This document shows positions 1 to 64,000 of a stretch of 64,000 nucleotides of DNA, one piece after another. Origin of the DNA: Agromyces sp. 3263 (GTDB taxonomy: Bacteria; Actinomycetota; Actinomycetes; Actinomycetales; Microbacteriaceae); assembly GCF_031456545.1 (NCBI RefSeq), contig NZ_JAVDUV010000001.1:310001-374000 (forward strand), read 5' to 3'. The first letter of the stretch is position 1. Each line of letters starts with the position of its first letter. Under the pieces are notes generated by a model. It was not told the DNA's origin. It ran no database searches and was given only the letters and a program-made list of their open reading frames with translations. A program made the position numbers and the translations under genes.

Positions 1-692
1 GTGCGCTGTGGCGCCGGGCGGCCGCGCGCATCTGGCCGCTGATCGGGTGGACCCTCCTGGTCGCCGTGGCGCTCCTGGTCGCCTTCGGCGTGGTGGCCGG
101 CGAGGTCGTCCTCGCCGCCGTCTCGACCTCGTCGCCGATCGGGCTCGTGGTCGGCATCGTCGTCGGCCTCCTCCTCGGCCTCGGCCTCCTCGTGGTGGCC
201 TTCTGGATCGGGGTGAAGCTCGCGATCGTGCCCAGCATCATCGTGCTCGAGCAGGTCGGCATCCGAGCCGCCGTCGCTCGGTCGTGGCGACTCACCGACG
301 GCGCGTACTGGCGCACGTTCGGCGTGCTGGTGCTCGTGGCCGTCATCCTCAACGTGGCCGCGCAGGTGGTCGTGCAGCCGGTCTCGCTCGTCGGCACGAT
401 CCTGGCCGTGCTCATCGATCCGTCGGGCACCGGCGCCGCCCTGGCCGTGACGGTGATCACGACGATCGTCACGCTCGTCCTCTCGCTGCTCATCGGGGCC
501 ATCACGGCGGTGGTGCAGGCGGCACTCGTCGCCGTGATCTACATCGACCTCCGGATGCGGCGCGAGGGCCTCGACCTCGAACTCGAACGCTACGTCGAGC
601 TTCGCGAGGCGGGGCAGGAGGCCGAAGACCCGTATCGGGTACCGGTCGAGTCGGCGCCGCGTGGAAGCGAACCTCCGGCCGCGTGGTCCTGA
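1..692 (+). CDS. GPDPase-type membrane-domain protein, C-terminal part (5' end outside window)
   Basis: The frame is open from the left edge (first full codon at 3), so the N-terminus lies outside. About 229 residues are visible. There are four or five strongly hydrophobic segments rich in Val, Leu and Ile, a cytoplasmic stretch with SWRLTDGAYWRTFGVL, and a hydrophilic tail that begins YIDLRMRREGLDLEL. That tail and the SWRLT stretch are typical of actinobacterial proteins annotated as glycerophosphoryl diester phosphodiesterase membrane domain-containing. These usually lack the catalytic phosphodiesterase domain and have no proven function. The stop overlaps the GTG start of the DUF4129 gene by 10 bases, so it is probably the first visible member of the operon reaching 4950. 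Family assignment is by pattern recognition only. Confidence 0.75.
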   Translation, partial: ALWRRAAARIWPLIGWTLLVAVALLVAFGVVAGEVVLAAVSTSSPIGLVVGIVVGLLLGLGLLVVAFWIGVKLAIVPSIIVLEQVGIRAAVARSWRLTDGAYWRTFGVLVLVAVILNVAAQVVVQPVSLVGTILAVLIDPSGTGAALAVTVITTIVTLVLSLLIGAITAVVQAALVAVIYIDLRMRREGLDLELERYVELREAGQEAEDPYRVPVESAPRGSEPPAAWS

Positions 693-1342
693 CCCTCCTG
701 TTCGAGCCACTCGATCCCGACGCGCCCGAGGCGCGTCGGTGGCTCGAGGACGAGCTCGCGAAACCCGAGTACCGGAGCGCCCAGCCGACACCGTTCGACC
801 TCGCCATGCAGCAGGTCCGTGACTGGTTCGTGAGCCTCTTCGAAGGAGCCGTCGGCATTCCGGCGCCCCTCCTCGTGCTGCTCCTCGTCATCGCGGTGGT
901 GCTCGTCGTGCTGATCGGCCTGCTCGTGTTCGGCCTGCCGCGCCTCCGTCGACGGCAGCGGCCGCCCGCGCCGCTCTTCGACGACGACGATCGTCGCGAC
1001 CTGACCGCGTTGCGGGCGGCTGCCGCTGCGGCGGCGGAGTCGGGCGACTGGCCACTCGCCATCGAAGAGCGGTACCGAGCGATCGTGCGCGGTGCCGTCG
1101 ACCGCGACCTCGTGCAGGTGCATCCCGGAACCACTGCGCGGGGCGTGGCCGTCGCAGCGTCGACCCCGTTCCCCGACCACGCGGAGTCGCTGCGGTCCGC
1201 CGCCTCGGAGTTCGACGCAGTCCGCTACCTCGGGCGATCGGGATCCCGGGCACGGTACGAGGAGCTGGTGCAGCTCGACCTCGCGCTCGCGGCCGCCACC
1301 CCGGCGGATGCCGGCCGTGCGGCAATGGCGGCTCCTCGATGA
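683..1342 (+). CDS. DUF4129 domain-containing membrane protein
   Basis: 219 residues from a GTG at 683; a longer upstream reading would run through the previous gene and is rejected. Residues about 1-50 are soluble (LDPDAPEARRWLEDELAKPEY). One membrane helix lies near 55-85, followed by a basic RLRRRQR stop-transfer signal. The C-terminal half (about 100-215) is a helical DUF4129 domain with the usual AIEERYRAIVR and RYLGRSGSRARYEELVQLD patterns. DUF4129 proteins are found with DUF58, MoxR and transglutaminase-like genes in actinobacteria, but their molecular role is unknown. The stop overlaps the next start as ATGA, so translation is likely coupled. Confidence 0.85.
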   Translation: MVLTLLFEPLDPDAPEARRWLEDELAKPEYRSAQPTPFDLAMQQVRDWFVSLFEGAVGIPAPLLVLLLVIAVVLVVLIGLLVFGLPRLRRRQRPPAPLFDDDDRRDLTALRAAAAAAAESGDWPLAIEERYRAIVRGAVDRDLVQVHPGTTARGVAVAASTPFPDHAESLRSAASEFDAVRYLGRSGSRARYEELVQLDLALAAATPADAGRAAMAAPR

Positions 1343-2636
1343 GCGTCGCACCTCCCACGACCACGCCGACGGGTGCGGTCACCCCGACCATCCGCGAGGC
1401 GCTGCGCCGGCGGCGCGCGTGGATCGTCATCGGTGCGGTGCTCGTGGTGGGTGCGGTCGTCATGCTCGTCGCCCAGGGCGGCTTCCGCGCACCGGAGCCC
1501 ACGTTGGGCGCCGGCAACGCCGCGCCGGCCGGCTCCAGGGCTCTGGTCGAGGTGCTCCGGCAGCACGGCGTCACCGTGACCGAGCCGCACTCGCTCGATG
1601 ATGCGGTCGACGCCGCGCGCAGCGGCGCGACCGTGCTCCTCTACGACGAGTTCGACGTGCTCGACGGGGATCGACTCGACGACCTCGCCACGACGGCGGA
1701 TCGCCTGGTCGTGGCGGAGCCCTCCTTCCGATCCCTCGAGGCGCTCGCGCCAGGCGTCCGGCTCGCCGGGGCCGCGAGCGGGACGATCGACGACGTGGCC
1801 TGCGACCTGCGTGCCGCCGGACAGGCCCGCGAGCTCTCCGATGGGCAGCGGCTGCTCACCATCGACGCCGACGCGACCTCTGCCGGGTGGACGGGCTGCT
1901 TCCGCGACGCGGAGCACGGCTTCGCGTTGGCGACGGGGCCGGGCCCATCGGGGGGCGAGATCGCCCTGGTGGGCGCCACGACGGTGTTCACGAACGAGCA
2001 CATCTCCGAGGCCGGCAACGCCGCCCTCGCGATCGGCCTGCTCGGGGCCACCGACGAAGTGGCGTGGTACCTGCCGGGACCCGCCGACGCCGATCCGTCG
2101 CAGGCGCCCACGATGGCCGAGCTCACGCCCGGCTGGGTCAGCCCGGTGCTGGTGCTCTCGATCCTCGTGGTGATCGCGGCGGGCGTCTGGCAGGGCCGCC
2201 GCTTCGGACCGCTGGTGGCCGAGCGCCTGCCCGTCACGGTCCGCGCCGGCGAGACGAGCGAGGGACGAGCACGGCTGTACGCGCGGAGTGCGGCACGAGG
2301 GCACGCGCTCGACCAGCTACGTCTCGCCGCGATGGGGCGCATCGCGACGACGCTGCGCCTGCCGCGTGCGGCCGCCGCCGACGCGGTGTCGGATGCCGCC
2401 GCTGCCGCGACCGGCCGCGACGCGGCATCCGTCGCGCGCCTGCTCGTCGGCGCGCAGCCGGCAGGCGACCGCGAGCTCGTCGACCTCGCCGCCGAGCTCT
2501 CGCGACTCGAGGACGAGGTGGCCGGCTCGGTGCGGCCGCACGACCGGGACCACCAGCACGTCGAGGACCGCCCGCACGACCACGGCCCAGGCTCCGACCC
2601 GAACCAGCACCCCGACCACCCGACAGGAAGGCGACC

Positions 2637-2640
<4 letters not shown>
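1339..2640 (+). CDS. DUF4350 domain-containing protein with His/Asp-rich tail
   Basis: 433 residues, ATG overlapping the previous stop. A first membrane helix (about 30-50) is followed by an extracytoplasmic DUF4350 region (about 55-220) with GSRALVEVLRQHGVTV and ATVLLYDEFDVLDGDRLDDL. A second helix (about 275-292) is followed by a basic GRRFGPLVAERLPV segment and a cytoplasmic helical part. DUF4350 resembles the periplasmic GATase1-like part of membrane-anchored proteins that travel with MoxR and DUF58. The last 35 residues are unusual: they are rich in His and Asp (HDRDHQHVEDRPHDHGPG) and could bind a metal, or could be simple low-complexity sequence. The stop overlaps the MoxR start as ATGA. 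Confidence 0.85.
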
Positions 2641-3611
<971 letters not shown>

Positions 3612-3612
3612 C

Positions 3613-4950
3613 ATGGCGGTCTCCGGACGGTTCGCGATCCTCCTCGCGCTCGGCGTCGTGCCCGTCGTGGCAGCCGGCCTCCAGGGGGCGGATGCCGCGT
3701 GGCTGGCGCTCATCGCCTGGCTCGCCGTCTCGCTCGGCGCGGGCCTCGTCGATCTGTCGCTCGCGGCCTCGCCGCGCCGCGTCGTCCTGACCCGGGTGCT
3801 TCCCGACCGGGTCCGGCTCGGCGAGACCGTCACGGCGGAGCTCGCGGTGCAGCACGTCGGGCCGCGGCTGCTCCGTGCCGTCGTCCGCGACGGCTGGGAA
3901 CCCTCCGCCGGGGTCGCAGGACCCAACCGAACGCGGCTGCGCATCCCGCCCGGTGAGCGACGGCGGATGTCGCTGCAGCTCACGCCCTGGCGTCGCGGCG
4001 ACCGACGCACCGAGCAGGTCACCGTCCGCGCTGCCGGCCCATTGGGGTTGTGGGCCCGGCAGGCCACCCTCGCCTCGCCCGGCCGGATCCGGGTGCTGCC
4101 GCCCTTCCACTCGCGTGCCCACCTGCCCTCGCGGCTGACGCGCCTGCGCGAGCTCGACGGCCGCACGCCGCTCCTCATCCGCGGCCAGGGCACCGAGTTC
4201 GACTCGATCCGCGAGTACGTGCGCGGCGACGACGTGCGCTCGATCGACTGGCGTGCCACCGCACGGCATGCCGATCCCGAGGTGCCCGGCGGCATGCGGC
4301 TCATGGTCCGCACGTGGCGCCCCGAACGCGACCGGCGGATCGTGATCGTGGCCGACACCTCGCGCACGGCGGCCGCCAGGATCGCCGACGAGCCGCGCCT
4401 CGACACGGCATGGGAGGCGTCGTTGCTGCTGGCGGCACTGGCGACGCACGCCGGCGACCGCGTCGACTTCCTCGCCTGGGACCGGCGAGTGCGCGGTCGG
4501 GTGCACGGCGCGATCGGCCCGGCGCTCCTCGCCCGCATGGTCGACGCCATGGCCGACATCGAGGCGGAGCTGATCGAGGCCGATTGGGCATCCGTCCCAG
4601 GTCACGTGCGGCAGGTCACGAGCCGGCGGGCACTCGTCGTGCTGCTCACGTCAGCGGATGCCCCGGGCAGCTCACGCGGGCTGCTCACCGTGCTGCCCCA
4701 GCTCACGGCACGGCACACGGTCGTGGTGGCATCCGTGGCCGACCCCTCGGTCGTGGCGGCGGCACGCGAGCGGGGATCGCTGGACGAGGTGTACGGCGCC
4801 GCGGCCGCCGAGCGCTCGCGGCTCGATGCCGATCGTGTCGGGGCCGCGATGCGACGACTGGGCGCGATCACGGTCTCCGCTCCCCCGCAGGAACTGCCGC
4901 CGGCCCTCGCCGACGCCTACCTCGAGCTGAAGGCCGCCGGCCGGCTGTGA
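3613..4950 (+). CDS. DUF58 domain-containing protein
   Basis: 445 residues. Two N-terminal hydrophobic helices (about 5-25 and 28-45) are followed by a beta-rich extracytoplasmic or membrane-proximal region and then the conserved DUF58 signature YVRGDDVRSIDWRATAR (about 203-219). A von Willebrand A-like fold follows, with IVIVADTSRTA in place of the canonical MIDAS DxSxS. DUF58 proteins are partners of MoxR ATPases. The start follows the MoxR stop by one base, so the pair is coupled. It is the last gene of the operon; the next gene on the right reads the other way and ends 6 bases downstream. Confidence 0.93.
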   Translation: MAVSGRFAILLALGVVPVVAAGLQGADAAWLALIAWLAVSLGAGLVDLSLAASPRRVVLTRVLPDRVRLGETVTAELAVQHVGPRLLRAVVRDGWEPSAGVAGPNRTRLRIPPGERRRMSLQLTPWRRGDRRTEQVTVRAAGPLGLWARQATLASPGRIRVLPPFHSRAHLPSRLTRLRELDGRTPLLIRGQGTEFDSIREYVRGDDVRSIDWRATARHADPEVPGGMRLMVRTWRPERDRRIVIVADTSRTAAARIADEPRLDTAWEASLLLAALATHAGDRVDFLAWDRRVRGRVHGAIGPALLARMVDAMADIEAELIEADWASVPGHVRQVTSRRALVVLLTSADAPGSSRGLLTVLPQLTARHTVVVASVADPSVVAAARERGSLDEVYGAAAAERSRLDADRVGAAMRRLGAITVSAPPQELPPALADAYLELKAAGRL

Positions 4951-4956
4951 CCCCGC

Positions 4957-5952
4957 TCAGCCCGCCACGATGCGGTTCGCGCCCGCGTCGAACTCGACGA
5001 GGTCGCCGGTCTCCCCCGCCCGCCGGGCGCGACCGCCGAGCACGAGCATGTAGGCGAGGAACCCCGCGAGCGCGAGCACGCCGATGCCGATCTTCACCGG
5101 CCACGGCCACGGTGCCGGCGTCACGAAACCCTCGATGAGCCCGGACACGAAGAGGAAGAACACGAGGCCGATGGCGACGGTGAACAGCGAGCGGGCGTCC
5201 TCGGCGAGCGCCACCCCGCGCGGCCGCGGTCCGGGCGCCACCCAGGCCCAGAAGATGCGGAGACCGGCCGCGGCGGCGACGAAGACGCACGTGAGCTCGA
5301 GCAGCCCGTGCGGCGCGATATACAGGAAGAAGGTGTCGGCCTCGTCGTAGGCGAACATCACGGCGGCCGTGATGCCGAGGTTCTGCGCGTTCTGCAGGAT
5401 GACCCACGGCACCCACACCCCGAGGATGCCGAAGGCGACGCACTGCGCCGCGATCCAGGCGTTGTTCGTCCAGACGGAGCCCGCGAAGGATGCGGCGGGA
5501 TTCTCCGAGTAGTAGGAGACGAATCCCTCCTCGGCGAGCTGGCGCAGCTCGGCCTCGGTGCCGATCGTCGCGAGCACCCGTGGGTCGCCGCCGACCCACC
5601 AGGCGTAGAGCGCCGCGACCACGACGGTGACCACCGCGACGGCGAGCGTGATCCAGCGCAGCCGGTAGAGGGCGGCCGGAAGGCTGAGGGTCGCGAACCG
5701 GGTGAACTGGCGAAGCGGGTTCTCGGGCGTGCCGGTGAACCGGAGTCGAGCCCGGGCCAGGCTCACCGAGAGGCGATCTCCGAGGGCCGTCGAGCCGGCC
5801 GTCGTCTGCACGAGCGAGAGATCGGATGCCGCGTGCTGGTACCGCTCGATGAGCTCGTCGGCACCTCGACCGTCGAGCCGAGACGATCGCGAGAGCACGT
5901 CGAGGCGCTCCCAGTCGTCGTGGCGGGCGGAGGCGAGCGCGTCGAGGTCCAT
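4957..5952 (-). CDS. Stage II sporulation protein M (SpoIIM) family membrane protein
   Basis: 331 residues. The N-terminal third is soluble and helical (DLDALASARHDDWERLDVL; ELIERYQHAASDLSLVQT). It is followed by about six membrane helices. Family hallmarks visible here include the segment around FVSYYSENPAASFAGSVWTN, the NNAWIAAQC stretch, and the glycine-rich APHGLLELTCVFVAAAAG. In Bacillus, SpoIIM is part of the engulfment DMP complex. In non-sporulating actinobacteria, homologues sit beside RDD, DUF58 and MoxR genes, as here, and their role is unknown. It converges on DUF58 and diverges from RDD. Confidence 0.9.
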   Translation of the reverse strand: MDLDALASARHDDWERLDVLSRSSRLDGRGADELIERYQHAASDLSLVQTTAGSTALGDRLSVSLARARLRFTGTPENPLRQFTRFATLSLPAALYRLRWITLAVAVVTVVVAALYAWWVGGDPRVLATIGTEAELRQLAEEGFVSYYSENPAASFAGSVWTNNAWIAAQCVAFGILGVWVPWVILQNAQNLGITAAVMFAYDEADTFFLYIAPHGLLELTCVFVAAAAGLRIFWAWVAPGPRPRGVALAEDARSLFTVAIGLVFFLFVSGLIEGFVTPAPWPWPVKIGIGVLALAGFLAYMLVLGGRARRAGETGDLVEFDAGANRIVAG

Positions 5953-5969
5953 CTGCTTGAATACTACCC
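5953..5969. promoter_or_regulatory. 17-bp divergent start region of spoIIM-like and RDD genes
   Basis: Only 17 bases separate the two ATG codons. This stretch is AT-rich compared with its surroundings and reads TGAATACTA in the middle. On the minus strand TAGTAT lies 8 bases before the SpoIIM start; on the plus strand TTGAAT lies 7 bases before the RDD start. Neither side has room for a leader with a Shine-Dalgarno sequence, so both mRNAs may be leaderless. This is inference from spacing only. Confidence 0.4.
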
Positions 5970-6812
5970 ATGGCCCCCGCGACGGACTCCCGCAGCCGGG
6001 CGGCCCGGTTCGACGATGAGGCGCTGGTCACCGGCGAGGCGGTCGCCCTCGACGTCAGGCCGGCGAGCGCGCTCATCCGAGCGGGCGGGGCGGCGATCGA
6101 CGTGCTGCTCTCGGTGATCCTCATCCTCCTCGTGCTGCTCGCCCTCGCCGGCCTCTCCCTCGACCAGGCTGCGTTCCGCGCGATCCTCATCGCCACGATC
6201 GTGGTGTGCATCGTCGTGCTCCCCACCGCCGTCGAGACCGCCACCCGCGGACGATCCCTCGGCAAGCTGGCGCTCGGCCTCCGGGTGGTGCGCGACGACG
6301 GCGGCGCGATCGGACTGCGCCATGCGTTCATCCGCGCCCTCACCGGGGTGATCGAGATCTACCTGACGTTCGGCGGGCTCGCGGTGCTCGTCGGCTTCCT
6401 CGACCCCTCGTCGAAGCGGCTGGGCGACATCCTCGCGGGCACGCACTCCCAGGTCGAGCGGGTGCCCAAGCTGCCGTCTGCAGCGTTCGGCGTGCCGCCC
6501 GAGTTGGTGGGCTGGTCGGCGACCGCCGATGTGGCCCGGCTGCCCGATCCGCTTGCGCGACGGGTGGCGTCCTTCTTCGCCAACGTCGACCACCTCATGC
6601 CCGAGAGCCGCGCGCGCGTCGCGACGATGCTCGCGCAGCAGGTGTCGGCCTTCGTGTCACCGCTCCCCGATGCCGCTCCCGAGCGATTCCTGGCTGCGGT
6701 CGTCGCGCTGCGGCGGGAACGCGAGCTGGCGGCACTGAAGCTCGCCGACGCGCGGCTCGCGGCTCTCGCGCCCACCCTCACGGCGACCCGGGTCGGGTTC
6801 CCCGAGCGATGA
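5970..6812 (+). CDS. RDD family membrane protein
   Basis: 280 residues. The RDD domain covers about 30-165: SALIRAGGAAIDVLLSVILI contains the conserved Arg and Asp in the first helix, then a second helix, then TRGRSLGKLALGLRVVRDDG, which is the family signature, and KRLGDILAGTHSQV at the end. The remaining 110 residues are a soluble helical tail without membrane segments. Some RDD proteins are thought to be transporters; for this actinobacterial SpoIIM-linked class no function is established. The gene is followed by a strong hairpin shared with sahH. Confidence 0.92.
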   Translation: MAPATDSRSRAARFDDEALVTGEAVALDVRPASALIRAGGAAIDVLLSVILILLVLLALAGLSLDQAAFRAILIATIVVCIVVLPTAVETATRGRSLGKLALGLRVVRDDGGAIGLRHAFIRALTGVIEIYLTFGGLAVLVGFLDPSSKRLGDILAGTHSQVERVPKLPSAAFGVPPELVGWSATADVARLPDPLARRVASFFANVDHLMPESRARVATMLAQQVSAFVSPLPDAAPERFLAAVVALRRERELAALKLADARLAALAPTLTATRVGFPER

Positions 6813-6831
6813 TGCGCCCCGGGCGCCGGGC

Positions 6832-6865
6832 GAGCGGATGCCGCGCGCTCTCGCGGCATCCGCTC
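6832..6865. terminator. Bidirectional hairpin terminator between RDD gene and sahH
   Basis: Perfect 14-bp arms at 6832-6845 (GAGCGGATGCCGCG) and 6852-6865, with a 6-base loop CGCTCT. It lies in the 58-base gap between two convergent stop codons, so it can serve both genes. There is no clear U-tract, which is common for terminators in GC-rich actinobacteria. The arms contain the GGATGCC heptamer that is abundant in this genome. Confidence 0.8.
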
Positions 6866-6870
6866 GGTGA

Positions 6871-8352
6871 TCAGTAGCGGTAGTGATCGACCTTGTAGGG
6901 TCCCTCGACCGGCACGCCGATGTAGGCGGCCTGCTCGGGGGTGAGCTCGGTGAGCTCGACGCCGAGCGCGTCGAGGTGCAGGCGCGCGACCTTCTCATCG
7001 AGGTGCTTCGGGAGCACGTAGACGCCCACGGGGTACGCGTCGGGCCGGGTCCAGAGCTCGATCTGCGCGAGCACCTGGTTCGTGAACGAGTTCGACATCA
7101 CGAACGAGGGATGCCCCGTGGCGTTGCCGAGGTTCATGAGCCGCCCCTCGCTCAGCACGAGCACGCTGCGCCCGGTGGGCAGGCGCCACTCGTGCACCTG
7201 CGGCTTGATCTCGATGCGCTCCGCACCCTCGAGGGACTCGAGCCCCGCCATGTCGATCTCGTTGTCGAAGTGGCCGACGTTCGCGACCACGGCGAGGTGC
7301 TTCAAGCCGAGGAGGTGGTCGAGGCGGACGACGTCCTTGTTGCCGGTGCCCGTCACGAGGATGTCGATCTCGCCGATGACCGACTCGAGCCGCGACACCT
7401 GGTAGCCGTCCATGGCGGCCTGCAGCGCGTTGATCGGGTCGATCTCGCTCACGATGACGCGGGCGCCCTGACCGCGCAGCGCCTCGGCAGCCCCCTTGCC
7501 CACGTCGCCGTAGCCGGCGACGAACGCGACCTTGCCGCCCATGAGCACGTCGGTGGCGCGGTTCAGGCCGTCGGGCAGCGAATGACGGATGCCGTACTTG
7601 TTGTCGAACTTCGACTTCGTGACCGAGTCGTTGACGTTGATGGCGGGGAAGAGCAGCTCTCCGTTGGCGTGCAGCTCGTAGAGGCGGTGCACACCCGTCG
7701 TCGTCTCCTCGGTGACGCCCTGCAGCTCGTCGGCGATGCGGGTCCAGCGGTCGGCGCTCAGTTCGAGGCTGCGGCGCAACGTGTCGAGCACGACGCGGAA
7801 CTCGTGGCTCGTGGCATCCGTCGCCTCCGGCACCTCGCCCGCCGACTCGAACTCACGGCCCTGATGCACGAGGAGGGTGGCGTCGCCACCGTCGTCGAGG
7901 ATCATGTTCGGACCGATCCAGTCGGCGCCCGCCTGCACGGCCTCCGCGCTCCAGTCGAAGATGCGGTCGGTGCACCACCAGTACTCCTCGAGCGTCTCGC
8001 CCTTCCACGCGAACACCGGGACGCCCTTGGGGTCGTCGACGGTGCCGTCCGGGCCGACCACGACGGCGGCCGCGGCCTCGTCCTGGGTGGAGAAGATGTT
8101 GCAGCTCGCCCAGCGCACCTGGGCGCCGAGCGCGACGAGGGTCTCGATGAGCACCGCCGTCTGCACCGTCATGTGCAGGCTGCCCGCGATGCGCGCGCCG
8201 GCGAGTGGCTTGGAGGCTCCGAACTCGTCGCGGAGGGCCATGAGCCCCGGCATCTCGTTCTCGGCCAGCCGCAGCTGGTGTCGGCCGGCTTCGGACAGTG
8301 CGAGGTCGGCGACCTTGAACGGGAGGGCAGTGGTGACAGGCGACGTCGTCAT
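6871..8352 (-). CDS. ahcY: Adenosylhomocysteinase (S-adenosyl-L-homocysteine hydrolase)
   Basis: 493 residues, in the usual bacterial range. It splits S-adenosylhomocysteine into homocysteine and adenosine, keeping methyl transfer running. Visible motifs: [17 protein letters not shown] (56-72), [13 protein letters not shown] (84-96), [11 protein letters not shown] with the substrate Lys and Asp (241-251), the NAD-binding GYGDVGKG (280-287), and the C-terminal KVDHYRY expected for the family. The ATG at 8352 is preferred because the homology begins directly after it; a second ATG at 8361 would add three residues. GACAAT lies 7 bases upstream, a possible leaderless promoter. No SAH riboswitch fits in the 35-base gap to the next gene. 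Confidence 0.97.
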
Positions 8353-8387
8353 GCCCACCATTGTCGCAGGCTCAGCCGACCGTCGCG

Positions 8388-9821
8388 TCAGCCGCGGATG
8401 AGCGCGAGCACCTCGTCGCGGATGGCCGTCATGGTCGCCACGTCGCCGCCCTCGACGTTGAGACGCAGGAGCGGCTCGGTGTTCGACGGGCGCACGTTGA
8501 ACCACCAGAACGGCTCGCTCTCGGGCGTGATGCCGTCGACCGTGAGACCGTCGAGCTCGTCGAACTCGGCCCGGCCCGTGAACGCCTCGACGATGCGGGT
8601 GTAGGCGGCGGGAACGTCGTCGACGGTGGAGTTGATCTCTCCCGAGAGTGCGTACGGCATGTAGCGCGCACCCAGCTGCGAGAGTGGCGCGTCCTGCGAT
8701 CCGAACTCGGCGAGCACGTGCATCGCCGCGAGCATGCCGTTGTCGGCGCCCCAGAAGTCGCGGAAGTAGTAGTGCGCGGAGTGCTCGCCGCCGAACACGG
8801 CGCCGGTCTCCTTCATGCGGTCCTTGATGAGCGAGTGGCCGACGCGGGTGCGGACGGCCGTCGCTCCAGCCTCCTCGATGGCCTCGGGCACGAACCGAGA
8901 CGTGATGAGGTTGTGCAGCACCGTGATGTCGTCTTCGCCAGCCGCGCGCACGCGGGCGATCTCCCGCAGGGCCACGATCGCAGCGACGGCCGACGGCCCG
9001 ACGGCTCCGCCCTGCTCGTCCACGACGAAGCAGCGATCGGCGTCGCCGTCGAACGCGAGTCCGAGGTCGGCGCCGTGCTCGACCACGGCCCGCTGCAGGT
9101 CGACGAGGTTCGCGGGCTCGAGCGGGTTGGCCTCGTGGTTGGGGAACGTGCCGTCGAGCTCGAAGTAGAGCGGGACGATCTCGAGCGGGAGCGCCGGGAG
9201 CCCTGCCGCCTTGCCGAGGACGGCGGGCACCGTGAGTCCGCCCATGCCGTTGCCTGCGTCGACGACGACCTTCATGGGGCGGATGCCCGTGAGGTCGACG
9301 AGCGACCGGAGGTAGGCGGCGTAGTCGGCGAGCACGTCGACCTGCTCGATCGAGCCGGGCTCCGCGGCATCAGTGATGCCCTCGTCGAGGTAGTCGCCGG
9401 CCCGGTCGCGGATCGCGGCGAGGCCCGTGTCGAGCGAGATGCCCTGCGCGCCGGCACGCGAGAACTTGATGCCGTTGTACGCGGCGGGGTTGTGGCTGGC
9501 GGTGAACATGGCGGCGGGCGCGTTCATGGAGCCGGAGGCGAAGTAGGTCTCGTCGGTGGAGCACAGGCCGAGCGCCACGACGTCGGCACCTCGGCGGGTC
9601 GCGCCGCGGGCGAACGCGGCAGCGAACCCCGGCGAGGAGTCGCGCATGTCGTGGCCGACGACGAGACGGTCACCGGCCGCCCCGACCTCGTCGACGAAGC
9701 CGGCACCGAGCGCCTCGACGCTCTGCTCGGTGAGCCCCTCGCCCACGATGCCGCGGACGTCGTAGGCCTTGACGATGGCGTCGAGGCGCGCTCGAGCGTC
9801 GGATGGTGCTGCCGGGTTCAT
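8388..9821 (-). CDS. manB: Phosphomannomutase/phosphoglucomutase
   Basis: 477 residues, alpha-D-phosphohexomutase superfamily. It interconverts hexose 6-phosphate and hexose 1-phosphate, giving mannose 1-phosphate for GDP-mannose and/or glucose 1-phosphate for dTDP- and UDP-sugars. The phosphoserine loop is TASHNP (107-112), the metal-binding loop is DGDADR (258-263), and the C-terminal phosphate-binding loop is RPSNTEP (about 451-457). The start overlaps the stop of the DUF3499 gene as ATGA. The neighbour order DUF3499, mutase, sahH resembles the conserved order near whiB2 in other actinobacteria such as mycobacteria. Confidence 0.95.
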
Positions 9822-10033
9822 GCCTTGAAACCTACCTCACCGAGTGACACGTGCCGCACGACCTGCCAGCCCACGGGGGCCGACGTGCGCTCGGCGTGCC
9901 GGCGGCACAGGTCGTAGCCGTGCGGCTCGGGCGCGAAGGCCAGCGGGCCGAGCACCGCCATCGAGTCGGCGTAGTCGAACGTCAGCGTCGCGACCGCTTC
10001 GGCGGCGCATGCGGTGCGCGAACAACGTCTCAT
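9818..10033 (-). CDS. DUF3499 family protein
   Basis: 71 residues. The small conserved actinobacterial family is recognisable by MRRCSRTACAAEAVATLTF, the middle ADSMAVLGPL, and the C-terminal HGYDLCRRHAERTSAPVGW. Four Cys (CSRTAC at the N-terminus plus later Cys and His) suggest a zinc-binding fold, which is inference. No function is known. It sits in the conserved whiB2/manB neighbourhood and overlaps manB by four bases. GGTGGAG before the start may act as a ribosome-binding site. Confidence 0.93.
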   Translation of the reverse strand: MRRCSRTACAAEAVATLTFDYADSMAVLGPLAFAPEPHGYDLCRRHAERTSAPVGWQVVRHVSLGEVGFKA

Positions 10034-10077
10034 GGCTCCACCAGAGTAGCGAGCCGCGCGGACATTACGATGGAGGT
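10034..10077. promoter_or_regulatory. Divergent promoter region of DUF3499-manB and zincin-family genes
   Basis: In 44 bases there is TACTCT on the minus strand (10043-10048, 9 bases before the DUF3499 ATG). On the plus strand there is TACGAT (10066-10071, 6 bases before the next ATG) overlapped by a GGAGG ribosome-binding site at 10072-10076. Both are good actinobacterial -10 shapes; -35 boxes are not convincing. Confidence 0.45.
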
Positions 10078-10518
10078 ATGCCCCGTTCCCGTCGTGTCGC
10101 CACGCCTCGCTCCCCCAGGCGGCTCGCCCGGGATCGACACGGCCGCGGCATGCGCTCGGCCGTCACCGGCCCGCACCTCGAGCCCATCCGCACGCGGCTC
10201 GACGAGTTCGACTTCACGATCGCGACGACGGCCGCCTACCTGCGGGGCCTCTGGCCCGAGCTCGAGGGCGTCGTCTTCGAGGTGGCGCAGGGCCCGGCCG
10301 AGGCGATCCACGGCGATCACGTCGACCGGTGGAAGGTCGCGCACGACGAACGGCGCATCACGTTCTACCGGTTGCCGATCGTGCGGTTCCTGCGCCTGCA
10401 GGAGGGCGAGGACCGCGAGGAGAAGCTCCTCATCGAGAGCTGCGTCTTCCGCGCGGTCGCCGAACTGCTCGACAAGGACCCATGGGAGCTCGCCCCTGGC
10501 CGGTACCGCCACCTCTGA
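10078..10518 (+). CDS. Metallopeptidase-like (zincin_1) family protein lacking the HExxH motif
   Basis: 146 residues from an ATG with GGAGG 1 base away from perfect spacing. The family is the small zincin-like proteins that sit beside DUF3499 in actinobacteria. The middle carries DRWKVAHDERRITFYRLPIVRF. Where active relatives carry HExxH-H followed by a G-[IL]-D turn, this protein has EEKLLIESCVFRAVAELL. No His pair is present, so metal binding and peptidase activity are unlikely. The N-terminal 25 residues are Arg-rich. Its conservation beside whiB2 argues for a structural or regulatory role, which is inference. Confidence 0.8.
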   Translation: MPRSRRVATPRSPRRLARDRHGRGMRSAVTGPHLEPIRTRLDEFDFTIATTAAYLRGLWPELEGVVFEVAQGPAEAIHGDHVDRWKVAHDERRITFYRLPIVRFLRLQEGEDREEKLLIESCVFRAVAELLDKDPWELAPGRYRHL

Positions 10519-10539
10519 GCGCGGCGCCGGCCGGCCTGG

Positions 10540-11991
10540 TCATTGCGGGTAGACCTCCAGTGGTGAGTCCAGCGGTCCGGGCGGCTGCACGCCGAACGAG
10601 GCCAGCTCGTCGTCGCCCGAGAAGGCGACCGTGGCATGCAGGCCAGAGCTGCCGTCGAGCACCGCAGCGGTCGCCCCGTCGAGCGGCACGGATGCCCCGG
10701 CCCCACCGGGCACGGACACGGTGCGCTCAGCGCCGTCGAGGGTGACGCTCACGTCCACCGACTCGCCGTCGGGATTCACGAGCCAGAGCGTGGGCGACGG
10801 GCCGTCGGGCACCGCGACCACAGCGGAGTCGAGGAGCGGCGCCGTCGCGACGGTCCAGGCGAGGTCGGAGGGCGCAGCGGCATCCGTCTGGCCCCGGGTG
10901 CCGCCGACGGTCGCCCTGGCCGCCGCGACGACCGGGGCGTCGGACTCCACGCGTACGGTGTACACGCCCTGGTCGAGCACGCCGAGCGGCACGTCGAGCA
11001 CGCGCCCGGCCTCCATCGTGGCCTCGATCGTGGTGCCGCCCGAACCCGACTCCGCGACGAGTGCGATCGAGACCTCGGCCGCCTCGCCGCCCGGCGCGTA
11101 CAGCCGCACCGCCGGATGATCGTCGCCGTCCGCATGGTCCTCCGATGCCTCGACGCCGCCGGTCTGCGGCACCACGAATCCGGGGATCACCTGGCTGGTC
11201 GCGGGCGCCGCCGTCGGGCCGGTGAGCTCTATGCCCGCCGGAGCCAGTCCGACCACGACGGAGTGCTCGAGGCTCGCGGCGATCGCTCCCCCGGCGCTCG
11301 TGACGTGCACCACGGGCGAGGCCACGTTGGGCGCGAGTCCGGCGAGCGAGAGCACGCGCTGGCTGCCCGCCGGCACGATCAGGCCGAGCGCGGAGGGCGC
11401 ATCGACCGGGCCCGTCTCCCCGAACACGCGCACGTCGACCGTGGCGGCGACGGCGGTCGGATTCGACAGCAGCACGAGGCCGCTCCGGCCGAGCGTCGTG
11501 GCGCCGGCGACCAGCCAGGCGTCGGAGACGGCCTCGCCGCACGCGGTGGCCGCGAAACCGCCCGCGGTCTCGGTTGCGACCGCCTGCGACTGGGCACCGG
11601 CCAGCATGCCGGCATCCACGGTGCCCGGCTCGGCCGCGATCGCGATGGGCGTCCCGTCGTCGGCCGCGAAGGGATTCTCGGGTGCCGCGAGGGGCGTCTC
11701 CTCGAGCACCGCGTCGGGCGGTTCCGCAGCGGTCACGAGGTCGGCCGAGCCGATCGACGAGGCGGTGGTCGCGGCCGCGGCATCCTCGCCGAGTGCGAGG
11801 AGCGGCCCGGGACAGACGCGCTGCTGGCGGCTCTCCGCCGGTTGGACGAGCACGGCCGGCGGGGCGATGCGGTGGTCGGGCCACGGAAGGAGCGCTGCAG
11901 CGCCGACGGCGCCGACGGCGAGTGCGGCCGCTCCGAGGAAGGCGAGCGCGCGTCCGCCGAGGTTCAGGGCCTGCTTGCGGTCAAGACGCAT
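10540..11991 (-). CDS. DUF5719 family exported protein
   Basis: 483 residues. A basic N-terminus (MRLDRKQALNLGG) is followed by one membrane helix (about 15-38) and then an extracytoplasmic part rich in Ala, Val and Gly with repeated beta-sandwich-like strands (VVVGLAPAGIELTG, GVYTVRVESDAPVVA). There are two Cys, at VCPGPL and ATACGEAV. DUF5719 proteins follow the large glycosyltransferase next to whiB in many actinobacteria, and their role is unknown. The start lies inside the last codons of that glycosyltransferase (11-base overlap), so the two are made together. A partner role at the cell surface is likely but unproven. Confidence 0.88.
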   Translation of the reverse strand: MRLDRKQALNLGGRALAFLGAAALAVGAVGAAALLPWPDHRIAPPAVLVQPAESRQQRVCPGPLLALGEDAAAATTASSIGSADLVTAAEPPDAVLEETPLAAPENPFAADDGTPIAIAAEPGTVDAGMLAGAQSQAVATETAGGFAATACGEAVSDAWLVAGATTLGRSGLVLLSNPTAVAATVDVRVFGETGPVDAPSALGLIVPAGSQRVLSLAGLAPNVASPVVHVTSAGGAIAASLEHSVVVGLAPAGIELTGPTAAPATSQVIPGFVVPQTGGVEASEDHADGDDHPAVRLYAPGGEAAEVSIALVAESGSGGTTIEATMEAGRVLDVPLGVLDQGVYTVRVESDAPVVAAARATVGGTRGQTDAAAPSDLAWTVATAPLLDSAVVAVPDGPSPTLWLVNPDGESVDVSVTLDGAERTVSVPGGAGASVPLDGATAAVLDGSSGLHATVAFSGDDELASFGVQPPGPLDSPLEVYPQ

Positions 11992-14900
11992 GGTCGGCTC
12001 CTCGGGGAGTGCGGTCGGCATCCGTCGGCGCGTCGGATGCATCGGCGAGATCGGGAGACACCTGGTCGGGCGCCCCTCCTTCGACGTCGTCGACTCCGCC
12101 CCCGTCGTCCGCCTCGCGTTCGACCTGCTGACCTGCGGCTGACTCGTCGGGGGCTGCCTCATCGGGGGCTGCTCCATCGGCGGCCGCCTCGTCGGCGGGC
12201 GCCTCGTCGGCGGGCGCCTCGCCTGCGATTGCCTCGTCGGCGGGCGTGTCATCCGTTGGCACGGCGGTCACCGCAGCGCCGGTCTTCGGGGGTCGGCGCC
12301 GGGACGGACGACGACGCACCGGCCGCCGATCCGCCTCGCGACCGGCACCCGTCGGGATGGAGAGCAGGAGGGTGCCGCCGATGACGATGAGCTGCACCGC
12401 GGTGATGACGCCGGCCGGCCAGCCCCCCGCGTCAGCCGGGATGCGCGCCGCCGCGGCATCCGCCTCGGCTCCGGCGAATCGCCACAGCGTGCCGTACTCC
12501 GTCTCGCCGACGGGAACGAGCGCGGCGTTCGCGTCGAGTGCGACGCGGGCCCGCGTCTCCGTCTGGATCGCCTCGCGGCCGTCGCCTGGAGCCGGGGCCA
12601 GCAATACGAAGGAGGCGCCGAACTCGCGCATCGCCGCTTCGGGATCGGATCCGCTGCGGGAGGCGAGGTTCCCCGCGACCTCGGCGAGCTGCTCCTGGTC
12701 GGCGGTCGGGTCCGTCCTGGTCTGCGCGAGGGTCGACTGGTCATCGAGGGTGGGGCCGATGCCGCGCTCCAGCGTGGAGCGCATGCCGCCGTCCGCCTGC
12801 GGCTGCATGAGCAGCGTCGTCACCCTGGGATCGTTCTCGGCCTGGGCCACGACGTACGCCGGCAGGGCTCGCTCGGTCGCGGGCGCGAGCGGCACGACGT
12901 CGACGGCGATCGCGTATGAGAGCGGCAGCACCGCTGCGAGGCTGAAAGCGGCCACCACCCAACCGACGGCGCCGCCACCTCGCCGGAGCGCGTCGAGCGC
13001 CGCGATCGCCGCGAGCACGAGGCCGAGCCATGCGAGGCTCATGCCGGCTCCGGCCCACACCGGAACCGACTCGGCACCGACGGCCGCCACCGACAGATGC
13101 GACGCCGCGACGGCCGTCGCGTAGCCGAGCAGCACCGTGCCGAGCGCGAGCACCCCGCGACGCCAACCGGGGGCGAAGACCGAGCAGAGCGCGGCGATCA
13201 CGAGCGGCGCGAGCGCGCCCGCGACCATCCACGGTTCGAGCGACGTGAACGACTCGACGAGCTCGTCCCACCCGCCCCATCCCCCGGCGGGCCACCCGAG
13301 CGCGAGCTGCCCGGCGGTCGGGATCGATCCATCGACGGGCGGGCCGGGATCGGCGACCAGACCGAGCGCCGTGCCGAGGCGCACCTGCTCGACGATGAGG
13401 GGCAGGGCGAGCGCCAGCGCCGGGATGGGAAGCCCGACCAGGCGCACGGCGGCACGGCCGCTGACGGCGAGGACGACGATCCATCCGACGACGAGCGCAG
13501 GCGCGAGGCTGGGGGCGGCCGCGATGACGGCCGCGAAGAGCAACGAGGCCGTCGCCGCCGCGGCCCATGAGGTAGCGGCGCCGAAGACGGCGAACGCGAG
13601 CCAGCCGAGCAGGACGTGGGCCAGCACCGGCCCCGGTCGTCCGTCCGCCAGCGCCGACAGGAACGGCGGTGCGGCGGCCCAGGCGAGCGCCGCGACCGCG
13701 CGCAGCGAGCCTCGCTCGGTGAGTCGTGAGGCGGCGAACCAAGCGCCGATCGCCGCTGCGGGAAGCGCGACGAGCCACAGCAGCACCATCGCGAACGACG
13801 GCGACCAGAACGTCAGGGTTCCGAGCACGGCGAGCGCACCGTTGAACGGATCCGCCGCCCCCACGAAGCCGGTGTTGACGTCGCGCCACCCGTAGGCGGC
13901 GTTCTGCCACAGGCCGGGCACGCCCGACAGGGGCAGCAGTCCGCCGCCGCCCACGCCGCCCGAGCCGATGAGCCATGAGAAGAGGCCGACAGATGCCGCG
14001 GCCGTCGCGAGCAGCACCCATCCACCGCCCGTGCCGATGAACTGGAGCTCCTGGGAGCGACCCCTGGCGCGATTGCGGCGCTCCTCGGTGGCCGCCTGAC
14101 GGCGTCGGCGGAGCTCGTCGGCCTGCATGCGGAGCGGTGCGATCGCCGACCACTTGGCCGTTCGCGCGGACTTGAGCACCCGCCGCGCGCGGGACACGCG
14201 CATACCGGAGAACATGGTGGCGATCGCGGCGCCGAACTCGCCGGGGATCGCGCCCGGCTGCTTGACGAGGAGCAGCCGCACGGAACGGAGGAGCGCCAGT
14301 GGCAGGAAGGTCAGCCAGTGCAGGGGCACTGCCGGCGCGGGCGCGTACACGAGTCGTCGATGCAGCTGGGCGGCTCGGGCGACGCGGGTGTTCCGTCGCC
14401 GGGTTCGCGCTCGCCCGTCGAGCGGCAGACCGGCGACGCCGGAGCCGCCGAAGCGCACCCTCGCGGCCGGGACGGCGGCGACCCGGTGACCGGACAGCCG
14501 CGCGCGCACGCCGAGATCGAGCGCATCGTCGGCCGATGGCAGCGCCGGGTCGAATCCGCTGAGTGCCTGCCAGACCGTGTGCCGCACGAGGAGGCCGGCG
14601 GGATCGAGCCCGAGCACGTCGCTCAGCCCATCGTGCTGGCCCTGGTCCAGCTCGTCGGCGACGATGGGCACGCTCCGGCCCAGCTGGGTGATCGTCCGTC
14701 CGAGCGACGTGATGCGATCGGGTTCGTCCCAGCCCATCAGCTTCGGGCCGGCGAGTGCGACGGACTTGCCCGTCTCGAGCGTCGCGACGAGTGCCGCCAG
14801 CGCTTCGGGCTCGGGCGCGGCGTCGTCGGGAAGCAGCCAGAGCGCATCGGCATCGGAGGCGGGGGTCTCGAGCACCCGCTCGCCCGCCCGGATCGCCTCG

Positions 14901-15109
14901 CCGAACGCGAGCGGCTCCTGGAGCTCGACCACATGCGACGCGCCCGCCGCCGCGGCCTGCGCTCGCGCATCCGCATCCGCATCCGCTTGGGACAGGACGA
15001 CGACGAGGGAGTCGGGTGTGCGCGCCTGGGCGCGGATCGCGTCGAGGGTCTGCGCGAGGCGGTCGCCGCCGTGACGAACGACGAGGACGGCGGTGACTCT
15101 GGGGAACAT
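11981..15109 (-). CDS. Large glycosyltransferase family 2 / polytopic membrane fusion protein
   Basis: 1042 residues. About 1-250 is a GT2-type domain: FPRVTAVLVVRHGGDRLAQT, then LWLLPDDAAPEPEALAAL (the DDA replaces DxD) and a later DDALDLGVRARLSG acceptor motif. About 270-340 is a membrane-associated linker. From about 370 to 830 there are 12 or so membrane helices with extracytoplasmic loops, then an extracytoplasmic domain (about 770-900), one more helix near 905, and a very acidic Ala/Asp/Glu tail (about 950-1042). Such GT2-membrane fusions are conserved beside whiB and DUF5719. The substrate is unknown; a role in wall polysaccharide or lipid-linked sugar transfer is inferred. The start at 15109 is supported by TAGGCT exactly 7 bases upstream. 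Confidence 0.88.
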   Translation of the reverse strand: MFPRVTAVLVVRHGGDRLAQTLDAIRAQARTPDSLVVVLSQADADADARAQAAAAGASHVVELQEPLAFGEAIRAGERVLETPASDADALWLLPDDAAPEPEALAALVATLETGKSVALAGPKLMGWDEPDRITSLGRTITQLGRSVPIVADELDQGQHDGLSDVLGLDPAGLLVRHTVWQALSGFDPALPSADDALDLGVRARLSGHRVAAVPAARVRFGGSGVAGLPLDGRARTRRRNTRVARAAQLHRRLVYAPAPAVPLHWLTFLPLALLRSVRLLLVKQPGAIPGEFGAAIATMFSGMRVSRARRVLKSARTAKWSAIAPLRMQADELRRRRQAATEERRNRARGRSQELQFIGTGGGWVLLATAAASVGLFSWLIGSGGVGGGGLLPLSGVPGLWQNAAYGWRDVNTGFVGAADPFNGALAVLGTLTFWSPSFAMVLLWLVALPAAAIGAWFAASRLTERGSLRAVAALAWAAAPPFLSALADGRPGPVLAHVLLGWLAFAVFGAATSWAAAATASLLFAAVIAAAPSLAPALVVGWIVVLAVSGRAAVRLVGLPIPALALALPLIVEQVRLGTALGLVADPGPPVDGSIPTAGQLALGWPAGGWGGWDELVESFTSLEPWMVAGALAPLVIAALCSVFAPGWRRGVLALGTVLLGYATAVAASHLSVAAVGAESVPVWAGAGMSLAWLGLVLAAIAALDALRRGGGAVGWVVAAFSLAAVLPLSYAIAVDVVPLAPATERALPAYVVAQAENDPRVTTLLMQPQADGGMRSTLERGIGPTLDDQSTLAQTRTDPTADQEQLAEVAGNLASRSGSDPEAAMREFGASFVLLAPAPGDGREAIQTETRARVALDANAALVPVGETEYGTLWRFAGAEADAAAARIPADAGGWPAGVITAVQLIVIGGTLLLSIPTGAGREADRRPVRRRPSRRRPPKTGAAVTAVPTDDTPADEAIAGEAPADEAPADEAAADGAAPDEAAPDESAAGQQVEREADDGGGVDDVEGGAPDQVSPDLADASDAPTDADRTPRGADHAS
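12142..12250 (-). repeat. Degenerate 15-bp tandem repeat encoding an Ala/Asp/Glu tail
   Basis: Several near copies of a GCCTCGTCGGCGGGC unit occur in the 3' part of the large glycosyltransferase gene and code for repeated ADEAPADEAPADEAA. The stretch is a likely place for copy-number change by slippage. The encoded tail is acidic and lies after the last membrane helix. Confidence 0.75.
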
Positions 15110-15116
15110 CGGGGAC

Positions 15117-15122
15117 AGCCTA
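15117..15122 (-). promoter_or_regulatory. -10 box TAGGCT of the large glycosyltransferase gene, likely leaderless
   Basis: On the minus strand TAGGCT ends 7 bases before the ATG at 15109, and there is no Shine-Dalgarno sequence in between (GTCCCCG). The predicted transcription start is at or next to the A of the ATG. No convincing -35 box is seen. Confidence 0.5.
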
Positions 15123-15224
15123 GGCGGCGCCTGCCGCGGCACCCGCAACCGAGGCGGGCGTGCCACGAATCGCCGCCCCATACCGAGCCGCGCGGATCAG
15201 GCCGACCGGTCGCGTGGTCGCCCC

Positions 15225-15256
15225 GGTCCGATGCGACGTCGGCGTCGCATCGGACC
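15225..15256 (-). terminator. Hairpin terminator downstream of whiB2
   Basis: Perfect 14-bp arms at 15225-15238 (GGTCCGATGCGACG) and 15243-15256, with tetraloop TCGG. It begins 6 bases after the whiB2 stop codon. It separates whiB2 from the glycosyltransferase gene, which has its own -10 box, so the two are separate transcription units. Confidence 0.8.
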
Positions 15257-15261
15257 CGGGC

Positions 15262-15582
15262 TCAGACCGCGCGCTTGCGGAGCTTGCGGCGCTCGCGCTC
15301 GGAGAGCCCGCCCCAGATGCCGAACCGCTCGTCGTTCGACAGGGCGTACTCGAGGCACTCCCCGCGCACTTCACAGCCGGTGCAGATCTTCTTCGCATCG
15401 CGTGTGGAGCCGCCCTTCTCGGGGAAGAACGCCTCCGGATCGGTTTGCGCACACAGTGCGTCGCTCTGCCATGCCAGCGGATTGTCGTCGCCAGTGCCCT
15501 GCCGAACCCCCGGCACGCCCAGCCTCACCGGATCGACGAACCAATCGTCAGGTACTCCAGAACGATATTCAGGATTGCCCAT
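15262..15582 (-). CDS. whiB2: WhiB2-type iron-sulfur transcription regulator
   Basis: 106 residues. Four Cys at 44, 67, 70 and 76 give the WhiB pattern C-X22-C-X2-C-X5-C (LCAQ; CTGCEVRGEC), which holds a [4Fe-4S] cluster. FGIWGGLSERERRKLRKRA (87-105) is the WhiB G[VI]WGG turn with the basic tail that contacts DNA near sigma-A. In the WhiB2/WhmD class this regulator controls septation and cell division. A longer reading from a TTG at 15633 is rejected because that codon lies in the -10 box; the ATG at 15582 has GGGAG 5 bases upstream. The neighbours (DUF3499, zincin, DUF5719, glycosyltransferase) are the usual WhiB2 set. Confidence 0.96.
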   Translation of the reverse strand: MGNPEYRSGVPDDWFVDPVRLGVPGVRQGTGDDNPLAWQSDALCAQTDPEAFFPEKGGSTRDAKKICTGCEVRGECLEYALSNDERFGIWGGLSERERRKLRKRAV

Positions 15583-15631
15583 ATCGTCTCCCACCCAGTT
15601 GTACCGACCACCCAGAGGGTGTGTCTTGACC

Positions 15632-15661
15632 AATTACACCGGTGTAATTCGCGCGAGTCAA
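15632..15661 (-). promoter_or_regulatory. whiB2 promoter overlapped by an 18-bp perfect palindrome
   Basis: On the minus strand there is -35 TTGACT (15656-15661), a 17-base spacer, and -10 TGTAAT (15633-15638). Each box matches the consensus at five of six positions. The predicted start is near 15625, giving a leader of about 40 bases. The perfect palindrome AATTACACCGGTGTAATT (15632-15649) covers the -10 box and half the spacer, the position expected for a repressor operator. GACAC, the core recognised by WhiA in Streptomyces, lies on the minus strand at 15621-15625. Confidence 0.75.
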
Positions 15662-15806
15662 GTCGCGGATCGTAAACCCTCAACCGGCCGTCGAGGCTTC
15701 AACCCGCGCGCGACACGCCGAGGCCGTTCCGGAGACGTTATCTTGGCGGCCGCACTTCGGGGTCGAGCGCGCGTGGCCGCCCACCGCAGCGGGTCACTCG
15801 CGGGGA

Positions 15807-16775
15807 TCAGGCGTCGGATGCCGCGCGGCGGGCCTCCCACGCGCTCTCGACCATCTGGGTGAGCGAATGCCGCATCCGCCAGTCGAGGTCGCGGGCCGCG
15901 AGGTCGCCCGAGGCCACGATCCGGGCGGGGTCGCCTTCGCGCCGCGCGGCGATCTCGGGGGTGAAGTCGATGCCGGTGACCTCGGCGACGGCCCGCATGA
16001 TCTCGCCGACGGACACGCCGTCGCCCGAGCCGAGGTTGTACACCTGCTCGATCGGCTCGCCGGCGTCGAGCCGCTGGGCGGCGACGACGTGGGCGGCGGC
16101 GAGGTCGGCCACGTGGATGTAGTCGCGCACGCAGGTGCCGTCGGGCGTCGGGTAGTCGTCGCCGTTGATGCGGGGCGTCCGCCCGTCGAGCAGCGCGTCG
16201 AACACGAGGGGGAAGAGATTGTGGGGGCTCGCGTCGAAGACCTCGGACGTGCCGGAGCCGACCACGTTGAAGTAGCGCAGGCTCGTGTGCGCGAGCCCGG
16301 TCGCGCGGGCCTGGTCGGCCAGGAGCCATTCGCCGATGAGCTTGGACTCGCCGTAGGGCGACTCGGGACGCTTCGGGGTGTCCTCGGTGACGAGGTCGAC
16401 GTCGGGCGTGCCGTAGACGGCGGCGCTCGAGGAGAAGACGATCTTCTCGACCGTGCTGGCCTCCATCGCCGCGAGGAGGGTCGCGGTGCCGGTGACATTC
16501 TGCTGGTACGTGTGCAGGGGTCGCTTCACGGAGACGCCCGCGTACTTGAATCCGGCGAGGTGCACCACGCCCTGGACGTCGTAGCGCTTCATCGTGGCCT
16601 CGAGCTGCGGTCCGTCGAGGATCGTGCCGTGCACGAACGCCGCGCCCTGCGGGAGGAACCCGTGCCGCCCCGACGAGAGGTCGTCCACCACGACCGTGTC
16701 GATGCCCTGCTCGGCGAACGCCCGAACGACGTGCGCGCCGATGTATCCGGCGCCTCCGGTGACCAGCCAGCTCAT
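15807..16775 (-). CDS. galE: UDP-glucose 4-epimerase
   Basis: 322 residues. Extended SDR: NAD-binding TGGAGYIGAHV (6-16), catalytic SSSAAVYG (115-122) and YGESK (141-145). Other GalE signatures are HLAGFKYAGVSVKRPLHTY, LRYFNVVGSG and GTCVRDYIHVADLA. It interconverts UDP-glucose and UDP-galactose in the cytoplasm and so can feed the galactose residues of the polysaccharide locus to the right. It is a single-gene unit. Translation may be damped by a hairpin that contains the ribosome-binding site just before the ATG. Confidence 0.96.
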   Translation of the reverse strand: MSWLVTGGAGYIGAHVVRAFAEQGIDTVVVDDLSSGRHGFLPQGAAFVHGTILDGPQLEATMKRYDVQGVVHLAGFKYAGVSVKRPLHTYQQNVTGTATLLAAMEASTVEKIVFSSSAAVYGTPDVDLVTEDTPKRPESPYGESKLIGEWLLADQARATGLAHTSLRYFNVVGSGTSEVFDASPHNLFPLVFDALLDGRTPRINGDDYPTPDGTCVRDYIHVADLAAAHVVAAQRLDAGEPIEQVYNLGSGDGVSVGEIMRAVAEVTGIDFTPEIAARREGDPARIVASGDLAARDLDWRMRHSLTQMVESAWEARRAASDA

Positions 16776-16782
16776 GTTCCCG

Positions 16783-16800
16783 CCTCCCGCGTGCGGGAGG
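16783..16800 (-). promoter_or_regulatory. Hairpin that sequesters the galE ribosome-binding site
   Basis: On the minus strand the sequence is CCTCCCGCACGCGGGAGG, then seven bases CGGGAAC, then ATG. The right arm contains the GGGAGG ribosome-binding site at ideal distance, and the left arm is its exact complement (7 bp with a CACG loop). A possible -10 box TACGAT lies at 16817-16822, so the hairpin would be in the leader. It could limit translation or be opened by a factor. Confidence 0.55.
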
Positions 16801-16853
16801 TCCGCGCGCTCCCACGATCGTAACGGGGCGGGCGGCGTCGAGCCGAGGCGGGT

Positions 16854-16889
16854 CGCGCTGCGCGGGCCGGGAGTGGCCGGCGCAGCGCG
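16854..16889 (-). terminator. Hairpin terminator after the 49-residue membrane protein gene
   Basis: Arms at 16854-16868 and 16875-16889 pair over 10 bp (CGCGCTGCGC with GCGCAGCGCG), one mismatch, then GGCC/GGCC, around the loop GGGAGT. It begins about 11 bases past the stop codon at 16900 and lies upstream of galE on the same strand. Confidence 0.65.
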
Positions 16890-16899
16890 CGCCCGGCGA

Positions 16900-17049
16900 T
16901 CAGACGGTGCGGGTGGGCAGGTTCTCGGCGTGGCGGGTGCGGTTGCGGATCTCGGGACGCCCGTAGCCGTCGCCCTCGAGGCGGAGCACGGTGGCGAGCA
17001 CGCCCCAGACGGCGAGGCCCGCGATGATGAGGAACACGAGAGTGGTCAT
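16900..17049 (-). CDS. Small membrane protein, unknown function (49 residues)
   Basis: One N-terminal membrane helix (MTTLVFLIIAGLAVWGVLAT) is followed by a basic polar tail (RLEGDGYGRPEIRNRTRH). No family is recognised with certainty, but short proteins of this shape are common in Microbacteriaceae. AAGGAG lies 13 bases before the ATG, further than usual. An inverted pair TCCTGCC/GGCAGGA brackets it and could bring it closer in a folded mRNA. The terminator downstream and the divergent glxA-type gene upstream support a real short transcript. Confidence 0.6.
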   Translation of the reverse strand: MTTLVFLIIAGLAVWGVLATVLRLEGDGYGRPEIRNRTRHAENLPTRTV

Positions 17050-17134
17050 GGCAGGAAATGTACTCCTTGCGACATCCTGCCGATAGTGGCAGAGTGGCCA
17101 CACAACGACTTTTTCCTGCCAACCGGAGGACCAC
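17050..17134. promoter_or_regulatory. Divergent control region with three TCCTGCC elements
   Basis: 85 bases between the small membrane gene and the GlxA-type regulator. GGCAGGA occurs at 17050-17056 and TCCTGCC at 17075-17081 and 17114-17120. AGTGGC is directly repeated near 17085-17098, ending in the palindrome GTGGCCAC. AraC-type regulators bind direct repeats, so this may be the regulator's own target. Promoter boxes are not clear. A GGAGGA ribosome-binding site is at 17125-17130. Confidence 0.45.
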
Positions 17135-18115
17135 GTGCTCAAGACCATCGCCTGCATCGCGCTCCCCCAGATGGCGCCGTTCGAGTTCGGGGTGATCTGC
17201 GAGGTCTTCGGCATCGATCGCCGCGAGCACGGCGGCCCGATCTTCGACTTCCACGTCGTGGCCGCCGACCCCGGCCCCATCACGACCAAGCTCGGCTTCG
17301 ACGTCGTCGTGAAGGAGGGGCTCGACTTCGCGTACGAGGCCGACCTGGTCGCCGTGCCCGCGTCCCTGGTCGGCTCGCCGGCCGACGAGCGCGTGCTCGA
17401 CGTCATCCGCGACGCCGTCGACCGCGGAGCCTGGGTGCTCTCGGTCTGCTCGGGTGCGTTCACGCTCGGCTACGCCGGCGTGCTCGACGGCCGCCGGGCC
17501 ACCACGCACTGGATGTACACCGACAAGATGGCCGAGCTCTTCCCGCAGACCGAGGTCGACCCCGACGTGCTCTTCGTGCAGGACGGCAAGGTGGTCACGG
17601 GTGCCGGCACCGCCGCGGGCATCGACGCCGCTCTGCACATCGTGCGCACCGAGCTCGGGGCGAGCGCCGCGAACGTGGTCGCCCGCCGCATGGTCGTCCC
17701 CCCGCAGCGCGACGGCGGCCAGTCGCAGTTCATCCAGACCCCGGTACCCGAGTGCCACAGCGACTCGTTCGCGAAGGTCACCGAGTGGATGCTCGAGCAC
17801 CTCGACCACGAGCTCACCGTCGACCTGCTCGCGCGCAAGGCACTGATGTCGCCCCGCACCTTCGCCCGCCGCTTCCGCGCGGAGACCGGCACGACGCCGA
17901 ACGCGTGGCTGAACCGCCAGCGCCTCCTCCGGGCCCAGCAACTGCTCGAGGAGACCTCGCTCACCCTCGAGGAGATCGCCCGCGAGACCGGCTTCGGCGC
18001 AGCCGCGGTGATGCGGCACCACTTCCTGAAGGTGCTGCAGACCACGCCGACGCAGTACCGGCGGCTCTTCGGGGTGCGGGAGGCGAGCGACCGCGAGGTG
18101 GCCGCCGCCAGCTGA
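17135..18115 (+). CDS. GlxA-family transcriptional regulator (DJ-1/PfpI plus AraC domains)
   Basis: 326 residues from a GTG with GGAGGA 4 bases upstream. About 1-175 is the DJ-1/PfpI-like domain with VLSVCSGAFTLGYAG; Cys105 sits at the nucleophile elbow and may sense a ligand rather than catalyse. About 215-315 is an AraC/XylS DNA-binding domain with two helix-turn-helix motifs (DLLARKALMSPRTFARRFR and LEEIARETGFGAAAVMRHHF). Relatives control catabolism of amines, amino acids or aldehydes. The divergent 49-residue membrane gene may be a target. The effector is unknown. Confidence 0.92.
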   Translation: MLKTIACIALPQMAPFEFGVICEVFGIDRREHGGPIFDFHVVAADPGPITTKLGFDVVVKEGLDFAYEADLVAVPASLVGSPADERVLDVIRDAVDRGAWVLSVCSGAFTLGYAGVLDGRRATTHWMYTDKMAELFPQTEVDPDVLFVQDGKVVTGAGTAAGIDAALHIVRTELGASAANVVARRMVVPPQRDGGQSQFIQTPVPECHSDSFAKVTEWMLEHLDHELTVDLLARKALMSPRTFARRFRAETGTTPNAWLNRQRLLRAQQLLEETSLTLEEIARETGFGAAAVMRHHFLKVLQTTPTQYRRLFGVREASDREVAAAS

Positions 18116-18195
18116 CGAGGGCGCACCGCACGCCGTCGCCCGGGCGGCGTCGCCCGGTCGTCGTCGAGCAGCCGGCGTCGGCCGGCCGCCATCGA

Positions 18196-19497
18196 TCAGT
18201 CGGCGGATGCCTCGGACGCGCCGGTCGTCGCCACCCAGGCGATCCCGTCGCCGGTGATCTCGACTCCGCCCTCGTCGGGCGTGACGTACGCCGCCTCGCC
18301 GCGGGCGAGCCGTGACTCCCCCAGCCGTCCCCGGAGACGAAGCGAACCGCCTTCGGCCAGCACGATCGCCGGACCGTCGAGCGGCACGCGCGCGGCATCC
18401 GCTGCGTGGTCGCCGGCACCTGCGTCGAGCGCCGCAGTGCCCGCGATCGACGCCGGTTCAGCCCGGTAGAGCACGAAGTCGGGCACGTCGGGACGGAACG
18501 CGACGACTCCCGGCGCGACCGGCTCGGGCTCGAGGCGCGGCGGGGCGATCGGGGTGAAGTCGAGCACCTCGAGCAGCTCGGTCACGTCGATGTGCTTCGG
18601 CGTGAGGCCGCCGCGCAGCACGTTGTCGCTCGCGGCCATGAGCTCGATGCCGAGGCCCGCCAGGTACGCGTGGATGTTGCCCGCCGCGAGGTACAACGAC
18701 TCGCCCCGACGGAGTCGCACGCGGTTGAGCAGCAGCGAGATGACGATGCCGGGATCGCCCGGGTACACCTCGGCGAGGGTGCCGACGGTCTCGAACGAGA
18801 GTGCGTACGGCGACCGGCGGGCGGTGTCGGATGCCGCGAGCGCCGTCACCCGCTCGGTGACCCACGCGGCCTCCCCCGTGTCGCCGCCGCGTCCGTCGCG
18901 GAGCAGCCACTCGACGGTGTCGCGGAGCGGATCGGCCGAGCCAAGGTGGGCCGCGAGCAGGTCGAGTGCGCCCGGATCGGGCGCGGCGTCCGCGGCATCC
19001 GCCGCCCGCAGCGTCTGCAGGATGCCGGCCACCTCCTCGAGCGGACGGAACCCGGAGAGCGCGTCGAACGTCTCGCTCACCGCGACGATGAGCTCGGGCT
19101 TGTGGAACTCGTCGCGGTAGTTGCGGTCGTAGGCCGATACCGGAACCCCGTCGGCCTCCTCGCGCGCGAAGCCCTCGCGGGCCTGCTCTGGCGTCGGGTG
19201 GGCCTGCAGCGACAGCGGCTCCGCCGCGGCGAGCAGCTTCAGGAGGAAGGGCAGCCGCGCGCCGTGCCGGGCGAGCCGGGCACCGAGGGCCTGCTCAGGT
19301 TCGGCGGCGATCCACTCGGCGAGGTCGGCGTGGCCCACGGACGCCTCGTCCACGACGACCGCCGGCGAGCCCGCGTGCGCGCCGAGCCAGAGCTCCGCCT
19401 CGGGCGCGCCCGACGGGGCCACGCCCCGGAACTCGGCGATCGCGCTCGTCGACCCCCAGGCGTAGTCGCGCGGAGTGTTGGCGATCGTCACAAACAT
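18196..19497 (-). CDS. manA: Mannose-6-phosphate isomerase, class I
   Basis: 433 residues. It converts fructose 6-phosphate to mannose 6-phosphate, the entry into GDP-mannose with manB. The zinc ligands are in LQAHP (97-101), FHKPE (131-135) and GNIHAYLAG (about 260-270), with the family N-terminus TPRDYAWGS. The ATG at 19497 is chosen because the conserved FVTIANTPRDYAWGS begins there; GAAGGGA lies about 9 bases upstream. The gene converges on the GlxA-type gene, and the 80-base gap between them shows only short GC hairpins. Confidence 0.95.
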   Translation of the reverse strand: MFVTIANTPRDYAWGSTSAIAEFRGVAPSGAPEAELWLGAHAGSPAVVVDEASVGHADLAEWIAAEPEQALGARLARHGARLPFLLKLLAAAEPLSLQAHPTPEQAREGFAREEADGVPVSAYDRNYRDEFHKPELIVAVSETFDALSGFRPLEEVAGILQTLRAADAADAAPDPGALDLLAAHLGSADPLRDTVEWLLRDGRGGDTGEAAWVTERVTALAASDTARRSPYALSFETVGTLAEVYPGDPGIVISLLLNRVRLRRGESLYLAAGNIHAYLAGLGIELMAASDNVLRGGLTPKHIDVTELLEVLDFTPIAPPRLEPEPVAPGVVAFRPDVPDFVLYRAEPASIAGTAALDAGAGDHAADAARVPLDGPAIVLAEGGSLRLRGRLGESRLARGEAAYVTPDEGGVEITGDGIAWVATTGASEASAD

Positions 19498-19517
19498 GCT
19501 CGGTGGTCCCTTCGCGG

Positions 19518-19533
19518 AGTTTGGCTCCAAACT
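19518..19533. promoter_or_regulatory. 16-bp inverted repeat between manA and acyl-CoA dehydrogenase
   Basis: AGTTTGG at 19518-19524 and CCAAACT at 19527-19533 with CT between them form a near-perfect operator-like palindrome in the 113-base divergent region. A plus-strand -10-like TAGGCT lies at 19566-19571, 39 bases before the dehydrogenase start. The protein that binds the palindrome is unknown. Confidence 0.5.
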
Positions 19534-19610
19534 ACCAACGGCTTCGGGCGCCGCCGGCCCGGTCCTAGGCTCGACGGGCCACCCACGACGCCTTGTGCAT
19601 TGGAGCAGTC

Positions 19611-20789
19611 ATGACGTTCGAGCCGCTCGCAAGCGACTTCTACTCGTACGAGTCCCTTCTCAGCGACCAGGAGAAGGAGGCGCTCGCCCGTCTTCGAGCC
19701 TGGCTCGATTCCGACGTGCGACCGATCGTCGCCGGCTACTGGGATCGCGCCGAGTTCCCCATGCAGGTCGTGAAGCCGCTCGCCGAGCTCGGCGCGTACT
19801 CGTTCAGCTGGGAGGAGACCCGGCCCTTCGAGAACTCCGCGGTCTTCCGCGGCTTCGTCGCGATGGAGCTCGCCCGCGTCGACCCGTCGGTCGCGACCTT
19901 CGTGGGCGTGCAGAACGGGCTCGCCACCGGCTCGATCAGCGTGTGCGGCTCCCCCGAGCAGCGCGCGGAGTGGATCCCGAAGCTCGCGAGCGGCGAGATC
20001 GTCGGCGCCTTCGGGCTCACCGAGCCGCTCTCGGGCTCCGACTCGGCGCAGGGCCTCCGCACGACCGCGACGCGCGACGGCGACTCCTGGGTCCTGAACG
20101 GATCGAAGCGCTGGATCGGCAACGCCACCTTCTCCGACATCACCGTGATCTGGGCGAAGGACGTCGAGGACGGGCAGGTCAAGGGCTTCATCGTGCCCAC
20201 CGACACCCCCGGCTACACCGCGACGAAGATCGAGGGCAAGGTCAGCCTCCGCGCCGTGCAGAACGCGGACATCACGCTCGACCACGTCGTGGTCCCCGAG
20301 TCGCTCCGCCTGCAGAACGCCAACTCCTTCCGCGACACCGCGAAGGTGCTCCGGCTCACCCGCGCCGAAGTGGCGTGGGCCGCCGTCGGCACGGCGGTCG
20401 GCGCCTACGAGGCCGCCGTGAAGTACGCAGGCGAGCGGGTGCAGTTCGGCAGGACCATCGGCTCCCACCAGCTCATCCAGGACCTCCTCGTGAAGTGCCT
20501 CGGCAACATCACGGCGTCGCTCGGGATGGTCGTACGCGTCTCGGAGATGCTCGACCGCGGCGAGCAGCGCGACGAGCACTCGGCGCTCGCCAAGGCGTAT
20601 ACGACGGCGCGCATGCGCGAGACGGTCGCCTGGGCCCGCGAGGCCGTGGGCGGCAACGGCATCGTGCTCGAGTACGACGTCGCCCGCTTCTTCGCCGACG
20701 CCGAGGCGCTCTACTCCTATGAAGGCACGCGTGAGATGAACACCCTCATCGTCGGCCGCGCGATCACGGGCACGGCCGCGTTCGTCTGA
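19611..20789 (+). CDS. Acyl-CoA dehydrogenase family protein (glutaryl-CoA dehydrogenase-like)
   Basis: 392 residues from an ATG with GGAG 6 bases before it. FAD-dependent dehydrogenation of an acyl-CoA thioester. FAD/substrate motifs are FGLTEPLSGSDSAQG and SWVLNGSKRWIGNATFSD. The C-terminal SYEGTREMNTLIVGRAITG has the catalytic Glu position and ending of the glutaryl-CoA and short-chain group. No electron-transfer flavoprotein or CoA ligase gene is nearby, so the substrate is open. It is a single-gene unit closed by a strong hairpin. Confidence 0.92.
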   Translation: MTFEPLASDFYSYESLLSDQEKEALARLRAWLDSDVRPIVAGYWDRAEFPMQVVKPLAELGAYSFSWEETRPFENSAVFRGFVAMELARVDPSVATFVGVQNGLATGSISVCGSPEQRAEWIPKLASGEIVGAFGLTEPLSGSDSAQGLRTTATRDGDSWVLNGSKRWIGNATFSDITVIWAKDVEDGQVKGFIVPTDTPGYTATKIEGKVSLRAVQNADITLDHVVVPESLRLQNANSFRDTAKVLRLTRAEVAWAAVGTAVGAYEAAVKYAGERVQFGRTIGSHQLIQDLLVKCLGNITASLGMVVRVSEMLDRGEQRDEHSALAKAYTTARMRETVAWAREAVGGNGIVLEYDVARFFADAEALYSYEGTREMNTLIVGRAITGTAAFV

Positions 20790-20805
20790 ACCACGAAGCC
20801 GCGAC

Positions 20806-20846
20806 GACGGATGCCGCGAGCCCGCGTTCGGCTCGCGGCATCCGTC
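20806..20846 (+). terminator. Strong hairpin terminator after acyl-CoA dehydrogenase
   Basis: Perfect 17-bp arms at 20806-20822 (GACGGATGCCGCGAGCC) and 20830-20846 with a 7-base loop CGCGTTC. It starts 16 bases after the stop codon. Like the sahH hairpin it is built around the GGATGCC heptamer. Confidence 0.85.
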
Positions 20847-20870
20847 ATCTGCTCGCAATGCCACGCGCGA

Positions 20871-20876
20871 TAGCCT
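20871..20876 (+). promoter_or_regulatory. -10 box TAGCCT of the ligase pair, likely leaderless
   Basis: TAGCCT ends 7 bases before the ATG at 20884. Transcription would start at the A of the start codon. It lies 25 bases past the preceding terminator, so the ligase pair begins a new transcription unit. Confidence 0.5.
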
Positions 20877-20883
20877 TGGACCC

Positions 20884-22248
20884 ATGACCACCGGCCGACG
20901 TCGCACCCTCATCGGCGCGTACGCGACGCTCGCCCTCTTCACGGTGCTCGCCGGCCAGTTCTGGCGCAACCTGCTCGGCTGGTGGGGATTCGCCGCGGTC
21001 GCGCTCGTGGTCATCGGCGGCGCGATCGCCCTCCTCGTCGGCGAGCGCCCGAGCTGGCGCTGGCGGCGCGTGCCGAAGTCGACCATCGCGTTCCTCCTCA
21101 TCACGGTGCTGTCGATCGCGTGGTCGTACTACCCGGGCGCCAGCGCGCTCGGCGTCGCCATCACCCTCGTGACCACGCTGGTGGCCGTCGCCCTGGTGCT
21201 CTGCCTCACCTGGGACCGCTTCGTGCGGGCCCTCGCGGGCGCGATCAAGTGGGTGCTCGGGCTCTCGATCGTCTTCGAGCTCTGGGTCGCGATCTTCGTG
21301 CGCGAACCCGTGCTGCCGAACTTCCCCGACTTCGACCCCGACGCGGGCAAGCTGCCCATGGCCTTCTACTGGTCCCGAGGACTGCTGTTCGACGGCGGTC
21401 CCATCGAGGGCATCGTCGCGAGTCGCAACATCCTCGGCATGGTCGCGCTGCTCGGGCTCATCGTGTTCGGCGTCCTGCTGGCCGCAGGCAGCGTCCGGCG
21501 AGCGCAGGGCATCGGATGGTTGGTCGTGTCGGGCGGCGTCCTGCTCCTCACCCGCTCGGCGACGGTCATCCTCGTGGCCGTCCTCGTGCTCGCGGCGCTC
21601 GGCTTCGCCGTGTGGGCTCGGCGGGTGGGACCCGATCGTCGCAGGGGGGTGTACTGGGCCGCGGCCGGCGCGCTCGTGGCATCCGTCGGCCTGCTCGTCA
21701 TCTTCTGGAACGCGCTGCTCGAGCTGTTCGGCAAGAGCGAGGACCTGACCGGCCGCTTCGACATCTGGAACGCGGTGATCGGCCTGGCCGCCCAGCGACC
21801 ATGGTTCGGCTGGGGCTGGGTCGGATACTGGGTGCCGTGGGTCGAGCCGTTCGACGGGCTGGCGGTGCGGAACGGCGTCGAGTATCTGCAGGCGCACAAT
21901 GCGTGGCTCGACGTGTGGCTGCAGCTCGGTTTCGTCGGCGTGATCGCCTTCGCCTCGATCGTGATCGGTGCGCTGTGGCGTTCGTGGTTCCTGGCGGTGG
22001 ATCGACCGCGCGACGAGACGGGGCGGCTGCTCCCGCACACCGCGGCGTCCTTCGTGCCCCTCCTCCTGCTCGTCGCGCTCATCGGCCAGAGCCTCGCGGA
22101 GAGCCGGCTCCTCATCGAGGGCGGCTGGCTGCTCCTCATCGCGATCGCCTGGTCGACGAAGCAGCGCCAGTGGGACCCCGAGCCCATCCCCGCCGCTCCC
22201 CCGCCGGTCCGCGCCTCCCGGATGCCGCCGCCCGAGGTCGCTCGATGA
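20884..22248 (+). CDS. O-antigen ligase/polymerase (Wzy/WaaL)-like membrane protein 1
   Basis: 454 residues with about 11 membrane helices. The large extracytoplasmic loop (about 145-185) carries FVREPVLPNFPDFDPDAGK and SRGLLFDGGPIEGIVASRN; the SRN just before the next helix is typical of the Wzy_C family, as are the later DLTGRFDIWNAVIG and WGWVGYW. Such proteins join lipid-linked repeat units or move a finished chain to an acceptor outside the membrane. Its stop overlaps the next start as ATGA, and that next protein is a paralogue. The C-terminal 30 residues are Pro-rich and cytoplasmic. Confidence 0.88.
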   Translation: MTTGRRRTLIGAYATLALFTVLAGQFWRNLLGWWGFAAVALVVIGGAIALLVGERPSWRWRRVPKSTIAFLLITVLSIAWSYYPGASALGVAITLVTTLVAVALVLCLTWDRFVRALAGAIKWVLGLSIVFELWVAIFVREPVLPNFPDFDPDAGKLPMAFYWSRGLLFDGGPIEGIVASRNILGMVALLGLIVFGVLLAAGSVRRAQGIGWLVVSGGVLLLTRSATVILVAVLVLAALGFAVWARRVGPDRRRGVYWAAAGALVASVGLLVIFWNALLELFGKSEDLTGRFDIWNAVIGLAAQRPWFGWGWVGYWVPWVEPFDGLAVRNGVEYLQAHNAWLDVWLQLGFVGVIAFASIVIGALWRSWFLAVDRPRDETGRLLPHTAASFVPLLLLVALIGQSLAESRLLIEGGWLLLIAIAWSTKQRQWDPEPIPAAPPPVRASRMPPPEVAR

Positions 22249-23570
22249 CGGATGCCGCCGGCGGTGCGCATCTCGCGCGCGCCCTGCGGGAGTTCGCCGG
22301 TTCCGCCAGGTTCGCCCAGGCCCTCACCCTCATCGTCGTCGGCTTCGCCTTCACCACGCACGCCGTACGCAGTCTCATCGGCTGGCCTGGTCTCCTCGCC
22401 GCGCTCGGCGGCCTGCTCGCGCTCTGCGCCCTGTCGCTCGTCGCCCGCTGGCGCGCCGTCGAGTGGTACGGCATCCTCCCGATCACGATCCTCGTGTTCG
22501 TCGGGTGGTGTGCGGCATCCGTGCTCTGGAGCGGGCCCGGCGCCAATGCCCCGGCGGCGACGGCGCTCCGCGTGGCCTATCTCATCGCCTTCGCCTTCCT
22601 CGGGGTGTACGTGGCGCTCATGCGCGACACCATCCAGATCGTGCGGGCGTTCGGCGACGTCATGCGGATGCTCCTCGCCGTGTCGATCGGGTTGGAGGTG
22701 CTCTCGGGCATCCTGCTCGACGTGCCCATCCGCATCCTCGGGATCCAGGGCGACCTCGCGCGACTCGGGCCGATCCAGGGCCTGTTCGGATCGCGGAACC
22801 TGCTCGGCTTCGTCGCACTCATCGCGCTGCTCACCTTCGTGGTCGAATGGCGCACGAAGATCATCACGCGAGGCAAGGCCGTCGCGTCGATCGTGCTCGC
22901 CGCCTTCTGCATCGTGTTCGCCGGGTCTCCGACCACGTGGATCGCGCTCGGTGCGGCCGGCGTGGCGACCGCGGCGCTCTACGGGCTGCGGCGTGCTGCG
23001 CCCGCGACGCGCTGGCGCTGGCAGATCGCCCTGCTCGTCGCCGGGATCGCGGCGCTCGTCACGGCGTGGATCCTCAGGATCCGCATCATCGAGCTGCTCG
23101 ACGCGCGGGCCGAATTCGACGTGCGGCTCGACGTCTGGCGCGAGCTCTCCCGGTACCTCAGCCTCAACCCGCTGCAGGGATGGGGATGGGTGGGCTCCTG
23201 GAGAGAGACCGCACCGTACTCGTGGATCGAGCTCGCCACCGGCCGTCCGCACGGATCGGCGCTCAGCGCCTACGTCGACGTGTACTTCCAGGTCGGCGTG
23301 ATCGGCCTGCTGCTCTTCGTCGGACTGGTCGGGGTGGCCCTCGTGCGCGCGTGGCTGCTGGCCTCGACCCGACGGAGCGTCGTGTACGTGTGGCCGGCGC
23401 TCATGCTCGTCGTCATCGCGGTGACGAGCTTCGCCGAGAGCTTCGCCCTCGGCGAGGGCGGCTGGCTGCTCCTCGTGGTCTGCGCGGTGAAGGCCGCTCG
23501 CGACATGAGCTGGCGCGACGCGCTCGCGGCGGGGCGGCCGCCGGCGCCGACGGTGGAGCGGCTCGGCTGA
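22245..23570 (+). CDS. O-antigen ligase/polymerase (Wzy/WaaL)-like membrane protein 2
   Basis: 441 residues, about 11 membrane helices, clearly related to the protein just upstream. GLFGSRNLLGFVALIALLTF matches the GIVASRNILGMVALLGLIVF segment of the first, EFDVRLDVWRELS matches DLTGRFDIWN, and GWGWVGSW matches GWGWVGYW. The loop before SRN is shorter and different (DVPIRILGIQGDLARLGP), so the acceptor or donor may differ. Translation is coupled by ATGA. Whether one is a polymerase and the other a ligase cannot be read from sequence. The next gene converges after 39 bases. Confidence 0.88.
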   Translation: MTDAAGGAHLARALREFAGSARFAQALTLIVVGFAFTTHAVRSLIGWPGLLAALGGLLALCALSLVARWRAVEWYGILPITILVFVGWCAASVLWSGPGANAPAATALRVAYLIAFAFLGVYVALMRDTIQIVRAFGDVMRMLLAVSIGLEVLSGILLDVPIRILGIQGDLARLGPIQGLFGSRNLLGFVALIALLTFVVEWRTKIITRGKAVASIVLAAFCIVFAGSPTTWIALGAAGVATAALYGLRRAAPATRWRWQIALLVAGIAALVTAWILRIRIIELLDARAEFDVRLDVWRELSRYLSLNPLQGWGWVGSWRETAPYSWIELATGRPHGSALSAYVDVYFQVGVIGLLLFVGLVGVALVRAWLLASTRRSVVYVWPALMLVVIAVTSFAESFALGEGGWLLLVVCAVKAARDMSWRDALAAGRPPAPTVERLG

Positions 23571-23609
23571 TTCGCGTGACCGCCGGCGCGCTGTTTCGAA
23601 CGAATGGTG

Positions 23610-24611
23610 TCAGACCGGCTGCACGAGGTCGCGCAGCACGTCCTGCGCTCCGCGGCCGTAGCGACTGTAGGCGCCCGAGCGCCACTCCCGCCACACTGGC
23701 GTCAGGCGCCGCAGGCGCCGTGGCGGGATGGCCTGTCGCATGAGCTCGTGATCGAGCTTCGCACGCGCCTCGGACTCGACGTGCGCATCGCCCGTGGCGA
23801 TGGAGGGAAGGCGCTCGGCGAGGTCCTCGGCCCGGGCGAGCAGCTTGGCGTTCCGCTCGGTGCGCGGCTCACGCAGCCGGGCGACCCTGCCGCCCGGCCC
23901 GAGGCGGGCTACGCCGATCTGGTTGCCACCGTGCTGGCGATAGTCGATCAGCGGCTCGGCCACCACGGCGATGCCGCCACCGACGGACGCGACCATGGCG
24001 AGCCATTCGTCGTGCACCCAGCTCGCCGGGAACGGAGCGGCCCGCTCGACCAGCGACCGCGAGACCATCATCGTCGCGCCGGTCAGGACGTTGCGCTTGA
24101 GGAGCTCTTCGAAGGCGGCATCCGAGGCCAACCGACGGCGAAGTCCATCGTCGACGCCGAGCGTCTCGAACAGCGACGAGCCGATCGGTTCGTCGGCGTC
24201 GTCGACGAGCCGGGCCTCCGCCGCGACGAGATCGAGGCCCGGCCGTGCCGCGAATTCGCGCAGCGCACGCTCGACGCGGTCGGGATGCCACACGTCGTCC
24301 TGGTCGCACAGGGCGATGAGGTCCCCGGATGCCGCCCGCAGCGCCTGTTCGAAGTTCGCCGTCACGCCGAGCGCGGTGGAGTTGTCCAGGACGACGAGCT
24401 CGGGCGTCGAGGCATCCGTCGCGGCCCGGTGAGCGGCGACGACCTGCCGCGCCAGCGCCGTGGTGTTGTCTGACGACGCATCGTCGCTGAGCACGATTTC
24501 GTTGACCGGCGACGTCTGCGCCAAGATGCTCTCGAGCTGCTGCGGCAGGAAGCGCACCCCGTTGTGAGTACCGAGTGCGACGGAGACCCGGGGCGCCGTC
24601 TCGGCGGACAT
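23610..24611 (-). CDS. Glycosyltransferase family 2 (rhamnosyl/galactosyltransferase-like)
   Basis: 333 residues. GT-A fold: SVALGTHNGVRFLPQQLESI (10-29), EIVLSDDASSDNT, LIALCDQDDVWHPDRVERAL containing the DxDD-type metal site (about 95-115), and an acceptor-side WVHDEWLAMVASVGG. The DQDDVW form is common in rhamnan and O-antigen rhamnosyltransferases, but the sugar is not certain. It is soluble or peripheral at the inner membrane face. The ATG overlaps the upstream stop (TGATG), so it is translated after the GtrB-like gene. Confidence 0.88.
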   Translation of the reverse strand: MSAETAPRVSVALGTHNGVRFLPQQLESILAQTSPVNEIVLSDDASSDNTTALARQVVAAHRAATDASTPELVVLDNSTALGVTANFEQALRAASGDLIALCDQDDVWHPDRVERALREFAARPGLDLVAAEARLVDDADEPIGSSLFETLGVDDGLRRRLASDAAFEELLKRNVLTGATMMVSRSLVERAAPFPASWVHDEWLAMVASVGGGIAVVAEPLIDYRQHGGNQIGVARLGPGGRVARLREPRTERNAKLLARAEDLAERLPSIATGDAHVESEARAKLDHELMRQAIPPRRLRRLTPVWREWRSGAYSRYGRGAQDVLRDLVQPV

Positions 24612-25786
24612 CAGCGGTTCCGCTTGAGGCCCACGTTCAGCACGCCGAGGAACATGCCGGCCATGATGGTCTGCGCGCCGAGCATCATCAGCAGCGCGGC
24701 GAGCACCGCCGTGCGCATCGTGCTCGAGGGGTCGAGGGAGCCGAAGCCGCTCGCCGCCCAGGTCGCGAACTGGCCGATCGCGATGCCGAGACCGATGAGG
24801 AAGAGGAAGAGTCCGACCAGCGCTCCGCTCTCGAGGCTGATGCGTCGCTCGAGCCGGTCGAAGTTGCGAGACCTGGGTATCCGGAATCCCTCGTGCTGCG
24901 CGTAGATCTTGGTGAGGATGGCGAACAGCACCGATTGGTAGCCCACGACCGTCAGGGCCGCGAGGTACACCTGGCTCGACACGTCGAAGCCCACGTCGCC
25001 CAGGATGATCGGCCCGAAGCTGATGAACAGCGTGCCGAGCAGGCCGAGGAAGAAGGCGACCGCGCCCGGAATCAGGAAGAGCCAGCGCGGACTGAAGATC
25101 AGCAGGAAGCGCAGGTGACGCCAGCCATCGCGCCAGCTGCGCAGGTGCGGCGGGCGGCTGCGGCCGTCCTTGTCGAGCGTCGTCGGCACCTCGGAGACCC
25201 GGAGGCCGCCGAGCGTGGACTTGACGACGACCTCGCTCGCGAACTCCATGCCGGTGGTCTGCAGGTGGAGGTCGAGGATGGCCTGACGGTTGAACCCGCG
25301 GAGTCCGCAATGGAAGTCCTTGATCGGCGACCTGAAGAGCACCCGACCGATCCAGGAGAGCACCGGGTTGCCGAGGTACTTGTGCAGCGGCGGCATCGCG
25401 CCCTCGGCGATGCCGCCTCGGAAACGGTTGCCCATGACGAGCTGGTCTCCGGCCCGGAGCCGCTCGACGAAGGGGTCGAGCTTGGAGAAGTCGTAGCTGT
25501 CGTCGGCGTCGCCCATGATGACGTACTCGCCGCGCGCGGCGTCGATCCCGCCCATGAGCGCGCTGCCGTACCCCTTCGCGGGCACGTCGACGACGCGGGC
25601 TCCATGCGCCCGTGCGATGTCCTGGGAGCCGTCGGTCGAGCCGTTGTCGGCGATGATCACCTCGCCGATCACCCCGCTCCGGGCGAGGTATCCCTGTGCC
25701 TTGTCGATGCAGACGGCGAGCGTCTCGGCCTCGTTGAGGCACGGCATGACGATCGAGAGTTCGATCGTCTCGGTGGAGGTGGGCAT
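24611..25786 (-). CDS. Polyprenyl-phosphate sugar synthase-like GT2 with C-terminal membrane helices
   Basis: 391 residues. The GT2 domain (about 8-235) has LSIVMPCLNEAETLAVCIDK, EVIIADNGSTDGSQDIA and VIMGDADDSYDF as the DxD region, then IKDFHCGLRGFNR, which is typical of dolichyl/undecaprenyl-phosphate mannose or glucose synthases (DPM1/GtrB). Four membrane helices follow (about 255-385). The product is predicted to be polyprenyl-phosphate hexose, the donor for GT-C enzymes outside the membrane. Four GT-C-like proteins occur to the right. The ATG at 25786 begins directly before the conserved core. Confidence 0.88.
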   Translation of the reverse strand: MPTSTETIELSIVMPCLNEAETLAVCIDKAQGYLARSGVIGEVIIADNGSTDGSQDIARAHGARVVDVPAKGYGSALMGGIDAARGEYVIMGDADDSYDFSKLDPFVERLRAGDQLVMGNRFRGGIAEGAMPPLHKYLGNPVLSWIGRVLFRSPIKDFHCGLRGFNRQAILDLHLQTTGMEFASEVVVKSTLGGLRVSEVPTTLDKDGRSRPPHLRSWRDGWRHLRFLLIFSPRWLFLIPGAVAFFLGLLGTLFISFGPIILGDVGFDVSSQVYLAALTVVGYQSVLFAILTKIYAQHEGFRIPRSRNFDRLERRISLESGALVGLFLFLIGLGIAIGQFATWAASGFGSLDPSSTMRTAVLAALLMMLGAQTIMAGMFLGVLNVGLKRNR

Positions 25787-25841
25787 GGCGAGGGGTCCTG
25801 TCGTACGCGGGGCAGCGTCCCCATCGTACAGAATGGGTGCA

Positions 25842-26714
25842 ATGTCTCTGGGTCTCGTGGTCTCGACGCTCGGCCGTGCCGAACCGCTCGAGCGTCTCCT
25901 GCGATCCCTCGCCCCCCAACTCCGAGCCGACGACCGCGTCGTCATCGTCGCGCAGGACCGCGTCGAGGAGGTCGAAGCGCTCGCGGACCGGTACCGCGGT
26001 GCCGGCACGGTCATCGATGTCACGACCTCCGAACGCGGAGCGTCCCGCGGTCGGAATGCCGGCGTGGCCGCGCTTCCCCCGGGTGATCGACTGCTTCACT
26101 TCCCGAACGACACCACCTGGTTTCCCGACGGGAGCGTCGATGCCATCCGCCGGGCGGCCGATGGCATCGCGGTGGGCGCGTTGACGGTCGCGGACGAGCA
26201 CGGACCGAAGTTCCGGCTGCCGCCGGCGGGGACCCCCCTCGACCGCTGGAACGCCTGGAGCGTGATCGAGATGGGCCTCCTCATCCGCAGGTCGGTGTTC
26301 GACGAGGTCGGCGGGTTCGATCCCGACCTCGGTACCGGTGCGCCGAGTCCCTGGCAGGCCGGGGAGGCCACCGACCTGCTGCTCCGGCTGGCCGCGCTCC
26401 GGCCTGACCTCGCCGCGGGATTCCACTGGCTTCCACCCGACGTCGCTGTGGGCGGCGTGTCGGACCCCCAGGGGCTGTCCACGGCGGAACGGCGACGGAA
26501 GCTCCGAGCCTATGGCCGGGGCATGGGACGGGTGGTGGCGCGGCATCCGTACCCGTGGTGGTGGCGATTCGCGTTCGTGTCCGGCGGACTCGCGTTCGGA
26601 CTGCGACACCGGTCCACCAACACCCCCGGCGACGGGTGGCCCGTCTTCCTCGGGCGATCCGAGGGCATACTCGGGCGGGCGTTCGGCGGGCCCACGACGG
26701 CGGTGACGAGATGA
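25842..26714 (+). CDS. Glycosyltransferase family 2
   Basis: 290 residues. It begins SLGLVVSTLGRAEPLERLLR, then GRNAGVAALPPGDRLLHFPNDTTWFPDG; the FPND-T replaces the usual DxD. A C-terminal half has VGGFDPDLGTGAPSPWQAGE, an acceptor pattern seen in exopolysaccharide GT2 enzymes. The ATG at 25842 is preferred; another ATG is 9 bases upstream. It heads a plus-strand operon of three genes joined by ATGA and GTGA overlaps (25842-28986). The sugar is unknown. Confidence 0.82.
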   Translation: MSLGLVVSTLGRAEPLERLLRSLAPQLRADDRVVIVAQDRVEEVEALADRYRGAGTVIDVTTSERGASRGRNAGVAALPPGDRLLHFPNDTTWFPDGSVDAIRRAADGIAVGALTVADEHGPKFRLPPAGTPLDRWNAWSVIEMGLLIRRSVFDEVGGFDPDLGTGAPSPWQAGEATDLLLRLAALRPDLAAGFHWLPPDVAVGGVSDPQGLSTAERRRKLRAYGRGMGRVVARHPYPWWWRFAFVSGGLAFGLRHRSTNTPGDGWPVFLGRSEGILGRAFGGPTTAVTR

Positions 26715-27883
26715 CCGAGCCGATGCCGGGGCCGCTGCGCCTCCGCCGTGCTGCGCTCAGCCTCATCACGCTCCTCGGCGGCGTGTCGCTAGCCGTCATC
26801 CCCGCGGCGACCGTCTCGATCTCCTCGCGCCTCTTCACGGTCGACGAGCAGGGATTCCTGGCGGTCGCCGTGCTCGTCGCGACCTTCGCAGGTCAGCTCA
26901 CATTCGCGGTCGTCGTGGAGTCCCGCCTGAGCTCCGCCGCGACCGAGCGTCGCGTCGTCTTCCCTCTCTGGCTCGCCGCCATCTCGGTCGTGACCGCCAT
27001 CGTGCTCGCCGTCATCCCGCCGAACGCCGTCGCCCTCGCCGTCGGTCTGCCCATCCTGATCGCCGCTCTCGAGGTGGGTCGCGGGGTCTCGGTGGCAGAA
27101 CGCCTCGATCGACGCGAGATCGTGGCGTCGGTGGCCGTCGGCGTGGGTGCACTGGTCGGAGTCCTCGCCGGATTCGCCGACCAGCAGTGGGCACTGATCC
27201 CGCTGGTCGTGGGCATCGCGGCGGCGACGTGCGTGCGCTGCATGCCCGTCACGCACCACGCGAGCCGCCCCGAGCCGGCCGTGATGGGGTGGGTCGTCGC
27301 CGACACCGCCATCACCGGCGCGGTGTATCCGCTCCTCAACGCGATGATCCTCGCGTTCCTCGGTCCGGCCGATGCGGTGCTGTTCACCTCCATCTCGACC
27401 GTGTCCGGCCTGCTCGCAATCCCGCTCAACTTCCTCCGCCTGCGGCTCCTCAAGGAGCACTCGCGCCTCGACATCGTCGTGTCCGCGGCATCCGTTGGGG
27501 CGGCCGTGGTCGCGTTGCTCGTGCTCGAGGTGACCGGGGTCTTCGGCTTCGTGTTCGGCACCGCCTGGACCGAGTCGGCGACCCTCGTGCCGCTCCTCCT
27601 CGCCTGCGCCTGGCGTGCGGCATCGCTGGCGACGACGATCCCGTTCGCGGCGCTTCGCCGCGCGGGCGAGGTGCGCCTGGTCACCGGCCTGCGCGCCGCG
27701 GTCTCGGTGCTGACCTTCGCCCTGGCCGCGATCGGCCTGTCGCTGCACAGCCTTCCCGCCGTGTTCCTCGGCCTCCTGGTGGCCGAGCTCGCCTCGGCGG
27801 TCGTGTACGAGGTGGCCCGCCGTCGGCGCCTCGCGCGCGGCATTCGCGAGGCCGCAGCGGTGGACGCGGGTGGTGACGCGTGA
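26711..27883 (+). CDS. Wzx/MATE-like polysaccharide flippase (short)
   Basis: 390 residues, with 10 to 12 predicted membrane helices and little else, from a start overlapping the preceding glycosyltransferase stop. The N-terminal pair of helices with SRLFTVDEQGFLAVAVLVAT and the loop NFLRLRLLKEHSRLD are in the style of the oligosaccharide flippase family, though it is shorter than typical 12- to 14-helix members. Position between two glycosyltransferase genes supports export of a lipid-linked oligosaccharide. A purely structural assignment, so another transporter role is possible. Confidence 0.65.
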   Translation: MTEPMPGPLRLRRAALSLITLLGGVSLAVIPAATVSISSRLFTVDEQGFLAVAVLVATFAGQLTFAVVVESRLSSAATERRVVFPLWLAAISVVTAIVLAVIPPNAVALAVGLPILIAALEVGRGVSVAERLDRREIVASVAVGVGALVGVLAGFADQQWALIPLVVGIAAATCVRCMPVTHHASRPEPAVMGWVVADTAITGAVYPLLNAMILAFLGPADAVLFTSISTVSGLLAIPLNFLRLRLLKEHSRLDIVVSAASVGAAVVALLVLEVTGVFGFVFGTAWTESATLVPLLLACAWRAASLATTIPFAALRRAGEVRLVTGLRAAVSVLTFALAAIGLSLHSLPAVFLGLLVAELASAVVYEVARRRRLARGIREAAAVDAGGDA

Positions 27884-28986
27884 GGCGCGTGCTCGTCGAC
27901 CTGCTGTTCTTCACCGGAACCAAGGGCGGCATGGAGTCCTACGTCCGGGAGGTCTACTCGCGGTTCTCCGTCGACGATCCCGAGTTCGAGTACGTCGGGT
28001 ATGCATCGACCGAGCTCGCGGCGACCGACGTGTCGTGGTTCCCGGGACGCGTCATCGACTCCGGGATCAGCGGCGAGGATCGAGTGGCCTGGGCACGGGG
28101 CGAACTGCTCGCCGTCGCCCGGGCGGCCCGTCGCGAGCGCGCCGACCTCGTGCACTGCCCCGCGAACTTCGGGCCATGGCGGTCTCGCGTGCCGGTGGTC
28201 CTCACCGTCCACGACCTGCTCGCGTTCCGCCACCCCGAGTTCGTCCCCGGGGCCCATGCCCGTGCCCTCCGGTGGATGGTGAGGACGGCGGCGCGCTCCG
28301 CTGCGGCGCTCCTCACCGTCAGCGGCGCCTCGCGCGACGACCTCGTCGCGTGCCTCGGTGTCCCATCCCGGCGAATCACGGTGACGCCGCTCGCGGGTTC
28401 GCGACCGCTCGACACCACTGCGCCTCGCGCGCGCCGCGACGACCTGCTCCTGGCGGTGGGCAATCGGATGCCGCACAAGGGCTTCGAGACGCTCCTCGAG
28501 GCCCTCGCGCGGATACCCGTTCCCGATCGGCCACGTCTCACGATCACCGGTAGCCACGGTGACGACCCGCTCGCTCCGGTCGTCGAGCGTCTCGGCCTCG
28601 CGCGATTCGTCGACCTCCGCGGTTGGCTCTCCCGCGACGAGCTCGAGGCCCTCTACGGCGAGGCGACGGCGCTCGTCTTCCCCACGCGGTTCGAGGGCTT
28701 CGGACTCCCGCCGCTCGAGGCGATGTCCCGCGGCTGCCCTGTGATCGTCTCCGACCTTCCGGTCATGCACGAGGTCGCGGGCGAAGCGGCCCTCTACGTC
28801 GACCCGACCGATGCCGACGCCATCGCACGGGGCATCCGGGCGCTCCTCGAGGCGCCCGACGAGCGCGAGCAGATGTCGCGAGCCGGCCTGGCCCGGGCGG
28901 CCCGATTCTCGTGGGAGGCGACGGCGGAAGCCACCCGCGCGGCGCTGGTCCGGGTGTTCGAGGACGTGGAGGCTAGCGGCCGCTGA
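27880..28986 (+). CDS. Glycosyltransferase family 4
   Basis: 368 residues, GTG overlapping the flippase stop as GTGA. GT-B fold: the N-terminal domain has FFTGTKGGMESYVREVYSRF and VPVVLTVHDLLAFRHPEF. The C-terminal nucleotide-sugar domain has LLLAVGNRMPHKGFETLLEA, FPTRFEGFGLPPLEAMSRGC (the E-x7-E motif) and PVIVSDLPVMHEVAGEAALY. This is the mannosyl/rhamnosyltransferase-like class. The 3' end overlaps the end of the convergent GT4 gene by 14 bases. Confidence 0.9.
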   Translation: MRRVLVDLLFFTGTKGGMESYVREVYSRFSVDDPEFEYVGYASTELAATDVSWFPGRVIDSGISGEDRVAWARGELLAVARAARRERADLVHCPANFGPWRSRVPVVLTVHDLLAFRHPEFVPGAHARALRWMVRTAARSAAALLTVSGASRDDLVACLGVPSRRITVTPLAGSRPLDTTAPRARRDDLLLAVGNRMPHKGFETLLEALARIPVPDRPRLTITGSHGDDPLAPVVERLGLARFVDLRGWLSRDELEALYGEATALVFPTRFEGFGLPPLEAMSRGCPVIVSDLPVMHEVAGEAALYVDPTDADAIARGIRALLEAPDEREQMSRAGLARAARFSWEATAEATRAALVRVFEDVEASGR

Positions 28987-30142
28987 TCGCCCGCCACCGG
29001 GCGACGAGTTCGTCGACGGACCGCCCGAGCGACCGCTCGCGTCGCTCGCGGTCGAACCACTCGGACGTGGATCGTCGGAGGACGGACCCGCCTCGGACGG
29101 CGCGGACGATGGCGTCGCCCAGGATCTCGGCGTCGACCGACGCGGCGACGTATCCGTTGACGCCGTCGACCACGAGTTCCGCCGCGGCGTTGTCCTCGCC
29201 GGCGACGACGACCGAGGGCGTCCCGTGCGACGCCGCCTCTGCGACCACGAGGCCGAACCCCTCCCTCGCGGACGGGTTCACGAGCACCGCCGCATCGGCG
29301 AGGAGCGCCTCGAGCTCCCCCTCTCCGACACGGCCGGCGAACCGGATCACGTCGGCGACGCCGGCCAGCTCGGCGGCCCGGCGCGCCGCCCCGGTCTCGG
29401 GGCCCGAGCCGGCGACGACGGCTTCGAGATCGGGCAGGACCGATCGCGCCGACGCGATCGCAGCCGGCAGCGAGGCCAGTCGCTTGTCGGGGATGTGCCG
29501 TCCGACGAAGAGCGCGGTCGGCGCTCCCTCGCGCCGCGCCGGCGCATACGATGGGTGGACCAGGTCGACGAGGCCGAGGACGATCGGATCCGCACGGCGG
29601 CGGTATCTGCGCAGCCGCGCTCCGGTGAAGCCGCTGTTGACCGTCTGGATGCGCCCGACGTGCACGCCGACGGACTGGAGCACGAATGCGATCGTCCCGA
29701 CGCCGAGCCCGGAGTAGTCGCGCCACTTGCGCCACGACCAGATCTCGAGCCAGTCGGTCGCCACGACGGCGCGGCTCCCGAGCAGGGCGAGACGAACCGC
29801 GAACACGTTGAGCACCGGCAGCGCCGCGACCACGACGAGGTCGTAGCCCCGCCGGTGACGCACGAAGTGGCGGAACAGGGCGAGCGCGAACCCGACGGCG
29901 CTCGAGGTGGTGCGGGTGCCGTCGGCATCGGCGATCTCGCCGCTCCATACGCCGGCGACCGCGAACTCCGCGCCGGGGCCGGGCCTGCGACCCGTTCGAG
30001 TCACGTAGGTGACGCTGGCGCCGCGAGCGGCGAGCAGCTCGGCCATGCGTCGGTACACCCGTTCGCCACCGCCCGTGTCGATCGGGAAGAGGCAGTCGTA
30101 GGCGATCGCGACGCGCGGCTCGTGCCGTCGGGAATCAGCCAC
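28973..30142 (-). CDS. Glycosyltransferase family 4
   Basis: 389 residues from a GTG at 30142 (VADSRRHEPRVAIAYDCLFP), which overlaps the DUF2142 stop by 8 bases. The N-terminal domain has DCLFPIDTGGGERVYRRMAE. The C-terminal GT-B domain has GAPTALFVGRHIPDKRLASL, NPSAREGFGLVVAEAASHGT (E-x7-E) and VVVAGEDNAAAELVVDGVNG. It acts on a nucleotide sugar at the cytoplasmic face. Coupled translation with the GT-C-like DUF2142 protein suggests both act on the same chain. Confidence 0.88.
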   Translation of the reverse strand: MADSRRHEPRVAIAYDCLFPIDTGGGERVYRRMAELLAARGASVTYVTRTGRRPGPGAEFAVAGVWSGEIADADGTRTTSSAVGFALALFRHFVRHRRGYDLVVVAALPVLNVFAVRLALLGSRAVVATDWLEIWSWRKWRDYSGLGVGTIAFVLQSVGVHVGRIQTVNSGFTGARLRRYRRRADPIVLGLVDLVHPSYAPARREGAPTALFVGRHIPDKRLASLPAAIASARSVLPDLEAVVAGSGPETGAARRAAELAGVADVIRFAGRVGEGELEALLADAAVLVNPSAREGFGLVVAEAASHGTPSVVVAGEDNAAAELVVDGVNGYVAASVDAEILGDAIVRAVRGGSVLRRSTSEWFDRERRERSLGRSVDELVARWRAISGR

Positions 30143-31760
30143 GGACCGGGGCCTCGACGTGGGGCGCCACCGCACGCGACGGGCGGTCGATCGCATCGCG
30201 GCGCGCGATCCGCTCTGTGGCGATGCCGACGAGCGCGATCAACGCGAGGGATGCGAGTCCGTAGCCCACCACGAGGGCGGGCCACCCGAGTGGCGGCTGC
30301 CATTGCGGCGCCGTCACCATCTCGGCCAACGGAGCCTTCGCGATGACGTACCGGACGAGGACCAGCGCGAAGGCGAGGACCCCGTACGACGCTATGAGCG
30401 ACGTTGCGATCCACGCGGCGCGCGGAGCGAGGACCTGGACGGCCGGAGCATCCCGGCTCAGCAGCCATCCCGCGACGACGGTGATTCCCAGGTAGAGGAA
30501 GAGGCCGTACCGGCCCTGCCAGATGATGCCCGTCTGGTGCACGCTGTAGCCCTGCACGAGCGCGGGCACGAGCACCGCCGCGATCACCACGGTGATGAGC
30601 GAGAGCGCGCTTCGGCGGCGGATCGCGACGAAGGCGAGCAGCACCAGCAGCGCGAACGGCGCGATGACGAGCCAGTAGGTCCACACCGGCAACGGCGTGT
30701 CGAACCACCCGAAGTAGCCGATCGCCTGTTGGACGTAGTCGGGCGTCGTGCGGATCGTGTGCGCGAACCCCTGCAGGAAGGTGCCGTTGACGAGCGGCGC
30801 ATCGGATGCCTCGGCCTGGTTCGAGAGGCTCCCGCCGGAGAGCGTCCAGCCGAGCGAGAAGAGCCCGCCGGCGGCGATGGCCGCCAGCCACCAGTAGGTC
30901 CGGCCGGTCGTGAAGAGCCGCTTCACCGGTACCCACCCGCTCACCAGGAAGCAGAGCGCGACGATGATGACGAGCCACAGCGGGCCGAGCGCCCTGGCGT
31001 TCACGAGCATGATCGACGCGAGGGTGACGCCGCTCCAGAGCGCGGTCCGTGAGAGTCCGGGGCGAGCGGCGCCGTCCTCGAATGTCTGCAGCAGCGTGAG
31101 CACCCCCGCCCAGACGGCGACGGCCGACGCGAACTCCACGCCGTTCGGATTGACGCCGCCGATCAGGTACATGCTCATCGGCGCTGCGGCGAACGCGACG
31201 CCGAGCGGCATCCATCGGGCGCCTCGGGCGGTCACTGCGGTGAGGAACGCCCACGCGAGGAATGCGGCGCCCAACAGGGAGCTCGCGATCCGCATCGAGT
31301 AGACCGCCGCATTGCCGTCGAAGATGAGGCTCGGCCACCCCACGAGGTAGTAGTAGATGGGGTTGTAGGCACCGACCCAGGTGTTGAACCAGTCCTGCCC
31401 GCCCTCATCCCCGAGCTCGATGCCGTTGCAGCCCGCAGGCACCCCGGGACGCGTTGCGAAGCACATCATGTGCGAGTGGTACTCGTCGCCCTCCGGCAGG
31501 TCGACCACGATGTGCTTCACCCCGGGCAGCGTGTACCCGATCACCTGGCCGCGAACCTGGGCGATGGCCTTCACGGCGTGGGCGTTCTCGTCCGGAACGC
31601 TGAACACGGGCGACGCGAGCGACCAGAGGATGCCGAGCAGCGCGAAGACCGCGAACGCCGACAGGAACGTGACGGAGGCCGATCCTCGTCGGGCCCGGGG
31701 GTCGCGGGCCTGCTCCTCGAGCACTGCGGTGTCGTCCGAGCCGCCGGGAAGTCCAGTCAA
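30135..31760 (-). CDS. DUF2142 membrane protein, GT-C-like (paralogue 1)
   Basis: 541 residues from a TTG at 31760 with AAAGAGA before it. About 11 membrane helices. After the first helix the extracytoplasmic loop holds PDENAH (D57, E58, H61), then YNPIYYYLVGWPSLIFDGNA. DUF2142 proteins are thought to be polyprenyl-phosphate-sugar-dependent transferases of the PMT/GT-C superfamily; the early Asp-Glu pair fits that. It resembles the protein at 40021-41598 over its full length. TAGACT at 31834-31839 on the minus strand is a candidate -10 box. Confidence 0.85.
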   Translation of the reverse strand: MTGLPGGSDDTAVLEEQARDPRARRGSASVTFLSAFAVFALLGILWSLASPVFSVPDENAHAVKAIAQVRGQVIGYTLPGVKHIVVDLPEGDEYHSHMMCFATRPGVPAGCNGIELGDEGGQDWFNTWVGAYNPIYYYLVGWPSLIFDGNAAVYSMRIASSLLGAAFLAWAFLTAVTARGARWMPLGVAFAAAPMSMYLIGGVNPNGVEFASAVAVWAGVLTLLQTFEDGAARPGLSRTALWSGVTLASIMLVNARALGPLWLVIIVALCFLVSGWVPVKRLFTTGRTYWWLAAIAAGGLFSLGWTLSGGSLSNQAEASDAPLVNGTFLQGFAHTIRTTPDYVQQAIGYFGWFDTPLPVWTYWLVIAPFALLVLLAFVAIRRRSALSLITVVIAAVLVPALVQGYSVHQTGIIWQGRYGLFLYLGITVVAGWLLSRDAPAVQVLAPRAAWIATSLIASYGVLAFALVLVRYVIAKAPLAEMVTAPQWQPPLGWPALVVGYGLASLALIALVGIATERIARRDAIDRPSRAVAPHVEAPVRG

Positions 31761-31944
31761 CGTATCTCTTTCAGCTCTGCAGGGAGGGCGGCTGGGCCGC
31801 CGCTCCGCTGGCGACGAGGCACCGTTGCTGCATAGTCTACGAACTCCGCCGCTGGACGAATCCACTCGGCTCACTTCGCAGCGCTGACCCGATACCGCGA
31901 GCGAGGTCCCGTGTGCGACCATCGGGTGACGGAGATGAGGTGGC
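31761..31944. promoter_or_regulatory. Divergent promoter region of DUF2142 and methyltransferase genes
   Basis: 184 bases without a gene. The centre TAGTCTA (31833-31839) reads as -10 TAGTCT on the plus strand and as TAGACT on the minus strand, so one short site may serve both directions. Leaders would be about 100 bases for the methyltransferase and 67 bases for DUF2142. A short GC hairpin GGCGGCTGGGCCGCC lies at 31789-31803 in the DUF2142 leader. Confidence 0.45.
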
Positions 31945-32736
31945 ATGCGGCCGGACGATCGCTCGGAACCAATGTCGGGCTACTTGGGCTGGAAGGGATG
32001 GGGCGCCGACGGATTCGGAGTCCTCACGCGCGGAGACAAGGACTACTTCGCACGTGAGACGCGTGATCTCGGTCGACTCCACCCGCCGGCCTCGGTCCTC
32101 GAGATCGGCTACGGCAACGGGGCATTCCTCGCATTCTCCCGCTCCGTGGGCTGGAATGTCACCGGCACCGAACTGCTGCCCGAACTCGTGGAGCTCGCCC
32201 GCGCTGCCGGCTACCAGGCGTTCAGAGCCGACGAGCTCGATACCCTTCCCGACGGATCGTTCGATCTCGTCGCCGCGTTCGACGTGTTCGAGCACGTCCC
32301 TCCCGAGGCGAGTGTCGCCTTCCTCAGGTCGCTGTCCGCGAAGCTCGCGGAAGGCGGCGTGATCCTCCTGCGCTTCCCGAACGCGGACAGCTGGATCGGG
32401 AACCCGTTCCAGCACGGCGATGTGACGCACGTCAATGCGATCGGCGTCCTGAAACTCGAGTTCTACGCCGCGGAGGCCGGGCTCTCCATCCTTCGGATCC
32501 GAGGTGCGAGACGACGGGGCTTCCAGACCTCGGTCATCCATGGACTCCACGCTTGGACTGCCGGCGTGATCATCAAGTGCATCGGCGCGATCGCGAAGGC
32601 GCTGTACTTCCCCGACCTCCCCGTCGTGCTCTCGTCGTCGAACGTCGTCACCGTGCTGGGTCGCGCGGGCGACACGACCCTGGGCGAGCGACGTTTATCG
32701 AGGCGTGGCCGCTCCCGCACGCGAACGCGGCGGTAG
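31945..32736 (+). CDS. Class I SAM-dependent methyltransferase
   Basis: 263 residues from an ATG with GAGG 4 bases before it. VLEIGYGNGAFLAF (about 52-65) is motif I for S-adenosylmethionine; FDLVAAFDVFEHVPPEA and GGVILLRFPNADSW are motifs II and III of the Methyltransf_11/23 group. The C-terminal region has two hydrophobic segments (AGVIIKCIGAIAKALYF and LPVVLSSSNVVTVLG), which may lie on the membrane. O-methylation of a sugar or chain end is a fair guess from context. Its by-product is recycled by ahcY. Confidence 0.88.
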   Translation: MRPDDRSEPMSGYLGWKGWGADGFGVLTRGDKDYFARETRDLGRLHPPASVLEIGYGNGAFLAFSRSVGWNVTGTELLPELVELARAAGYQAFRADELDTLPDGSFDLVAAFDVFEHVPPEASVAFLRSLSAKLAEGGVILLRFPNADSWIGNPFQHGDVTHVNAIGVLKLEFYAAEAGLSILRIRGARRRGFQTSVIHGLHAWTAGVIIKCIGAIAKALYFPDLPVVLSSSNVVTVLGRAGDTTLGERRLSRRGRSRTRTRR

Positions 32737-32783
32737 CCCTTCCGAGACGCTCCTCGTCGCTTCGCTGAGGGCGGGTCCGGCCC

Positions 32784-33926
32784 TCAGGCCACCGTGCGGT
32801 GGAGCTCGACTGCGTCGTGATACGCGCTGATGTGGGCGTCCACGCATGCGTCCCAGGTGAAGCGAGCCGCGTGCTCGAGGCCCCGCCGGGCGAGGTCGTC
32901 GGATCGATCGAGCGCCTCGAGGATGCCCCGCGCGATGGCCCTCGGGTCCGTCGGGTCGAAGAGCACGGCGGCGTCGCCGCAGACCTCGGGTATCGAGCCG
33001 GCATCGGATGCCGCGACCGGACATCCAGACGCCATCGCCTCGAGCGGCGGAAGTCCGAATCCCTCGTACAGGCTGGGGAAGACCATCACGCTCGCGCGGC
33101 GATAGAGGTCGTGGAGTTCCTCAACGGGAACGAGCCCACGGACGTCCACCCATTCGGGAACCGGGCCGAGCGCATCGAGGTTCCCACCGGTCAGCACCAG
33201 GCGGAGCTCCGGCCACGTCTCCCGCACGATCCGCACGGCCTCGAAGAGCCTGGCGTGGTTCTTGTGCGGCCATCCTCGCGCCGGATAGAGGAGGAACGGC
33301 TCACGTCCGGAGAGCTGCGGCGAGAACGAGGCCGCGTCCACGCCGAGCGGGATGACCCGCACGCGATCGGGATGCACCCGCAGATGGCGCACGATGCTGT
33401 CGCGGGCGAATTCGCTGATGGTGATGACGAGGTCGGCGCGACGGGCGGGGATCTCGTACGCGAACACGCGGAACAGACGCTCGGCACGCGAGAAGAGGTG
33501 CGGCAGGTCCCGGTGCTGGACGTCGTGCACGGTCATGACCCGGGCTTGACCGCGAGCGGGGCGCGGCACCGGGATCGTGAACGGGTAGTGCACCACCTCC
33601 CGATCGTCCAGGCCGCGCCGGACGTGCCGCCCGGCCAACCTCGCCGCCGCGATTCCGACCAGCCGTCCGATGGTGGAGTCCCTCGCGACGACCGACGGCA
33701 CCGCCTGCTCAGAGGCGAGCCCGGTGAATCCCGCGGCGTTGCCGGGGACGACCGCGATCAGCCCGACATCTCGTCGGTGCCCGAGGCCCAGGGACAGCTG
33801 CCGTGCGTAGGTCTCGCTGCCGCCCATTCCTCCGGGCACCAGGGAGAGCATCGAGAGCGCGACGCGAATCGCCATGGAAGCGGAGGCCGAGGGCGCTCCG
33901 TCGGATCCACCTTCGTGCACAGACAT
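32784..33926 (-). CDS. Glycosyltransferase family 4 (mannosyltransferase-like)
   Basis: 380 residues. LSLVPGGMGGSETYARQLSL is the acceptor-side N-terminal motif; FLLYPARGWPHKNHARLFEA and FPSLYEGFGLPPLEAMASGC (E-x7-E) are the GT-B donor motifs, ending PEVCGDAAVLFDPTDPRAIA. Very close in pattern to the GT4 at 27880-28986. The ATG at 33926 is chosen over one at 33875 because TAAGCT lies 7 bases upstream and the internal ATG has no signal. It is monocistronic and diverges from a GT2 gene. Confidence 0.9.
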   Translation of the reverse strand: MSVHEGGSDGAPSASASMAIRVALSMLSLVPGGMGGSETYARQLSLGLGHRRDVGLIAVVPGNAAGFTGLASEQAVPSVVARDSTIGRLVGIAAARLAGRHVRRGLDDREVVHYPFTIPVPRPARGQARVMTVHDVQHRDLPHLFSRAERLFRVFAYEIPARRADLVITISEFARDSIVRHLRVHPDRVRVIPLGVDAASFSPQLSGREPFLLYPARGWPHKNHARLFEAVRIVRETWPELRLVLTGGNLDALGPVPEWVDVRGLVPVEELHDLYRRASVMVFPSLYEGFGLPPLEAMASGCPVAASDAGSIPEVCGDAAVLFDPTDPRAIARGILEALDRSDDLARRGLEHAARFTWDACVDAHISAYHDAVELHRTVA

Positions 33927-33933
33927 CCGCTCC

Positions 33934-33939
33934 AGCTTA
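33934..33939 (-). promoter_or_regulatory. -10 box TAAGCT of the GT4 gene, likely leaderless
   Basis: TAAGCT on the minus strand ends 7 bases before the ATG at 33926. GGAG lies only 3 bases from the start, too close for a normal ribosome-binding site. This matches the spacing seen at several other genes in the window. Confidence 0.45.
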
Positions 33940-33973
33940 GGCGAATCCGGTCCGGGGCACTGGTTGTGGGAGC

Positions 33974-34900
33974 ATGGATGGTCCCCGCCCTCGACTTCGA
34001 TCAGGACCCGAACCAGTGCCCTTCGACATCATGATGCCGTTCTACGGTCGATTCGATCATTTCCGCAGCGCCGTCGAGAGCGTCCTCGCGCAGAGCGACC
34101 CCGACTGGCGCCTCGTCGTGGTCGACGACGTCTACCCCGACCTGCGTCCGGGGCAATGGCTCGAGTCGCTTCAGGACGAACGCATCACGTACATCCGGAA
34201 CACCGAGAACCTGCGGCCGAGTCGGAACTACAACAAGTGCATCGGCCTGATGCGGAGCGAGTTCGCCGTGATCATGGGTTGCGACGACGTGCTCCGCCCG
34301 AACTTCGTGTCGAGGGTGAAGGAGATCATCGCGGCACGACCCGACGCCGCGATCATCCAGCCGGGCGTCTCCGTCATCGACGAGAACGGGGCGCCGTCGA
34401 ATCCGCTCGCGGATCGGGTGAAGTCGCTCTACCGTGCCAAGGGCAGCGGAACGCGCGCGCTGTCCGGGGAGCCGCTCGCGACGAGCCTGCTCCGAGGCAA
34501 CTGGACGTACTTCCCGTCGCTGGTGTGGCGTGTCGACGAGCTCCGGTCGCGCACGTTCCGCACCGACCTCGACGTGGTGCAGGACCTCGCGATGCTCATG
34601 CAGATCACCATGGCGGGCGGCGTGCTCGTGCTCGATGACGTGGTGTGCTTCGAGTACCGCCGGCACTCGACTTCCGTCTCGGCGGTCACGGGCCCCGATG
34701 GCTCCAAGTTCAAGCAGGAGGCGACGCTCTTCCGCGAGACGGCTGCGGCGTGCACGGAGCTGGGTTGGCGGCGGGCGGCCACGGCGGCGAAGCACCACCT
34801 CACGTCGCGGCTGAACGCCGCCAGCGAGCTCCCCGCCGCACTCCGCGCCCGGAACTCCGCCGGCCGGCGCGCCCTCCTCCAGCACGTCTTCGGCTCCTAG
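33974..34900 (+). CDS. Glycosyltransferase family 2
   Basis: 308 residues if the ATG at 33974 is used; a GTG at 34016 (VPFDIMMPFYGRFDHF) is an equally good start because the homology begins there. FRSAVESVLAQSDPDWRLVV, NLRPSRNYNKCIGLMRSEFA and VIMGCDDVLRPNFVSRVKEI (DD metal site) are GT-A features, and VVQDLAMLMQITMAGGVLVL is an acceptor motif. The C-terminus has an EYRRHSTSVSAVTG segment common in O-antigen glycosyltransferases. The sugar is unknown. Confidence 0.85.
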   Translation: MDGPRPRLRSGPEPVPFDIMMPFYGRFDHFRSAVESVLAQSDPDWRLVVVDDVYPDLRPGQWLESLQDERITYIRNTENLRPSRNYNKCIGLMRSEFAVIMGCDDVLRPNFVSRVKEIIAARPDAAIIQPGVSVIDENGAPSNPLADRVKSLYRAKGSGTRALSGEPLATSLLRGNWTYFPSLVWRVDELRSRTFRTDLDVVQDLAMLMQITMAGGVLVLDDVVCFEYRRHSTSVSAVTGPDGSKFKQEATLFRETAAACTELGWRRAATAAKHHLTSRLNAASELPAALRARNSAGRRALLQHVFGS

Positions 34901-34931
34901 TGGTGCGGCCCGGCGCGGCGAGCGCGATTGG

Positions 34932-34937
34932 TAGGAT
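34932..34937 (+). promoter_or_regulatory. Extended -10 box TGGTAGGAT of the GT2-DUF2304 pair, likely leaderless
   Basis: TAGGAT ends 6 bases before the ATG at 34944 and is preceded by TGG, giving an extended -10 element. There is no leader and no clear ribosome-binding site. Confidence 0.5.
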
Positions 34938-34943
34938 CGGACC

Positions 34944-35681
34944 ATGACCTCCCGCCTCGAGCAGACGCTCATCGTGCTGCCCGCGCTCAATGAAGAGGCT
35001 TCGGTGGCCGACGTCGTGGCCGAGGTGCGCGAGAAGCTCCCCGGCGCGCGAATCGCCGTGATCGACGACGGTTCCAGCGACCGCACCGCCGACATCGCGC
35101 GCCGGGCCGGCGCCACGGTGATCGTGCTCCCGTTCAATCTCGGCGTGGGCGGCGCGATGCGCGCGGGTTTCAAGTACGCGCTCGCGCACGGCTTCCAGTA
35201 CGTGGTCCAGGTGGATGCCGACGGCCAGCACGATCCGGCGAACGTGCCGCACCTGCTCGCCGCGCTCGACGATGCCGATGTCGTCCTCGGCGCGCGGTTT
35301 GCGGGCGAGGGGTCGTATGCCGTCCGCGGGCCGCGCCGATGGGCGATGTCGGTGCTCGCGTTTGCGCTGAGCCGGCTCGCGCACACCCGCCTCACCGACA
35401 CCACCTCGGGATTCCGCGCCACCGGCCCGCGAGCGCTGGAGCTCTTCACGCGCACCTACCCGGCCGAGTACCTCGGTGACACGATCGAGTCGCTCGTGAT
35501 CGCGCTGCGGGCCGGATGCACCGTGCGCCAGGTTCCCGTCGCCATGCGCGCGCGCACCGGCGGCGTCCCGTCGCACAATCCGCTGAAGTCCACCGCCTAC
35601 CTCGGTCGGGCCGCGATGGCCCTCGTGATCGCGCTCCTGCGCCCTCGTGAATCCATGGGGGCGGCCGTGGTGAGCGCATGA
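34944..35681 (+). CDS. Polyprenyl-phosphate sugar synthase-like GT2 (DPM1-like, no membrane tail)
   Basis: 245 residues. TLIVLPALNEEASVADVVAE, IAVIDDGSSDRTADIARRAG and YVVQVDADGQHDPANVPHLL (DADGQ metal site) are the dolichol-phosphate mannosyltransferase pattern; the LNLGVGGAMRAGFKYALAHG form here reads FNLGVGGAMRAGFKYALAHG. It lacks the membrane helices of the other DPM-like protein at 24611, and the missing part may be supplied by the DUF2304 protein that follows with an ATGA overlap. Predicted product: polyprenyl-phosphate sugar for the GT-C-like proteins nearby. Confidence 0.9.
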   Translation: MTSRLEQTLIVLPALNEEASVADVVAEVREKLPGARIAVIDDGSSDRTADIARRAGATVIVLPFNLGVGGAMRAGFKYALAHGFQYVVQVDADGQHDPANVPHLLAALDDADVVLGARFAGEGSYAVRGPRRWAMSVLAFALSRLAHTRLTDTTSGFRATGPRALELFTRTYPAEYLGDTIESLVIALRAGCTVRQVPVAMRARTGGVPSHNPLKSTAYLGRAAMALVIALLRPRESMGAAVVSA

Positions 35682-36049
35682 GCGTCGCGACCTATCTCCT
35701 CGGGATCCTCGCAGCCCTGGTCACCCTCATCGTCGTCATCGAGATGCTGCGCCGGCGACGCCTGCGCGAGCGACACGCGGTGTGGTGGCTCATCGCCGGC
35801 GTCCTGGCCCTCATCATCGGCGTCTTCCCGCAGGTGCTGGTGTGGGCCGCCGGAGTGGTCGGGATCGAGATCCCGACCAACCTGATCTTCTTCCTGAGCC
35901 TGTTCATCCTCTTCCTCGTGAACATCCAGCACTCGGCCGAACTCACCCGGCTCGAGGACAAGGTGCGGGTGCTCGCCGAGGAATCCGCACTGCACGCCCT
36001 CCGGATCGACCAGCTCGAGGAGCGAGTTCAGAACGACCGCACCCGCTGA
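35678..36049 (+). CDS. DUF2304 membrane protein
   Basis: 123 residues. Three membrane helices (about 3-22, 33-58 and 65-88) are followed by a cytoplasmic coiled-coil-like tail (ELTRLEDKVRVLAEESALHA; QLEERVQNDR). DUF2304 genes are found next to DPM1-like GT2 genes in bacteria and archaea, as here with a 4-base overlap, and are thought to anchor or assist them. The fixed pairing supports a two-part polyprenyl-phosphate sugar synthase. The gene converges on a flippase gene across 46 bases without a clear terminator. Confidence 0.9.
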   Translation: MSVATYLLGILAALVTLIVVIEMLRRRRLRERHAVWWLIAGVLALIIGVFPQVLVWAAGVVGIEIPTNLIFFLSLFILFLVNIQHSAELTRLEDKVRVLAEESALHALRIDQLEERVQNDRTR

Positions 36050-36095
36050 ACGGCGTCGCCGGCGATTCAGCACGGTGCTCCCGACCGGCGGACGA

Positions 36096-37349
36096 TCAGG
36101 GCGTCATGACGGCACGCCGGCCGTGCGCCCGCAGGCCAGACAGGTGCACGACCAGCCCGGCGCACGGGCCCGCCCAGAGCCCGACGACGGCGCGGACCTC
36201 CAACGGGAGGGGAAGCATGAGGGCGACGACCATCACCACCGCCGCGACCACCCAGCCGGCCGTGAAGAGCGCGTGACGCGACCGTGAGAGCACCAGTGGG
36301 CCGGTGACGCACAGCGCTCCTATCGCGGCCGCCGAGCCGACGATGCCGGCGAGCAACGCCCCGTTCAGCGCGAACTCCTCGCCGAAGACGAGCCGGAACA
36401 CGGACTCCCCCCAGGCGAGCAGGACCAGCGAGATGACCGCCGCAGCTGCGGCGATCACGAGGATGAGCCGCGCGGCGTCACGGCCGGCAGCATCGCGATG
36501 CGTCTTGAACCGCACGATGAGGTAGCTCTGCAACGCGATGACGACCACCACGATCGGGGCACGGGTGAGGGTCACCGCGAAGACGATGGCCGCCAACTCG
36601 GCGGCCTGCGCGCCGCTCGTGGTCGCCCCGAGGATCAGCGGGAAGCCGCTGACCAGCACGCCCGTCGCGGCGGCACCGACGACCGTCTTCGCCGAGTTGG
36701 CCGCCAGCCGGCGCGGTGCCGCGTCGAGGTCGTATCGCGCGACCACGGAGCTCCTGGTGAACGGCCAGCTCAGGAGCGGCGCCGCCAGGAATGGGATGAC
36801 CACGGCCCAGGCGATGAGCACCAGGTCGTCGGTGACCAGCATCGTCCCGATGACGAGCACCAGTCGCAGGATGCCGTCCATGATGATGAGTCCGGCGATG
36901 GGACGCCAGAGTCGAAGACCGTACAGCACGCCGGCGTAGACCGTCACGATGACATAGGAGGCGACGCCGAATGCGAGCGGCCAGACGAATGAGACCCACT
37001 CGGGTCCGAGCGCGCGTGACAGCCAGAGCGGTGAGGTCAGGATCACCGCGACGCCGACCGTCGCCGCCGCGACGAGGGCGAACCGTCGCGCATAGCTGCG
37101 ATTCCGCGGCACGGGGGTCGCTGCGTCGAGCTCGACCGGATGCGCGCTGCGCGACACCTCCTGCTGGATACCGGATGCCGCACTGACGATCAGGTAGAGC
37201 GCCGACCAGAAGATCGCGAAGGACGCATAGGCGACGCCCCCGAGCAGCGGGCCCGCGAGCGCGGAGAGCACGTACCCGGCGCCTCCGCCGATCGCCGTGG
37301 CGAAGAGTACCCACGATGCGCCTGAGCGAGTGCCCTGCCCCTCAGACAC
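36096..37349 (-). CDS. Wzx/MATE-like polysaccharide flippase
   Basis: 417 residues from a GTG with GAGG 4 bases before it. About 12 membrane helices. GGAGYVLSALAGPLLGGVAY and SFAIFWSALYLIVSAASGIQ are in the style of the Polysacc_synt family, with a basic cytoplasmic loop RSYARRFALVAA. It lies 6 bases after the epimerase gene and is the last gene of a minus-strand group (39708-36096). It differs from the other flippase at 26711-27883, so the locus may export two different lipid-linked units. Confidence 0.78.
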   Translation of the reverse strand: MSEGQGTRSGASWVLFATAIGGGAGYVLSALAGPLLGGVAYASFAIFWSALYLIVSAASGIQQEVSRSAHPVELDAATPVPRNRSYARRFALVAAATVGVAVILTSPLWLSRALGPEWVSFVWPLAFGVASYVIVTVYAGVLYGLRLWRPIAGLIIMDGILRLVLVIGTMLVTDDLVLIAWAVVIPFLAAPLLSWPFTRSSVVARYDLDAAPRRLAANSAKTVVGAAATGVLVSGFPLILGATTSGAQAAELAAIVFAVTLTRAPIVVVVIALQSYLIVRFKTHRDAAGRDAARLILVIAAAAAVISLVLLAWGESVFRLVFGEEFALNGALLAGIVGSAAAIGALCVTGPLVLSRSRHALFTAGWVVAAVVMVVALMLPLPLEVRAVVGLWAGPCAGLVVHLSGLRAHGRRAVMTP

Positions 37350-37355
37350 CCGACC

Positions 37356-38417
37356 TCACAGGGTGCGCTCGATCCACTCCTGGAGCGCGGCGATGCCCCG
37401 CTCGACCGGCCATTCGGGGCGCCAGTCGAGATGTTCGAGCGTGTCGGAGATGTCGCAGGACGCGTGCCGCACGTCGCCGTCGCGGAAGGCGCCGTTCACG
37501 TGCGGCCGCGGAGCGCCGTGGTACTCCGCCAGCAGGGTGGCCAGCTCAAGGATGGACGTCCCGGTACCGGACCCGACGTCGTACCAACTGACGCCCGCGT
37601 CGGGCGGCGAGGTCACCACCGCGGCGACGGCCGAGGCGACGTCATCGATGTAGACGAAGTCACGCGTGATGAGGCCGTCCTCGTACACGGGGATCGATTC
37701 GCCGCGACGTGCCATCTGCGAGAAGAGCGAGACGATTCCGGTGTACGGGTTCGACAGCGACTGGCCGGGACCGTAGACGTTCTGGAACCGGAGCACGGTG
37801 AGCTTCGACTCGCGAGCCGCGGCCCATGCCGAGAGGATGTGCTCCTGGGCCAGCTTCGTGGCACCGTAGACGCTCGTGGGCGCCGGCCACGTGCGTGCCG
37901 CAGCACTCGGCAGGGATCGTGCGCCGGGAAAGTCCCATTCGCCGGATTCCAGCTGCGCGTGCGATCGCTGACCCGGGCGGAAGACCGTGCCGTCCTCCCG
38001 CTTCCATTCGCCTTCGCCGTACACGGCTCGGGAGCCGCTGAACACGAAGTGCGCCGGCACGTGTCCGGCGCGACCGAATCCGTCGAGCATCTCGGTCGTG
38101 CCCACGACATTCACGTTCGCGTGGCGACTGGCCTCGTGCAGCGACTGACCCGTGCCGGTCTCGGCAGCGAGGTGCAGCACCGTGTCGGGTCGCGTGTCGG
38201 CGACGATCGAGTCCCACGTCTCGGGCTGCGTGACGTCGGCGACGACGAGCTCCGCTTCGCGAGCGAGGTCGGATGGCCGAACGGCCTCTGCGTGCACCTG
38301 CGGGTGGAGGTTGTCGACGACGACCCAGCGGTCGGCGCGGTGGGCGAGCAACTGGGACATCCTCGTACCGATGAATCCGGCACCCCCGGTCACCAGGACG
38401 GTTCCCAACTCAGCCAC
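37356..38417 (-). CDS. NAD-dependent sugar epimerase/dehydratase (extended SDR)
   Basis: 353 residues from a GTG at 38417 with AAGGGG 7 bases upstream; a GTG at 38423 is too close to that site. [20 protein letters not shown] holds the NAD-binding loop, SGSRAVYGEG and YGATK (about 180-190) the active-site Ser/Tyr/Lys, and LRFQNVYGPGQSLSNPYTGI is typical of dTDP- or UDP-sugar epimerases such as those giving 6-deoxy sugars. The exact sugar is not clear. It is followed directly by a flippase gene. Confidence 0.85.
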   Translation of the reverse strand: MAELGTVLVTGGAGFIGTRMSQLLAHRADRWVVVDNLHPQVHAEAVRPSDLAREAELVVADVTQPETWDSIVADTRPDTVLHLAAETGTGQSLHEASRHANVNVVGTTEMLDGFGRAGHVPAHFVFSGSRAVYGEGEWKREDGTVFRPGQRSHAQLESGEWDFPGARSLPSAAARTWPAPTSVYGATKLAQEHILSAWAAARESKLTVLRFQNVYGPGQSLSNPYTGIVSLFSQMARRGESIPVYEDGLITRDFVYIDDVASAVAAVVTSPPDAGVSWYDVGSGTGTSILELATLLAEYHGAPRPHVNGAFRDGDVRHASCDISDTLEHLDWRPEWPVERGIAALQEWIERTL

Positions 38418-38451
38418 GTGCACTCCCCTTCAGGACCTCGACAACCCCACG

Positions 38452-38457
38452 AGCCTA
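38452..38457 (-). promoter_or_regulatory. -10 box TAGGCT for the epimerase-flippase pair
   Basis: TAGGCT on the minus strand overlaps the end of the acyltransferase gene. The start would be near 38445, giving a leader of roughly 28 bases that contains the AAGGGG ribosome-binding site. The pair can thus be transcribed apart from the acyltransferase. Confidence 0.4.
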
Positions 38458-39708
38458 GCCGACGTCGAGATCGGGCTTCGCACCGGCGTCGGCGGCGGGC
38501 CTGGCCCGGCGCCCCCGGATCGCACGCACCCAGCCGAGGAATGATTCGTACCAGTACCGGACACCTCGCCCGGGACCCCAGTCTTTCAGTGCGAGGGCAT
38601 GCTTCTCGACCGCGTGCCAGCTCACCCAGGCGCAGCCGGCAGCGATGGCGATGGTGATGGCGACCCAGGGCAGGTAGCCGAGCTTGTACAGCCCCAGCGC
38701 CGCGGTGCTCTGCTGCACGAGGAACCCGTAGACGTACATGCCGTACGAGTAGTCGTTCTTGGCACCGATCCACTGCATGGACTTCGGCAGCCGCGCCGCG
38801 AACCACAGCAGCACGTAGGCGAATGCGGGGTAGCCGATCACCGTCCAGCCGCCCGTGCGGAGGGTCGCGATGACGACCACCATGCTGAGCAGCGCGAGCC
38901 CGTCGTGGAAGACGATCTCCTTGGAGTACAGCGCGATGCAGGAACCGATGAGGAAGATGAGGCCCAGCTTCAGGGTGTAGCCGTCTCCGAAGTTCGGGAA
39001 CACCTGTCCGGCTGTTCCCGGCGCGACGATGGAGACGATCTCCATGATGAAGTAGAAGACGGTCACCCCGACGACGACGAGCCGTGCACGCCGCAGGATT
39101 CCGAAGAGGACGAACAGGGCGATGATGAGGTAGCAGCCGAACTCGTAGACCAGGGTCCACAGTGATCCGTTGAACACGCTGCCATCGACGACCTGACCGT
39201 ACGGAGTCTCGATGAAGATGTCGTGGATGCCCCACTGGCGCATCGTGAGGTCCGCGTTCGAAATGACGTACGCCACCGGGCCGCCCGGGCCGAACGTGAG
39301 GTACGAGCTCAGCGAGCGACCGCTGACGGTCCAGGCGATCGGCCCCACGATGGCGGCTCCGACGAGCAGCACGAGCCAGAAGGCGGGGAAGATCCTCAGC
39401 ACTCGCCGCCAGAGGAACTGCACCACGTCGGAGTTGAGGCCGGACTTCGCGATCAGGTATCCGGAGATCGCGAAGAACCCGGCGACGGCGAATCCTCCGA
39501 TCGACTCCTGGCCGCGCGACCAGCCGAGGCTCGGGTTCGGCCCGAATCCGCCGAGCGGGAACGCATGATCGAAGATGACCATCGTCGCGAGCACGAGGCG
39601 GATCACTCCGAGCGAGTTGCGGTGTCCGGCCAGCGCCTCGCTGATGGATCCTGGTGCTGCCCAGCGCACCTTCTCGGGGAGCAGTCCGGCGGTCTCGGTC
39701 GACGTCAT
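38455..39708 (-). CDS. Acyltransferase family 3 membrane protein
   Basis: 417 residues. About ten membrane helices. NSLGVIRLVLATMVIFDHAF contains the catalytic-type His of the family; FAVAGFFAISGYLIAKSGLN and VQFLWRRVLRIFPAFWLVLL are the other hallmarks, followed by NGSLWTLVYEFGCYLIIALF. Such proteins move an acyl group, usually acetyl, across the membrane onto sugars. The ATG at 39708 has GGAAG before it. The C-terminal tail is short and basic with no SGNH domain, unlike the protein at 41768. Confidence 0.93.
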   Translation of the reverse strand: MTSTETAGLLPEKVRWAAPGSISEALAGHRNSLGVIRLVLATMVIFDHAFPLGGFGPNPSLGWSRGQESIGGFAVAGFFAISGYLIAKSGLNSDVVQFLWRRVLRIFPAFWLVLLVGAAIVGPIAWTVSGRSLSSYLTFGPGGPVAYVISNADLTMRQWGIHDIFIETPYGQVVDGSVFNGSLWTLVYEFGCYLIIALFVLFGILRRARLVVVGVTVFYFIMEIVSIVAPGTAGQVFPNFGDGYTLKLGLIFLIGSCIALYSKEIVFHDGLALLSMVVVIATLRTGGWTVIGYPAFAYVLLWFAARLPKSMQWIGAKNDYSYGMYVYGFLVQQSTAALGLYKLGYLPWVAITIAIAAGCAWVSWHAVEKHALALKDWGPGRGVRYWYESFLGWVRAIRGRRARPAADAGAKPDLDVG

Positions 39709-40020
39709 AAGCAGCTTCCATTCGCCGGCGAACTGTCCATCGGCGCTGACGAAACGTGGGCGCAACTCACCCGCTCAGCGCACTCAGTCTACGGGAGCCG
39801 CGCAGCATGATCACTTCCCGACTCGCATCGGGAGGGATCGAGAACCGTTCGACGCCGAATGCGAGGATGAGCAGCGCGGATTGGCCTATCCTTGAGGTCG
39901 TTTGCGCGGATCGACTTTCGAGCGCGAGCGACTCGACTCTTCGCACCAGCGTCGGTCGGTACCCAGCCGTGCCGCGGCGAATCGAATGACGCGAGGCATC
40001 GGCGGACGATGGAGGACTCA
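39709..40020. other. 312-base divergent intergenic region
   Basis: No gene is supported here. On the minus strand TAGACT (39786-39791) is a candidate -10 box for the acyltransferase, with a 70-base leader. On the plus strand TATCCT (39887-39892) is one for the DUF2142 gene, with a leader of about 120 bases. A frame open from 39892 joins the DUF2142 gene, but its N-terminal part looks non-coding (Arg-rich, no pattern). No strong inverted repeat was found. Confidence 0.5.
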
Positions 40021-41598
40021 GTGGCGAGCGGACCGTTCGAGCGTTCGATCTGGGTTCGGTTCGTCGTCGCCTGGGCATTCCTCTGCGCCGTGTGCACCCT
40101 TTGGGCCATCGCGACGCCGATCAGCGCCGCGCCGGATGAGCCGGCGCACCTGGTGAAGGCGGCCTCGGTCGTGCGAGGCCAGTTCGTCGGAGAGACGACC
40201 GGCTTCGGCGAGATCGTGCAGGTCCCGAACTCCATCGCGCGGTCCCACGCCAGGACCTGCTTCGCGTTCCACCCCGAGCGTCCGGCGGACTGCGAATTCG
40301 AACCGGGCGATCCCGACGAACTCGTCGACGCGCGCACCACGGCCGGCCTCTACAACCCGCTGTACTACCTCCTGGTCGGCTGGCCGTCATTGATCCTCGG
40401 TGACGACGCCGGCATCTACGCGATGCGATTCGCGAGCGCTCTGCTCACCTCGGGCCTCCTCGCGCTCAGCTTCATGGTGGTGGGCAGCTGGCCCCGTCGC
40501 GTGATCCCCATGCTCGGCCTGCTGGGCGCCGTCACGCCGATGGTGCTGTTCCTGGGCGGCGTCGTGAATCCGAGCGGTCCCGAGGTCGCAGGCACGCTCG
40601 CCGTCGTCGTCGGCATCGTGTCGATCTCGACAGGCCGGAACGTCGAGCAGCTCAGGGCGCACTGCATCGTCATCGCGGTCGGTGCGGTGGTGGCGTTGAA
40701 CATGCGCGGGATCAGCCCGATGTGGCTTGCGGTCGGCATCCTCCTGCCCCTGGTGCTGCTCGGTTGGACACGGATGCGGAGCCTGCTCGCGACGACGCCC
40801 GTTCGCGTCGCGGCGATCGTCACCGCCGTCGCCGCCGCAGCGGCGGTGGCCTGGACCGTCGGAAGCAACTCGCTCGGCACGGGAATGGCCGACGACAAGG
40901 CCGATGCGATCTTCCCCGGCGTCGGCACCCACCCGTTCGCCGGCTTCGTCGAGATGGTGCTGCGGACGTTCGACTTCGCGCGCGGCGTGGTCGGAGAGTT
41001 CGGCTGGAACGACACGTCGGCGCCCGCCTTCTCCTACTTCCTCTGGTCAGCGCTGGTGGGAGGGCTCGTCGCGTTCGGATTGGCGGCACTGCGCGGACGA
41101 CGCCTGCTGGTCCTTGTGGGCTTCGTGGGCGCCGGAGTACTCCTCCCCGCACTCGTCCAGGCCGTCTACGTGGCGGAAGGCGGGTACATCTGGCAGGGCC
41201 GTTACACCATGCCGGCGTTCGCCGCCCTCGTCATCGTGGCGGCCGCCCTGCTCGACGATGCGGTCGGGGAGCGATTCGAGGCCTGGTCGGCGCGTCGCCT
41301 CTTCGCGATCGTCGCCGCGGCGTGGGCGTTCGCGCAGCTCGATGCGTTCATCCACGTACTGCGCCGGTACGCGGCAGGGTGGCCCAGCCACTGGAGCGAA
41401 CTCGTCCGCGCCCCCGCCTGGGCTCCGCCGGGCGGCACTCTCGCTTCGCCGCTCATTTTCGCGGCGACCGTGGCTGCCCTCGCTCTCTGGATCTGGTGGA
41501 ATACCCGGCCGGCGACCGACCAACACCGGGGCAGCGCACCGCCGACGGCAGCAGGCCCCACTGAGGAAGCCGGATCCTCGCACCATGCGAGCCGCTGA
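40021..41598 (+). CDS. DUF2142 membrane protein, GT-C-like (paralogue 2)
   Basis: 525 residues from a GTG with GGAGG 6 bases upstream. About 11 membrane helices. The first loop has PDEPAHLVKAASVVRGQFVG (D39, E40, H43), matching PDENAHAVKAIAQVRGQVIG in the protein at 30135-31760, and later YNPLYYLLVGWPSLILGDDA matches YNPIYYYLVGWPSLIFDGNA. The Asp-Glu pair in the first extracytoplasmic loop fits a GT-C transferase that uses a polyprenyl-phosphate sugar. The last 30 residues are a Pro/Ser-rich cytoplasmic tail. The sugar is unknown. Confidence 0.87.
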   Translation: MASGPFERSIWVRFVVAWAFLCAVCTLWAIATPISAAPDEPAHLVKAASVVRGQFVGETTGFGEIVQVPNSIARSHARTCFAFHPERPADCEFEPGDPDELVDARTTAGLYNPLYYLLVGWPSLILGDDAGIYAMRFASALLTSGLLALSFMVVGSWPRRVIPMLGLLGAVTPMVLFLGGVVNPSGPEVAGTLAVVVGIVSISTGRNVEQLRAHCIVIAVGAVVALNMRGISPMWLAVGILLPLVLLGWTRMRSLLATTPVRVAAIVTAVAAAAAVAWTVGSNSLGTGMADDKADAIFPGVGTHPFAGFVEMVLRTFDFARGVVGEFGWNDTSAPAFSYFLWSALVGGLVAFGLAALRGRRLLVLVGFVGAGVLLPALVQAVYVAEGGYIWQGRYTMPAFAALVIVAAALLDDAVGERFEAWSARRLFAIVAAAWAFAQLDAFIHVLRRYAAGWPSHWSELVRAPAWAPPGGTLASPLIFAATVAALALWIWWNTRPATDQHRGSAPPTAAGPTEEAGSSHHASR

Positions 41599-41643
41599 TC
41601 CGACCGGCCATGAGCGTGGTCTTTCAGCGGCGGATCCCTTCGT

Positions 41644-41649
41644 TAGAAT
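41644..41649 (+). promoter_or_regulatory. -10 box TAGAAT upstream of the acyltransferase/SGNH gene
   Basis: TAGAAT is a five-of-six match to the consensus. The predicted start near 41656 gives a leader of about 110 bases. This leader contains AAGGGAG (41666-41672) and the 12-bp palindrome CATCGATCGATG (41679-41690), neither at a useful distance from the ATG at 41768. The rest of the 41599-41767 gap holds no supported gene. Confidence 0.5.
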
Positions 41650-41767
41650 CCCGTGACACCACCTGAAGGGAGAACGATCATCGATCGATGGTCCACTTGG
41701 TGCGGCAGAACGCCGTCACCGATGAGCGCGCCGTATCCGACGCCTCGATCGGTCCCGACGCTGCGCC

Positions 41768-43972
41768 ATGGCGCGACTGCCGCATAGGGCCGACGTGGTC
41801 GTAGTCGAAAGCGCACAGCCCAGGCCGGCACGTGCCAAACGCTCGTGGATAGGGTCGGGTCGGCCTGCCCGCCACCGGCATCGGGCGGCATTCCTGCCCG
41901 AAGTGCAGGGCCTTCGCGCACTCGCCGTGGCGCTGGTCGTCCTCTACCACCTCTGGCCCGCCCGATTGCCCGGCGGCTACATCGGCGTCGACGTCTTCTT
42001 CGTGATCTCCGGCTTCCTGATCACCGCCCACCTCGTTCGCGACGTGGAGCGCACCGGCCGCGTCGCGCTGAGCACATTCTGGGCCAGACGGATCCGGCGG
42101 CTCCTTCCCGCCGCGTTCACCGTGCTCGCCGCGTCATGCGTCTTCACCCTGCTCGTGTCGCCGCCCTCGGTCGTGGAGGACAGCCTGCGCCAGATCGGCG
42201 CGGCGTCCGCGTATGTCCTGAACTGGCTGCTCGCAACGGAGTCGATCGACTACCTCGACGCGGCGAATCGCCCCACTCTCGTGCAGCACTTCTGGACGCT
42301 GTCGGTGGAAGAACAGTTCTACATCGTGATGCCGTTGCTCATCGCCGTCGTCCTGACTCTTGTGAAGGTCGCCTCCGGTCGACGGGGGACCGCGCCAAGC
42401 GCGCGAACGCGCCGTCGATGGATCTCGATCAGCCTGGTGGGGGTCTTCGGGGCCTCACTGACCTATTCCGTCATCGCGACCGCCGTGGCGCAGCCGTTCG
42501 CGTTCTTCGACACCTTCGCCCGCGCGTGGGAATTCGCTGCCGGCGGGCTCCTCGCGATGTTCGCCGCCGCCGCGCCCCACCTCCTGTCGCGACTCCGTCG
42601 CACCCGGCTCGTTTCGAGCGGGGCGCTCGGATGGGCGGGCATCGGCGTGATCATCGGTGGCGCACTCCTGCTCAACGGAGGATCGCCGTTTCCGGGCTGG
42701 GTCGCCATGTTCCCCGTGCTCGGCGCCCTCGCGGTGATCTCTGCCGGCAACCCGAGCGGCCGGAGGGCGCCCGGGCGGGTGCTGGGGCTGCGCGCCGTCC
42801 AATCGGTGGGTGACCTCTCGTACGGGATCTACCTCTGGCATTGGCCGCTCATCATCGCGTTCCCAGTGATGTTCGCCCGGTCCTACTCGACCGCCGAGAG
42901 CGTGGGAATCGTCGGGGCGGCCATCGTGCTGGCCATCGCGACGAAGTACCTCATCGAGGATCCCTTCAGATACTGGCGCGGCTTCGTACAGCACCGCCGC
43001 GTCGCGTTCGCATTCGCCGCGGCCGGCACGGCACTCTTCATCATGGTCGCGACCGTGCAGGTGTCGGCCATCGAGGAGCGACGTGACAACGCGGCAGCGG
43101 TCGCGGAGCAGATGCTCGCGACGCAGGCCGAGTGCTTCGGCGCCAACGCCATGCTCGGCGGGCGCGACTGCCCCGATCGTCTGGCCCTTCCTCCCGGCAC
43201 CGACTTGGCGTTCGCGGCCCACGACCTCGACCCCGATTGGTGCCTGACGGGACTCGCGGAGGCGTGGCGCACCTGCGAGTACGGCGATCCCGCCGGTACG
43301 GCTGGGCATCTGGCCCTCGTCGGCGACTCGCACGCCGCGGCCCTCATCGACGCCTTCGACGAGTACTTCCGACAAGTGGGATGGCGCGTGACGACCTTCG
43401 TGCGCTTCGGCTGCCCCGGCCTCTCCGAATCACCGGTCGAGATCGGTTCCAGGACACCGATCGAAGAGCAGGCGTGCGCCGACTGGTCGGCACGCGTGAC
43501 CGACGAGCTCGTCTCCTCGGAGAGCATCGACGCCGTCGTCTACACGAGCTTCACGAGCGGATATGCGGAGGACGGCGTGCCGGAGGCCTCGCAACTCCAC
43601 GCCAGCGACATCGAAGCGACGTGGAGCCGGGTCATGGACTCCGGGAAGACGGTCGTCGCCGTCCGCGATATCCCCCGAACGAGCCGGGTCAACATCCCCA
43701 ATTGTCTCGAGGCCAGCACGGTCCGTTCCGCTCCGTGTGCCATCCCCAAGGCATCGGGATTCGTGGACGATCCGCAAACGCAGGCTTTGAAGGCCCTCGG
43801 CGGACGTGTCCCGCTGGTCGATCTCACCGACGCGTACTGCGACGAGTCGACGTGCTACACGGTCATCGGCGGCGTCGTCGTGTACGCCGACGACAACCAC
43901 GTGAGCCACACGTATGCGATGTCGCTCGCGCCGTTCCTCGGTGCGCGCGTGGAGTCCGCGCTTCCCCGCTGA
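41768..43972 (+). CDS. OafA-type acyltransferase with C-terminal SGNH domain
   Basis: 734 residues. The membrane acyltransferase-3 domain (about 38-400) begins FLPEVQGLRALAVALVVLYH, with GGYIGVDVFFVISGFLITAH, ARRIRRLLPAAFTVLAASCV and HFWTLSVEEQFYIVMPLLIA. The extracytoplasmic SGNH domain (about 440-734) has GDSH near 519 and DDNHVS near 707, the two catalytic blocks. It is predicted to O-acetylate a surface polysaccharide. The start cannot lie further upstream than 41726, because an in-frame stop is at 41723-41725; a GTG at 41795 is possible. Confidence 0.93.
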   Translation: MARLPHRADVVVVESAQPRPARAKRSWIGSGRPARHRHRAAFLPEVQGLRALAVALVVLYHLWPARLPGGYIGVDVFFVISGFLITAHLVRDVERTGRVALSTFWARRIRRLLPAAFTVLAASCVFTLLVSPPSVVEDSLRQIGAASAYVLNWLLATESIDYLDAANRPTLVQHFWTLSVEEQFYIVMPLLIAVVLTLVKVASGRRGTAPSARTRRRWISISLVGVFGASLTYSVIATAVAQPFAFFDTFARAWEFAAGGLLAMFAAAAPHLLSRLRRTRLVSSGALGWAGIGVIIGGALLLNGGSPFPGWVAMFPVLGALAVISAGNPSGRRAPGRVLGLRAVQSVGDLSYGIYLWHWPLIIAFPVMFARSYSTAESVGIVGAAIVLAIATKYLIEDPFRYWRGFVQHRRVAFAFAAAGTALFIMVATVQVSAIEERRDNAAAVAEQMLATQAECFGANAMLGGRDCPDRLALPPGTDLAFAAHDLDPDWCLTGLAEAWRTCEYGDPAGTAGHLALVGDSHAAALIDAFDEYFRQVGWRVTTFVRFGCPGLSESPVEIGSRTPIEEQACADWSARVTDELVSSESIDAVVYTSFTSGYAEDGVPEASQLHASDIEATWSRVMDSGKTVVAVRDIPRTSRVNIPNCLEASTVRSAPCAIPKASGFVDDPQTQALKALGGRVPLVDLTDAYCDESTCYTVIGGVVVYADDNHVSHTYAMSLAPFLGARVESALPR

Positions 43973-44032
43973 CGACGCACGTCCTGCGCGGGAGCGGAGG
44001 CCGCCCCGGATCGGAAGCCGCCGCTCGCGCGG

Positions 44033-46072
44033 TCACCGAGGCGACTCGAACCGATAGATGTGCAGGGTGGCGTCGCCGACGCCGTCGACCTGCGTCAGCG
44101 GGACCAGGCATTCATAGTCCTCGAGCGAGGTCTCCGAGACCACCCATGCCGGATCGGCTCGCTCGGCGACCACCGGGTTGCACGGGGAGATCGACAGCTG
44201 CATGAGGCTCCCGGTCACCCGCTCGATCCGGGCCGCCGATGGGTCCGGATCCGGGGTCCACTCGTACTGCGCGTAGTTGTTCCAGAGCTCCTCCTGCGCC
44301 GGCGCCAGCTCGCCCATGAGTTGCGCATCGGGATACGGCGTCGTGCCGGACACGCTCTGGAAGCCGGCGGCACGCGCGCGCGCGACCGTCGCGAGGTCGC
44401 CGAACACCAGCGTTCGGGGATTCTCGCCGGCGTCAGCGACCGAATGCAGCTCTCGCACCAACGGGTCATCGGAAAGCGGGGCGATACCCTGCTGCAGCGG
44501 GTTCACGAGCGACCAGCTCACGAAGGCGTAGACTGCGAGACCGGCCGCCGCGGGAATCGCCCATCGTTTCCACAGGAGCAGCGCGAAGAGCCCGGTGAGG
44601 ACGAACCCGCTGAGTGCGGCGAGCGTGGTCGGCACGAGCTCGGCGTTCCACGGTAGGTTCTCGGCGGACCAGACCGTTCCGACGGCGCCGATCACGGCGG
44701 CCGCGCCCAGCCATGGCCAGCTCCACACCCGAGGCGATGAGCGGACCGCCGTGGCCGCGGCCATCATGAGCACCGAAGCGAAGCCGATCGCCAACGTGGT
44801 GCGCGACGGCTGCACCCGCTGCAACTGCGTGATCACCCCGAACCACGAGGGGAGCGGCAGGAACGTCCACGCGAGCAGCAGCGCGATGAGACCAGCTGGG
44901 AGCAGGATCGTCCAGACCGGCTCGGGCACCTGATCATCCGCGCCCCTGGATGGGACCGGGACGCCGGCTGCCCGCCGGCGACGTCGATCGCGCCACGCGA
45001 GCCCGATGGCGGCCGCCACGACCAGCGCCAGCACGGGGAACGGAATCCAGCTCGACGCCGCCTCGGAGAGGTTCGAGAACTGACCGCCCTCCCCCCCGGC
45101 TCCGAGCGAAGCACCGGCGTCGCCGACCATCCAGAAGTTCAGCGGCGCGCCCGTGATCACCGCCAGGGACCCGCCGCCGGCGACAGTGCGCCGTTGCCCC
45201 GGGTAGTACGTTCCGGCGACCGCAGCCGCCGCCGCGCTGTGCTGCACGATCCACACCGAGAGCACCGCCGCCGCGCCCGCGATCGCGATGCCGGACGTCC
45301 AGAGCACACGTCGCCACGCGATGCGCCGATCCAGCGCGAAACCGAGGCAGATCGCCACGATGACGAGTGCGAGCGAGTACTGCCACGGGGGATACAGGAC
45401 GAGTGCGAGCGCACCGGCGGAGCATGCGGCCGCCACCGAGAGGAGGGCCGCAGCGACCCTGCTCGAGGTCGTCCACGCCCCGATGATGGCGGCACCCGCC
45501 AGCGCGGCGAAGCCAACGAGCAGGTCCGGCATCCACCAGGCCGAGTACGGGGTGAAGGTCGCGGCGATCGCCAGCACGGCCGAGAGCCCGGGACGCCTGG
45601 TGATGAGCCCGATGAGGGCGAACGTGCCCCAGAGGCAGACCGCGAACGGGAACCACCAGTTCCAGGACAGGCCATGGCTCGGGTCCAGCAGGACGAATCC
45701 CCAGTCCTGGGGCTTCAGCGACGTCGACCAGTCGAGCGTCGGTCCTCCGCCGGCGGCGACCGCCTGGTCGACGTCCGCCAGGCCGATCCAGGCGGACGTG
45801 GGCATCCCCTGCTGCGCCGATGAGAGGGCGTTCGGCGTCTCGAGGAGGTACTCGTCGCTGCGAACGCCGAGCGGATGACCGAGCAGGAGCCCGTGCTCGG
45901 ACGGGGACTCGGAGAACGCGCCGATCGAGGATCCGTTCAGGTCTGCCGCGACCATGGAGACGAGCATCACGAGCACGATGCCGGGGAAGATGAGCCATCG
46001 CCACGCGGGGAGCGGCGATCGAGGGTCGTCGGCCGAACGGGAGCGGATGCGCGGCGATCGAAGGGGCGGCAT
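44033..46072 (-). CDS. Large polytopic membrane protein, GT-C-like, family not recognised
   Basis: 679 residues from an ATG with GAAAGG 5 bases upstream. First helix about 26-45; the first loop has GHPLGVRSDEYLLETPNALS with D73 and E74; then about 11 more helices; then a soluble extracytoplasmic domain of some 140 residues (about 540-679) with VFGDLATVARARAAGFQSVS. The overall plan (helix, loop with Asp-Glu, helices, external C-terminal domain) is that of GT-C glycosyltransferases. No exact family is recognised. It sits beside GT4 and ABC-exporter genes. Extended -10 TGCTAGACT lies at 46105-46113. Confidence 0.75.
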   Translation of the reverse strand: MPPLRSPRIRSRSADDPRSPLPAWRWLIFPGIVLVMLVSMVAADLNGSSIGAFSESPSEHGLLLGHPLGVRSDEYLLETPNALSSAQQGMPTSAWIGLADVDQAVAAGGGPTLDWSTSLKPQDWGFVLLDPSHGLSWNWWFPFAVCLWGTFALIGLITRRPGLSAVLAIAATFTPYSAWWMPDLLVGFAALAGAAIIGAWTTSSRVAAALLSVAAACSAGALALVLYPPWQYSLALVIVAICLGFALDRRIAWRRVLWTSGIAIAGAAAVLSVWIVQHSAAAAAVAGTYYPGQRRTVAGGGSLAVITGAPLNFWMVGDAGASLGAGGEGGQFSNLSEAASSWIPFPVLALVVAAAIGLAWRDRRRRRAAGVPVPSRGADDQVPEPVWTILLPAGLIALLLAWTFLPLPSWFGVITQLQRVQPSRTTLAIGFASVLMMAAATAVRSSPRVWSWPWLGAAAVIGAVGTVWSAENLPWNAELVPTTLAALSGFVLTGLFALLLWKRWAIPAAAGLAVYAFVSWSLVNPLQQGIAPLSDDPLVRELHSVADAGENPRTLVFGDLATVARARAAGFQSVSGTTPYPDAQLMGELAPAQEELWNNYAQYEWTPDPDPSAARIERVTGSLMQLSISPCNPVVAERADPAWVVSETSLEDYECLVPLTQVDGVGDATLHIYRFESPR

Positions 46073-46164
46073 TCGGGCCTTTCTGGGGGCGGCGACGAAT
46101 CTGGAGTCTAGCAACGGTGCCCAGCTCAGCTTGGCGACGCCCGCCGCGTGCTAGTCTCCCTGCG
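46073..46164. promoter_or_regulatory. Divergent promoter region with two extended -10 boxes
   Basis: On the minus strand TGCTAGACT (46105-46113) serves the membrane protein, giving a leader of about 26 bases. On the plus strand TGCTAGTCT (46149-46157) ends 7 bases before the GTG of the GT4 gene, so that mRNA is likely leaderless; no ribosome-binding site is present. Both boxes share the TGC extension. Confidence 0.55.
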
Positions 46165-47544
46165 GTGACCGAGCCGAAGAGCGAGAACGCCGCATCGAAT
46201 CAGGAACCACGACCGCGGATCCTGGTCTGCACACCCGATTCCCTCGGCGCGCAGATGGCCGGCCCGGCCATCCGCGCACTGGAGATCGCCAAGGTTCTGG
46301 CACAGCAGAACGAAGTCCGTCTCGTCTCCACCCAGCAGGCGGATCTCTCGCATCCCGACTTCGAGGTCGCCTTCGCCGATGACACTTCGTTGCGCGATCA
46401 CGCCGAGTGGTCCGACGCCGTCGTCTTCCAGGGGCACGTGATGGCGAGCCACCCGTGGTTGGCGGACGAGCAGTACGTGCTGGTGGCGGACATCTACGAC
46501 CCGATGCACCTCGAAGTGCTCGAGCAGACGCGATACCTCACCGATGAGGATCGCCAGCACGTCTCCCAGCTGACGACGGAGGTGCTCAACGCCCAGATCG
46601 AACGAGCGGACTTCCTGCTCTGCGCCTCCGAGAAGCAGCGCGACTTCTGGCTCGGACAGATGGCGGCCCTCGGCCGGATCAACCCGTTGAGCTATGACGC
46701 CGACAACACGCTCCGGTCGCTCCTCGCCGTCGCTCCGTTCGGGATCGGCGACCAGACCCCGGTGCAGCGTCGTCACGGCATCAAGGGTGCCGTCGAGGGG
46801 ATTGCACCGACGGACAAGGTGGTGATCTGGGGCGGTGGCATCTACAACTGGTTCGATCCGATCACCCTCATCCGCGCCGTGCATCAGCTCTCGGAGCGCC
46901 ATCCCGACCTTCGACTGTTCTTCCTCGGCGTGGCGCACCCGAATCCGAACGTCCCCGAGATGGAGATGTCGGTCAACGCACGACGAGTCGCGGTCGAGCT
47001 CGACCTGCTCGATCGGGTCGTCTTCTTCAACGAGGGTTGGGTTCCCTACGACGAGCGTGCCGATTACCTCCTCGACGCCGACCTCGGCGTCAGCACCCAT
47101 TTCGACCACCTCGAGACCGCATTCAGCTTCCGTACGCGGATCCTCGACTATCTCTGGGCCGGATTGCCGATCGTCAGCACCGACCACGACACGTTCGCGA
47201 CCATCGTGCTGAGCGAGCAGCTCGGCCGGGTGGTGCCGCCAGAGGACGTCGACGCGCTCTCGACGGCACTGGAGGAGTGCCTGTACAGCGAAATGGAGAC
47301 TGCCCGGCTCCGCGAGAACGTCCGTCGTTACGCCGAGCGCATGCGTTGGTCGAATGTGCTCCAGCCGCTCGTCCAGTTCTGCAGCGCTCCGAAGCCGGCG
47401 GCGGACCGCGGCGTGCGGTCCGTCCGCGCCGAGCAGCGGAACGCGATGCGGATTCGGATCGAGAGCCTCGAGCAGAGCACGTCGTGGCGCATCACGAGGC
47501 CGCTTCGGTGGGTGGCGCGGCGGCGGTCTCGAACCGGGGCTTGA
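46165..47544 (+). CDS. Glycosyltransferase family 4-like (GT-B fold)
   Basis: 459 residues from a leaderless GTG (VTEPKSENAASNQEPRPRIL). PDSLGAQMAGPAIRALEIAK is the N-terminal acceptor motif. LVADIYDPMHLEVLEQTRYL follows, then the donor domain with VVIWGGGIYNWFDPITLIRA, and TRILDYLWAGLPIVSTDHDT at the nucleotide-sugar site, where the usual E-x7-E is reduced. The C-terminus RIRIESLEQSTSWRITRPLR is a tail shared by many surface-polysaccharide glycosyltransferases. It is next to the ABC exporter, so it may extend the exported chain. Confidence 0.86.
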   Translation: MTEPKSENAASNQEPRPRILVCTPDSLGAQMAGPAIRALEIAKVLAQQNEVRLVSTQQADLSHPDFEVAFADDTSLRDHAEWSDAVVFQGHVMASHPWLADEQYVLVADIYDPMHLEVLEQTRYLTDEDRQHVSQLTTEVLNAQIERADFLLCASEKQRDFWLGQMAALGRINPLSYDADNTLRSLLAVAPFGIGDQTPVQRRHGIKGAVEGIAPTDKVVIWGGGIYNWFDPITLIRAVHQLSERHPDLRLFFLGVAHPNPNVPEMEMSVNARRVAVELDLLDRVVFFNEGWVPYDERADYLLDADLGVSTHFDHLETAFSFRTRILDYLWAGLPIVSTDHDTFATIVLSEQLGRVVPPEDVDALSTALEECLYSEMETARLRENVRRYAERMRWSNVLQPLVQFCSAPKPAADRGVRSVRAEQRNAMRIRIESLEQSTSWRITRPLRWVARRRSRTGA

Positions 47545-47546
47545 AT

Positions 47547-48920
47547 TCAGACCGCGGGGATGAGCAGCACGCAGATGAAGCTGAGCACTCCCAGCCCGGC
47601 CAGCACGACCGTGGAGCTTCGTCGCCGCCGCACGAGGACGGCCGCGCACCCGATGAAGATCGGGTAGAGCGAGAGTCCGTACCGTTCGGGCAGCGCGAAG
47701 TACTCCCCCGTGGACGCGATGATCGACAATGCGAGCAGGGGGCCCACGACCAGCGCCATCAGCAGTGTTCCGTAGGCGAGCGCCGAGGTCCGCGTGCCGG
47801 GGCGAGCGACCGCCGCGAGCCCCAGGACGCCCGCCACCGCCACCCACTGCGAGATCCACGACGCGACGATCGCCGTCCCGCTCGGTGCGCCGACGCCGAG
47901 GCCCGAAGAGGAGACGTACTTGAAGACGAGGCCGAGGAGGCCGTCGACGGTGAGGGCCTGCTCGGTGTTCTGCTCGGGCGAGACTCCGAGTGAGAGCTGC
48001 TCTCGGATGATCACCCAGATCACTTGGGCGAGGAGCGCCGCCACGACCATTCCGATGGCGACCAGCAGCCGCCGATCGGTGCGCAGGGACCGCCATCTGC
48101 CGCCGCGAGGAGAAGCCAGCGACGTGTACACGGCGAGCAGGGCCAGCGAGATCGCGACCGCACCGATCGCCGCGAAGTTCTGGAACTTCAGCCAGATGAC
48201 GATGGGCGCCGCCGCCACCAACCACCACCCCGACTGGTCGCCCTGCACGAAACGGATGCCCAGGAACAGCATCAGGGCACCGGCGAGAAGTGTCGGGGCA
48301 TCGGTGCTGAGGTACGTCGTGTACCAGTAGGCCGGCAGCGACCCGACGATGAGCAGCGTGATCCCCGCCGAGGACCACGGCCCCAGTCGCAATCGCCTCA
48401 GGGCGAAGAAGAAGAGCAGAGCGGCCGCCGCGAGCCACAGCGTGCCCACCAGCCGGCCGGCCTGCGTCGGGGAATCGACGACCCCCGTCCAGAGCAGCGG
48501 CTGGGCGAACGCCCTCGTGACGGCGAAGTACAGCGGGGTGTAGATATCGGCCGACGTCATGCCCGCCATGGGGAACCGGCTGTCGTCGGACAGGATCGAC
48601 TCCGCGGTCGTGCAGCGGTCGTCGGGTACCGGCAGGAGGATCCGCAGACCCCTGCAGCCGAGCTCCTGTCGCGCGAAGTCGCCCACCTCCTCGCCGTGCC
48701 GGACCACCCCCTGGTCGAAAACCTTGTCGAAGTAGTCGACGTACACGTACTCGTCGATCGGGGAGAGGGATTCATGCTGGGGGACATGGACGATACCCAC
48801 GAGCAGGCTCGCGATGACGAGGAGCGCCGGCGGAAGAACTCGTGTCACCCACGCCCGACCGCCGACGAGCCGCTTCGACGAGCTGCGTCTGTCGGTCGAG
48901 TTGGTCGTCGTCTGAGTCAC
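47547..48920 (-). CDS. Polytopic membrane protein, GT-C-like, family not recognised
   Basis: 457 residues from a GTG preceded by GAGAG. First helix about 30-48; the first loop PQHESLSPIDEYVYVDYFDK has D56 and E57; the loop continues with a Cys pair (GCRGL and DRCTT) and YTPLYFAVTRAFAQPLLW. About ten more helices follow and there is no large C-terminal domain. The design is that of a GT-C transferase of the PMT/ArnT type, but no named family is certain. It converges on the GT4 gene with two bases between the stops. Confidence 0.72.
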   Translation of the reverse strand: MTQTTTNSTDRRSSSKRLVGGRAWVTRVLPPALLVIASLLVGIVHVPQHESLSPIDEYVYVDYFDKVFDQGVVRHGEEVGDFARQELGCRGLRILLPVPDDRCTTAESILSDDSRFPMAGMTSADIYTPLYFAVTRAFAQPLLWTGVVDSPTQAGRLVGTLWLAAAALLFFFALRRLRLGPWSSAGITLLIVGSLPAYWYTTYLSTDAPTLLAGALMLFLGIRFVQGDQSGWWLVAAAPIVIWLKFQNFAAIGAVAISLALLAVYTSLASPRGGRWRSLRTDRRLLVAIGMVVAALLAQVIWVIIREQLSLGVSPEQNTEQALTVDGLLGLVFKYVSSSGLGVGAPSGTAIVASWISQWVAVAGVLGLAAVARPGTRTSALAYGTLLMALVVGPLLALSIIASTGEYFALPERYGLSLYPIFIGCAAVLVRRRRSSTVVLAGLGVLSFICVLLIPAV

Positions 48921-48996
48921 CTGAGTACTCTCTCACGGCCTCGGAGCCCGGCCACCACCGAGTGGGCTACGGTATCCGTACATGAAAGGGGCCCGG

Positions 48997-51030
48997 ATGG
49001 CGCGATTCTCGATGGCGAGACTGCGACGGCTCTGGCCGGGGCTCCGCGTTCGCATGAGCGGGAACCCCGCCGCCGATGCCGCGCTCGTCCGCGCCGAGCG
49101 TCGTCTTCGGATCCGCCGCATCGCCCGCTCCGCCGTGCTGGACCTCGAGTTCTATTCGGCGGAAGCCGGCACGGTCTTCCGGAACCGGCGCGCTGCCGCC
49201 ACGCACTTCTTCGACGAGGGCGCCGCAGCGGGACTGTCCGTCACCCCCCTCTTCCAGAACGAGTGGTACTCGTTCCACACCGGCCGCGGGGGCGACTCGA
49301 CCTTCCTCTCCATGTTCTTCGGGGCCGAACCTGCGGCGAGCAGCTCGCCGTGGTTCGACGCGAGCGCGCTCCCCACCCGCGTCCCTACGATGCGCGAGGC
49401 GCTCGAGGCCTTTCTCGCCCACGCCGACGCGAACACACCACTGCCGGTGCACGAGCTGTGCTCCGGCACCCCCACGCTCGGCGAAGCACGGCGGATCGCC
49501 ATCGACCTCACCCGCTGGCATCGGCAGCGGGTCCAGCACACCCGCCCCAGGCTGGTCGAGTCCTGGACGGCACGAGCTGTGGAGACGGCATCGTCCGGAC
49601 CGCTTGTCTCCATCGTCCTGCCGGTGCGGAATCGACCGGCGACCGTCGGCGCCGCGATCGAATCGGTTCTCGCCCAGACGTATCCCGACTGGGAGCTCAT
49701 CGTGGTCGACGACGGATCCACGGACACGACGCCCGACGTCGTCGCCCGGTACACGGCCGGGGACCCCCGGATCACGCTCCTCCGAGCGTCGGCCGGCGGT
49801 GTGTCCGCCTCTCGCAACATCGGACTGAGGGCGGCGCGCGGTCGCTACGTCGCATTCCTGGACTCGGACAACCGCTGGCTGCCCGAGCTGCTCGGAGCCT
49901 CGGTCGCCGCGTTGGAGCGCGGCGACGCGGTGGCCGTGCACTCGGTCGTGGAGATGACCGACGACGAGGGGATCCACCGGTACCTTGCGCTGGACGGCGG
50001 CCGTGAGGACCTCCTGCACGGCGGTAACTTCGTCGACCTGAACACCCTCGTCGCGCGTCGCGAATCGATCGACCGGATCGGTGGATTCGACGAATCCCTT
50101 CGTCGATGGGTGGACTACGACCTCGTGATCCGCCTGTCGGAGATCGGCCGGCTCGAACTCCTTCCATTCGTCGGTGTCGCCTACACCGCCTCGATGGACA
50201 CCGGACGGATCAGCACGGTCGAGGTCACGGGTTGGGAGCAGCGCTCGCTCACCAAGTACCTCTTGGACTGGCGGGCGATCGAGCGTGATCTTCCGACGCG
50301 AGACGGCGATCTGGTCTCGATCGTGATGCTGACCTACGCCGACTGGTGGGCGAGCCTCCGGGCCGTGCGGGCCCTCTTCGCCGATCGCGACAGCACGCGG
50401 TTCGAACTCGTCTTCCTCGACAACGGGTCACCCGCCCCGGTCACCGGCATCATCGCTGCAGCGCTCAGCGCGAACCCCTCGATCCGTCTGATCCTCCGCG
50501 AGCGCAACCTGAACTTCGCGCTCGGCGCCGACTTCGCCTTCGCGTCATCGCGGGGCGCCCGCGTCGTCTTCCTCAACAACGACACCGAGGTGCACCAGGG
50601 CTGGCTGCCTCCGCTCCTCGCCGCGCTCGACGATGGCGCCGATGCCGTCCAGTCGATCATCGAGGATCCCGATGGAGCGGTGGAGAATGCGGGGTTCCGA
50701 CTCGTCGACGGCGAGGAACTCCCCCTTCCCGTGGTGGAACGACCCACGACAGATCGCGCGATCGAGCTCCCCTCAGCGATCGCGCTCGCCACGCGCGCGG
50801 ATCTGTTCGCCGCCGTGCGGGGGTTCGATCCGCTCTACACCAACGGCTTCGAGGACGTGGATCTCGGCCTTCGGATGCGCTCCAGCGGACACGGCGATTT
50901 CCGGGTGGCCGCAGCATCCGTCGTCACCCACCTGAGCCGCTTCAGTCCCGGCCGATTCGCAGCCGAGCGCGGCAACATCCGGCTGCTCAACGAGCGAAGG
51001 GCGGCTGAACAGGCAGCGCAGGCCCGCTGA
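48997..51030 (+). CDS. Bifunctional protein with two GT2 domains
   Basis: 677 residues from the ATG at 48997 with AAAGGGG 5 bases upstream; an ATG at 48982, with TACGGT 8 bases before it, is possible. The N-terminal 195 residues (DLEFYSAEAGTVFRNRRAAA; FFDEGAAAGLSVTPLFQNEW) are a region often placed before GT2 domains. GT2-A: VSIVLPVRNRPATVGAAIES, VVDDGSTDTTPDVVARYTAG, VAFLDSDNRWLPELLGASVA. GT2-B: VSIVMLTYADWWASLRAVRA, VFLNNDTEVHQGWLPPLLAA, GFEDVDLGLRMRSSGHGDFR. Two linked sites may add two sugars in alternation, as in chain-extending enzymes. It lies just upstream of the ABC exporter. Confidence 0.88.
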   Translation: MARFSMARLRRLWPGLRVRMSGNPAADAALVRAERRLRIRRIARSAVLDLEFYSAEAGTVFRNRRAAATHFFDEGAAAGLSVTPLFQNEWYSFHTGRGGDSTFLSMFFGAEPAASSSPWFDASALPTRVPTMREALEAFLAHADANTPLPVHELCSGTPTLGEARRIAIDLTRWHRQRVQHTRPRLVESWTARAVETASSGPLVSIVLPVRNRPATVGAAIESVLAQTYPDWELIVVDDGSTDTTPDVVARYTAGDPRITLLRASAGGVSASRNIGLRAARGRYVAFLDSDNRWLPELLGASVAALERGDAVAVHSVVEMTDDEGIHRYLALDGGREDLLHGGNFVDLNTLVARRESIDRIGGFDESLRRWVDYDLVIRLSEIGRLELLPFVGVAYTASMDTGRISTVEVTGWEQRSLTKYLLDWRAIERDLPTRDGDLVSIVMLTYADWWASLRAVRALFADRDSTRFELVFLDNGSPAPVTGIIAAALSANPSIRLILRERNLNFALGADFAFASSRGARVVFLNNDTEVHQGWLPPLLAALDDGADAVQSIIEDPDGAVENAGFRLVDGEELPLPVVERPTTDRAIELPSAIALATRADLFAAVRGFDPLYTNGFEDVDLGLRMRSSGHGDFRVAAASVVTHLSRFSPGRFAAERGNIRLLNERRAAEQAAQAR

Positions 51031-51031
51031 C

Positions 51032-51037
51032 TATACT
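51032..51037 (+). promoter_or_regulatory. -10 box TATACT of the ABC exporter operon
   Basis: TATACT (five of six) begins directly after the stop codon of the double glycosyltransferase. The predicted start near 51044 gives a leader of about 31 bases before the ATG at 51075. No clear -35 box. It suggests the exporter is expressed from its own promoter. Confidence 0.5.
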
Positions 51038-51074
51038 TGCGCGGTACCCCATTCGCTGAACGAGACCGGACCCC

Positions 51075-51971
51075 ATGACAGCTCAAGAGCGATTCGAAGC
51101 GCTCGCCCGGCAGCCGATGGAGGTGATCGGTTCCGGCGAGCAACGGAGCGCGATCAACTCGCTGCGCCAGATCGCCCAGCACCGTGAGATGCTCGCGCTC
51201 CTCGTCCGACGCGACCTGAAGTCGCGCTACAAGGACAGCGCGCTCGGTTTCATGTGGACGCTGGTCCGACCATTGACGCAGTTGCTGATCTACTACATCG
51301 TGATCGGCAAGTTCCTGTCGGCGGAGCGTGGCATCCCCGACTTCGCGATCTACGTGTTCACCGGTCTGACGGCATACGGGCTCTTCAGCGAGATCGTGTC
51401 CGGCGGAACCGCCTCGATCGTGGGCAACGCCGGACTGATCAAGAAGATCTACCTGCCGCGCGAGGTCTTCCCCCTCGCGGTGGTGGGCGGCGCGCTGTTC
51501 AACTTCGCGATCCAGCTCGGGCTCCTGCTTCTGGCAACGCTCGCGCTCGGTGCATTCCCCATCAGCCCCGAGCTCATCTACTTCGGTCCCGGACTGTTCG
51601 TGCTGCTGATCTACGGCACGGCCTTCGGGTTGCTCCTCGCGGCGGTGAACGTCTACCTCCGCGACATCCAGTACCTCGTCGAGGTGCTGCTGCTCCTGCT
51701 CCTCTGGGCATCTCCGATCGTCTACTCCTGGTCCATGGTCAAGGACGTTCTCGGCGAAAGCCTGCTGTTGGAGATCTACACCGACAACCCGATCACCCTC
51801 GGGGTCCTCGCATTCCAGCGATCGCTCTGGACGGCGGGTACCGGCGTGGCGGAGTATCCGCCCGACCTCATGCTCCGGCTGGGTATCGCGTCCGCAATCG
51901 GCATCCCGCTGCTCCTCGGCGCGCAGCGAGTGTTCACGAAGTTGCAGGGCAACTTCGCCCAGGCCCTCTAG
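51075..51971 (+). CDS. wzm: ABC-2 type polysaccharide export permease (Wzm/TagG)
   Basis: 298 residues with six membrane helices. LLVRRDLKSRYKDSALGFMW (about 57-77) is the amphipathic N-terminal signature of O-antigen and teichoic-acid exporters, then LVRPLTQLLIYYIVIGKFLS and GLIKKIYLPREVFPLAVVGG, the coupling-helix region that contacts the ATPase. It forms a channel for a finished, lipid-linked polysaccharide together with the ATPase encoded 8 bases downstream. Symbol given by family; the exported polymer is not known. Confidence 0.95.
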   Translation: MTAQERFEALARQPMEVIGSGEQRSAINSLRQIAQHREMLALLVRRDLKSRYKDSALGFMWTLVRPLTQLLIYYIVIGKFLSAERGIPDFAIYVFTGLTAYGLFSEIVSGGTASIVGNAGLIKKIYLPREVFPLAVVGGALFNFAIQLGLLLLATLALGAFPISPELIYFGPGLFVLLIYGTAFGLLLAAVNVYLRDIQYLVEVLLLLLLWASPIVYSWSMVKDVLGESLLLEIYTDNPITLGVLAFQRSLWTAGTGVAEYPPDLMLRLGIASAIGIPLLLGAQRVFTKLQGNFAQAL

Positions 51972-51979
51972 GAACGAGA

Positions 51980-53203
51980 ATGAGCATGTCAGTGCACGCC
52001 TCGGACGGACCCGACGTCGTCCGCATCGCAGATGTGACGAAGCGCTTCGTCCTGCGGAAGGACAACTCGCTCAAGGAGCGCCTGGTCACGCTCGGCCGTG
52101 CGGGGCGCCGACACCGCGAGGACTTCTGGGCCCTCGACGGCGTCTCCGCGACCATCCAGGCCGGTCACACGGTCGCCCTGATCGGGCACAACGGGTCGGG
52201 AAAGTCGACGCTCCTGAAGGTCATCGGCGGCATCATCGACCCGACGTCGGGGTCGGTGGAGCGTCGTGGACGCATCGCAGCGCTGCTCGAGCTCGGAGCC
52301 GGATTCCACCCGGACCTTACCGGACGCGAGAACGTGTTCCTCAACGCGTCGATCATGGGCCTCTCACGGGCCGAGACGGAGCAACGATTCGAGGACATCC
52401 TCGATTTCTCGGGCATCGGGGAGTTCATCGACTCCCAGGTCAAGTTCTACTCGTCGGGCATGTACGTCCGGCTGGCCTTCGCGGTGGCCGTGCACACCGA
52501 TCCGGATCTGCTGCTCGTCGATGAGGTGCTCGCCGTGGGCGACGAGGCGTTCCAACGGAAGTGCCTCGACAAGATCCGGTCGTTCCAGAACGAGGGACGC
52601 ACCATCGTGCTCGTCACCCATACCCTGAGCCAGGTGACGGAACTCTGCGACCGGGCGATCCTCTTGAACGCGGGCAAGGTCGACTACGACGGTGAGCCCC
52701 GCGAAGCCGTCGCACGCTTCCGCGACATCCTGGAGGACCGCCGGGTCAGCAGCATCCATGGCGATGACTCCAGTGAGAAGCCACGAGAGGCGATCATCCA
52801 CGGCGCGATCGCGAGCGCGGTGGGCCGTGGCCCGGCCGACGACGTCCACCTCGGGGACGACCTCGAGATCGAGGTCGACTTCGAATTCCTTCGCCCCACC
52901 GATGACTGGTTGGTGGCCATCCAGATCGACACCTCGCTCGGGCAGGTGATCTACGGCACGACCACGCGCCGGATGGGACTGCAGTTGCCACCCGCGGACG
53001 GTCGCCGAACCGCCAAGTTCGTGCTGGAAGACCTCCGGTTCGGCGCGGGGAAGTACTTCGTGAACGTGTCATTGATGGACCACTCGGGCCGCCATATCGT
53101 CGACCTGGCGCAGGCGTGCGCGTTCGACGCTGCGGGTGACGACCTCGCGGTGGGCGCGAGCTACGCGCGGCCCGCGTTCGTCGACCTGGGTCCCGCCGCA
53201 TGA
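51980..53203 (+). CDS. wzt: ABC exporter ATPase with C-terminal carbohydrate-binding domain (Wzt/TagH)
   Basis: 407 residues. Walker A is GHNGSGKST (69-77), the signature is YSSGMYVRLAFAVA (about 157-170), and Walker B LLLVDEVLAVGDEAFQRKCL is of the polysaccharide-export type. The C-terminal domain (about 255-407) is a beta-sandwich Wzt_C module (LEIEVDFEFLRPTDDWLVAI; AKFVLEDLRFGAGKYFVNVS) that in known systems reads a chain-end cap before export. The cap could be methyl or another group; the methyltransferase at 31945 is a candidate maker. AGGA lies before the ATG at 51980; another ATG is at 51986. Confidence 0.95.
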   Translation: MSMSVHASDGPDVVRIADVTKRFVLRKDNSLKERLVTLGRAGRRHREDFWALDGVSATIQAGHTVALIGHNGSGKSTLLKVIGGIIDPTSGSVERRGRIAALLELGAGFHPDLTGRENVFLNASIMGLSRAETEQRFEDILDFSGIGEFIDSQVKFYSSGMYVRLAFAVAVHTDPDLLLVDEVLAVGDEAFQRKCLDKIRSFQNEGRTIVLVTHTLSQVTELCDRAILLNAGKVDYDGEPREAVARFRDILEDRRVSSIHGDDSSEKPREAIIHGAIASAVGRGPADDVHLGDDLEIEVDFEFLRPTDDWLVAIQIDTSLGQVIYGTTTRRMGLQLPPADGRRTAKFVLEDLRFGAGKYFVNVSLMDHSGRHIVDLAQACAFDAAGDDLAVGASYARPAFVDLGPAA

Positions 53204-53222
53204 ATGCGAGGGCACGACTCGG

Positions 53223-54068
53223 ATGACATCTCGCGTGCTCGTGGTGACCGTGACTTATCACACCGGTGAGACACTTCGCCCCTTCCTCGCCAGCCTGCGC
53301 TCCGCCAGTGTCGACTCCCCGGGCATCGTCGTCGTCGACAACGGCTCGGGCTCCGTGGACCGCGAACGCGAGCTGGCCGCGGAATACGACGCTCGATTCA
53401 TCCCCCTCCGGGAGAACCGAGGATACGGATCCGGCATCGCCGCCGGGGTCGAGGCCTCGGAGCCGAGCGAATACGTCCTCATCGCGAACCCCGACGTGGT
53501 GTTCGAACCCGGTTCGATCGACGAGCTGGTCGCGGCAGCCGATGCCGATCCGGCCGTCGGTGCCGTCGGCCCCCGCATCCTCGATCCCGACGGCAGCGTA
53601 TATCCCTCCGCGCGGAACCTCCCGTCGCTCGGCGCGGGCGTCGGTCATGCGGTGTTCGGTCGGATCTGGCCTTCGAACCCCTGGTCGCGGAGCTATCGGG
53701 TGGAGTACGACAACGCGACCCGTGCGCGTGATGCGGGGTGGCTCTCGGGTGCCTGCCTGCTCGTTCGGCGCGCCGCCTACGACCAGATCGGCGGGTTCGA
53801 CCCTAGGTTCTTCATGTACTTCGAGGATGTGGACCTCGGGGCTCGGCTCGGCGAAGCCGGATGGCGCAATCGCTATCAGCCGTCATCGACGGTCATGCAC
53901 ACGGGAGCGCACTCGACGTCCCGCGACGGCAGCAGGATGGCGGCCGTCCATCACGACAGCGCATACCTCTATCTCTCCCGCCGGTATGCGTCGTGGTATC
54001 ACGCGCCAGTCAGACTGCTGCTCCGCATGGGCCTGGGAGCGCGGAAGCGCTGGGTGAGCAGGTCGTGA
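53223..54068 (+). CDS. Glycosyltransferase family 2 (WbbL rhamnosyltransferase-like)
   Basis: 281 residues. RVLVVTVTYHTGETLRPFLA, IVVVDNGSGSVDRERELAAE, FIPLRENRGYGSGIAAGVEA and YVLIANPDVVFEPGSIDELV (NPDV metal site) are the WbbL/rhamnosyltransferase pattern, followed by GWLSGACLLVRRAAYDQIGG and FFMYFEDVDLGARLGEAGWR (EDVD acceptor site). Rhamnose is a good guess because the rml genes lie 3 kb away. The stop overlaps the next start as GTGA. Confidence 0.88.
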   Translation: MTSRVLVVTVTYHTGETLRPFLASLRSASVDSPGIVVVDNGSGSVDRERELAAEYDARFIPLRENRGYGSGIAAGVEASEPSEYVLIANPDVVFEPGSIDELVAAADADPAVGAVGPRILDPDGSVYPSARNLPSLGAGVGHAVFGRIWPSNPWSRSYRVEYDNATRARDAGWLSGACLLVRRAAYDQIGGFDPRFFMYFEDVDLGARLGEAGWRNRYQPSSTVMHTGAHSTSRDGSRMAAVHHDSAYLYLSRRYASWYHAPVRLLLRMGLGARKRWVSRS

Positions 54069-55009
54069 GACACCCGTCCGACATTCCCGGCGGACCGCTC
54101 GGCGTCGCGAAGTGGGTCGTGGGCGGGACGGTTCGCGTGCCCAGGCGAGTGGTGGCGGCCGTCCGGCGTCGCACCTCCGAACGGCTGCGGTTCTGGCGCG
54201 CCGGCGCGATCGCCCGACGCGATGCTCGGCACTGGCGGAACTTGGTCCGCCGCTCCGCAGCAGGTCGGTTCCGCATCGAGACGTTGCTGGGTCAGGTCTC
54301 GACGGCGGATGTCGCCGTGATCGTCTGCCTCTGGAACCGTCCGAGTCGAATCGACGCGATCCTCGACCAGCTCGACCGGCAATCCACGGGTCGCGGCATC
54401 CGCCTGATGCTGTGGAACAACGCACCGGCGGATGACCTGCACTACCGGGACCGGATTGCCGCGTTCACGGCGGGGGGATCGCTCCGCAGCGTGGAGTACG
54501 TCGCGAGCCAGGACAACGTCGGCGGCCTCGCCCGCTTCTTCCTGGCCCGCCGGGCCGCCGCGACGGGGATGGCCTCGCGCGAGTTCATCATGCTGGACGA
54601 CGACCAGGACATCTCCAGCTCGTTCGTGGACGACCTGCTCGCCGCCGGCGGCCCTGCCCGCATCGCGGGGGTCTGGGCCTGGCGGTATCTCGGTCGGTCG
54701 CACTGGGACCGGGTGCCCGTCGAGGCCGGCGACCCCGCGGACTATGTCGGCACGGGCGGGTGCGTCTGCGACGTCGAAATCGTCGCGGATGCGTCGTTCT
54801 TCACCGAGCTCCCCCGTCGGTATTCCTTCCTCGAGGACCAATGGATGTGCGCGAGGGCCCGATCGCGAGGCTGGACGCTGACGAAGGTCGACACGCCAGT
54901 CGAGTTCGTCCTGCACGAGACCAACCAGTTCCCGGCCCTCGCCGACCTCAAGAACGAGTTCCGGGAGTACCTCGACACCGGTACCCGCGGTCAGCAGACC
55001 GCCAGATAG
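54065..55009 (+). CDS. Glycosyltransferase, GT2-like
   Basis: 314 residues from a GTG overlapping the previous stop. About 1-75 is a basic, Arg-rich N-terminus. The GT-A part starts at ADVAVIVCLWNRPSRIDAIL (about 80-100), with RLMLWNNAPADDLHYRDRIA and FIMLDDDQDISSSFVDDLLA (DDDQD metal site). The domain ends near LEDQWMCARARSRGWTLTKV. The arrangement is reminiscent of galactofuranosyl- and glucosyl-GT2 enzymes, but no sugar can be named. The 3' end overlaps the convergent cell-wall-binding gene by 19 bases. Confidence 0.78.
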   Translation: MRHPSDIPGGPLGVAKWVVGGTVRVPRRVVAAVRRRTSERLRFWRAGAIARRDARHWRNLVRRSAAGRFRIETLLGQVSTADVAVIVCLWNRPSRIDAILDQLDRQSTGRGIRLMLWNNAPADDLHYRDRIAAFTAGGSLRSVEYVASQDNVGGLARFFLARRAAATGMASREFIMLDDDQDISSSFVDDLLAAGGPARIAGVWAWRYLGRSHWDRVPVEAGDPADYVGTGGCVCDVEIVADASFFTELPRRYSFLEDQWMCARARSRGWTLTKVDTPVEFVLHETNQFPALADLKNEFREYLDTGTRGQQTAR

Positions 55010-56964
55010 GCCACCTGGTCGCCCAGCACCGCCGACCCGCCAAGCATGACGAGCGACGTCGCCTTGAGCGCATCGGACCTCAGGTCGTTGTTCACGCAGC
55101 CGGGGAACGTCACGTAGAGCGGACTTCCCGCCTTCGCTGCGGCTGCCGATCCGGACAGCGCATCGGCGAAGCCCGTTCCAGTCGCGACGTAGACCTTCGA
55201 CGGGTTCGGGAAGGCGTCGCGATTGATCGCGACGCTCGTCATGTACCTGTCAGCCCCGAAGAGCCGCTGCACGGTGAACCCCGCGTCCCGGATGCCCTGC
55301 TCCACCCCAGGCGAGACAGCGCTCGTTCCGCCGACGATCTTCACCGTCGTCACGCCGAGTTTGCGCAACTCGGCGATCGTCGCCGCGTCGATCGCTCCGA
55401 GGCTTCCGTTCGCGAGGAGGACTGGGGCCTTCTTCGCACCACCGGCCGCGCTCGCGGAAAGTGCATCGGGGAAGTCCATGCCGGTCGCGAGATAGGCGGT
55501 GGTGGCCGTCCCGAATGCGAAGTCGGCGACCTTCATCGCGGTGTCGTAGCGATCGGCCCCTCCGAGGCGCGTCACCGGCGCGACCGTCTTCAGGGTGGTT
55601 TCGACCGAGACGGAGACTGCGGCCTGCCCGCCGACGAGCACGATGCTCGACGGCGCGAGGCGCTTCAGCTCCGCGAGCGTGCTCGACGGGACGTAGCCCG
55701 GATCGACGAGGAGCAGGGGCCCTCCGTCGACGGCTGCCGCTCCGCCAGCTGCGAGGGCGTCGGGATAGTTGCCGCCGGCGGTCACGTAGACGACGGGCGC
55801 CGTCGATGGGAAGCTCGAACGGGCGATCATGACGGCGGTCTCGAACCTGTCATTGCCGGCAAGTCGCGTTGCCGCTGGGTTCGGCGCAGTGGTCGGATTG
55901 CCGAACCACAGGTTGTAGAAGTTCCAGAAGTTTCGGTTCCCATACGAGGCGCATGGGTCACTGCTGGCGTCCCACCCGGCTGCGAGGGCGTTGGCGTTCG
56001 GCTGGTACGGCGTGTAGTGATACAGCGCAGCGGTCGCGATGTTGTTGATGTAGACACCCGATGACCCACACCCGGGATCAGGATCGTATGCGATGGATCG
56101 GACCTGGCCGACGGCATACCGTCCGCTCTGATACATGCTGCTCTGCGGATTCGTGTACCACGTCAGCTGTCGTGCCGCACCATAGACCTGCGAGAAGAAC
56201 CCCGAGTATGCCGTGTCGCACGGCGCAGTGTCGGGGCACGCCATGCCCATGGCGGATCGCAGCTGTCCGCCGGTCGGGTCGGGATCCGTGATGAGGGTCT
56301 GCTCCTTCTGCAGGGTCGTCAGTATGACCTTCGCGCTGAGGCCGCAGAGGCGTTGCACCTTGTAGATGATGCGTGCGGCGGGCTCGCCCGGCGCACCGGG
56401 ATACGGATCGCAGGTGCCGAAACTCCATGCGAAATTCGGCGTGTCGACTCGGAGCGCCGCCAGGCAGTAGGAGTTCGCACAACTGCCCACCTTCGCCTGG
56501 AGAAAGGCCTGGATCTCGGCCTCGGTCATCGCCCAGGAGTTGAAGAAGTTGAAGTCGCTGATGAGGTAACCGGCCGTGAAACTCGGCACCGCGGCCAGGG
56601 CCGCCGACTCGCGCAGCAGGGATTGGGAACGCTCGGCGACGGGTCCCACTGCGTCGCTCTTGGACGTGCCATCTGGGGTGGCCGTCTCCGTCCCTTCAGG
56701 GTCGGCGGGTTCCTGCTCCACCGGAACCTCCGCCTCAGGCGGCTGCGGTGCAGGCGTCTCCGTCGGCTCCGGCGCTGGATCGTCCGTCGGCGGTGCGGTC
56801 GCCGGTGTTGTCACCTCGGCGTTCGCCGGGTCGCCCACGCCCGGCGACGCGGTGGCGGCCGGAATCCCGCCGGGCGCGGGCTGCGGCTCCCCCGCCACTG
56901 CCGGCCCACCGAGCATCAATGCCGAAACGAGGGCTGAGACGCCGAGCGTCGTGTACATCATCAT
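54991..56964 (-). CDS. Secreted cell-wall-binding protein with lysozyme-like domain and three CWB2 repeats
   Basis: 657 residues from an ATG with GGGGA 5 bases upstream. A signal peptide (about 1-25, ending PAVAG) leads to a Pro/Thr/Glu-rich linker (about 26-100). A Cys-rich globular domain (about 125-355) with KVILTTLQKEQTLIT and FFSQVYGAARQLTWYTN resembles lytic transglycosylase-like folds; the Glu in QKEQ is a candidate catalytic residue. Three cell-wall-binding repeats 2 follow: RLAGNDRFETAVMIA, RLGGADRYDTAMKVA and RLFGADRYMTSVAIN. They bind wall polymers non-covalently. Lying among polysaccharide genes, it may be a display or remodelling protein for the product. Confidence 0.85.
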   Translation of the reverse strand: MMMYTTLGVSALVSALMLGGPAVAGEPQPAPGGIPAATASPGVGDPANAEVTTPATAPPTDDPAPEPTETPAPQPPEAEVPVEQEPADPEGTETATPDGTSKSDAVGPVAERSQSLLRESAALAAVPSFTAGYLISDFNFFNSWAMTEAEIQAFLQAKVGSCANSYCLAALRVDTPNFAWSFGTCDPYPGAPGEPAARIIYKVQRLCGLSAKVILTTLQKEQTLITDPDPTGGQLRSAMGMACPDTAPCDTAYSGFFSQVYGAARQLTWYTNPQSSMYQSGRYAVGQVRSIAYDPDPGCGSSGVYINNIATAALYHYTPYQPNANALAAGWDASSDPCASYGNRNFWNFYNLWFGNPTTAPNPAATRLAGNDRFETAVMIARSSFPSTAPVVYVTAGGNYPDALAAGGAAAVDGGPLLLVDPGYVPSSTLAELKRLAPSSIVLVGGQAAVSVSVETTLKTVAPVTRLGGADRYDTAMKVADFAFGTATTAYLATGMDFPDALSASAAGGAKKAPVLLANGSLGAIDAATIAELRKLGVTTVKIVGGTSAVSPGVEQGIRDAGFTVQRLFGADRYMTSVAINRDAFPNPSKVYVATGTGFADALSGSAAAAKAGSPLYVTFPGCVNNDLRSDALKATSLVMLGGSAVLGDQVAYLAVC

Positions 56965-57059
56965 CGTTGTCCCCACGGCTCGACGCTAGCGCCGAGGGCC
57001 TGAGTTGGGAACCACCGTTCCGGTGCGGCGGGCATTCCTCGCGAGCCGCCGGGGGTCGG
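56965..57059 (-). promoter_or_regulatory. Upstream region of the cell-wall-binding protein gene
   Basis: 95 bases between rmlA and the secreted protein gene, both on the minus strand. A weak -35 TTCCCA (57003-57008), a 17-base spacer and TAGCGT (56980-56985) could be a promoter. No terminator-like hairpin with long arms is visible after rmlA. Confidence 0.3.
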
Positions 57060-57932
57060 TCAGGAGCGTCGACTGCCCGCGAGCCGCTCGAGGTACATGC
57101 CGTAGCCGCTCTTCTTGAGCGGCTCAGCGATGCGCCGCAGACGATCGTCATCGATCCACCCTGCGCGCCAGGCGATCTCCTCGATGCATCCGACCTTGAA
57201 TCCCTGCCGGTCCTCGATCACCCGCACGTACTCGGACGCCTGCATCATCGACTCGAACGTTCCGGTGTCGAGCCACGCGGTGCCTCGGTCGAGGACTCGC
57301 ACCTGGAGGCGGCCGGCCTGCAGGTACCGCTCGTTGACCGTCGAGATCTCGAGTTCGCCACGCGCGCTCGGCTCGATGGTCTTGGCGATCTCGACGACCG
57401 AGTTGTCGTAGAAGTAGAGACCGGGCACCGCGAAGTCGCTCTTCGGGTTCGCGGGCTTCTCCTCGATCGAGAGCGCCGTGAAATCCTCGTCGAACTCCAC
57501 CACCCCGTATGCGCTCGGGTCGCTCACCTGGTACGCGAAGATCAGCGCGCCGTCGATCTCGGTGTTCTCGCGCAGGGCCGAGCCCAGGCCGGTGCCGTGG
57601 AAGATGTTGTCTCCGAGGACCAGAGCGACGTTCTCGTCGCCGATGAACTCTTCACCGATGATGAAGGCCTGGGCCAGCCCGTCGGGACTCGGCTGAACGG
57701 CATACTCCAGGCGGATGCCGAGCGACGAGCCATCGCCGAGCAGTGCCCGGAACTGCTCGTTGTACTCGGGAGTCGTGATGATGAGGATCTCGCTGATCCC
57801 GGCCATCATCAGCGTCGAGAGCGGGTAGTACACCATCGGCTTGTCATAGATCGGCATGAGCTGCTTGGAGATGCCCTTGGTGATCGGCCACAGGCGCGTG
57901 CCGGAGCCGCCGGCGAGGATGATGCCGCGCAC
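57060..57932 (-). CDS. rmlA: Glucose-1-phosphate thymidylyltransferase
   Basis: 290 residues from a GTG with GGAGGG 8 bases upstream. It makes dTDP-glucose from dTTP and glucose 1-phosphate, the first step to dTDP-L-rhamnose. Signature GGSGTRLWP (8-16) and [17 protein letters not shown], then [13 protein letters not shown] (about 107-119) with the metal Asp, and [21 protein letters not shown]-terminal ERLAGSRRS is normal length. It follows rmlC by four bases. Confidence 0.97.
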
Positions 57933-57936
57933 GGAC

Positions 57937-59627
<1,691 letters not shown>

Positions 59628-59631
59628 CGAC

Positions 59632-60483
59632 GTGCGTTACCTCATCACGGGCGCCTCCGGCATGCTCGGACGGGACCTGCAGGCCGTGCTGGCAGACCGG
59701 ACCGTGACCGCCCTGACCCGTGCCGACCTCGACGTGACGGATGCGGCGGCAGTCCGCGAGGCGGTCGCCGGCCACGATGTGGTCCTGAACTGCGCGGCCT
59801 ACACTAAGGTCGACGACGCCGAGGAGCACGAAGACGTCGCATACGCGGTGAACGCCGTCGGACCCGCCAACCTGGCCGCCGCGAGCGCCGCGACCGGTGC
59901 ACGTCTCGTCACCATCTCCACCGACTACGTCTTCGACGGCGGCGCGACCACTCCCTACGCCGAGGACCGCCGCCGCGAGCCCATCAACGCCTACGGTCGC
60001 ACCAAGGCCGCCGGTGAGGAGCTCGCGCTGGCCTCCCACCCCGACGGCACCTTCATCGTACGGACGGCATGGCTCTACGGCGCCCACGGGCCCAACTTCG
60101 CCACGACGATGCTGAAGCTCGCCGCGTCGAAGCAGACCTGGTCCGTCGTCGACGACCAGCTGGGCCAGCCGACCTGGACCGCCGACCTCGCCGCGCAGAT
60201 CGTCGCCATGCTCGATGCCGACGCTCCGGCGGGGGTGTACCACGGCACGAACTCCGGTCAGGCGACGTGGTTCGACTTCGCCCGCGCGGTGCTCGAGGAG
60301 GCGGGACTCGACCCCGAGCGCATCACGCCCACCGACAGCTCGACGTTCACCCGACCGGCCGCGCGACCCTCGTACTCGGTGCTGGGCCACGAGGCGTGGG
60401 CCGCGGCCGGGCTCTCGCCCATGCGCGACTGGCGGGCGGCGCTCGCCCAAGCGGCGAGCGAGGGAGTGCTCGCCGGCGAATGA
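59632..60483 (+). CDS. rmlD: dTDP-4-dehydrorhamnose reductase
   Basis: 283 residues from a GTG. NAD(P)-binding TGASGMLGRDL (6-16), NCAAYTKVDDAE, STDYVFDG (96-103) and YGRTK (121-125). It makes dTDP-L-rhamnose in the last step. With rmlA, rmlC and rmlB next to it, the full pathway is present, arranged as two divergent pairs. The stop is 22 bases from the convergent GT2 stop. Confidence 0.97.
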   Translation: MRYLITGASGMLGRDLQAVLADRTVTALTRADLDVTDAAAVREAVAGHDVVLNCAAYTKVDDAEEHEDVAYAVNAVGPANLAAASAATGARLVTISTDYVFDGGATTPYAEDRRREPINAYGRTKAAGEELALASHPDGTFIVRTAWLYGAHGPNFATTMLKLAASKQTWSVVDDQLGQPTWTADLAAQIVAMLDADAPAGVYHGTNSGQATWFDFARAVLEEAGLDPERITPTDSSTFTRPAARPSYSVLGHEAWAAAGLSPMRDWRAALAQAASEGVLAGE

Positions 60484-60505
60484 GCCGGGAGCGACGGCCG
60501 GTATG

Positions 60506-62149
60506 TCAGCGCTCGAGTTCGCGGGAGTACTCGTCACGCTGGATCAGCGCGTCCCATCGACGAGCGAGGGTCGCGAACTCGGACGGCAACACCGTCGCCT
60601 CCCGCGTGCGCGACTCGAAGTGGTAGAGCCGCGCCGCGCCCGTGCACACGACGGAACGGCCCGTTGACCGCACCTTCAGGCTGAGGTCGACGTCGTTGTA
60701 GTTCCCGGGGAAGAGCGGTGAGAAGCCGCCCACCTCCCGCACCACGTCGGCGGGCAGCAGCGCGCACGCCGCGGTCACCCCTGACACCTCGCGAGTGACG
60801 GTCAGCGAGGCCAGCGGCCGAAGCGCGCCCGGTGTGACACCGAATGCGACGTGGCCTGCGCCCCCGCCCTGGTAGATGTGCCCGAGGTGCTGCACCGAGC
60901 CGTCATCGAAGAAGAGCATCGCGCCGACCATTCCGATGCCGTCCTGCTGCGCGAGCCCGAGCATTCGCTCGATCCAGTCGGGCGTGACGACCTCGACGTC
61001 GTCGTTCAGCATGAGCAGGTAGTCTCCCCGCGCGACCGCGGCGCCCCGGTTCATCTTGGCGCTGAAGTTGAACGCCTCACTCCAGCGGACCAGGACGAGC
61101 CGGTCTCCGGCGAGGGCCTCCACCTCGTCGATCACCGCCTGCGGCGTCGCGTCGTCGGCGACCAGGACGATCTCCACCTCACCCCAGGTGGTCCGTTCGC
61201 AGATGCCCCTGACGGCCTCTACGACGAACGTGCGTTCGGAACCCGCGACCGCACCGGAACTGCCACGCGTCGGCATGATGATCGAGACGAGCGGCCGGCC
61301 GAGGACCGGGTACTCGACGGTGCGATATCCCGACTCCGTCGTCACCGTTCCCGCCACGCCGATCTGTTCGAGGTGCTCGGAGACGACACGGGCGGCCGCG
61401 TCGCCCGCCGCCTCCAGTGGGCGGTCGACCGGCTGTCCGACGCCGATGACCTCGCGGACACGTGTGACCGCCGTCGCGGGCGTGCGAAGTGCGATGTCGA
61501 GCACGTGCGCCCCGTCGGCTGCGGCGCGGAAGCCGCCTCGCGTACGGAGTGCCTCGACGTTCAGCACCACTGCGGGCCCGAGGTAGTCCTCCTCGCGGAG
61601 GCGAACCGGCGAGAACGCCGGAGCGCGGAAACGGACTCCGCGCGCGGAACGGCTGTCGCCGTACACGAGCTCGACGCCGGGCTCGCGTTCGAGGAGCCGC
61701 CGGACCTCCGCCAGCCCGGACGCCGTCACCTCGGAGCCCGGCCGCACGAGCACCAAGTGGGAGGCATTCGTGGATGCGAGCATCGCATTCCCGACGACGG
61801 CATCGCCGGGAACCTCCGCCACGTCGATCCCGGCGGCACTGAGGTGGACCGGGCGCCGGCGCGCGAGGAAGTGCCCGAGCCGCCACCGCTCACGCTCGAG
61901 GCGTCGAATCCCGATCCGCGCCAGCGGTCCCAACGGCGAAGCGACCACCCGCCGCATCGCGCCGCGCGGGTACCGCACGTAGAACGGCATCGGGGTGTGC
62001 GCGGGGAGTTCACGACCGTGCGTGGATGCCTCGCGCTGCCCCATCAGGGCATCGACGACGCCGAACTGCGCCTCGCGGTCGCGCTCGACGTCGGACATCT
62101 GATGCTCGGAGCTCGAACTCCAGCCGGCCGCAGCGACCCCTTGACTCAC
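60506..62149 (-). CDS. Glycosyltransferase family 2 with long N-terminal extension
   Basis: 547 residues from a GTG at 62149 with AGAGGA 9 bases upstream; an ATG at 62098 would remove 17 residues. About 1-270 is an extension without a recognised family (MRRVVASPLGPLARIGIRRL; GPAVVLNVEALRTRGGFRAA), possibly a degenerate GT domain. The GT2 core (about 285-500) has VSIIMPTRGSSGAVAGSERT, EIVLVADDATPQAVIDEVEA, YLLMLNDDVEVVTPDWIERM (NDDV metal site), QHLGHIYQGGGAGHVAFGVT and FSPLFPGNYNDVDLSLKVRS (NDVD acceptor site). Likely rhamnosyl or related transfer beside the rml genes. Confidence 0.83.
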   Translation of the reverse strand: MSQGVAAAGWSSSSEHQMSDVERDREAQFGVVDALMGQREASTHGRELPAHTPMPFYVRYPRGAMRRVVASPLGPLARIGIRRLERERWRLGHFLARRRPVHLSAAGIDVAEVPGDAVVGNAMLASTNASHLVLVRPGSEVTASGLAEVRRLLEREPGVELVYGDSRSARGVRFRAPAFSPVRLREEDYLGPAVVLNVEALRTRGGFRAAADGAHVLDIALRTPATAVTRVREVIGVGQPVDRPLEAAGDAAARVVSEHLEQIGVAGTVTTESGYRTVEYPVLGRPLVSIIMPTRGSSGAVAGSERTFVVEAVRGICERTTWGEVEIVLVADDATPQAVIDEVEALAGDRLVLVRWSEAFNFSAKMNRGAAVARGDYLLMLNDDVEVVTPDWIERMLGLAQQDGIGMVGAMLFFDDGSVQHLGHIYQGGGAGHVAFGVTPGALRPLASLTVTREVSGVTAACALLPADVVREVGGFSPLFPGNYNDVDLSLKVRSTGRSVVCTGAARLYHFESRTREATVLPSEFATLARRWDALIQRDEYSRELER

Positions 62150-62238
62150 CTGATCGGTTCCTCTCGACTGACGACCGTGAACTACTCTAATGTCCGCGGC
62201 ATCCGTCAACGCCCGGAGCCGCATTGGAAGGAATTCCC
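62150..62238. promoter_or_regulatory. Divergent promoter region of two GT2 genes
   Basis: TACTCTA (62183-62189) reads TACTCT on the plus strand and TAGAGT on the minus strand, so one site may serve both directions. On the minus strand TTGACG (62204-62209) is a possible -35 box, though its spacing to TAGAGT is only 14 bases. AAGGA lies 6 bases before the TTG start at 62239. Confidence 0.45.
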
Positions 62239-63147
62239 TTGGCTCATGTGATCGCCGTTGTGCCCCTCTACCGACCGGGCGACGACGTGGTGCCACGGCT
62301 GCGCGCGCTGCGCGATCAGGTGGACTCGCTGATCGCCGTGGACGACGGCTCCGGCGACGAGGCGCACGCAGTGCTGCGCGATCTGGAAGCCGAGGGCATG
62401 ACCGTGCTTCGCCTGTCACAGAACTCGGGCATCGCGTCAGCGCTCAACACGGGGGTACGACGGGCACTCGGCGACGGCGCGGACTTCGTTGTCAACGTCG
62501 ACCAGGACAGCGACCTTCCGCCCGACTACGTGGCCATCGCCCTCGACGTGTTCTCCGCTGCCAGCCCGATCACCCGCATCGGCATCGTGTGCGTCGATGC
62601 GGTCAACGGCGCGCCGGCACTCCCCACGTGGACGTCACCAGAGGGCTTCGGCCTCGTGCCCGAGGCCATTCAGACCGGATTCGTCATCGGCCGCGAATGC
62701 CTGGAGGTCACGGGGCTGTTCGACGAGCGTCTCGTCATCGACACCGTGGACACGGAGTACTGCCTCCGCGCCCGCGACCGGGGCTTCCGGATCGCGATCG
62801 CGCGCGGGACCGACATCCGGCATTCCATCGGACGCCGGGCCGAGCTTCGCCCGTTCGGCGTGCCGATGCGGCACCGGTCCGGACGCGTCGCGACGTACCA
62901 GTACCACTCCCCGCTCCGGCGGTACTACATCGCCAGGAACAACGTCGACCTGATCCTCCGGAACGCGGCTCGTCGTCCGAGATGGGCGCTGACCGTGCTG
63001 AAGCGCGAGACCGGCGTCATGGTCGTCTCGATGATCAGCGGCCCGCAGCGCCTGGCGCAGGTCCTGGCCATCGGCACCGGCACCGTGCACGGCCTAATCC
63101 GACGCCGGGGCATGATCCCCACGTGGCTGAAGGCCCTGATCACCTGA
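62239..63147 (+). CDS. Glycosyltransferase family 2 (RfbF/rhamnosyltransferase-like)
   Basis: 302 residues from a TTG with AAGGA 6 bases upstream; an in-frame upstream TTG at 62224 has no signal. VIAVVPLYRPGDDVVPRLRA, LIAVDDGSGDEAHAVLRDLE, SGIASALNTGVRRALGDGAD, FVVNVDQDSDLPPDYVAIAL (DQDS metal site) and VIDTVDTEYCLRARDRGFRI (VDTEYC acceptor site) match the rhamnosyltransferase group that includes RfbF/RfbN. The C-terminal part has the RRYYIARNNVDLILRNAARR segment of this group. Converges on the LCP gene with 22 bases between the stops. Confidence 0.9.
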   Translation: MAHVIAVVPLYRPGDDVVPRLRALRDQVDSLIAVDDGSGDEAHAVLRDLEAEGMTVLRLSQNSGIASALNTGVRRALGDGADFVVNVDQDSDLPPDYVAIALDVFSAASPITRIGIVCVDAVNGAPALPTWTSPEGFGLVPEAIQTGFVIGRECLEVTGLFDERLVIDTVDTEYCLRARDRGFRIAIARGTDIRHSIGRRAELRPFGVPMRHRSGRVATYQYHSPLRRYYIARNNVDLILRNAARRPRWALTVLKRETGVMVVSMISGPQRLAQVLAIGTGTVHGLIRRRGMIPTWLKALIT

Positions 63148-63169
63148 CCCTCGACGCACGAGCGCGGCT

Positions 63170-64000
63170 TCAGCCCTCGGCCGGCTCCTCCGACGCGGGC
63201 GGGAACACGGCCTGCTGCACCAGCTGGCGGATGTACTCGTAGTCGGGATCCTCCGGATCCACGCCGTTGTCCGGGACGAGCGGCACGTCGATCACGGGCA
63301 GTTCCTTCGTCTTCGACGCGAGGTTGACGAAGTACCCGAGCATTCCCTGCGGCACGTCGGTCTTCACGACCTGCGACCCGGCCGCCGCGATCTCCTGGAA
63401 CTTCGAGAGCACGTTCGCCGCATTGAACTGCGCGAGCACCGCCTCCTGGAGCTGCAGCTGACGGGCCATCCGGTCGTAGTCGCTCGTGCCGTGGCGGGAC
63501 CGCGCGTACCAGAGCGCGTGGTAGCCGTCGAGATGCTGCTCCCCGGCAGGGATCCACTCCGCAACGGTGGTGAAGGTCTCGTCGGCGTGGATCGGCACGT
63601 CCTCGGGAACGTTGATCGTCACGCCGCCCAGCGCGTCGATGAGTTGCTGGAATCCCGCCATGTCGATCAGCACGTAGTACTGGATCGGGAGCCCGGTGAT
63701 CCCCTCCGCGGCATCCCGCATCGCCTCGATGCCCGGTTCGGAGCCGTGCGAGACCGCGTCGGGGTACATGTCGGGGCTCTTCAGCTCGACCTCGGTGTAG
63801 ATCGAGTTGAGCATGCAGACGTCCACCTCGCAGCCGTCGATGGCTCCGTATCCCTCTGGATAGACCGAATTCAGGGGCGAGTCCTCGTTGAAGGGGACGT
63901 CGACCATGTTGCGCGGGAGGCCGATGGTGACGGCCTGGCCCGTCTCCGCGTCGATGCTCACCACCCGGATGCTGTCGGGCCGGAGCCCGTCGCGATCTGG
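63170..64000 (-). CDS. LytR-CpsA-Psr family protein, C-terminal part (5' end outside window)
   Basis: 276 residues are visible and the frame stays open to the right edge, so the membrane anchor and first part of the domain lie outside. LRPDSIRVVSIDAETGQAVT and GLPRNMVDVPFNEDSPLNSV (Arg for the pyrophosphate), YYVLIDMAGFQQLIDALGGV and LWYARSRHGTSDYDRMARQL are the LCP core motifs. LCP proteins transfer lipid-linked glycopolymers to peptidoglycan outside the membrane. It is the natural last step for the polysaccharide locus on its left. Confidence 0.93.
   Translation of the reverse strand, partial: PDRDGLRPDSIRVVSIDAETGQAVTIGLPRNMVDVPFNEDSPLNSVYPEGYGAIDGCEVDVCMLNSIYTEVELKSPDMYPDAVSHGSEPGIEAMRDAAEGITGLPIQYYVLIDMAGFQQLIDALGGVTINVPEDVPIHADETFTTVAEWIPAGEQHLDGYHALWYARSRHGTSDYDRMARQLQLQEAVLAQFNAANVLSKFQEIAAAGSQVVKTDVPQGMLGYFVNLASKTKELPVIDVPLVPDNGVDPEDPDYEYIRQLVQQAVFPPASEEPAEG

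Follow-up and report, generated by a model that had tools for sequence, protein, structure and literature searches.

The locus described here probably builds a rhamnose-rich wall polysaccharide with branches added outside the membrane, and side-chain attachment is best read as proceeding as in the Gac, Wps, Scc and Epa systems and not as in an arabinan or mannan pathway. The window (the whole 64,000-nucleotide stretch of DNA from the soil actinobacterium Agromyces sp. 3263 that was analysed) holds rmlABCD, an ABC exporter and an LCP ligase within one locus, together with four candidate GT-C glycosyltransferases, designated A, B, C and D, and only two clear sugar-lipid synthases, a mismatch in number that speaks against this reading. 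Features are given below with strand and family matches.

Gene content of the locus

23610..24557 (-) GT2 glycosyltransferase; PF00535, E 1.9e-19
24611..25786 (-) synthase candidate 1, GT2; PF00535, E 4e-25, four predicted C-terminal membrane segments
26172..26714 (+) weakly GT2-like protein, leading gene of block 1; PF13632 only, E 0.086
26711..27883 (+) polytopic protein of block 1, flippase position; 11 membrane segments
27880..28986 (+) GT4 glycosyltransferase of block 1; PF00534, E 1.8e-28
28973..30196 (-) GT4 glycosyltransferase of block 1; PF00534, E 5e-23
30135..31760 (-) A, DUF2142, candidate GT-C glycosyltransferase of block 1; PF09913, E 1.3e-40
31945..32736 (+) methyltransferase-like protein; PF13489, E 2.3e-17
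32784..33926 (-) GT4 glycosyltransferase; PF00534, E 6.5e-27
33974..34900 (+) GT2 glycosyltransferase; PF00535, E 8e-18
34944..35681 (+) synthase candidate 2, DPM1-like GT2; PF00535, E 1e-23
35678..36049 (+) DUF2304 small membrane partner, GacJ-like; PF10066, E 8.6e-24, three membrane segments
36096..37349 (-) polytopic protein of block 2, flippase position; 12 membrane segments
37356..38423 (-) NDP-sugar epimerase/dehydratase-like protein (SDR); PF01370, E 4e-45
38455..39765 (-) acyltransferase-3 membrane protein; PF01757, E 2.7e-19
40009..41598 (+) B, DUF2142, candidate GT-C glycosyltransferase of block 2; PF09913, E 2.3e-40
41768..43972 (+) acyltransferase-3 fused to SGNH, SucT-like; PF19040, E 1.6e-34; PF01757, E 3.5e-32
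44033..46114 (-) C, DUF7657 and DUF7654, candidate GT-C; PF24677, E 3e-67; PF24672, E 1e-8
46117..47544 (+) GT4 glycosyltransferase; PF13692, E 5e-12
47547..48920 (-) D, divergent DUF2142 relative, candidate GT-C; no Pfam match
48982..51030 (+) large GT2 in two stretches; PF00535, E 1e-50
51075..51971 (+) ABC exporter permease, Wzm-like; PF01061, E 4.8e-13
51992..53203 (+) ABC exporter ATPase with Wzt_C domain; PF00005, E 1e-22; PF14524, E 8e-14
57060..60483 rmlA and rmlC (-), rmlB and rmlD (+), dTDP-rhamnose supply; PF00483, PF00908, PF16363, PF04321
63170..63964 (-) LytR-CpsA-Psr (LCP) ligase; PF03816, E 3e-24

All genes named in a preliminary description of this DNA were found to exist, with base composition of the coding type. 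Two Wzy_C-type (O-antigen ligase/polymerase-type) proteins, 20884 and 22245, lie at the left edge, upstream of the cluster; they are a point against the preferred reading, as a Wzy-made polymer could also or instead be involved. Homologues of 23610..24557 are found near DUF7657 in other genera, and the neighbourhood of 26172..26714 and 26711..27883 is conserved in relatives. The large GT2 at 48982..51030 likely acts in backbone synthesis, and the LCP protein at 63170..63964 is a candidate for attachment to peptidoglycan. The fused acyltransferase at 41768..43972 matched NCBIfam SucT at E 1.2e-83 with 281.8 bits, under the cut-off of 1275.

Two polyprenyl-phosphate sugar synthases had been proposed, at 24611 and at 34944/35678, and both were retained as candidates on the basis of their GT2 families, DPM1-type PDB matches and the DUF2304 partner. 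Protein 24611..25786 matched dolichol-phosphate mannose synthase 5mlz (phmmer, E 1.5e-11), sll0501 (5ekp; E 3.5e-4) and NCBIfam AglJ (E 2.2e-38; 132 bits, cut-off 325). Protein 34944..35681 matched 5mlz at E 2e-9, and its best NCBIfam match was PpgS (E 3.7e-28; 98.5 bits, cut-off 370). DUF2304 is the hallmark of GacJ, according to a section of PMC8327497. Seven loci that carry no DUF2142 label (L088, L091, L099, L103, L120, L128 and L138) have a homologue of 24611 (73-80% or more) next to C or to Wzy-type genes, and the pairing of this synthase with A is therefore unsure.

Membrane proteins A to D and their acidic pair

The PF09913 (DUF2142) cut-off of 30.1 bits was exceeded by A (139.9 bits) and B (139.1 bits), and A fell in a clade of 9 rows with support of 100/100. 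D had no Pfam match at E 0.1, PF09913 included; on alignment with DUF2142 by hhalign it gave 98.7% (E 2.3e-16) over 350 columns with the acidic pair in register, and D56, R413 and Y414 were invariant across 22 sequences of D and DUF2142. The four membrane proteins form two groups, with A, B and D in one superfamily and C in another family.

All four had been described as GT-C-like. For A, B and D a relationship to GT-C enzymes is supported at the level of profiles, whereas for C no link to PMT_2, a GT-C family, was found. The PMT_2 cut-off was passed by three DUF2142 proteins of relatives (G068, G072 and G073); A and B themselves were not matched in a PMT_2 search at E 0.001, and D gave a weak direct match (E 7.7e-4) under the curated cut-off. 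When the DUF2142 and D profiles were compared with the PMT_2 profile by hhalign, 94.5% was obtained over 126-133 columns behind the acidic pair (126 columns for D), and an unrelated 12-segment family yielded 0.4-0.6%.

The Asp-Glu pair reported in each of the four proteins was confirmed, with residue numbers that were right for the starts then used: D57/E58 in A, D39/E40 in B (start 40021; D43/E44 from start 40009), D73/E74 in C (start 46072; D87/E88 from start 46114) and D56/E57 in D. Of 119 other polytopic ORFs (loci L083-L161), 24 likewise had an acidic pair at most 35 residues beyond their first membrane segment, so that a single pair means little and it is conservation that counts. Loss of the pair in homologues had been named as a finding that would speak against the GT-C assignment, and the pair was kept: among DUF2142 relatives the first Asp was present in 31/31 and the full pair in 30/31, the single exception (L031) having Asp-Val, and the pair was found after the first membrane segment in 14/14 DUF7657 relatives and in 5/5 of the D family. 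Copies of the window's own proteins (L001, L021 and L048) and fragments or split hits (L006, L046 and L052) were dropped before these counts, and a larger DUF7657 set was biased for the pair as one search pattern contained the motif. Judged by eye, the basic residues that precede the first membrane segment favour an N-in orientation for A, B, C and D. A crude count of charges was clearly N-in for D (17:8) but nearly even for A (12:13), B (12:15) and C (15:14), and the external position of the loop given in the preliminary description stays putative.

A and/or B might alternatively be WpsI-like polymerases of lipid-linked repeats, their product being an extended side chain or a polymer of its own, with linkage to the backbone made by another enzyme. 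The oligosaccharide-building GT4 genes adjoining A are in keeping with such a role, as is the occurrence of DUF2142 in the putative polymerase WpsI and as a WpsJ-like marker, reported in part of PMC12599335. Two O-antigen ligase/polymerase-type proteins are, however, already present upstream (20884 and 22245), and we regard polymerase activity of A or B as rather unlikely. Transfer of side chains by A and B is preferred.

C matched PF24677 (DUF7657) with 227.6 bits against a cut-off of 26 and has a C-terminal domain after its last membrane segment. Its profile gave 1.4% against PMT_2 by hhalign, which is no usable link, and C had no match among solved GT-C enzymes. Partial links to D (91%) and DUF2142 (85.9%) ran over stretches without the acidic pair, and a deeper profile gave 38%. 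C is accordingly kept as a candidate, its GT-C fold being something that we infer and that the sequence does not itself establish.

Related loci and the position of DUF7657

A homologue of the 26711 protein (E<1e-100) was found in 17 of 100 genomes, the genome of origin included, and in 13 of these 17 a DUF2142 match lay 3.7-4.0 kb from it; species differ in the gene block around A, which is either there as a whole or missing as a whole. The 26711..27883 protein had no Pfam match. For the 36096..37349 protein, whose counterpart in the related genome G022 is 61% identical, there was nothing beyond a weak match to Wzy_C (E 0.01, under cut-off). Neither matched known transporter families or the other, and both are putative flippases by virtue of their position. 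The single GtrA of the genome is encoded approximately 3.5 kb past the window end.

In G022 the gene order from the Wzy-type pair to LCP is the same, at 50-90% identity, except for B and the genes that G022 lacks; where B would be expected stands a DUF2142 protein that matches A best (35%). PMT-type GT-C enzymes can act on proteins, and a protein-directed activity would be one form of a different arrangement in which the GT-C enzymes decorate a Wzx/Wzy polymer, a glycolipid or exported proteins and the ABC and rml genes serve a separate polymer. The Wzy_C-type genes 20884 and 22245 at the left edge speak for it. This arrangement is considered unlikely, as rml, ABC, LCP, DUF2304, a DUF2142 gene, C and D stand in shared order in G022, and DUF7657 is ordered with rml and ABC in Enterococcus, 21 of 25 loci there having it flanked by rmlACBD and Wzm/Wzt. 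A branched, ABC-exported, rhamnose-rich polymer remains the preferred product.

We take epaH to be rmlD and epaL/M to be the exporter. In one Enterococcus locus (L135), DUF7657 lies between rmlD and the ABC exporter and is followed by a polytopic protein. In E. faecium, epaP and epaQ occupy the place of epaI-K, according to an excerpt of PMC3433357, and EpaP is by gene position a probable DUF7657 member. It is also conceivable, but rather improbable, that C is an accessory or polymerase-like membrane protein with the RxDE motif conserved in DUF7657 and not a GT-C glycosyltransferase. The missing PMT_2 profile link and the only partial links to D and DUF2142 would fit this, and no labelled synthase was found within 3 kb of DUF7657 in 52 of 79 loci. 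Against it stand the acidic pair in all 14 relatives, the C-terminal domain, the probable EpaP position (parts of PMC3433357 and PMC8327497) and a sugar-lipid synthase-like GT2 that adjoins DUF7657 (0.5 kb or less) in 13 of 79 loci and lies within 3 kb in 27. Two observations count against the preferred reading of the locus as a whole: where Enterococcus shows the rml-DUF7657-ABC order (21 loci), a labelled synthase within 3 kb was found in none, and DUF2304, present in 2 of 7 genomes searched, was absent in the other five, DUF7657-carrying genomes of Enterococcus and Streptococcus. C is treated below as a candidate GT-C enzyme.

Proposed pathway and comparison with known systems

In the proposed scheme, rmlACBD would supply dTDP-rhamnose, from which cytoplasmic GT2/GT4 enzymes would build a backbone; this would be exported by the Wzm/Wzt ABC transporter and linked to peptidoglycan by the LCP protein. 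In parallel, 24611 and 34944 with DUF2304 would load single sugars onto polyprenyl phosphate, GT4/GT2 enzymes of the two blocks would lengthen some of these, and the polytopic proteins 26711 and 36096 may carry the lipid-linked sugars across the membrane. A and B would then transfer them to the backbone, and C and D would contribute further branches, drawing on these lipid-linked donors or on different ones. In such GT-C type enzymes catalysis would take place at the conserved acidic pair, within an external loop, and sugar transfer would invert the anomer, in line with the GT-C enzymes identified to date, for which part of PMC11754754 gives inverting transfer. Rhamnose is among the wall sugars of Agromyces aureus (PMC5217419).

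The mycobacterial Emb, AftD, MptA/B and PpgS systems use polyprenyl-phosphate donors and GT-C logic. The preliminary description had seen the locus as analogous to arabinan and mannan pathways, though different from them; the likeness extends to donors, GT-C logic and PpgS as the best NCBIfam match of 34944, under cut-off. A-D matched no Pfam or NCBIfam model of the mycobacterial arabinan/mannan GT-C families, rhamnose genes stand in place of an arabinan pathway, and the nearest systems are rhamnose-rich wall polysaccharides (GacI/J/K/L, WpsA/B/G/J, SccN/M/P/Q and Epa). Side-chain precedents are GacI/J/K/L and WpsA/B/G/J (in a portion of PMC10821137) and SccN/SccM and SccP/SccQ (in a portion of PMC11754754).

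As in GacI/GacJ/GacK/GacL of Streptococcus pyogenes, a DPM1-like GT2 with a DUF2304 partner adjoins a polytopic protein, and a GT-C candidate, rhamnose supply, ABC exporter and LCP are present; unlike in Gac, where GacL is listed as PMT_2 (in one part of PMC8035078), the Agromyces locus has DUF2142 and DUF7657 proteins, several candidates for the GT-C role, acyltransferases, and GT4 genes with which side chains could be made longer. With lactococcal WpsA/B-WpsG-WpsJ (WpsI) it shares a lipid-sugar synthase with a small partner, elongating glycosyltransferases, a polytopic protein and a DUF2142 protein, but the actinobacterial locus contains two blocks of this kind and has C and D besides. In S. 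mutans, with SccN/SccM and SccP/SccQ, there are likewise two sugar-lipid synthases, which supply more than one GT-C acting on a single polyrhamnose, whereas four GT-C candidates are found here. The likeness to enterococcal Epa is the epaP position, with the order seen in L135.

The set of candidate branch-attaching enzymes is unusually large compared with streptococci, lactococci and enterococci. It is possible, though we hold this only tentatively, that one ABC-exported rhamnose polymer is branched by four GT-C enzymes of two superfamilies with cassette-swapped blocks, and that DUF7657, including the EpaP position, represents a GT-C family that has so far gone unrecognised and is dedicated to rhamnose-rich wall polymers. 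If so, four-enzyme branching with cassette blocks would allow the wall surface to be set combinatorially. DUF7657 would be tied to the enterococcal epa locus, for which the mode of backbone sugar addition was given as unknown in 2021 in PMC8035078. The side-chain logic of streptococci, lactococci and enterococci would extend to Agromyces-like actinobacteria, and testable roles would be gained for two families that bear nothing more than an unknown-domain name, DUF2142 and especially DUF7657.

Candidate GT-C proteins and their acidic pair

A preliminary description of this DNA had picked out two candidate polyprenyl-phosphate sugar synthases and four large membrane proteins with a GT-C-like layout, and the genes and residues that it named were all recovered in the window sequence, which spans 310001-374000 on contig 1 in a genome of 4.07 Mb. 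The proteins discussed here, with gene coordinates inside the window, are as follows:

24611-25786, candidate polyprenyl-phosphate sugar synthase
26172-31760, block 1: a weak GT2, the polytopic protein 26711, two GT4 proteins and A
30135-31760, A, DUF2142 (PF09913, E 1e-40)
34944-41598, block 2: candidate synthase (34944-35681) with DUF2304 partner (35678-36049), the polytopic protein 36096, and B
40009-41598, B, DUF2142 (PF09913, E 1e-40)
44033-46114, C, DUF7657 (E 3e-67) and DUF7654 (E 1e-8)
47547-48920, D, without a family match in Pfam, NCBIfam or PHROGs

In all four membrane proteins an Asp-Glu (acidic) pair follows the first membrane segment; it would probably lie in an external loop, membrane orientation having been estimated only crudely. 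Such a pair also occurs at this place in 24 of 119 other polytopic ORFs and, taken alone, is cheap. Among relatives it was kept in 30/31 DUF2142 proteins (first Asp in 31/31), 14/14 DUF7657 proteins and all five sequences of the D family; the counts were made after removing three entries that duplicate the window's own proteins and another three that are fragments or split matches.

Compared profile to profile, D (5 sequences) and DUF2142 (22 sequences) align across 350 columns at probability 98.7 and E 2.3e-16, their acidic pairs falling in register, and D56, R413 and Y414 of D were invariant across the joint alignment (n=22 D and DUF2142 sequences). PMT_2, which we take to be the family of ArnT-like GT-C enzymes, was searched for in 40 genomes: matches above the curated cut-off fell within DUF2142 proteins of three relatives (G068, G072 and G073), those to D (E 7.7e-4) and to its counterpart in the related genome G022 (E 5.4e-4) were below it, and A and B gave none. 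When compared by hhalign with PMT_2 (profile of 8 sequences), D and DUF2142 both reached 94.5 over 126-133 columns, all situated behind the acidic pair; a family of 12-segment membrane proteins, used as control, gave 0.4 and 0.6. The D/DUF2142 alignment, the PMT_2 matches and the hhalign values relative to the control make it very probable, as judged from sequence, that A, B and D are GT-C proteins. Searched against PDB sequences, the profiles of D, DUF2142 and DUF7657 returned no match or only weak, unrelated ones, and a PHROGs search gave nothing useful. A separate clade of DUF2142 proteins from relatives (L007-L014, L016, L022 and L029; 11 rows, support 100/100) shares the motif PD[DE]D[FY]H; neither A nor B falls within it.

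For C, hhalign against PMT_2 gave 1.4, and three comparisons of its profile with the DUF2142 and D profiles gave 85.9, 91 and 38, none covering the acidic pair. We infer that C is a GT-C candidate from the conserved R-x-D-E motif behind its first membrane segment, from its size and tail domain, and from its genomic surroundings. The motif used in the search biases the 57-row set of DUF7657 sequences. A literature search on DUF7657 found no paper.

Gene context of the DUF7657 family

A scan of genome contigs with a DUF7657 profile yielded 108 relatives; the best 80 were retained and represent 79 loci, among them L109 and L111, which come from the same genome. Neighboring genes were labelled by best blastp match at E 1e-6, so that labels may be loose and rmlB may cover other SDR proteins. 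Among these best 80 of 108 relatives, 21 of the 25 loci from Enterococcus have the order rmlA-rmlC-rmlB-rmlD-DUF7657 followed by Wzm and Wzt; L086 is truncated, and the remaining three, L132, L137 and L151, are ordered differently, with a DPM-like/DUF2304 pair ahead of the ABC exporter and DUF7657 further downstream. Between rmlD and Wzm of L135, the DUF7657 protein and a 418-residue protein, polytopic by eye, are the only ORFs longer than 130 residues. Passages of earlier work on E. faecium place epaP and epaQ at the site of epaI-K (PMC3433357) and describe either EpaP or EpaQ as moving lipid-linked GlcNAc to the EPA rhamnan (PMC8327497). Together with the Enterococcus gene order, these reports suggest, by position only, that DUF7657 is probably the EpaP family. 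The main text of PMC7188991 contains none of epaI, epaJ, epaK, GT-C or GacL.

Of the 79 loci (best 80 of 108 relatives), 13 have a sugar-lipid synthase-like GT2 gene at no more than 0.5 kb from DUF7657 and 27 at no more than 3 kb, and by best blastp label none of the 21 rml-DUF7657-ABC Enterococcus loci has a synthase within 3 kb. Streptococcus is represented by five loci; in L121, L141, L149 and L159 the synthase-like gene is directly upstream of DUF7657, an order like that of S. mutans, where sccP directly precedes sccQ according to an excerpt of PMC11754754. In the fifth, L116 from a Streptococcus MAG, a DUF2142-like ORF (L116:8336-9760, own profile E 5.6e-9) stands between the synthase-like GT2 and DUF7657. 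PF24677, the Pfam model of DUF7657, is rare in Streptococcus: it was detected in 5/58 genomes at E 0.001, four of them over the cut-off and one having been chosen because it has PF24677. DUF7657 as the usual streptococcal side-chain enzyme was dropped, given this low count and the listing of GacL as PMT_2 in part of PMC8035078. DUF2304 was present in two of seven DUF7657-bearing genomes searched and was not found in the five from Enterococcus and Streptococcus. DUF7657 itself occurred in 15 of 100 relatives (own genome counted), all of the same genus.

Distribution and composition of blocks 1 and 2

Homologues of 26711 (E <1e-100) were found in 17/100 genomes (own counted), all of the same genus, and in 13 of the 17 a DUF2142 match lies 3.7-4.0 kb away, start to start; in G013, G021, G040 and G051, assemblies of 170-840 contigs, either the two matches fall on separate contigs or the search gave no DUF2142 match. 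The clade of A in the tree comprises nine rows (support 100/100), and all nine genomes have a 26711 homologue. Cryobacterium sp. Y29 (L107) likewise groups all five block 1 genes. No 26711 homologue was found in G022, whose 40 kb cluster region contains neither block 1 nor the 24611 synthase nor the SucT-like gene; the remaining genes are kept in order at 50-90% identity:

DPM-like, DUF2304, 36096, SDR, acyltransferase, DUF2142, C, D, large GT2, Wzm, Wzt, rml, LCP

The DUF2142 protein at the place of B in G022 has A as its best match (35%). Block 1 is a unit, and its co-occurrence, together with its absence from the otherwise ordered G022 cluster, suggests that it behaves as an insertable branch module. 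Membership of 24611 in block 1 is unsure, because it adjoins A in G031, L113 and L126 and is also found in seven loci without a DUF2142 label (best blastp labels).

Block 2 has the parts of a GacI/J-flippase-GT-C type system. The proteins in flippase position, 26711 and 36096, gave no identification in a Pfam search at E up to 10, nor did 36096 in a PDB search, and their profiles did not match each other; they are putative flippases. The genome's only GtrA-type protein (L196:4048-4713), beside purK about 3.5 kb past the window end, could be a flippase for single sugars; the end of its gene is overlapped on the opposite strand by the gene of a DarT-like domain protein (L196:4652-5545, PF14487 E 1.9e-17). 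A third sugar-lipid synthase within 23610-63147 was rejected, since the other GT2 and GT4 proteins there are without a GtrB-like membrane tail; 23610, 33974 and 28973 have one hydrophobic stretch each. Outside this interval, 11981-15148 encodes a protein of 1055 residues that has a GT2 domain at its N-terminus and some ten membrane segments.

Proposed polymer and its export

The rmlACBD genes, and the rhamnose listed among the wall sugars of another species, Agromyces aureus, in part of PMC5217419, suggest a rhamnose polymer; the portion of PMC3855984 consulted gives no wall rhamnose. Wzm and Wzt with Wzt_C suggest ABC export, and LCP suggests attachment to peptidoglycan. Among three PF00953 genes elsewhere in the genome, one probably encodes MraY and a second could provide the chain starter. 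The rhamnose polymer would thus be started possibly by a PF00953 protein, exported by the ABC transporter and attached by LCP, and branches would be added outside by the two sugar-lipid synthases and four GT-C candidates. We regard this reading as a branched, rhamnose-rich wall polysaccharide as fairly likely, with its chemistry, sugars and acceptor inferred; confidence is slightly reduced by the membrane side, which is unsure in C too, and by the Enterococcus loci without a labelled synthase.

The side-chain logic is already known, as passages of a review (PMC8035078) and of PMC10821137 and PMC11754754 describe. New, as far as searched, are an actinobacterial locus that brings together four GT-C candidates, the placing of the D family on a divergent branch of DUF2142, the conservation of block 1, and the tie of DUF7657 to rhamnose loci in Firmicutes and Actinobacteria. 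Papers on DUF2142 included none on actinobacteria, judged by title; Microbacteriaceae were unnamed among the matches listed for the family and GT-C wall enzymes; and a search on Agromyces, rhamnan and cell wall found no paper.

Inside the polysaccharide cluster, the protein at 54991-56976 has three CWB2 (cell wall binding 2) stretches and may bind the cluster's polymer, as suggested by CWB2-like labels in 17/79 DUF7657 loci (best 80 of 108 relatives). The acyltransferase-3/SGNH protein at 41768-43972 resembles SucT, a succinyltransferase of mycobacteria (E 1.2e-83, under the cut-off of the NCBIfam model). Two adjoining O-antigen ligase/polymerase-type proteins (Wzy_C) are encoded at 20884-23570; their best blastp matches, in Agromyces humi (L138), are 95 and 98% identical.
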